DNA of 25,331 nt from a virus: IMG/VR virus record IMGVR_UViG_3300043570_002420, positions 1 through 25,331 of that record. One strand, 5' to 3'. The notes under the pieces are model-generated. The model was not told the origin of the DNA. It saw only the letters and a list, made by a program, of their open reading frames with translations, and made no database searches. Below are positions 1 through 25,331 of this stretch, piece after piece (position 1 is the stretch's first letter; each line of letters begins with the position of its first letter). The translations under genes were made by a program, and so were the position numbers.

Positions 1-92
1 ACCTCAGTTCCACCAAATGATCTAGCTCTTTGATTTTCTGTACAAGATGCTAGTGAAATAGCTGCGATAGCTATAATGAATAATTTTTTCAT
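1..92 (-). CDS. Small lipoprotein, 3' end cut by window edge
   Basis: The first 30 codons of a minus-strand gene run off the window edge. The product starts MKKLFIIAIAAISLASC: two lysines, a hydrophobic stretch and a lipobox (LASC), so it should be exported, lipidated on Cys17 and anchored in a membrane. The mature part begins CTENQRARSFGGTE, an N-terminus I associate with small phage lipoproteins of unknown function; that is from memory. The start follows an A-rich leader and a recurrent promoter cassette. Function is unknown. Confidence 0.75.
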   Translation of the reverse strand, partial: MKKLFIIAIAAISLASCTENQRARSFGGTE

Positions 93-108
93 TTTTAATT
101 GTTTTTAA

Positions 109-174
109 TTGTTATAGGGTAAATATACATATAATTTTCGACATAAAAAAATATATTTTAATAAAGTTACGAAC
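109..174 (-). promoter_or_regulatory. Promoter cassette, 37-base spacing, no hairpin
   Basis: On the minus strand: the TGTTCGTAAC box (core 166-174), 37 bases, then GTATATTTAC (core 122-128), CCTATAAC and an A-rich leader before the lipoprotein start at 92. The TAA of the box is also the stop codon of the upstream 47-aa gene. Promoter role is inferred from recurrence before starts; the TATATTTAC core resembles the Bacteroidota -7 element (TAnnTTTG). Confidence 0.6.
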
Positions 175-310
175 AATCTTTCTTTTTATGTTTGTCTTTA
201 CGAAAATACTTCTTTTTATTACGATAAGGCGCAGGCACTTTAAGAGCATCAAACCATTCCTGTAATGTTATGTTAATTTTTTCTAATTTGATTTTTTTAG
301 TCTCTTTCAT
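167..310 (-). CDS. Small basic protein, unknown
   Basis: A 47-aa protein starting MKETKKIKLEKINITLQEWF and ending in a very basic tail (KKKYFRKDKHKKKDCS). It has a typical start context: an A-rich leader directly downstream of a promoter cassette. The basic tail could bind nucleic acid, but no family is recognised. Its last codons TGT TCG TAA form the conserved box of the next cassette, so coding and regulatory sequence overlap. Confidence 0.6.
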   Translation of the reverse strand: MKETKKIKLEKINITLQEWFDALKVPAPYRNKKKYFRKDKHKKKDCS

Positions 311-321
311 GATCTACTGTT

Positions 322-399
322 TTAATTATAAGGCTAATATACTAAAAAAAGCCCAAACTAAAAAATCTGGGCTTAACTATTTTTAAAAAAGTTACGAAC
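322..399 (-). promoter_or_regulatory. Promoter cassette, 48-base spacing, with hairpin
   Basis: Minus strand: TGTTCGTAAC box (391-399), 48 bases containing a terminator hairpin, GTATATTAGC (core 336-342), then CTTATAATTAAAAC leading to the 47-aa gene start at 310. Upstream is tRNA-Ala, not a protein gene, so the box does not depend on an overlapping stop codon. Confidence 0.6.
351..373 (-). terminator. Hairpin terminator inside cassette
   Basis: Stem GCCCA / TGGGC with an AT-rich loop, followed on the minus strand by a run of seven T. It lies between the conserved box and the promoter core and would stop read-through from tRNA-Ala. Confidence 0.65.
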
Positions 400-414
400 A
401 ATTGCATATTAAAC

Positions 415-441
415 CAAAAAGACCCATCGAATGATGAGTCT
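415..441 (-). terminator. Terminator after tRNA-Ala
   Basis: Nine-base stem AGACTCATC / GATGGGTCT (one G-U pair) with loop ATTC, followed by T's on the minus strand, starting eight bases beyond the tRNA-Ala 3' end. Confidence 0.6.
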
Positions 442-448
442 TCTTTAG

Positions 449-522
449 TGGAGGTGACAGGAATCGAACCTGCGACCCTCTGCGTGCAAGGCAGATGCTC
501 TAGCCAACTGAGCTACACCCCC
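449..522 (-). tRNA. tRNA-Ala (anticodon TGC)
   Basis: Full cloverleaf: acceptor GGGGGTG / CACCTCC (one G-U), D stem GCTC/GAGC, anticodon stem TCTGC/GCAGA with loop CTTGCAC, T arm with loop TTCGATT. Discriminator A; the 3' CCA is not encoded. It stands alone, over 20 kb from the main tRNA array, with its own terminator. The TGC anticodon reads GCA and, by wobble, other Ala codons. Confidence 0.95.
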
Positions 523-523
523 G

Positions 524-745
524 CGATACTTATATATCGTATTAATTTTAGCGATGTGAGAAACTAGCCTATTCCATTTAAAACTCATATCACTTCGGGA
601 TCTAACCGCTCTAATCTCAAGTTCAGTATCAGAACCATTCTGGTATGTGTTGATTAGTAACCTTTATCGTATATATGGTGTCCACCACTTTAGCATCAGA
701 GTGAATAAGTCTTAATGCCTACTCGAACAGTTTTTTAAGGTTTAA
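524..745 (-). ncRNA. Structured spacer RNA upstream of tRNA-Ala (candidate)
   Basis: About 200 bases with no credible gene. On the minus strand I see nested complementary segments: CTAATC/GATTAG enclosing hairpin CAGAA-TGG-TTCTG, an eight-pair helix GATATGAG/CTCACATC (one G-U), CACT/AGTG, and hairpin CGATA/TATCG just before the tRNA. Base composition is less AT-biased than ordinary intergenic sequence here. It is probably co-transcribed with tRNA-Ala. Best guess: a stable non-tRNA RNA like the spacer RNAs in the main array. No family is recognised. Confidence 0.35.
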
Positions 746-919
746 TTAGGCGTTGTTTTTCTCAGATACTTCTGTTCTAACAACTTGCGCTAAGTTTTTG
801 ATCTCTTGCATAGCTTTACGAACTCTTGTTCCAGCTGCTTTGTTTCCGTTTTCAAAGAATTTTGTTGCGTCAGCTTGAACTGCGTTTAATACTTCTTGAA
901 TTTGTGCTAATGTTTCCAT
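746..919 (-). CDS. Histone H1-like protein (Hc1 type)
   Basis: A 57-aa protein starting METLAQIQEVLNAVQADATK and containing FFENGNKAAGTRVRKAMQEI, then KNLAQVVRTEV. This is the core of the short histone H1-like (Hc1-related) proteins found across Bacteroidota, which end in or near a similar helix and bind DNA. Length is normal for the short form; the long Lys/Ala tail of chlamydial Hc1 is absent. It lies just before the structured region and tRNA-Ala on the same strand. A role in host or phage nucleoid packaging is inferred. Codon use is slightly less AT-rich than that of its neighbours. Confidence 0.85.
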   Translation of the reverse strand: METLAQIQEVLNAVQADATKFFENGNKAAGTRVRKAMQEIKNLAQVVRTEVSEKNNA

Positions 920-989
920 GTTTTATATTTGTTTTATTTATTATATATGTTATACTGGGCTGTTCTGGTTTGTTTCAATAGTGTATGAA
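920..989 (-). other. Intergenic leader of the H1-like gene
   Basis: Seventy AT-rich bases. On the minus strand it reads TATAATAAATAAAAC shortly before the ATG, an A-rich leader without Shine-Dalgarno sequence. No cassette box and no hairpin seen. Confidence 0.4.
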
Positions 990-1151
990 TTAATCTTCTT
1001 CTAATAGTCCTATCCACAATGCAACATATATCCAGAAGGTATATGGTATAAGTAGGAATATTAATCGCCATGCTATAGCTGATGTTCCGGTCGCTTTAGC
1101 AATACCACCGCAGACACCTCCAAGGTAACTGTTTGTTTTACTTCTTCTCAA
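990..1151 (-). CDS. PspC-domain-like small membrane protein
   Basis: A 53-aa reading frame with YLGGVCGGIAKATG followed by AWRLIFLLIPYTFWIYVALW. The GVCGGIA motif plus one following TM helix is the signature of the PspC domain (phage-shock protein C family), normally about 60 aa. No ATG fits: the frame opens just after a stop, and TTG at 1151 is the best start, inside the end of the preceding gene. The start is therefore uncertain. A role in envelope stress or membrane interaction is inferred only from the family. Confidence 0.65.
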   Translation of the reverse strand: MRRSKTNSYLGGVCGGIAKATGTSAIAWRLIFLLIPYTFWIYVALWIGLLEED

Positions 1152-1287
1152 TTTTATCTTTTTTTATTATGTTACCGTTTTCGTCCACTTCTGGTGCCTT
1201 ATACATATGATATGCAATAAAGCATCCTGTTATCAATAAGTAACCAATGATTACTTCTACTGTATTGTTTTGTATTAATCCCACCAT
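1138..1287 (-). CDS. Single-TM small protein
   Basis: A 49-aa protein MVGLIQNNTVEV, then a TM helix (about residues 11-27, IIGYLLITGCFIAYHMY) and a charged tail ending KKDKIEKK. Its start overlaps the last 13 bases of the upstream gene and its end overlaps the PspC-like gene, so the three look translationally coupled. The charge pattern predicts the C-terminus in the cytoplasm. Function is unknown. Confidence 0.6.
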   Translation of the reverse strand: MVGLIQNNTVEVIIGYLLITGCFIAYHMYKAPEVDENGNIIKKDKIEKK

Positions 1288-1910
1288 CTTTGAATATTTT
1301 CTTCCATTAACTTAAATAACAATTTGCTTGCTCTATTATGGTTGATGTGCCCAATATTCATTGCAATAACTTGTTTGTCATCTTCACGACCATCACGACC
1401 AAATGGACCTTCACCTGCTAAAACTCTTTTATAGATCAATGGATATTTCTTAAAGAAATCATCAAAATTCTCTTCTAATAAACGAGATTCCCATGAGCTA
1501 TAACCTTCTTTTCCTGGCACGTCTTCAAACCAATGTTTTGTTTTATGATAATCAGAGTATTCTGAGCTGTAAAAATCATCATCAATTAGTTTCATTAATC
1601 GAACGCATGTCATCATAATTTCAGCATCTCTTTGAGCTCTTGTGTGAATATCGCGGGCTCCAATATATTTTGATTGAGCTTTGATTTTGTGCATCATGAT
1701 TTCAAAGATATAGTGAGAATCCCAATTACGATCTTTCCAAATGATAGGAAACCAATAAATTATATTCTTAACTCCGGTTTTGAACATCTTAGGGTAATAC
1801 TTACCTTCATGATCCCACCAAAGTGGTATAAACCTAAGCTTTCTCACTATCCATGGTTTTTTGGATCTCTCTTCTTCCCATTGGTCGAATACGTCTAATT
1901 CTGGTTCCAT
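1275..1910 (-). CDS. Conserved phage protein, unknown
   Basis: A 211-aa soluble protein, rich in Trp, Lys and Asp, e.g. PWIVRKLRFIPLWWDHEGKY near the N-terminus and the segment AGEGPFGRDGREDD near residue 170. The ATG at 1910 follows an A-rich leader. It resembles a hypothetical protein I have seen in large phages, but I cannot name a domain. It heads a coupled set with the two small membrane proteins downstream. Nothing supports an enzymatic assignment. Confidence 0.8.
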   Translation of the reverse strand: MEPELDVFDQWEEERSKKPWIVRKLRFIPLWWDHEGKYYPKMFKTGVKNIIYWFPIIWKDRNWDSHYIFEIMMHKIKAQSKYIGARDIHTRAQRDAEIMMTCVRLMKLIDDDFYSSEYSDYHKTKHWFEDVPGKEGYSSWESRLLEENFDDFFKKYPLIYKRVLAGEGPFGRDGREDDKQVIAMNIGHINHNRASKLLFKLMEENIQRWWD

Positions 1911-1928
1911 CTTATTTATATTTAAATT

Positions 1929-2660
1929 TTAATTAATGTTTATGATAAAATCAAAGTCTTTTGAATATTTCTTTTTAAGTTCATTCAAGATTATCTGAGT
2001 ATATATTTTAGCACCTTCTGGTGTAGTATGTGACTTATCAGTTGGTGAATAAAAGTCTTTTGCTTTATCTTGTCCAATCTCTTCTAAAAACACTGACAGT
2101 ATTTCATTTGTATCTAGAAAACCAACTTTAGTTTCATTTGCAATGTCTTCCATAATTCTAGCATATTCTATTGAATAAGTTCTTTTATGGTGACCATCTT
2201 CCCATGTATTTCTTGGTATTTGACTTAAAAAATATAGTTTTGCGCCTTTGTCTTTTACCATTTGAGCTAGTCTTCTTAGATATTCGCCAAATGTATATAC
2301 CGTATACTCAACTTTATAATGTTCATCATAGACTATTTCAAATCTATCATCTTTTCCGGGTAATGATCCTCTTGCACCAAATCCACCAAAATCTGTTCTT
2401 GATAATGGTGATCTTTCTAATGTACCAAAAGATGCTAACAATATATCGTTTTCTTTAAGATTAGATACTATCAAATCTAAGATCTTAGCCTTGCGATTAA
2501 AGAAATCACGAATACCCCAACCAATCATACATTTATTTTCACTAATACATTTAGTGGTATCTAGATATTCATTGACATATTCTGCCCAACCTATCGTATC
2601 ATCACTGCAATCTTTTAGTCTGGCACCAGATGTTGAATCTCCTATAACTACCAGTTTCAT
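1929..2660 (-). CDS. SGNH/GDSL-type hydrolase (RGAE-like), altered block III
   Basis: A 243-aa protein. Block I is VIGDSTSG with Ser9 as nucleophile; block V is DKSHTTPEGA with Asp208 and His211, the D-x-x-H of the triad. The layout resembles rhamnogalacturonan acetylesterases (GDST... GHND... DxxH). Block III here reads FGTLE at 78-82 where that family has FGHND, so the oxyanion-hole Asn is replaced by Leu. It may be an O-acetylesterase acting on a host polysaccharide or on a carbohydrate made by the phage's own glycosyltransferases, or a derivative with changed chemistry. No signal peptide is present. Confidence 0.75.
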   Translation of the reverse strand: MKLVVIGDSTSGARLKDCSDDTIGWAEYVNEYLDTTKCISENKCMIGWGIRDFFNRKAKILDLIVSNLKENDILLASFGTLERSPLSRTDFGGFGARGSLPGKDDRFEIVYDEHYKVEYTVYTFGEYLRRLAQMVKDKGAKLYFLSQIPRNTWEDGHHKRTYSIEYARIMEDIANETKVGFLDTNEILSVFLEEIGQDKAKDFYSPTDKSHTTPEGAKIYTQIILNELKKKYSKDFDFIININ

Positions 2661-2665
2661 ATTGA

Positions 2666-3040
2666 TTATTTTGTTTTATGATTTTCTTCTAAATATTCAT
2701 ATAATGATTCAAATGAATAACATATTGGATTACCTTCTTTGTCGTGTGCTCCGAATCTAACTTCACCGCTTTTGTGTTCAAGTTCCATGTTACCCTCTTC
2801 GTTTATTTTATATGAATCAGATGTTGACCAATCTTTTTGACCATATTCACTGTCATGACAAAACCAACTAAACCAATCGTAACCCTCTTCGCCATATATT
2901 TCTTTGATCAATTCTGAAATAATCTCATGATATGGATCAACAAAATTAATTAGATCTACACCATTCGTATATAATGCGTTAATGGTTCTGTCTTCTTTTT
3001 GAAGGCTTAGAATTACTTTTAAAAATCTTTCGTATGTCAT
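2666..3040 (-). CDS. Conserved phage protein, unknown
   Basis: A 124-aa acidic protein. It starts MTYERFLKVILSLQKEDRTI and contains GVDLINF and GEEGYDWFSWFCHDSEYGQ, ending in FESLYEYLEENHKTK. This pattern (GVDLxNF, then EGxDWxxWFxxExxFG, then a terminal LxxYL) recurs in many phages of diverse hosts with no known function. It overlaps the upstream gene by four bases. Confidence 0.8.
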   Translation of the reverse strand: MTYERFLKVILSLQKEDRTINALYTNGVDLINFVDPYHEIISELIKEIYGEEGYDWFSWFCHDSEYGQKDWSTSDSYKINEEGNMELEHKSGEVRFGAHDKEGNPICYSFESLYEYLEENHKTK

Positions 3041-3252
3041 TTGTTGTCAAATTTTTCATGGTCAATTTTACCAGTTAATTGATATGCTTGCCATAAACTA
3101 GATACTGCATCATCTATATGTTTGCCAATCTCAGATTCTATTTTTGCGACTGGATGTTGCTGTAAATGATCGTCAGCCATACACATTATAACATGTAATC
3201 TGTCTAACATTTCGTGATAATGAAACTTATCTAATTTAGGTTTGGTACTCAT
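3037..3252 (-). CDS. Small helical protein, unknown
   Basis: A 71-aa protein, predicted mostly helical, with His/Met-rich segment YHEMLDRLHVIMCMADDHLQQH. It is packed between neighbours with a four-base overlap downstream. No family recognised. Confidence 0.65.
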   Translation of the reverse strand: MSTKPKLDKFHYHEMLDRLHVIMCMADDHLQQHPVAKIESEIGKHIDDAVSSLWQAYQLTGKIDHEKFDNK

Positions 3253-3255
3253 TAA

Positions 3256-3456
3256 TTATATATTTCTAGACAAAATACTAACCTCTTCCTCTTTTACTAG
3301 TTCCTCAATATCACTCCAACATAATTGAATTTCATGTGATTCTGGACTGCCTTCTTCGATTTCATCAATACATAACTGAACTAATGATTTTACCTCTTCT
3401 TTAAGTTGAGGATATTTGGTCATAACCAAATTTGCGAATTCTATTAAATTTGTCAT
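3256..3456 (-). CDS. Small acidic protein, unknown
   Basis: A 66-aa very acidic, probably helical protein (EVKSLVQLCIDEIEEGSPES in the middle). Its start overlaps the end of the upstream gene by four bases, indicating coupling. No family recognised. Confidence 0.65.
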   Translation of the reverse strand: MTNLIEFANLVMTKYPQLKEEVKSLVQLCIDEIEEGSPESHEIQLCWSDIEELVKEEEVSILSRNI

Positions 3457-3881
3457 TTTTTTGTTTTTAAATTAATGTTTGCAATAATATTATCTAGTGA
3501 ATGTGTAACGTTTTCCATGATCTCATCTTCCATTTCTAACCTTATTCCATTTAATTTTAAATCGAAAAAGTTTTTTAATTTAATATTGTGTGAGCCATAA
3601 AATGATATATCGTAACTATAAACATGATTTACAATTTTAAGACTTGATTCGTCTATAATTATAAAGTAATCACCGTTTTTAACATATCTTCTGTCTAAAT
3701 ATGGACCTGAATATAATAATTCTGAATCCGGATCATTTAAGAGTCTCATACAAATTGTTCTTGCCTTTTGTTGAGTAGGATCTAATTTTCTACTAGAATA
3801 TGCAACAGGATCAAAAGTTTTCTTAACTTTGATTTTTGCTTTTACAAAAGCTCTTTTGAAATAATGGAGTATACGTTTCAT
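3453..3881 (-). CDS. Unknown 142-aa protein
   Basis: A basic N-terminus (MKRILHYFKRAFVKAKIKVKK) is followed by a region predicted as alternating beta strands (YFIIIDESSLKIVNHVYSYD) and a helical C-terminus. The strong positive charge at the N-terminus suggests nucleic-acid or membrane contact. No domain recognised. Confidence 0.7.
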   Translation of the reverse strand: MKRILHYFKRAFVKAKIKVKKTFDPVAYSSRKLDPTQQKARTICMRLLNDPDSELLYSGPYLDRRYVKNGDYFIIIDESSLKIVNHVYSYDISFYGSHNIKLKNFFDLKLNGIRLEMEDEIMENVTHSLDNIIANINLKTKK

Positions 3882-3887
3882 TTTTTC

Positions 3888-4148
3888 TTAGTTTAGTTCC
3901 TCAATAATAAGTTCACTTTCGTGAGCACTTTGTATACTTAAACCATATTCATTAAAGATGGCTTCAAACTGACTAGGATTCATTGCTATTTGAATAGCAG
4001 CATCTGAATGATCAGTACCAAGTTCAATTGCATCTTGTGGATCTATATTAATAAATCCTAAATAATTTTCATGGTTCTTATCGAATTGATAATCCTTTGA
4101 AATCATCTCGATGTATGCCCTTGTTGTAATTTTTGCTTGTTTAGCCAT
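3888..4148 (-). CDS. Unknown 86-aa protein
   Basis: A short acidic protein starting MAKQAKITTRAYIEMISKDY and ending HESELIIEELN. It follows an A-rich leader. No domain recognised; closely packed with its neighbours, so probably the same transcript. Confidence 0.65.
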   Translation of the reverse strand: MAKQAKITTRAYIEMISKDYQFDKNHENYLGFINIDPQDAIELGTDHSDAAIQIAMNPSQFEAIFNEYGLSIQSAHESELIIEELN

Positions 4149-4177
4149 CTTATTTTTTAGTTATACTGTTAAATTAA

Positions 4178-4810
4178 TTATTGTTTATCTTGTAATTTCT
4201 CTAATTCTTTCTCTAATCTTGAAATGCTACCCCAAATTGGATTTGCAGTTGGATCTATTGCTATGATTTGATCTCTCAATTCAGTTTGTCTACCTCGACT
4301 ATAAAATCTTTCTTCGATTGCAGATGCCAATTCTTGTAAATGATCTGGTGCCCAAATACTAATTCTTAAATCATAATTAGACCATTTGGTTTTCCAATCA
4401 ACAAACATAATACCACCTGTAAGTTTCTTTGATAGATTGTGTAGTCTGCGATTTCTAACTCTAACAATTGAATTATCACTACCAAATAAGTGCAAGAATC
4501 TTAAGAACCATCTTGGACACCATTTTGGTTTGGCTTCATAATCTAATGCAAGTACTAATGGAAATAATGCTTTATAATATACACTATCTTCTCGCCAAAC
4601 ACTAGTTCCTAAGTATCGATATTTCTCACCGAAATTCTTTGGAAAGAAAACAGCCCAAACATCTTTGAATCTAATGTTCATTGTGCCAATCATTCCTTTA
4701 GAACGACCTTTCCAAAATATCACGCAATACAATAACATTGTAGCAAAGTCTTTTGCTTTTTTGCTAAATGGTCTATTGTCTTTAAATTCAAATTTGCTTT
4801 TCTGTTTCAT
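4178..4810 (-). CDS. Conserved phage protein, unknown
   Basis: A 210-aa basic protein with segments KWCPRWFLRFLHLFGSDNS (about residues 94-112) and FVDWKTKWSNYDLRISIWAP (about 137-156), then a helical C-terminus. The DWKTKWSxYDLRIS stretch followed by a helix resembles a hypothetical protein of several phages, recalled without a name. Its neighbour is the metallophosphoesterase, with only five bases between them. Function unknown. Confidence 0.75.
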   Translation of the reverse strand: MKQKSKFEFKDNRPFSKKAKDFATMLLYCVIFWKGRSKGMIGTMNIRFKDVWAVFFPKNFGEKYRYLGTSVWREDSVYYKALFPLVLALDYEAKPKWCPRWFLRFLHLFGSDNSIVRVRNRRLHNLSKKLTGGIMFVDWKTKWSNYDLRISIWAPDHLQELASAIEERFYSRGRQTELRDQIIAIDPTANPIWGSISRLEKELEKLQDKQ

Positions 4811-4815
4811 GTTAA

Positions 4816-5523
4816 TTATATAAAAGTTATTTCATTAGTTTCAGGATCCCAATCAAACGTTACTGGCTTGTTTACATATTCATATCTTTCGTTTAAGATT
4901 GATGCGTTAAAGAAGTGAGTACCATTATGGAATTTGTAACCATATCCACCATGAATGTGTCCAAATACATGAATCTTAGGTGGTTGCTCGTCTACTTTTT
5001 CTCTAAGCAATTCACATCCTAAATGAGGCTCATTATATGGAGGTCCACTCATATCTAAATGATCTTGTGGTGGTCCATGTGTGATAAGAATATCTGTGTC
5101 TTTTGGAATTGCTTCCCATTTTGACATCAAACCTGGACCGCATCTTGGTAAATTAAATGCCCAACTATAAAATTCAGGTTGCCAAGGCGTACCATAAATA
5201 ACAATTTGTTGGTCATTTTCATCCCATAGATCTAATCGATTATCTTGAAGATAATCAATGTTCTTATAAGAAGTATAAATCTCACTTGCCATTTCTGGGT
5301 CAGTTTCAAAGATTCTATCGTGGTTTCCTGCAATAAAAACTTTATTGCTATATTGCTCTAATCCTTCAAACCATTTACAAAATTGGTTAATATCCACTGG
5401 ATTTCTACCAGAATTCATAATGTCTCCTGCGTGGATTAATAAGTCTCCACCTGGGAGATCTTTAGGATCGTAAGATAACTCATCATGCTTTGTGTGAGTA
5501 TCTGAAATTAATGTTATTCTCAT
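4816..5523 (-). CDS. Calcineurin-like metallophosphoesterase
   Basis: A 235-aa enzyme with the full metal-binding set: ISDTH (Asp8, His10), HAGDI (Asp34), GNHDR, THGPP and FGHIHGGYG. The order and length fit the MPPED1/2-like group, which hydrolyses phosphodiesters such as cyclic nucleotides in vitro. Cytoplasmic, binuclear metal centre. The substrate in the phage is unknown; nucleotide second messengers of host defence or nucleic-acid ends are possible. All catalytic motifs appear intact. Confidence 0.93.
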   Translation of the reverse strand: MRITLISDTHTKHDELSYDPKDLPGGDLLIHAGDIMNSGRNPVDINQFCKWFEGLEQYSNKVFIAGNHDRIFETDPEMASEIYTSYKNIDYLQDNRLDLWDENDQQIVIYGTPWQPEFYSWAFNLPRCGPGLMSKWEAIPKDTDILITHGPPQDHLDMSGPPYNEPHLGCELLREKVDEQPPKIHVFGHIHGGYGYKFHNGTHFFNASILNERYEYVNKPVTFDWDPETNEITFI

Positions 5524-5526
5524 ATG

Positions 5527-5691
5527 TTATTGTTCTAATCTTTCTTTGATTTGTTCTATACAATCCTCTATACTACTACCACATCCCATTGTTTCATCGC
5601 AATCTTCAGTATTATTAAACACATACTTAGATTCAGGGTGTGATGGCCAATAGTTTTCGTTTTCTTCGATAAGATAGTTCTTGTAGTTCAT
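5527..5691 (-). CDS. Small Cys-containing acidic protein
   Basis: A 54-aa protein starting MNYKNYLIEENENYWPSHPE and with three Cys (DCDETMGCGSSIEDC). Starts two bases after the upstream gene's end and stops four bases before the phosphoesterase start, which supports a real gene. The Cys spacing could bind a metal, but no known motif fits. Confidence 0.6.
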   Translation of the reverse strand: MNYKNYLIEENENYWPSHPESKYVFNNTEDCDETMGCGSSIEDCIEQIKERLEQ

Positions 5692-5692
5692 A

Positions 5693-6016
5693 TTATGATA
5701 CTTTAGATTTTAATGTAGATTCAACATGTGATATGAATTCTGTAGCACGAGACTTACTACCAACGTTCCATCTAGTTAATTGATTCATGGTATATTCTTG
5801 GTCATATGTTTTCCAATCATAAACCGTATAGATTTCTCCATTAAATTCAAAGATCCATTCAAAATTAACTTTACCGTCACCAGAATCTTCAGGTGTACAT
5901 GTAGGCTCTCCGAAGGCTTCACATAAATTACCGTAAGTTACATTGTCTAAATAACCACTTAATGATGTTCCTGAAGCATCAGCTTCTGATCTTGAAAGTT
6001 TTTTAAAATTTGTCAT
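5693..6016 (-). CDS. Conserved phage protein, unknown
   Basis: A 107-aa protein with YGNLCEAFGEPTCTPEDSGD, FEWIFEFNGEIYTVYDWK and a terminal WNVGSKS segment. The layout (Y..L...FG.P, then a beta-rich EW..F....Y.VYDWK, then W.VGG-like) is a recurring phage protein of unknown function. It is the first gene after a promoter cassette. Confidence 0.75.
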   Translation of the reverse strand: MTNFKKLSRSEADASGTSLSGYLDNVTYGNLCEAFGEPTCTPEDSGDGKVNFEWIFEFNGEIYTVYDWKTYDQEYTMNQLTRWNVGSKSRATEFISHVESTLKSKVS

Positions 6017-6028
6017 ATTGATTAGTGT

Positions 6029-6107
6029 TTTAATTATAAGGCTAATATACTAAAAAAAAGCCAAACAAAAAAATGTTTGGCTGATTATTTTTTAAAAAGT
6101 TACGAAC
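6029..6107 (-). promoter_or_regulatory. Promoter cassette, 48-base spacing, with hairpin
   Basis: Minus strand: TGTTCGTAAC box (6099-6107), 48 bases with hairpin, GTATATTAGC (core 6044-6050), CTTATAATTAAAAC, then the gene starting at 6016. The box encodes the last codons TGT TCG TAA of the upstream 92-aa gene. Confidence 0.65.
6059..6082 (-). terminator. Hairpin terminator inside cassette
   Basis: Perfect eight-base stem AGCCAAAC / GTTTGGCT with a T/A-rich loop, followed by a run of eight T on the minus strand. Confidence 0.75.
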
Positions 6108-6378
6108 ATTTGCAGATTTTGATGTTAATATCTTTAAGGAATTCATGTATTTTAAAAAGTGATGGTTTTGCGTTCTCGTGTTCTAATGTAAACCACCAAC
6201 CTTTACCTTCACTATCAGTGATACTTATAGTACCCGATATGAATTCATATACCCTTTCTACTGTAATATTCTGCATTACAGTTTGACCATATTGATCTTT
6301 AACATGAAGTGCATCATTGTCTTTAACTAATTTAAGACAATCTCCTTCGTAATTTATAAGTCCTATTGAATTTTTCAT
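6100..6378 (-). CDS. Unknown 92-aa protein
   Basis: Beta-rich protein starting MKNSIGLINYEGDCLKLVKD, with GWWFTLEHE in the middle and a short helical end IKICKCS. No domain recognised. The last three codons overlap the conserved promoter box, so the C-terminus Cys-Ser may be dictated by the regulatory element. Confidence 0.65.
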   Translation of the reverse strand: MKNSIGLINYEGDCLKLVKDNDALHVKDQYGQTVMQNITVERVYEFISGTISITDSEGKGWWFTLEHENAKPSLFKIHEFLKDINIKICKCS

Positions 6379-6379
6379 A

Positions 6380-6850
6380 TTATTCTACGTCTTTTAATTC
6401 TGTTCTTAATCTACCAATCGCAGCTTCCATTGTGTTGTAAAGCGGGATATTATATCTGCTGCAAACTATATCTACATTACCTTTACGATAAAATCCATCT
6501 GGACAACAAACTATCATTTTACATGAAGTAGCATACAATCCAAGTTCTAATAAACTAATTGGACTCTTTGTTTCTGGTGAAAAGTACATGAAAATAAGGT
6601 TACATTTATCTAGCATATCTAATTCCCAATTAACTTGTTCGCTAAATTGTGGACTAGATTCTGTTTGTTCCCAACTAGAATCCCAATCATTACGTCTAGG
6701 ATTTAAGAATATTAAATCTTTACGATCTTTAAATATTGCTGGAATTGTAGCTTGCCAATCTTCGGCTTTGCCCATTTCTATAGAACCTGCTAAGAATATA
6801 GCATTATCATGTTTCCATGATTCTTTTTGTGGTGGTTTAATTACTTTCAT
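6380..6850 (-). CDS. Nucleoside 2-deoxyribosyltransferase-like protein
   Basis: A 156-aa protein. IFLAGSIEMG (residues 18-27), FLNPRRNDWD (about 49-58), FSEQVNWELDML (about 69-80), FMYFSPETKSPISLLELG (about 88-105) and a C-terminal DIVCSRY. These are the ordered motifs of the NDT-like family (Pfam Nuc_deoxyri_tr2): a Rossmann-like fold cleaving N-glycosidic bonds of nucleotides, with the ELG glutamate as likely nucleophile. Possible roles: salvage, hydrolysis of modified nucleotides, or handling NAD-derived nucleosides, given the NAD genes next door. It overlaps the lipoprotein gene by 14 bases. Confidence 0.8.
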   Translation of the reverse strand: MKVIKPPQKESWKHDNAIFLAGSIEMGKAEDWQATIPAIFKDRKDLIFLNPRRNDWDSSWEQTESSPQFSEQVNWELDMLDKCNLIFMYFSPETKSPISLLELGLYATSCKMIVCCPDGFYRKGNVDIVCSRYNIPLYNTMEAAIGRLRTELKDVE

Positions 6851-7109
6851 TTTGTTTGTGTATTGGATTTTTACAATTTCCTTTATGGGATCCCCATTGG
6901 TTATTACCCATTCCGACTACAATATATTCACAACCTTCAAGAGTGTAGACTCTATAATTTTGATCAGAGTATTGTGAATTACTATCAAGTTCCATTTTAT
7001 GTGGATTTGATTTAGTTGAAACATGTACATTACCTTCGCAGCCTGTAACCACAAAGGCTACAAGCGCTGCAAAGATTAATATTAATAATGTTGCGTTTTT
7101 TCTATTCAT
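6837..7109 (-). CDS. Small lipoprotein with GCEYI...HKGNC motif
   Basis: A 90-aa protein with a signal peptide (NRKNATLLILIFAALVAFVV) and lipobox VTGC, Cys24 being the predicted lipidated residue. The C-terminal part reads LEGCEYIVVG...GSHKGNCKNP, a conserved Cys-containing motif seen in small Bacteroidota and phage proteins. Expected location: inner or outer membrane, periplasmic side. It sits one base from the NAMPT stop. Function unknown; superinfection exclusion is a possibility with no direct support. Confidence 0.75.
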   Translation of the reverse strand: MNRKNATLLILIFAALVAFVVTGCEGNVHVSTKSNPHKMELDSNSQYSDQNYRVYTLEGCEYIVVGMGNNQWGSHKGNCKNPIHKQNESN

Positions 7110-8593
7110 TATGAATTTCTTAAACGTTCTCTGATTTCAGTAAGGGTAGTTTGGTTTAAAAACTCTCCATCTTTATAGATAGTTTTTAACATTCCTTTAC
7201 TCTCATCTTCCCATGAGCATTGATCGACTAGCATATAACCATCGTTAATACTTTTATTAAAAATTTTAGCAACATGCAATAAACCTTTTGCAGATTTCTT
7301 AATACCATCGTCAGTGATTGGATCTTTAAAGATTTCACGACCTTCACCATTTACTTCAACATAAGTGGCTTTCATTGCAAAACCAAATGTATCTCTTGTA
7401 TTAAATTGATATGTGAATGAACCTACACCTAAAACGATATTTGTACTTGCAAATCCTTTTGCCTCTAAACGCTTACAGATTTCATTTGCTCTTTCGATTG
7501 TGATTGAATCTCCGTAGATTGCTCCAATGTGAGAGTCAAGAACTTTGTAACCTTGTTCATTGATTTCTCCACCGAATACATCCCATAATAATTCAACAAC
7601 ACCTTTCTCAATAGCATCTACATTTTCATCATATGGATTTTGTTCGTCATCCCATTTTTTACCACAAATAATTTCAACTGGATCACCAGAGTCAGGTCTA
7701 ATAACTACCTTACCATCACGAGCTAAAATCTCTTCTTTCAATGTAACGATATGTTCAGTACAAACTTTCCATAAGTCCCAAGTATCTGATACGATTGAAA
7801 GAATTCCTGTTGGATATGTTTCCATTAGGTTTCTAAATGTTCCAACCTCATCTTCTTTACTACCAGCACACATAACTGAGTGCTCAGTTGCATTCACAGA
7901 TCCAGCAACAAATCCAGTTTCTCCATAAAACTTACGAGCTCCGAAGATTGCTGGTAAACTGTCTGAACCTGAGAAACTTGTTAAGTGACCAAGACCTGAA
8001 CTAATAGTAGCATCAATAGAATCTAGACCTCTCATTGAGAAATCATGTCCTTGCCAATCAATAAACCAAGATCTTTCAGCATCGGTTTTTTCTTGCCATC
8101 CAGTCAACACTTTACGATATGCATGTGCAATAGTTGCAGAAGTCATTGGTTTCCATAACAAGTTAGAAATAATTGTTTCTAGGTAGTTTGTAATCCAATA
8201 AAAATCTGGATGTGTATTGTAGATTGTCAATACTGGAACTCTCATTGGTACTAAACTACCTTCTTCGATTGTTTTAACAATAATAGGCAAATAACCTAAA
8301 TCATGTAAAGCTTCAAAGTGACTAACATCATAGTCAGTATTTAAGTACATTGACAATTCTCTTTTCATTTCTCCACAAACTTCATCTTTAGGACGACTAA
8401 AGAAATCTTTTTCAAAAGCTTCGTGAATTTGTTTAACTACCATTTGTTGTCCAAATGATACTAATTGATCGCAACCTTGTGGTGCGTACTTGTTACTACG
8501 AGGAGTAAAGTTAGAATAAACCAACGTAGTTCCTTTTGGATATTGTTGGTGATGTCCTGTTTTGTAACCGTCTGTTAAAAATAATGGGTTCAT
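7109..8593 (-). CDS. nadV: Nicotinamide phosphoribosyltransferase (NAMPT/NadV), NARP1-type
   Basis: A 494-aa protein, as long as NAMPT enzymes (about 490). The N-terminus NPLFLTDGYKTGHHQQYP matches the substrate-binding start; HDFSMRG (Arg188), FSGSD, ATEHS (His238, the phosphohistidine position of NAMPT), SDTWDLW, VVIRPDSGDPVEI (Arg299) and GSFTYQFNTRDTFGFAMK all correspond to active-site segments. NAMPT makes NMN from nicotinamide and PRPP. In phage NARP1 its relative joins nicotinamide to ADP-ribose-pyrophosphate, giving NAD+ directly. The PRPP-synthetase-like partner lies 1.4 kb upstream on the same strand, favouring NARP1. It is preceded by its own promoter cassette. Confidence 0.95.
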   Translation of the reverse strand: MNPLFLTDGYKTGHHQQYPKGTTLVYSNFTPRSNKYAPQGCDQLVSFGQQMVVKQIHEAFEKDFFSRPKDEVCGEMKRELSMYLNTDYDVSHFEALHDLGYLPIIVKTIEEGSLVPMRVPVLTIYNTHPDFYWITNYLETIISNLLWKPMTSATIAHAYRKVLTGWQEKTDAERSWFIDWQGHDFSMRGLDSIDATISSGLGHLTSFSGSDSLPAIFGARKFYGETGFVAGSVNATEHSVMCAGSKEDEVGTFRNLMETYPTGILSIVSDTWDLWKVCTEHIVTLKEEILARDGKVVIRPDSGDPVEIICGKKWDDEQNPYDENVDAIEKGVVELLWDVFGGEINEQGYKVLDSHIGAIYGDSITIERANEICKRLEAKGFASTNIVLGVGSFTYQFNTRDTFGFAMKATYVEVNGEGREIFKDPITDDGIKKSAKGLLHVAKIFNKSINDGYMLVDQCSWEDESKGMLKTIYKDGEFLNQTTLTEIRERLRNS

Positions 8594-8607
8594 ATATTGA
8601 TTGTTTT

Positions 8608-8673
8608 TAATTATAAAGTAAATATACTAATAATAATTGATCTGGTAAAATTTATTATTAAAAAGTTACGAAC
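8608..8673 (-). promoter_or_regulatory. Promoter cassette, 37-base spacing, no hairpin
   Basis: Minus strand: TGTTCGTAAC box (8665-8673), 37 bases without hairpin, GTATATTTAC (core 8621-8627), TTTATAATTAAAAAC, then NAMPT at 8593. Without a terminator here, NAMPT can be read both from this promoter and from upstream. Confidence 0.65.
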
Positions 8674-8675
8674 AT

Positions 8676-9197
8676 TTATAGTTTGTAAATTACCACTGAC
8701 ACTTTCATATCTTTTAGTTCTGTTTGGATAATGGTTTTAATTCTGTTCCAGTCTCCGCCTGCTAATCCTGCACCAATCTTTGGCAATCCAATATGTTTGC
8801 CTTTGAACGTGTGATTTATCTTGCGCATACACATTGTTAGTGCTTCGTAATCAATTGGTTTAGCAGTTCCATCTTTATGATTTGCACCATAATTATATTG
8901 AGTATATGAATTAACAACATATGGTATTGCACCATCTCTTTCAACTAGCCATTCAATTTGTCCTAATTTGTTAATATCACCTTTACGAGTAAAAGATTCA
9001 AGAGGATATTGATCAACTCCAAATGCTTTTGCCATTTGAGGTGCTATTCCAGCACCCATTGTGCTCATGCAATTACAACCATGTGTAATAACATCAAATG
9101 TACCTTCGTTGGCTAATTTGATTAGATCACCATTAATTTCTTGATAATTTGTATCAACCTCTATCTCTGATTTTATAAAATCATTTAATTGTCCCAT
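8676..9197 (-). CDS. ADP-ribose-binding macrodomain protein (Poa1p/ALC1-like)
   Basis: A 173-aa single macrodomain. NGDLIKL (22-28), THGCNCMSTMGAGIAPQMA (38-56) with the glycine loop, LGQIEW, VVNSYTQYNYG and LPKIGAGLAGGDWNRI (138-153), ending VSVVIYKL. This is the macrodomain fold of the Poa1p/TARG1/ALC1 type, which binds ADP-ribose and can hydrolyse ADP-ribose-1''-phosphate, O-acyl-ADP-ribose or ADP-ribosyl adducts on proteins or nucleic acids. It starts where the PTH2-like gene ends (one-base overlap). Lying between the two NAD+-rebuilding genes, it may process ADP-ribose made by host defence NADases or remove ADP-ribose marks. Confidence 0.93.
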   Translation of the reverse strand: MGQLNDFIKSEIEVDTNYQEINGDLIKLANEGTFDVITHGCNCMSTMGAGIAPQMAKAFGVDQYPLESFTRKGDINKLGQIEWLVERDGAIPYVVNSYTQYNYGANHKDGTAKPIDYEALTMCMRKINHTFKGKHIGLPKIGAGLAGGDWNRIKTIIQTELKDMKVSVVIYKL

Positions 9198-9694
9198 TAT
9201 GCTAGTCTAAATCGTTTTAAAAATTCTCTTAAGAAAATGATCTGATCTGCTTCCTTTTCACTTTCAGCAAATTTCATCTTCCATTCATAATAATCCATTT
9301 CGATTGGTGTTGTACCATCTATATAATATGGACCAACATAATCAGGCCAGTGGGTTTTGTCAAAAACTCTGTCATCAACTAAGAAAACCACAGCAGTCAT
9401 TTGATCTCCCAAATCTGGCTCATGAAATTCTCCAACTTTAATACCTCGATCTGTTAATTCAAAATAGTTTTGCTGAAGAGTTCCTAATCTCATGCTACTG
9501 TCATTAGTAGTTCCACCATTTAAAATAATAAATGTTTTGTCTATTTTCGCCCATTCTTGGTATTCTGGAGTATTAAAGAAATCAAGCCCATATTCTACAA
9601 CAGCATGTCCAAATTGGATACCTTGTTGGATTGGGCTTAAATTATAAGGCACCAATCCATACATTCGATATTCTCTATTGTAAATAGATTCCAT
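9197..9694 (-). CDS. Peptidyl-tRNA hydrolase 2-like protein
   Basis: A 165-aa protein. IQQGIQFGHAVVEYG (about residues 22-36) fits the PTH2 Q-x-x-H-A helix; IDKTFIILNGG matches the following strand; LGTLQQNYFELTDRGIKVGEFHEPDLGDQMTAVVFLVDDR matches the helix plus EPDL-x(3)-TA(I/V)AF strand of PTH2-like proteins, quoted here by landmarks around residues 72-111. Pth2 recycles peptidyl-tRNA. A phage encoding many tRNAs could benefit. Catalytic Lys and Asp of the true enzymes are not clearly conserved, so it may be a relative with another activity. Confidence 0.5.
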   Translation of the reverse strand: MESIYNREYRMYGLVPYNLSPIQQGIQFGHAVVEYGLDFFNTPEYQEWAKIDKTFIILNGGTTNDSSMRLGTLQQNYFELTDRGIKVGEFHEPDLGDQMTAVVFLVDDRVFDKTHWPDYVGPYYIDGTTPIEMDYYEWKMKFAESEKEADQIIFLREFLKRFRLA

Positions 9695-9828
9695 TACTCT
9701 GCTTCCTCGTTTTCAGATTCTTCTACTTCAACTTCTCTTAATTCATATCTTGAACCCAAGATTGGATCATGAACCAGTACAATAACTTCTTGTACTTCTT
9801 TTGCTACTTCTACTTCTTTTTTTCTCAT
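9694..9828 (-). CDS. Small acidic protein, unknown
   Basis: A 44-aa protein MRKKEVEVAKEVQEVIVLVH followed by DPILGSRYELREVEVEESEN. The start overlaps the upstream stop (ATGA) and the stop overlaps the next start (TAATG), the usual layout for coupled genes in this window. No family recognised. Confidence 0.65.
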   Translation of the reverse strand: MRKKEVEVAKEVQEVIVLVHDPILGSRYELREVEVEESENEEAE

Positions 9829-10040
9829 ATTAAATTTAATTGTGTTAGTTCTTCAATGGCTGCATCAAATGCTTCTTGCCATGTTCGGTATAAATACCAA
9901 TCTCTTACTTCAATTTTTTCATAGTTACCAAAGTGTTCATATTTGTATATGTCGAATGCAAACTTTGGAGCACTTGTACGGTCCACTTCTATTTCTATAA
10001 CGTATCCGTGTTGTGTGAATAATGAATCAACTGTATACAT
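9825..10040 (-). CDS. Unknown 71-aa protein
   Basis: An alpha/beta protein starting MYTVDSLFTQHGYVIEIEVD, with a helical C-terminus (TWQEAFDAAIEELTQL). Coupled by one base to the PRPP-synthetase-like gene and by four bases to the next. No family recognised. Confidence 0.65.
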   Translation of the reverse strand: MYTVDSLFTQHGYVIEIEVDRTSAPKFAFDIYKYEHFGNYEKIEVRDWYLYRTWQEAFDAAIEELTQLNLI

Positions 10041-10915
10041 TAGAATATGTTAAATGCAATTGTTTTAGTGTTCTCACCATACTCATTATCTGCAACTTCT
10101 CGGTAGCTATTTGTTGTATAGATGCCTTCAAAATATTGTGATAATTCTTTAAATCCAGCACTAAAAATACCATGTGTTACTACTAAATAAACTTTAGCAC
10201 TTGGTCGGCTTCCTTTAATAGCTTTAGCCAATTCAATGAAAGTTCTACCACCATCACAAATGTCATCAATGATAACGTACTTTAAATCTGCATGTTGATC
10301 TAAAGTGGGAATCTCAGTTCTAAGAATCTTTCCAGTTTTAATATCTCGCACTTTAGATGCTGTAACAATATTATCAATGTTAAATTCTTTTGCAACATCA
10401 AAGATCTTTTTATAAGCGCCAGCATCTGGACTTACTAAACAGATTCTGCTTTGTGCACCATCTTTATTATCAATCTTTGTTAATGCATCTTTAACCAAAC
10501 GATGGTTATTGTGTTTGTGATAGTTATTCAAACAAGCTTCTAAAACATCTGAGTGAGGATCTAATACTGTCACTCTTGAGAAGTTTTGTGCATTGATGAT
10601 TGGACAAATAACTGTTTTAAGGTAGTTACTGGTACCAGCCTCGAATTTACGATCTGAACGAGCTCCTAAAAAATAAGGTACATTTAACTTAACATTCTCG
10701 ACATATGAAAATTCACGAAGTGCTTGATTAGCAGCAATAATGATTTCTAAATCCTTAAATGAATTAAATCGACTTGTAATACTTACTGTGATTTTGTTTG
10801 GTAAATCTGCATCAACCATATCTAATGTGATTGATTGCTGACCATCAGGAAATCGAGAGATTTTGTATTTAATGTCTGAATTTTCTAGGTCTACTAAGTT
10901 TAATTTCTGTACCAT
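10040..10915 (-). CDS. prs: PRPP synthetase-like protein (NARP1 ADP-ribose pyrophosphokinase candidate)
   Basis: A 291-aa ribose-phosphate pyrophosphokinase-family protein. YFLGARSDRKF (81-91) is the ATP-binding PxxYARQDR region, VLDPHSD (117-123) matches DLHxxQ, VSPDAGAYKK (161-170) and KYVIIDDICDGGRTF (212-226) is the PRPP loop. Prs makes PRPP from ribose-5-phosphate and ATP. Phage relatives paired with NAMPT act on ADP-ribose instead, giving ADP-ribose-1''-pyrophosphate for NAD+ rebuilding. PDPHSD in place of DLHxxQ and the NAMPT partner fit the specialised role, but the substrate cannot be read from sequence alone. Confidence 0.9.
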   Translation of the reverse strand: MVQKLNLVDLENSDIKYKISRFPDGQQSITLDMVDADLPNKITVSITSRFNSFKDLEIIIAANQALREFSYVENVKLNVPYFLGARSDRKFEAGTSNYLKTVICPIINAQNFSRVTVLDPHSDVLEACLNNYHKHNNHRLVKDALTKIDNKDGAQSRICLVSPDAGAYKKIFDVAKEFNIDNIVTASKVRDIKTGKILRTEIPTLDQHADLKYVIIDDICDGGRTFIELAKAIKGSRPSAKVYLVVTHGIFSAGFKELSQYFEGIYTTNSYREVADNEYGENTKTIAFNIF

Positions 10916-10921
10916 GATTTG

Positions 10922-10948
10922 TTTCTTTTTAATTATATGTAAATATAC
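10922..10948 (-). promoter_or_regulatory. Promoter core without upstream box
   Basis: Minus strand GTATATTTAC (core 10942-10948) followed by ATATAATTAAAAAG and the start at 10915. This is the same core and leader as the seven cassettes, but at 37 or 48 bases upstream no GTTCGTAAC box is present. The upstream gene's coding end (GTTAACAAG) is only vaguely similar. Confidence 0.5.
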
Positions 10949-10990
10949 ACAAAAGTTTTGACATAAAACAATATTTGAGCAACTATTTTA

Positions 10991-11395
10991 TCAAAACTTG
11001 TTAACAATTATACGTCCGGTAATCTGGGTGCCATTTTGAGTGTCTTCCGTGGCCCAATCTATAAGATCACCTTTCATAATTTGTTCACATATTTCTCTAG
11101 CAATTCCAGCCTTATACATGTCCATTGCAAAATTTCCACTGGTAGATGCATTACCGGATCCACTGGTAGAAAAATCAGTACCATACATCATTTCCATATT
11201 AGACATGTTTCTAGTGCTTCTAATTTGTATAGGATTTCCTATTTTAGTATCGTAAACAAATGCCTTTCCAGTTTCATTTTTACGCTCTCTTTTAAAGAAC
11301 ATTGAAATTGGCCAAAGAAAATATAATATTTCTTTCCAATCAAAATTCTTTAGGTTCTGATCCATTCGATCGCACCATTCGTTAAATCTTTTCAT
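10991..11395 (-). CDS. Unknown 134-aa protein
   Basis: Starts MKRFNEWCDRMDQNLKNFDW, a possible membrane-proximal hydrophobic stretch LYFLWPISMFF (about residues 24-34), a low-complexity STSGSGNASTSG linker near the middle, and a folded end ITGRIIVNKF. No domain recognised. It starts where the preceding gene stops (one-base overlap). Confidence 0.7.
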   Translation of the reverse strand: MKRFNEWCDRMDQNLKNFDWKEILYFLWPISMFFKRERKNETGKAFVYDTKIGNPIQIRSTRNMSNMEMMYGTDFSTSGSGNASTSGNFAMDMYKAGIAREICEQIMKGDLIDWATEDTQNGTQITGRIIVNKF

Positions 11396-11829
11396 TAGCT
11401 TCTGTATCTTAATTCATTTTGACGATAAACACTTAACACAGATCCTTGTCCGTGTGTAATTGCAAATTGATAACCATAATAATCATAGATCATTGATGAG
11501 AAATTCTCTGTTAAACCATCCAATGGCTCGATTTCTGTTCCATGAATAGATGCCAATTCCCACATTAAATTCATAATATGAAGAGATCGATCAGTGTATG
11601 TTGAGTAATGTCTCTCATCATACTTTTCTTGTTTCTCTAGAATATCTAACATTAAATAATCAAATGTCGAATCATCACAAACACCATATCGTTGCAATAG
11701 TTTATTTGCTCTTTCTAATTGAATCTTCTCCTTTTCATATAATTTACGGAAATATTCTTCCATTGCCTTTTGGCCTTCTGGACTTTCCATATGTTCCTTT
11801 AATCTTTCTACTAGACTTTTAGTTTCCAT
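11395..11829 (-). CDS. Coiled-coil protein, unknown
   Basis: A 144-aa protein with a charged helical N-terminal half (METKSLVERLKEHMESPEGQ, then KLYEKEKIQLERANKLLQRY), probably coiled coil, and a C-terminal part with YDYYGYQFAITHGQG. No domain recognised. Confidence 0.7.
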   Translation of the reverse strand: METKSLVERLKEHMESPEGQKAMEEYFRKLYEKEKIQLERANKLLQRYGVCDDSTFDYLMLDILEKQEKYDERHYSTYTDRSLHIMNLMWELASIHGTEIEPLDGLTENFSSMIYDYYGYQFAITHGQGSVLSVYRQNELRYRS

Positions 11830-11833
11830 GACC

Positions 11834-12226
11834 CTATTTGTTAATGATTACTGTGAATTTTTTGTCTGATCCTAAGATTAAATCATCAACGTAAGCTTGA
11901 GCTGCTTCAGTAGATTCAAAGTTAACACCGAAAGATTGTTTATATCCTAAACGGATTTCAACATGTGCTCTACTATAAACTTTTTTATTTACATCATCTA
12001 CCCTATACCATGTGTAATCATCAAAATATGAAGTTGGTTTCCGATTCTGGCCGCTATCATAATCTGACCAACCTGCAATAATTCCAAGTTTCATACCATA
12101 CTTAATTCCTAAGAATGTTTTAGGACTTGGTGGAATAGAAGACCACCATTTGTAACTGGTGCTTTCCTTTTCGGGTGTTAAAGTAATTGAGTCTACTTTG
12201 TCTAGTTCAAAATAATGTTTTTGCAT
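11834..12226 (-). CDS. Unknown 130-aa beta-rich protein
   Basis: Rich in Tyr/Trp/Lys (SYKWWSSIPPSP near the start; HVEIRLGYKQSFGVNF towards the end) and predicted beta-rich with a terminal AQAYVDDLILGS helix. No domain recognised. Four-base gap to its neighbours. Confidence 0.7.
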   Translation of the reverse strand: MQKHYFELDKVDSITLTPEKESTSYKWWSSIPPSPKTFLGIKYGMKLGIIAGWSDYDSGQNRKPTSYFDDYTWYRVDDVNKKVYSRAHVEIRLGYKQSFGVNFESTEAAQAYVDDLILGSDKKFTVIINK

Positions 12227-12230
12227 AATC

Positions 12231-12497
12231 TTAGTTAATAAAGTGTTTTAGATAAATCGCTTGCTGTCTGATACCAAATTCTCTTGTAAGAATATTAGAC
12301 GCTATTTGATCTTTCATAAAAAGATTTAAACCAATAATCATTTGGCTAGCATTGTGTTTCTTTACGCGACCTTGGATCATTCCTTCTACATCTGCAAGTT
12401 TATTAATAATAACTGCAAGTTGTTCCTGTGTTTCGGCTTGATTAACTAGTTGCCATGTTTCTAATTCTGTCATATTGTTTTGTTTTTGTTTTTCCAA
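12231..12497 (-). CDS. Small helical protein, unknown
   Basis: An 88-aa predicted all-helical protein (ETWQLVNQAETQEQLAVIIN, then MIIGLNLFMKDQIASNIL). It overlaps the upstream gene by 28 bases in another frame; MTELETW at residue 9 is a possible alternative start, which would remove most of that overlap. Confidence 0.65.
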   Translation of the reverse strand: MEKQKQNNMTELETWQLVNQAETQEQLAVIINKLADVEGMIQGRVKKHNASQMIIGLNLFMKDQIASNILTREFGIRQQAIYLKHFIN

Positions 12498-12745
12498 CCA
12501 CCAAGTGGCATTATTTCTTCGTGAGTTCCTAACGGATGTTTTTCATTAACGTCTTCTTCTCTACCAGAAGCAATACCCATGATTTTGATATTTTGATTTC
12601 CGGCGATAATCTTTGTTTTTTCAATTGCCTCTTGGGTATCTTCAGCCATTACACATGTAACGAAGTCTTTATATTTGCTAAATGCAGGATTTTTGTGATC
12701 CTCATCATAGTAATGTAAATAGTAAACTGTTATTGGCTTTTTCAT
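12470..12745 (-). CDS. Unknown 91-aa protein
   Basis: Alpha/beta protein starting MKKPITVYYLHYYDEDHKNP; it then has VTCVMAEDTQEAIEKTKIIA, which looks like a strand followed by a helix, and a Gly-rich end. No family recognised. Its 3' end overlaps the next gene. Confidence 0.65.
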   Translation of the reverse strand: MKKPITVYYLHYYDEDHKNPAFSKYKDFVTCVMAEDTQEAIEKTKIIAGNQNIKIMGIASGREEDVNEKHPLGTHEEIMPLGGWKNKNKTI

Positions 12746-12781
12746 CTTATCTTACCTTTGGTTTGAGACATTTTTTATATG

Positions 12782-13024
12782 CTACTTTTGCTTTTTAGTT
12801 TCAACATAGAATTTTTTCTTCATCTCTTCTTGATTTTCAGGAGTCCATGAAATTATAAAATCTCTCAAAACTTGTTCGTCAAGACTATAGATATAATTCT
12901 TATCGTATGGTAATTTAAGTCCTTGCATTAAAGTTTCAAATTCAAGAATAAGATTAGCTTTAACGTTTAAACTTTTTAGAAGTTCGCGTTCGTTCGGTGT
13001 TAGATTTTTTTCGTTGTTTGACAT
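12782..13024 (-). CDS. Unknown 80-aa protein
   Basis: Charged helical protein starting MSNNEKNLTPNERELLKSLN and ending KKKFYVETKKQK. No family recognised; a 36-base gap separates it from the next gene. Confidence 0.65.
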   Translation of the reverse strand: MSNNEKNLTPNERELLKSLNVKANLILEFETLMQGLKLPYDKNYIYSLDEQVLRDFIISWTPENQEEMKKKFYVETKKQK

Positions 13025-13034
13025 GATTGTTGGT

Positions 13035-13391
13035 TTAAGAAAGTTGATAAGATTTTACAGTGTTTCTGTAATTTACTACGGCACGGGCAAGAAGCTCTAG
13101 ACGTTTATTTGGATCCATTTCTAAAATTCTATGTTTAGCTTCAGATGTGTATTCATTACCATAATAATCGGTGTACTCGATTGGCACCATTTGAGTTTTA
13201 TTTAATTGATAAATGGTCGTGATTTTGTGACCTCTCCAATTCCTAACAGAATATTTACGACGGACATAACCACTTTCATAACTAATATAATCACAATTTG
13301 TAATCGGATCATGATAACATACTGTACCATTATCGGCTTGACGTTGACTTGTTACTTCAACACATCTAAGTATTTCTAATTTCTTGCTCAT
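13035..13391 (-). CDS. Unknown 118-aa protein
   Basis: Basic, Tyr-rich protein, predicted beta-rich in the first two thirds (CYHDPITNCDYISYESGYVR, RKYSVRNWRGHKITTIYQL) and helical at the end (NKRLELLARAVVNYRNTV). Could bind nucleic acid by charge. No family recognised. Confidence 0.7.
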   Translation of the reverse strand: MSKKLEILRCVEVTSQRQADNGTVCYHDPITNCDYISYESGYVRRKYSVRNWRGHKITTIYQLNKTQMVPIEYTDYYGNEYTSEAKHRILEMDPNKRLELLARAVVNYRNTVKSYQLS

Positions 13392-13412
13392 TTTTTTATT
13401 TTTAAATTTATA

Positions 13413-13640
13413 TTAAAGTCCAGTTTCTCTTCTAAAATCGTAATCTTCTTTTTCAGCCTCAGAATATACATTAAGATTCAAGTATCGTCCTTCTGAAAGT
13501 TTACTAGTTGAGGTACGAGTTTCTTCGTGGTCCCAATTGAAACAAAAATCATACTCTTCTTGAGTCAAATACTCTTTGGTATTCATGATCTCTTGATACT
13601 GTTTGTACTCTTGTTCTGTTAAATAAAGTTCTTCTGTCAT
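13413..13640 (-). CDS. Small acidic protein, unknown
   Basis: A 75-aa protein with two related stretches, LTEQEYKQYQEIMN and LTQEEYDFCFNW, which may be a duplicated short helix. First gene after a promoter cassette. No family recognised. Confidence 0.65.
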   Translation of the reverse strand: MTEELYLTEQEYKQYQEIMNTKEYLTQEEYDFCFNWDHEETRTSTSKLSEGRYLNLNVYSEAEKEDYDFRRETGL

Positions 13641-13651
13641 GTTGTTTGTTT

Positions 13652-13718
13652 TTAATTATAAGGCTAATATACAACTAATATTTGATATAAAAAAATATAT
13701 TAAGATAAAGTTATTAAC
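13652..13718 (-). promoter_or_regulatory. Promoter cassette, 37-base spacing, box diverged inside coding sequence
   Basis: Minus strand: variant box GTTAATAAC (13710-13718), 37 bases, GTATATTAGC (core 13666-13672), CTTATAATTAAAAAC, start at 13640. The box and part of the gap lie inside the last codons of the SWIM-protein gene, which may explain the change from GTTCGTAAC. Confidence 0.55.
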
Positions 13719-14044
13719 AATTCATCTTTTTTTGCTTTAATGTGTTTACAATCACCTCGGTGGAAGCTTTTTGATGGACATGTACAATTCCAAGATCCAT
13801 TAGTATCTGAAACTGTATAAGTTACACCAGCTTTAGAACCATTTACCTGCCATTCTTTTTTAGGTGACTCTGGTCGAGTTTCTTTTTTAGGTACATTAAC
13901 TGCTGCCTCAAACTTAATTTGCTCTCTAGTAGTACCATCTGGCACAGGATGCCAGCCTGGACATACATATGTACCTGATAGAGTCTTAACTATGGCAAAA
14001 ACATCACCATAAAAAGTACTGCGAGGAAATGTATAAATTTTCAT
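13700..14044 (-). CDS. SWIM-type zinc-finger protein
   Basis: A 114-aa protein whose C-terminal part reads WNCTCPSKSFHRGDCKHIKA (about residues 84-103): C-x-C-x(n)-C-x-H, the SWIM zinc-binding motif. SWIM domains bind DNA or proteins. The preceding WQVNGSKAGVTYTVSD strand is typical of small phage SWIM proteins. The N-terminal part includes TYVCPGWHPVP and is of unknown fold. No enzymatic domain is attached. Confidence 0.8.
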   Translation of the reverse strand: MKIYTFPRSTFYGDVFAIVKTLSGTYVCPGWHPVPDGTTREQIKFEAAVNVPKKETRPESPKKEWQVNGSKAGVTYTVSDTNGSWNCTCPSKSFHRGDCKHIKAKKDELLITLS

Positions 14045-14046
14045 GA

Positions 14047-14271
14047 TTATCGTTCTAGGATTACAAATTCACCAAATGCATTATCAAAAACCTCTAAAAG
14101 ATGTTCATAGTCACTTGACATCATATCGGTAATAAGTGAAGCACCTCTGTCCTTCCAACCCAATTGAGTTGCAAATCGTTTAGCATAAGCCATAAGAGCA
14201 AATGCATTACCATCAGGTCCTGTTAAATCAATAATAATTGGTCCGTTTTTCTCTTGTTTTTCTCTGATCAT
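14047..14271 (-). CDS. Conserved small phage protein, unknown
   Basis: A 74-aa protein: IIIDLTGPDGNAFALMAYAK, then MMSSDYEHLLEVFDNAFGEF. The IDLTGPDGNAF...SDYEHLLEVFD layout is a recurring small phage protein of unknown function, from memory. First gene after a promoter cassette. Confidence 0.75.
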   Translation of the reverse strand: MIREKQEKNGPIIIDLTGPDGNAFALMAYAKRFATQLGWKDRGASLITDMMSSDYEHLLEVFDNAFGEFVILER

Positions 14272-14279
14272 TTTGTTTA

Positions 14280-14361
14280 TCTTTTAATTACTAAGCTAAT
14301 ATACAAAAAAAAGCCCAAACTAAAAAATTTGGGCTCAACTATTTTTAAAAAAGTTACGAAC
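14280..14361 (-). promoter_or_regulatory. Promoter cassette, 48-base spacing, with hairpin
   Basis: Minus strand: TGTTCGTAAC box (14353-14361), 48 bases with hairpin, GTATATTAGC (core 14298-14304), TTAGTAATTAAAAG, then the gene at 14271. The leader has AGTAATT where others have TATAATT. Confidence 0.6.
14312..14335 (-). terminator. Hairpin terminator inside cassette
   Basis: Perfect eight-base stem AGCCCAAA / TTTGGGCT followed by a run of T on the minus strand. The stem differs from those at 6059 and 18028 (AGCCAAAC), so the pairing is kept while the bases change. Confidence 0.75.
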
Positions 14362-14364
14362 AAT

Positions 14365-14625
14365 TTACATTCTAAGTTTAAATTCCTTTAAATATTGACA
14401 TTTTTCGTACTCTTCTTGCTTTTCAAAGTATTTGATCATTTCATCTATTTGATGTTCTGTTGGTTCTTGATCAGTTTCTACAAAAAATTCAGGAATTAAA
14501 TCTTCTGGAAAATCACCGCCTTGATGTACAGTAATAAAACATATACATGTTAATATTTGCATAAGTGTTACATTGCCACTTATGATTTCATAACTGTTTT
14601 CAATAGCTTTACCTCGGTTTCTCAT
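14365..14625 (-). CDS. Unknown 86-aa protein
   Basis: Acidic, mostly helical protein starting MRNRGKAIENSYEIISGNVT; it has FPEDLIPEFFVETDQEPTEH in the middle. Its stop lies three bases before the conserved promoter box. No family recognised. Confidence 0.65.
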   Translation of the reverse strand: MRNRGKAIENSYEIISGNVTLMQILTCICFITVHQGGDFPEDLIPEFFVETDQEPTEHQIDEMIKYFEKQEEYEKCQYLKEFKLRM

Positions 14626-14628
14626 GCT

Positions 14629-15273
14629 TTACCAATTTTTCTTGTAATTCACATCATCAACCCATGAGAATAAACGAGTCTCTTCAACATCATGTAAGAT
14701 AATAGTCTTATCAGTTACCTTATCATTATAAAAATATTCATAATTAAATAGTGCAACATCCAAATCCATTTTTTCAATAATCTTATTGTTAAATGTTTTA
14801 CAACCATGTGCCCATGTTATTCTATCATAGACACCAAGACATTCATTGATAATTCTACTTTGAGGCGTAGATCCATATACAGTACAATCAATAAGAGTAT
14901 TGTGTTCTTGAGTGGGTTTCATTCCAGCAAAAAATGTATGTTCCTCTGAAAGTTGTTCCAATATTATATCAAATGGTCTAATAGGTTTTGCATCAATATC
15001 ACAATAAACACCACCAAAATCTCTAAGTAAAAGAAGTCTAACTCTGTCAGCAATAAATGCCCATTTATAAACTTCTGGTTCCTTTACATAATTTTGTAAA
15101 AATGGATCATCTTTGTAAAGATCATTGAAAATATCATCATGACTCCACAGCTTATATTCCCAATCTGGATGCATTGCTTGCATCTCTTCACCAAATCTTT
15201 TACACCAGTCCGGTACTTCTTTATAGCCAATCCAAACTTGATGCAGTTTCTTTGGTATTTTATTTCCTGCCAT
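14629..15273 (-). CDS. GT32-like glycosyltransferase (DXD sugar-transferase)
   Basis: A 214-aa protein starting with KIPKKLHQVWIGYKEVPDWC (typical of the Och1/GT32 group, IPKxIHQxW), HPDWEYKLWSHDD, and FIADRVRLLLLRDFGGVYCD followed by IDAKP: the DXD motif (DID) that binds the metal and nucleotide-sugar. These enzymes move a hexose to an acceptor in glycan synthesis. In a phage the acceptor could be modified DNA bases, virion glycans or host surface polysaccharide. Length is short but includes the whole catalytic core. Confidence 0.88.
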   Translation of the reverse strand: MAGNKIPKKLHQVWIGYKEVPDWCKRFGEEMQAMHPDWEYKLWSHDDIFNDLYKDDPFLQNYVKEPEVYKWAFIADRVRLLLLRDFGGVYCDIDAKPIRPFDIILEQLSEEHTFFAGMKPTQEHNTLIDCTVYGSTPQSRIINECLGVYDRITWAHGCKTFNNKIIEKMDLDVALFNYEYFYNDKVTDKTIILHDVEETRLFSWVDDVNYKKNW

Positions 15274-15278
15274 AGAAT

Positions 15279-15494
15279 TTATTTATTTTTAGACCAAACT
15301 AATTTTGCATCCACATGTACATTTATGACATTAGGATTCTTGTTTAGAATTGCATTAATATATGCTGTTGGATTTTTAACCTTATCATATGCCTTGGTTT
15401 CACCATTAGACAATTCTACAACTACTGTTGAACCGCCTGGAGTTAGACTTAAATTGTTTGTTCTAAACTCGTCACTTACGTAATATCCGCTCAT
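15279..15494 (-). CDS. Unknown 71-aa protein
   Basis: Starts MSGYYVSDEFRTNNLSLTPG, then a beta-rich part VVVELSNGETKAYDKVKNPT and NVINVHVDAKLVW. Stop and start lie five bases from the glycosyltransferase start and two from the upstream gene. No family recognised. Confidence 0.65.
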   Translation of the reverse strand: MSGYYVSDEFRTNNLSLTPGGSTVVVELSNGETKAYDKVKNPTAYINAILNKNPNVINVHVDAKLVWSKNK

Positions 15495-15496
15495 AA

Positions 15497-16084
15497 TTAT
15501 TTTATATATTTAAATAGATTTAATACCTCTGGGCACTCAAATCTTTCTGGGTGCCATTGAACTGCAATGATTTTAAGTTCTTCATCTTCTATGGCTTCTG
15601 GAATCCAACCACCATCAAAAGACATATGAGTCACGTTAAAATTATCTGCAATAATTGAGCACCATTGATGATGCCTAGAATTAACTTCAAACATTACATC
15701 GTCTAGATTTTTGATGTAATGAAATTGTGATTCTCTTTCACTATGATCCTCATCATCTGAGAATTCATCACTTTGATGATATTCTGCTATTCTGTCTTTT
15801 AGATCTTCAACCTTACCACCAAAATAGTGATTCAATATTTGCATGCCACGACAAACTCCTATAATTGGTTGTTGTGCATCTAATGCCATTTTTATCCAAC
15901 CAAGTTCACGTCGATCTCTTTCAGGATTTTTACCAATATCTGCACCTCCACATAACATTAATGGAGCATCTATCTTTTTATACCTAAGATCTATCATAAT
16001 AGGTTCAAAACCCTTTGATATAATCCAATCAATATATGCTCTTCCTTCTATTTCACCTTTCGGCGGTGCAACGAATACTTTCAA
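15497..16084 (-). CDS. Class I glutamine amidotransferase-like, peptidase C26 (gamma-glutamyl-GABA hydrolase type)
   Basis: A 195-aa protein. LMLCGGADIG (43-52), IIGVCRGMQILN (74-85) with nucleophile Cys78, the RHHQW segment (138-142), and VQWHPER (175-181) with His178 and Glu180: a complete catalytic triad. The single-domain layout matches PuuD-like gamma-glutamyl hydrolases, which release glutamate from gamma-glutamyl amides. Stand-alone amidotransferase domains can also feed ammonia to a partner synthetase, but none is seen here. Possible role in modifying a gamma-glutamyl metabolite or protein; unclear in a phage. Confidence 0.9.
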   Translation of the reverse strand: MKVFVAPPKGEIEGRAYIDWIISKGFEPIMIDLRYKKIDAPLMLCGGADIGKNPERDRRELGWIKMALDAQQPIIGVCRGMQILNHYFGGKVEDLKDRIAEYHQSDEFSDDEDHSERESQFHYIKNLDDVMFEVNSRHHQWCSIIADNFNVTHMSFDGGWIPEAIEDEELKIIAVQWHPERFECPEVLNLFKYIK

Positions 16085-16089
16085 ACCTT

Positions 16090-16326
16090 TTATTTTTTTA
16101 TGATAACTTGTCTAATTCTGTCAAATATTTTCTTTAAATCTTCTTCAGAATCAAATGACCATTGTTCAGTACTTAGTGTAAAGAAGCATCCACTATCTCG
16201 GTCAATACCAAGACTTGATTGTGCTTTAACTTCTAAGAATTCATAATCATTATTACCATCTAGACAATGTGAATCTTGTGAGAATCTAAAAGTTGCCTCT
16301 TCTAAAATTAGTCCTTGCTCTTCCAT
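16090..16326 (-). CDS. Unknown 78-aa protein
   Basis: Acidic N-terminal half, FRFSQDSHCLDGNNDYEFLE, then FTLSTEQWSFDSEEDLKKIF. The general look (a strand-rich small domain ending in a helix) suits a small structural or regulatory phage protein. No family recognised. Confidence 0.65.
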   Translation of the reverse strand: MEEQGLILEEATFRFSQDSHCLDGNNDYEFLEVKAQSSLGIDRDSGCFFTLSTEQWSFDSEEDLKKIFDRIRQVIIKK

Positions 16327-16337
16327 ATTAGTTATAT

Positions 16338-17630
16338 TTAAAAATCTCTTTCAGTTTCATAAATAGCTTTTATAGTTGGAAATCTTAAACTAGTTCCACC
16401 ATTTTGATTATGTGTTTCTTCAAAATATTGAACCGTAACTTGTTTACCAATAATATCGCTAGGATTGTTAAAATAATGACGTCGTTGTTCGTGATTAAAA
16501 CCACTACCAACTTGAACTCGGTATCCTTTATGTTCAATGATAATATTTTTTAACATCAATTCAGAAACTTCTGAACCATCAACAATAACTCGCTGTATAT
16601 CATGCTCAACATCTACCACAATATACTCTGCATCATGGAATGATTTTACTTTAAGTACTTCGTCAGATCTTTTACCTTTGTAAGTTGTATTCTTACGTAA
16701 CATAAGTCCTTCCCAACCTTCGTTTTTAGAATGCTCTAATAAACTAGCAAACATATCGTCTGCACACATGAATTGATCTAAGACTGAAACACCTGTTAAA
16801 CCTTCTGGAACAATGCTTTCAATGTTTGCGATACGTTGACCAAATTTAGTAGTTGAAACTTTAGATTCAAACTCTTTGATTGTTAAGTGGTCAAAAATAT
16901 AATAATGTGGTTGTTTGATTGTGTAATCTTTACGTTTGATCTCTTTCATAATACTTGTGAAATCTTCGTTTCCATTTGCATCTACAATACAAATCTCACC
17001 ATCTAATACAGTATTAATAAGACCAAGTTGTCTAATAGAAGGCTTAAGATTATCAAGTGTTAAGAATTCATTTCCTACACGAGAATAAAATCTAGGTTCA
17101 CCTTGACCATCTATAATGCATACACATCGACATCCATCTAATTTACGACTAACAAACCAACCATCTGACCATTTAACTTTCTTTTGAGTTTTTTCGTCAT
17201 AAGCTTTTGCTAATGCAACGTCAAATGTAGGAATAAGACCTGGGATTGCAGTATTGATCATGGATGCTGTAGCTCTCGTTTTAAGATTACGATCAATGAC
17301 ATTAAAGATTAGCTCCTCGGATTCAGGATATGCGCCAACAAACGCATTGACTGCTTGAATAGCGGAGTGGCCAGTAATATTACGATCATTAAGGTCGTCG
17401 AGCAAACTAAAAAGATTGCTATACATGTTTTCTGGAGCAACCAAGTCGCTGCGTTTTTTACAAGTTTCTGAAGTAACATAATATTGTTTAAAAGTATTAT
17501 ATGTATACTCCAATACTTTGCGAATTGCCAGATTGTCAGCATATGCCTTTAATACGTTCAATTTGTCAGTATTACTATTTGTAGAATTTTGAGCATCTAC
17601 GAACTCTTGTATTTGTTTTAAATCTTGCAT
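16338..17630 (-). CDS. ATP-dependent DNA ligase
   Basis: A 430-aa enzyme. Motif I is SRKLDGCRCV with Lys163 as adenylated residue; LDGEICI (209-215) is motif III-like with Glu212; EGLMLRK (307-313) is motif IV; VLKVKSF (325-331) is motif V; a C-terminal OB domain ends with SLRFPTIKAIY (414-424), the motif VI region. It seals nicks in duplex DNA using ATP. The 160-aa N-terminal helical region before motif I fits the DNA-binding domain of phage ligases. All key motifs are intact. Confidence 0.95.
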   Translation of the reverse strand: MQDLKQIQEFVDAQNSTNSNTDKLNVLKAYADNLAIRKVLEYTYNTFKQYYVTSETCKKRSDLVAPENMYSNLFSLLDDLNDRNITGHSAIQAVNAFVGAYPESEELIFNVIDRNLKTRATASMINTAIPGLIPTFDVALAKAYDEKTQKKVKWSDGWFVSRKLDGCRCVCIIDGQGEPRFYSRVGNEFLTLDNLKPSIRQLGLINTVLDGEICIVDANGNEDFTSIMKEIKRKDYTIKQPHYYIFDHLTIKEFESKVSTTKFGQRIANIESIVPEGLTGVSVLDQFMCADDMFASLLEHSKNEGWEGLMLRKNTTYKGKRSDEVLKVKSFHDAEYIVVDVEHDIQRVIVDGSEVSELMLKNIIIEHKGYRVQVGSGFNHEQRRHYFNNPSDIIGKQVTVQYFEETHNQNGGTSLRFPTIKAIYETERDF

Positions 17631-17785
17631 TATTCTTCTGTTTTATCTTCGATTACTAAATATTTTTGACCACCTTCTAATTCTTTAACTGTACCACTTT
17701 CAATAAGTGTTTTAACATAATTAGGATTTTCTTTGTTTAAAAATGCCAACATCTGAATTGTAGGCTCCATGTAAATTACTTTCAT
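17630..17785 (-). CDS. Small protein, unknown
   Basis: A 51-aa protein starting MKVIYMEPTIQMLAFLNKEN; it then has ESGTVKELEGGQKYLVIEDK. Its stop overlaps the ligase start (TAATG), so the two are coupled. The short helix-strand content gives no family. Confidence 0.65.
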   Translation of the reverse strand: MKVIYMEPTIQMLAFLNKENPNYVKTLIESGTVKELEGGQKYLVIEDKTEE

Positions 17786-17805
17786 ATTATATGTGAATTA
17801 TTTAA

Positions 17806-17985
17806 TTAAGCTGGATAAAGACCAAAAATAAGAGTTTCACGTCTAGCCGCTTTTTCGCGTTCCATGAAATAACTTAACTTGGCAGTATAGTAATTCAAAT
17901 CTTCGATATCTAAGTTTTCAATTGCTTGATTAACTTTGTAACGATAGTAACTAATTTTGTCTGAATAATCTTTTTTAGTGCTCAT
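17806..17985 (-). CDS. Unknown 59-aa protein
   Basis: Starts MSTKKDYSDKISYYRYKVNQ and is predicted helical (AIENLDIEDLNYYTAKLSYF). The longer open frame upstream (to 18078) would run through the promoter core and terminator and is hydrophobic by accident; the ATG at 17985, directly after the A-rich leader, is the right start. No family recognised. Confidence 0.7.
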   Translation of the reverse strand: MSTKKDYSDKISYYRYKVNQAIENLDIEDLNYYTAKLSYFMEREKAARRETLIFGLYPA

Positions 17986-17995
17986 ATTTTGTTTG

Positions 17996-18076
17996 TTTTT
18001 AATTATAGAGTAAATATACACAAAAAAAGCCAAACAAAAAAATGTTTGGCTAATTATTTTTAAAAAAGTTACGAAC
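17996..18076 (-). promoter_or_regulatory. Promoter cassette, 48-base spacing, with hairpin
   Basis: Minus strand: TGTTCGTAAC box (18068-18076), 48 bases with hairpin, GTATATTTAC (core 18013-18019), TCTATAATTAAAAAC, then the 59-aa gene. It separates the DUF2589 region from the ligase region. Confidence 0.65.
18028..18051 (-). terminator. Hairpin terminator inside cassette
   Basis: Perfect stem AGCCAAAC / GTTTGGCT followed by seven T on the minus strand; ends the transcript of the upstream 160-aa gene. Confidence 0.75.
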
Positions 18077-18078
18077 AA

Positions 18079-18561
18079 TTAGACCGTTTTATTATCACTT
18101 GTAATCATTCTTTGAATATATTGATCCACTAGTCTACTAACCGCTTCTGGTTTATCGTCTGATGTAAATTTAACTTTGATTTTTGCCATACCAGAATTAT
18201 TGGTGTTTGTAGCACCTGAATCTACTTCAATTCCACCAAGATTATGTTTATAACCTTTCTTTCTAAAAAGACCTAGTATTGATTGTTTAACTTTAGAAAC
18301 TGGATCATCAGTGTTTCCAAAAACTAATCTTGTTTCAAATTCTATATCTAATTCACTAAGTCCAATCGATGAATGATCTGCTAAAATATAAAGAGGAACA
18401 GTAACAGTCTTTTCTCCTACTTTAAAATCTATTGTTTTTGGAACACCATTATCAAAATAATTGGCCAAAGAATTTATGTGTTGTTTTTCACTAATTCCTT
18501 GTGCAACCATTGCTGCTTCTAAAAGACCACCGAGAAGCTCTTCAATATTTAATTTAGACAT
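18079..18561 (-). CDS. DUF2589-like protein (second copy)
   Basis: A 160-aa protein when started at MSKLNIEELLGGLLEAAMVA (ATG 18561); ten further codons upstream lie in the leader and are rejected. VPLYILADHSSIGLSELDIE and AKIKVKFTSDDKPEAVSRLV match the layout of the DUF2589 fold: helix, proline-rich strand, beta sheet and a short terminal helix. It follows the clearer DUF2589 protein, separated by a terminator. Family function is unknown; members usually occur in pairs, as here. Confidence 0.65.
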   Translation of the reverse strand: MSKLNIEELLGGLLEAAMVAQGISEKQHINSLANYFDNGVPKTIDFKVGEKTVTVPLYILADHSSIGLSELDIEFETRLVFGNTDDPVSKVKQSILGLFRKKGYKHNLGGIEVDSGATNTNNSGMAKIKVKFTSDDKPEAVSRLVDQYIQRMITSDNKTV

Positions 18562-18587
18562 TTTACATTTATTATTTAATATTATAC

Positions 18588-18618
18588 ACAAAAAAACCCG
18601 ATTGTTTCCAATCGGGTT
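18588..18618 (-). terminator. Terminator between DUF2589-like genes
   Basis: Eight-base G+C-containing stem CCCGATTG / CAATCGGG with loop GAAA and a run of seven T on the minus strand. Strong; stops transcription after the 201-aa gene. Confidence 0.9.
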
Positions 18619-18645
18619 TAAATTTAAAAAATATTTGTTTTAATA

Positions 18646-19251
18646 TTATGCTGGACCGTTAGCGTTCTTAGAAGGCTCGATCAATGATGGCTCTAACATT
18701 TGAGTTAGGTAATCAGAAAGCTTTAACATACCTTCAGTTGGTGGTAATTGCTCAGCATGTACTTTTACATCATACTTAGCTGAATTATCAGTGCTTCTTG
18801 TATTCTCGTGGTGAGCTGCAACGCTTCCTGACATAGTAGCTGAGTATTTCATACCCCAAAATCCACCAGATGCGCTAGCGCTAAAACTTGCAGAAGAATC
18901 TGAAGAATCTTTGTTAACTTCTGATGTTTTAACTTCCATTGTGAAAGCAATATCAGCAGATGTGATTGCTAATGCTGGAAGTGGAACTAAAGGTAACATA
19001 GGTACTTTAGAATAAAGAGTTTTAACTGACTGAGATCCATCAGTAGGATCTGTCATAACTCTTTGCATTTGTACGTCTAAAGATCTAGCGGTAGTATTAC
19101 CATCTTTGTCTGTTACGAATGCTACTTCGTTGATGTATTTCCATGTTACATCGTTTAATTTTGCTTGACCTTTCGCCATACCGACGATTGGTGAAACGAT
19201 AAGGTCTTCAATTGGTAGACCCGTGAATTGAGCTGAAATATCTGCTGCCAT
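18646..19251 (-). CDS. DUF2589 family protein
   Basis: A 201-aa protein. FTGLPIEDLIVSPIVGMAKG (9-28), VPMLPLVPLPALAITSADIA and a C-terminal QLPPTEGMLKLSDYLTQML. Together with the Ser/Ala-rich middle these are the features of DUF2589: an N-terminal helix, a VPLxxVPxPxL strand and a PEGLxRIxDxL terminal helix. Highly ordered codon use (more C-rich than neighbours) suggests strong expression. It lies with a second DUF2589-like protein and a zinc-ribbon protein upstream, near the lysis genes, so a virion or membrane role is possible but unproven. Confidence 0.8.
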   Translation of the reverse strand: MAADISAQFTGLPIEDLIVSPIVGMAKGQAKLNDVTWKYINEVAFVTDKDGNTTARSLDVQMQRVMTDPTDGSQSVKTLYSKVPMLPLVPLPALAITSADIAFTMEVKTSEVNKDSSDSSASFSASASGGFWGMKYSATMSGSVAAHHENTRSTDNSAKYDVKVHAEQLPPTEGMLKLSDYLTQMLEPSLIEPSKNANGPA

Positions 19252-19303
19252 AATTTAGTGTTTTTTATTTTGTTTTATATTATTATAGTATATATCCTAG
19301 AGC
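19252..19303 (-). promoter_or_regulatory. AT-rich leader of the DUF2589 gene
   Basis: Minus strand contains ATATATACTATAATAATATA, then AAAACAAAATAAAAAACAC, before the ATG at 19251. A TATAAT-like element and an A-rich leader suggest a separate promoter, but it is not one of the cassettes. Confidence 0.35.
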
Positions 19304-19507
19304 TTATCCGAATTTTACTAAACCGTTATATTGTTTTTTGATGTCTTCAATTTCTTGTAGAGCTTCTTTAAATGATTCTATGATTTCTTCACTTACTGCA
19401 AAATTAAATACAGTTTGACAACTTGGACAAACTGACATAGGATTTTTAACAATAAAATCTAATGTTATTCCTAGTGGTGTTTGACAATTTGGGCAGGGTA
19501 AAGCCAT
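19304..19507 (-). CDS. Zinc-ribbon protein
   Basis: A 67-aa protein starting MALPCPNCQTPLGI and with VCPSCQTVFNF about 20 residues later: two CxxC knuckles forming a zinc ribbon. The C-terminal half is a helix (EIIESFKEALQEIEDIKKQY). Likely a small structural or nucleic-acid-binding protein; partners unknown. Confidence 0.8.
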   Translation of the reverse strand: MALPCPNCQTPLGITLDFIVKNPMSVCPSCQTVFNFAVSEEIIESFKEALQEIEDIKKQYNGLVKFG

Positions 19508-19556
19508 TTATACTATAGTTTAGGTATTGTATTAAAAATTACAATTTAGTTTCATC

Positions 19557-20162
19557 TTATGCTATATCAGTTGATTCTAGTAAAGTATATGTAAATGCGT
19601 TTCCGTGAATTGCTTTGGCCTTATTAATAAGTACCATAAATTCATTAAAATCCTTTATTTTCTTAAATACTTGACATCCCTCTGACCAGTTTTCCACATA
19701 CATGGATTCACTAGTTGGACTAGATCTATGTCCATTAATTCCAAAAATACCTTCTTGTATGACAGTTTCATTAAAGGACATATCCTTATTTTTATCACGA
19801 TAAACTTTAACGGGTTTAACTTGACGCATTGCCTCGTATTTACCTTGATGTAGACCAACAGCCCACATTCCTCTATATTGTCCAGGAACTACTCTTGCAA
19901 CTCCATTTGGATTTGAAAATTCTTTAACTGCCTTTGTTCCAGGATCGGTTGTAATCATCCAACAATAAAATTTCCATACACCACCTTCTTTAAAAGATAG
20001 GGTCATACAATCATCAAATACATTAGTTACTTTATCAGCAATTGTTGCCGCATTATTTCTAACGCCAACGATATTAACATCAAAGTCTTTTGCACCTTCA
20101 AACCAAACGTATTTTTTTAATTTTACAGCTTTTTCAATCTGCTCTTTAGTGTAACAATTCAT
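19557..20162 (-). CDS. L,D-transpeptidase-like (YkuD-type motif) protein
   Basis: A 201-aa protein. The C-terminal half holds GINGHRSSP (141-149, His145) and NWSEGCQVF (158-166, Ser160/Gly162/Cys163), which is the H...S-x-G-C catalytic pattern of YkuD L,D-transpeptidases and their phage relatives. These form or cut 3-3 peptidoglycan links. Located beside the lysozyme and two membrane proteins, it may help wall degradation. No signal peptide is seen. An unrelated cysteine hydrolase with a convergent motif remains possible. Confidence 0.65.
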   Translation of the reverse strand: MNCYTKEQIEKAVKLKKYVWFEGAKDFDVNIVGVRNNAATIADKVTNVFDDCMTLSFKEGGVWKFYCWMITTDPGTKAVKEFSNPNGVARVVPGQYRGMWAVGLHQGKYEAMRQVKPVKVYRDKNKDMSFNETVIQEGIFGINGHRSSPTSESMYVENWSEGCQVFKKIKDFNEFMVLINKAKAIHGNAFTYTLLESTDIA

Positions 20163-20168
20163 AATTAA

Positions 20169-20456
20169 TTATTTTTTTGATTTTAATTCATCTATTGCAT
20201 CTTGAGTATATTTATCCTGTTGATCCTGAAGATATTTAATTCGATCCAATAAGATTTGTTTATCTTCTTTGTCAGTTTGCTGAATATATGTTTTTTGTTC
20301 TTCATATAGCTTTTGCCAATATGCTACGCGCTCTTCCATCATCACACCTTGATACCAAATTACGGCTAGCATAATTACAATAGTAAATGATTGTTCTTTT
20401 AATTTACTAACGAATACGTCTATAAATCCTTGAGTTGGTGTTTGATTCTCTGCCAT
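20169..20456 (-). CDS. Single-TM, coiled-coil protein (spanin- or holin-like)
   Basis: A 95-aa protein with one TM segment (about residues 24-40, SFTIVIMLAVIWYQGVMM) and a long charged coiled coil (WQKLYEEQKTYIQQTDKEDK onwards). A short cytoplasmic N-terminus, one TM helix and a periplasmic coiled coil is the layout of an inner-membrane spanin; pinholin-like roles are also possible. Its start overlaps the lysozyme stop (TAATG). Confidence 0.6.
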   Translation of the reverse strand: MAENQTPTQGFIDVFVSKLKEQSFTIVIMLAVIWYQGVMMEERVAYWQKLYEEQKTYIQQTDKEDKQILLDRIKYLQDQQDKYTQDAIDELKSKK

Positions 20457-20914
20457 TATGAAAAATATAAATTTGCTTCAGCGGTTCTACGCTTAGTTAA
20501 ACCAGCAAGTGCTTTACCACCAGCCTTGTTCCATTTTAAAAACTCAGCTCTAATAGTAGGATCACTTGGATTAGCATTAACCTTTTTAAGTAAAGTACTT
20601 GATTTTAAATTAGCAGGTCCTAGATTGTAACAAAAACTTACAAGTGCATCAAACTGATTTTGATTAAGAGTATCTATACAATATGCATCAACATACTGTT
20701 CAAAGCTAGAAAGAGACCATGATAATAATTCTACTGCACGTTTTTCTGTAATAATAGGATCTTTTAAAGTTACTTTTGCTTTATTCTCATAAAACGTATT
20801 ACCGTATCCGATTGTCGGTACGTTTGCTGGGCATAAATAAGGTTTTAAATAAAGTCCCTCAGATGATTTGATTAAGTCTAGACCTTTTTGGCCTATTTTA
20901 GTAATTTTTGCCAT
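20456..20914 (-). CDS. GH24-family lysozyme (endolysin)
   Basis: A 152-aa phage-type lysozyme. LIKSSEGLYLKPYLCPAN has the catalytic Glu19, and PTIGYGNT (33-40) follows; in this family many phage members carry Cys (here Cys28) in place of the T4 Asp, as in the CPAGVWTIGYGHT type. NQNQFDALVSFCYNLG (about 85-100) and AGLTKRRTAEANLY at the end complete the fold. It hydrolyses peptidoglycan between MurNAc and GlcNAc. There is no signal peptide, so it needs a holin. Confidence 0.95.
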   Translation of the reverse strand: MAKITKIGQKGLDLIKSSEGLYLKPYLCPANVPTIGYGNTFYENKAKVTLKDPIITEKRAVELLSWSLSSFEQYVDAYCIDTLNQNQFDALVSFCYNLGPANLKSSTLLKKVNANPSDPTIRAEFLKWNKAGGKALAGLTKRRTAEANLYFS

Positions 20915-20916
20915 AA

Positions 20917-25331: not shown

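Follow-up and report, generated by a model that had tools for sequence, protein, structure and literature searches.

In the 25,331-nucleotide stretch of viral DNA analysed here (IMG/VR record IMGVR_UViG_3300043570_002420, positions 1 to 25,331; hereafter the window), a short box recurs on the minus strand upstream of promoter-like cores, and this box is probably the operator of a DNA-binding activator, placed in phase with promoters of the host sigma-A-type polymerase. The sequence pattern and its phase are conserved in related virus records, where the box is in places lost or shifted by whole helical turns between orthologous promoters, and the comparison of spacings supports reading the box-to-core distance as a helical-phase constraint. 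Each such cassette would act as a promoter in a T4-type phage whose host belongs to the Bacteroidota.

The exact box, TGTTCGTAAC, occurs six times in the window against 0.04 expected, and the pattern TGTTNNNAAC-N24..54-GTATATTWR seven times against 0.01 expected, numbers (six and seven, respectively) reached in 0 of 100 shuffles. Together with a search using the reversed box, which returned one stretch compared to 52 for the forward box, these counts rule out a chance origin of the cassettes. When two mismatches were allowed and no core was required, 32 boxes were found against 21.6 expected in the window, barely over chance, and the signal is thus carried by the exact form of the box. The original prediction had described seven cassettes with gaps of exactly 37 or exactly 48 bases between box and core; a script recount recovered all seven (six exact boxes and one variant) with gaps of 37, 48, 48, 37, 37, 48 and 48, and an eighth that had been overlooked was added, as each of the eight minus-strand GTATATTWRC cores in the window is part of a cassette. 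The core is present in all copies, whereas the fixed string said to follow it is found as exact TATAATTAAAAAC in only three of the seven (8665, 13710 and 18068), the others carrying near variants.

All features lie on the minus strand. The box at 166-175 is separated by 37 bases from the core GTATATTTAC at 119-128, which has a sigma-A-like -7 box, TATATTTA, and is followed by a short leader and an ATG at 92 (read from the sequence); by the same reading, this box also codes the final codons and stop of a short ORF (167-310). The box at 391-400 (gap 48; core GTATATTAGC at 333-342) lies downstream of tRNA-Ala (448-522), with an intrinsic terminator stem-loop at 349-374 between box and core. At 6099-6108 (gap 48) the box includes the stop codon of ORF 6100-6378, followed by a stem-loop terminator at 6059-6082 and the core GTATATTAGC at 6041-6050, upstream of ORF 5693-6016. 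Directly past the stop of ORF 8676-9197, the box at 8665-8674 (gap 37) precedes the core GTATATTTAC at 8618-8627, upstream of a nicotinamide phosphoribosyltransferase-like ORF (7109-8593). The added cassette combines a variant box, TGTTAACAAG, at 10997-11006 (coordinates counted from the sequence; gap 48) with the core GTATATTTAC at 10939-10948, upstream of a ribose-phosphate pyrophosphokinase-like ORF (10040-10915). The variant box TGTTAATAAC, with two mismatches, is found at 13710-13719 (gap 37; core GTATATTAGC at 13663-13672, upstream of ORF 13413-13640). The last two cassettes both have a gap of 48 and an intrinsic terminator in the spacer, with the box at 14353-14362, stem-loop at 14311-14336 and core GTATATTAGC at 14295-14304 upstream of ORF 14047-14271, and the box at 18068-18077, stem-loop at 18028-18051 and core GTATATTTAC at 18010-18019 upstream of an ORF ending at 17806, with an ATG near 17985 (read from the sequence).

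Spacing was compared across 37 records (36 related virus records and the window; 1.71 Mb). The gaps cluster near 27, 37, 47-48 and 58, approximately one helical turn apart, with a best period of 10.3-10.4 and a Rayleigh R of 0.94 for 81 distinct boxes. Gaps of exactly 37 or 48 were therefore too narrow a description (27, 36-37, 46-48 and 57-58 occur in the related records); the accompanying proposal that the two gaps present the same face of the DNA is supported, and where arbitrary spacing elsewhere had been named as counting against the prediction, phased spacing was found in the relatives. All 76 distinct exact boxes have a core-like sequence at most 90 bases away: 64 a core on the same strand, nine a core with one mismatch, and three in inverted orientation. 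The gaps of the 64 same-strand boxes are 27 (4 boxes), 36 (1), 37 (13), 46 (4), 47 (16), 48 (19), 57 (1) and 58 (6). Of 27 exact boxes that the search criterion had not selected, 21 are accompanied by a same-strand core at 15-100 bases; every one of these 21 is in phase, as are the core-bearing variant boxes likewise independent of the criterion (TGTTCGCAAC, 9/9; TGTTAATAAC, 11/11; TGTTAACAAC, 3/3). As controls, 33 boxes carrying one of six other central triplets and six reversed boxes were examined, and none of them has any core at 15-100 bases. A scan of gaps 53-83 with the four-triplet pattern in the viral collection gave only 57-58 among the matches listed. A separate search did include three off-phase matches, at gaps of 72-73, one of them an additional GTATATT located behind a promoter with a gap of 37.

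The 48-base gap had also been tied to terminator hairpins. GC-stem terminators with T-runs are indeed found in all four of the originally described 48-gap copies in the window, while the three 37-gap copies have none. The absence of hairpins at 37 holds only for GC-stem terminators, because the spacer of box 8665 has an A/T-only dyad; the spacer of the eighth cassette (10939-11006) has an AT-rich dyad that was not called by the terminator scan. Counting hairpins inside the spacer only, the 81 distinct boxes of the 37 records gave 0/9 at gap 27, 0/23 at 36-38, 29/42 at 46-48 and 7/7 at 57-58. Of the 42 distinct 46-48-gap spacers, 13 are without a called hairpin; at one 37-gap promoter (G014:48022) the hairpin arms were seen by eye to flank the box. 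For these two reasons, terminator insertion as the rule that makes the extra turn was rejected. In cassettes where the upstream gene's terminator is fused to the promoter between box and core, the box occupies the 46-48 or 57-58 position.

The extended box consensus is AAWTGTT(CGT/CGC/AAT/AAC)AACTTT. The 81-box set has an extended dyad symmetry, AAnnGTTnnnAACnnTT, in agreement with the predicted dimer-like inverted repeat GTTnnnAAC. The boxes are used almost entirely one way (78 forward, 3 inverted), which counts against a purely symmetric site, as such a site would not need one-way use. A and T tracts border the box, and phased A/T tracts occur in the promoters. A Bacteroidetes LexA operator was considered and rejected, since the operators given in the source consulted are GGA-N5-TCC or CTAA-N5-TTAG (PMC8565304), which differ from GTTnnnAAC.

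The core GTATATTWRC appears to contain a host-type primary sigma -7 box, resembling the TAnnTTTG box of F. psychrophilum, which spans -12 to -5 (PMC9723704). TATATTWR is correctly placed relative to an A-rich leader, and the exact -7 form TATATTTG is found in a minority of these cores and is common in the TGTTAATAAC set. The -33 element of flavobacterial sigma-A promoters is TTG; here, a conserved T-run lies at the expected -33 position, a consistent TTG is absent, and an A-tract occupies what would be the UP element position. The CGT-type -10 box of ECF sigma promoters (motif SM6; PMC9723704) is also absent. Promoters with the same core and no box make up 44 of 95 (a few of these, on visual inspection, being chance matches inside genes), and promoters of this type thus do not require the box.

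If the start site is positioned according to the promoter geometry published for flavobacteria, the centre of the box would fall at approximately -45, -55, -65/-66 or -76, in steps of one helical turn, so that a bound protein would always face the polymerase from the same side. The box is most likely bound by an activator, probably a dimer, that would recruit the polymerase, probably via the flexibly tethered alpha C-terminal domain (alpha-CTD), in the manner of CRP at class I promoters; by this analogy, the bound protein may raise transcription through the alpha-CTD. The phased spacing fits the activator of the original prediction, while the sigma-like factor offered alongside it is unlikely, because the box-to-core spacing changes in whole-turn steps.

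Phase alone cannot separate activation from repression, and a same-face protein could also block or trap RNA polymerase or loop to another site; a few unrelated contigs (L250, L256 and L266) have two TGTTAATAAC boxes 21 bp apart. Such a repressor operator is nevertheless unlikely, as the boxes lie upstream of the promoter at four distances and do not overlap it, most cassettes have a single box, and the -33 T-runs are somewhat weaker in boxed promoters (at most four T in 13/39, compared to 6/38 boxless; P = 0.04, Mann-Whitney, a weak test), the trend that a compensating activator would produce. We hold it similarly doubtful that the polymerase contacts the box directly, as an unusual alpha-CTD UP-element subsite (perhaps after phage modification), or that the box is an architectural bend, with no separate activator. 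Sites of alpha-CTD are likewise phased and the A and T tracts would suit this reading, but the central triplet is restricted (with all 64 allowed across the viral collection, 57 of 61 distinct boxes among the matches listed have CGT, CGC, AAT or AAC) and a CG step would be an odd feature at the centre of an UP element of A/T type. Furthermore, although alpha is universal, the cassette gave one match in 257 Gb of bacterial genomes (Oceanobacillus, about the hand-estimated chance; flavobacterial chromosomes were outside this search), and its relaxed form none in six Bacteroidota plasmids (3.64 Mb).

Recent copying among cassettes as the sole source of the fixed gaps is very improbable. The 48-gap terminator cassettes of the window are near-identical, but after removal of spacers at least 70% alike, 17 remained, of which the 13 with known box types are all at 27, 37, 47-48 or 58 (the other four, with unrelated triplets, have gaps of 50, 54, 60 and 69). 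Orthologous promoters also stand one or two whole turns apart, with gaps of 37 and 47 for NAMPT, 37, 47 and 58 for Fam 8, 37 and 58 for Fam 10, and 37, 47 and 48 for both Fam 12 and Fam 13. In the window, boxes overlap the upstream stop codon or lie next to it, and GTTCGTAAC with the T-runs after it looks like a very small hairpin and tail, yet an RNA element for processing or termination at the upstream gene's 3' end, only incidentally near the next promoter, is hardly credible given the core-like sequence near all 76 exact boxes and a phasing to the next start site not expected of such an element.

For the proposed activator, neither Pfam domains nor gene content revealed a cognate protein. 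Among 19 distinct G014 proteins, a recognised DNA-binding transcription domain above the Pfam cut-off was found only in an ECF-type sigma (G014:105629-106243; sigma-70 regions 2 and 4). This sigma is unsupported as the box reader: homologues are found in Lak and other huge phages, four such records giving one chance-like relaxed-cassette match. Homologues in both G013 and G008 were found for 96 of 214 G014 ORFs, and those shared ORFs absent from the box-free relative LR756500 include no obvious DNA-binding family. The TGTTAATAAC version is similarly phased in contigs that show no detectable kinship at the protein level (17 spacers, R = 0.65), making a host-encoded factor possible; with no cognate protein found, the phage-encoded factor of the original prediction is unproven. 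The TGTTAATAAC set (64 distinct spacers) includes off-phase gaps of 24-26, 29, 41 and 42, taken as chance matches. Microviruses, which would prove a host factor, were not found among the small contigs profiled, all of which carry tailed-phage portal, primase/helicase or exonuclease proteins. No convincing cassettes were seen in LR756500, LR756502, Tenacibaculum PTm1 and pT24, Flavobacterium MaF61 and 11b, Cellulophaga phi18:3, phi40:1 and phi13:1, crAss001, or Nonlabens P12024S and L. It is conceivable, and we suggest it tentatively, that a single unrecognised activator, possibly host-encoded, is exploited by several unrelated Bacteroidota phage lineages via GTT(CGY/AAY)AAC at four successive turns, hopping between turns in evolution while a terminator is accommodated between operator and polymerase.

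The cassettes form a natural promoter set in which comparative sequence alone reveals the helical phasing of a regulatory site, including in whole-turn-shifted orthologues. They define a class of promoters for uncultured phages of Bacteroidota; in the literature searched, no description of the transcription programme of these phages was found. No paper listed by the searches describes the box in its title or abstract, and letter-string matches resembled primers or unrelated DNA by title. The box also supplies a specific bait sequence (AAATTGTTCGTAACTTTT) for finding the candidate protein.

Compared to known systems, the phage core (TATATTTG/TATATTTA/TATATTAG) and A-rich leader resemble the flavobacterial sigma-A promoter, from which the cassettes differ in having a T-run and TGTCAA in -36 to -23, no TTG, and an extra box. 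T4 middle promoters share the T4-type phage, the host polymerase and an additional upstream activator box; the MotA box, however, is fixed at 12 +/- 1 bp from the -10 element (PMC2988021) and replaces the -35, whereas the present box lies farther out (gaps 27-58), outside that spacing, and moves by whole turns. Phage Mu Pm similarly has a dimeric phage activator, Mor, on a dyad site (at -43.5) and a partial UP element (-57 to -52; PMC4390567), but in the one promoter described there the Mor site has a single fixed position, and its sequence differs. A further parallel would be E. coli CRP class I promoters, for which the sources consulted describe upstream operators at positions 10 bp apart (PMC10882989) or with ~10.5-bp periodicity (PMC6301791), on the same helical face of one polymerase promoter. 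Like class I sites, the phage box is separated from the core promoter by whole helical turns on its upstream side; it differs in being unrelated in sequence to the CRP site, in using four turns inside one phage group, and in serving what appears to be a Bacteroidota-type sigma-A.

All seven minus-strand cassettes of the original prediction, putative promoters in which a 10-base box (TGTTCGTAAC or a variant) lies 37 or 48 bases upstream of the core GTATATTWRC, were recovered in the window with the gaps claimed for them. The window contains six exact boxes (0.04 expected) and seven box-plus-core pairs (0.01 expected). An eighth cassette, with the variant box TGTTAACAAG (10997-11006, minus strand; gap 48), was found upstream of a ribose-phosphate pyrophosphokinase-like gene. 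All eight minus-strand cores in the window belong to cassettes, and a scan of its plus strand for GTATATTWRC found no core. The boxes at 166-175 and 6099-6108 double as the C-terminal codons and stop (TGT TCG TAA) of the upstream gene, meaning that operator and coding sequence are tightly packed. The window also encodes 14 tRNAs, all on the minus strand and 13 of them within 21312-25297; the cassette at 391 comes after the lone tRNA-Ala gene (448-522). Each gene of an NAD salvage pair, nicotinamide phosphoribosyltransferase-like (NAMPT; 7109-8593) and ribose-phosphate pyrophosphokinase-like (10040-10915), has its own boxed promoter, and both are kept with a box in the related 165-kb virus record G014.

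Searched for with gaps anywhere from 23 to 53 bases, the cassette turned up in 52 stretches of viral contigs and in one contig (Oceanobacillus) among 257 billion bases of bacterial genome contigs; a reversed-box control with a slightly looser core returned one viral stretch. The 52 viral stretches come from 36 virus records, which together with the window formed a comparison set of 37 records (1.71 Mb). Several of these overlap or duplicate one another, and counts were therefore made on de-duplicated sequences. All 76 distinct exact boxes had a core-like sequence at most 90 bases away: a same-strand GTATATTW in 64, with gaps of only 27, 36-37, 46-48 and 57-58; a one-mismatch core in nine, with called gaps of 37, 38, 47 or 48 in eight and 44 in one; and an inverted box in three, with gaps of 27 or 47 in the GTTnnnAAC frame. 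For the box with the called gap of 44, in record G008, reading by eye also found GTATATTG at 37, which had not been flagged. Gaps of exactly 37 or 48 hold for the window but are too narrow a rule for its relatives; the arbitrary spacing named as counter-evidence was looked for across the 37 records, where exact-box gaps cluster about one helical turn apart.

Because the cassette pattern itself selected the records, phasing is fairly tested on the boxes outside that selection. Gaps within 1.5 of 27, 37, 47.5 or 58 were counted as in phase, which by our own arithmetic covers about 15% of the 15-100 base range considered. Of 27 exact boxes outside the pattern, 21 had a same-strand core in this range, all 21 in phase; the other six had none, presumably because three are the inverted cases and three have degenerate cores. 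Variants with a core were likewise in phase for TGTTCGCAAC (9/9; 1 of 10 without core), TGTTAATAAC (11/11; 16 of 27 without) and TGTTAACAAC (3/3; 3 of 6 without), and no core was found at 15-100 bases from boxes with six other central triplets (0/33) or from reversed boxes (0/6). The best-fitting period was 10.3-10.4. At gaps of 53-83, any central triplet gave 57-58 only, among the matches listed, and when the box was exact, the flank left free and the core loosened, most matches fell at 58 and three at 72-73; gaps of 3-25 gave no match.

When promoters were grouped by downstream gene, the box was found at 37 or 47 for NAMPT, at 37, 47 or 58 in Fam 8, and at 37 or 58 in Fam 10 (poly(A)-polymerase-head protein); it was absent or at 47, 48 or 58 in Fam 4, and absent or at 27 or 37 in Fam 2. 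Common descent with a fixed length cannot explain different turns in orthologous promoters; selection for helix face can.

An alignment of 96 promoters, boxed and boxless pooled, placed an A-tract at about -42 to -37 from the first core base (position 0), followed by a T-run (-23 to -18), T(G)TCAA (-15 to -10), the core (0 to +9) and TAATTAAAA (from +14). By the Flavobacterium psychrophilum geometry of PMC9723704 (TAnnTTTG at -12 to -5), transcription would start near core base +13. On that numbering the T-run would span -36 to -31, and the boxes would be centred at -45, -55, -65/-66 and -76. The box consensus is AAWTGTT(CG/AA)(T/C)AACTTT, with dyad-related flanks. The proposal that longer gaps hold a terminator stood in part across the 37 records: a GC-stem hairpin separates box and core in 29/42 spacers of 46-48 and 7/7 of 57-58, the remaining 13 of 46-48 having none, and is absent at 27 (0/9) and 36-38 (0/23). 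In the alignments, the hairpin loop leaves the T-run in place in the 46-48 class, and the T-run is the terminator's own T-tract in the 58 class. At G014:48022 the box by eye lies inside the hairpin loop, with terminator arms on either side.

These phages carry T4-type markers: terminase (Pfam Terminase_6N), tail sheath, baseplate wedge, head protease and a gp55-like late sigma (phrog_234). Sheath kinship, closest among named phages to the box-free uncultured LR756500 (47%) and then to Tenacibaculum and Flavobacterium phages among others (about 32-34%), points to Bacteroidota as the probable host phylum. In G014, a phased box and a downstream gene start accompany 14 of 16 GTATATTWRC matches, and the remaining two lack both box and gene. 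The 14 boxed promoters, at 45-50 and 100-143 kb, lie apart from the genes for baseplate, sheath, terminase and protease (7-9 and 75-92 kb), a layout suggesting that they may be early or middle promoters and that gp55 may direct the late genes.

TGTTAAYAAC-TTT upstream of GTATATTWR occurs in at least 120 stretches and, among the matches listed, 58 of 115 loci analysed have no protein similarity to nine box-bearing records. In those 58 loci the flank-matched boxes keep the same phase (R = 0.65 over 17 distinct spacers, p about 8e-4); off-phase spacers (24-26, 29, 41, 42) also occur, mostly without the AA flank. As phasing persists without protein kinship, the box would be read by a factor of the host or by a phage factor that is widely shared. 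In three loci (L250, L256, L266), a pair of TGTTAATAAC boxes spaced exactly 21 bp, or two turns, apart lies upstream of one core (gaps 36/57, 37/58).

An ECF-type sigma factor (G014:105629-106243; L085:5629-6243) is conserved in G004, G008, G011, G013, G014, G030 and G031, with more distant homologues in LR756500 and Lak phages. The promoter of this sigma gene carries a phased box in G014 and G031 and none in G008. A basic 114-residue protein (window 13700-14044) is a weak DNA-binding candidate; homologues occur in G000, G004, G008, G011, G013 and G014, with none detected in LR756500, and the G014 homologue matches a SWIM zinc finger weakly (E 0.009, below the Pfam cut-off).

Judged by sequence comparison, on which the whole analysis was built, the box is probably an activator site. 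That it instead binds a repressor appears improbable, and a direct polymerase or architectural contact is likewise doubtful. The sigma-like factor first proposed is unlikely, as sigma regions 2 and 4 require near-fixed spacing. A class I arrangement would fit such an activator: the site is phased, sequence-specific and dyad-like, and it lies upstream of a sigma-A-type promoter that is complete in other respects. CRP and other class I activators likewise use a phased upstream site: two studies give CRP class I positions 10 bp apart (PMC10882989) and a periodicity of about 10.5 bp in strength (PMC6301791).
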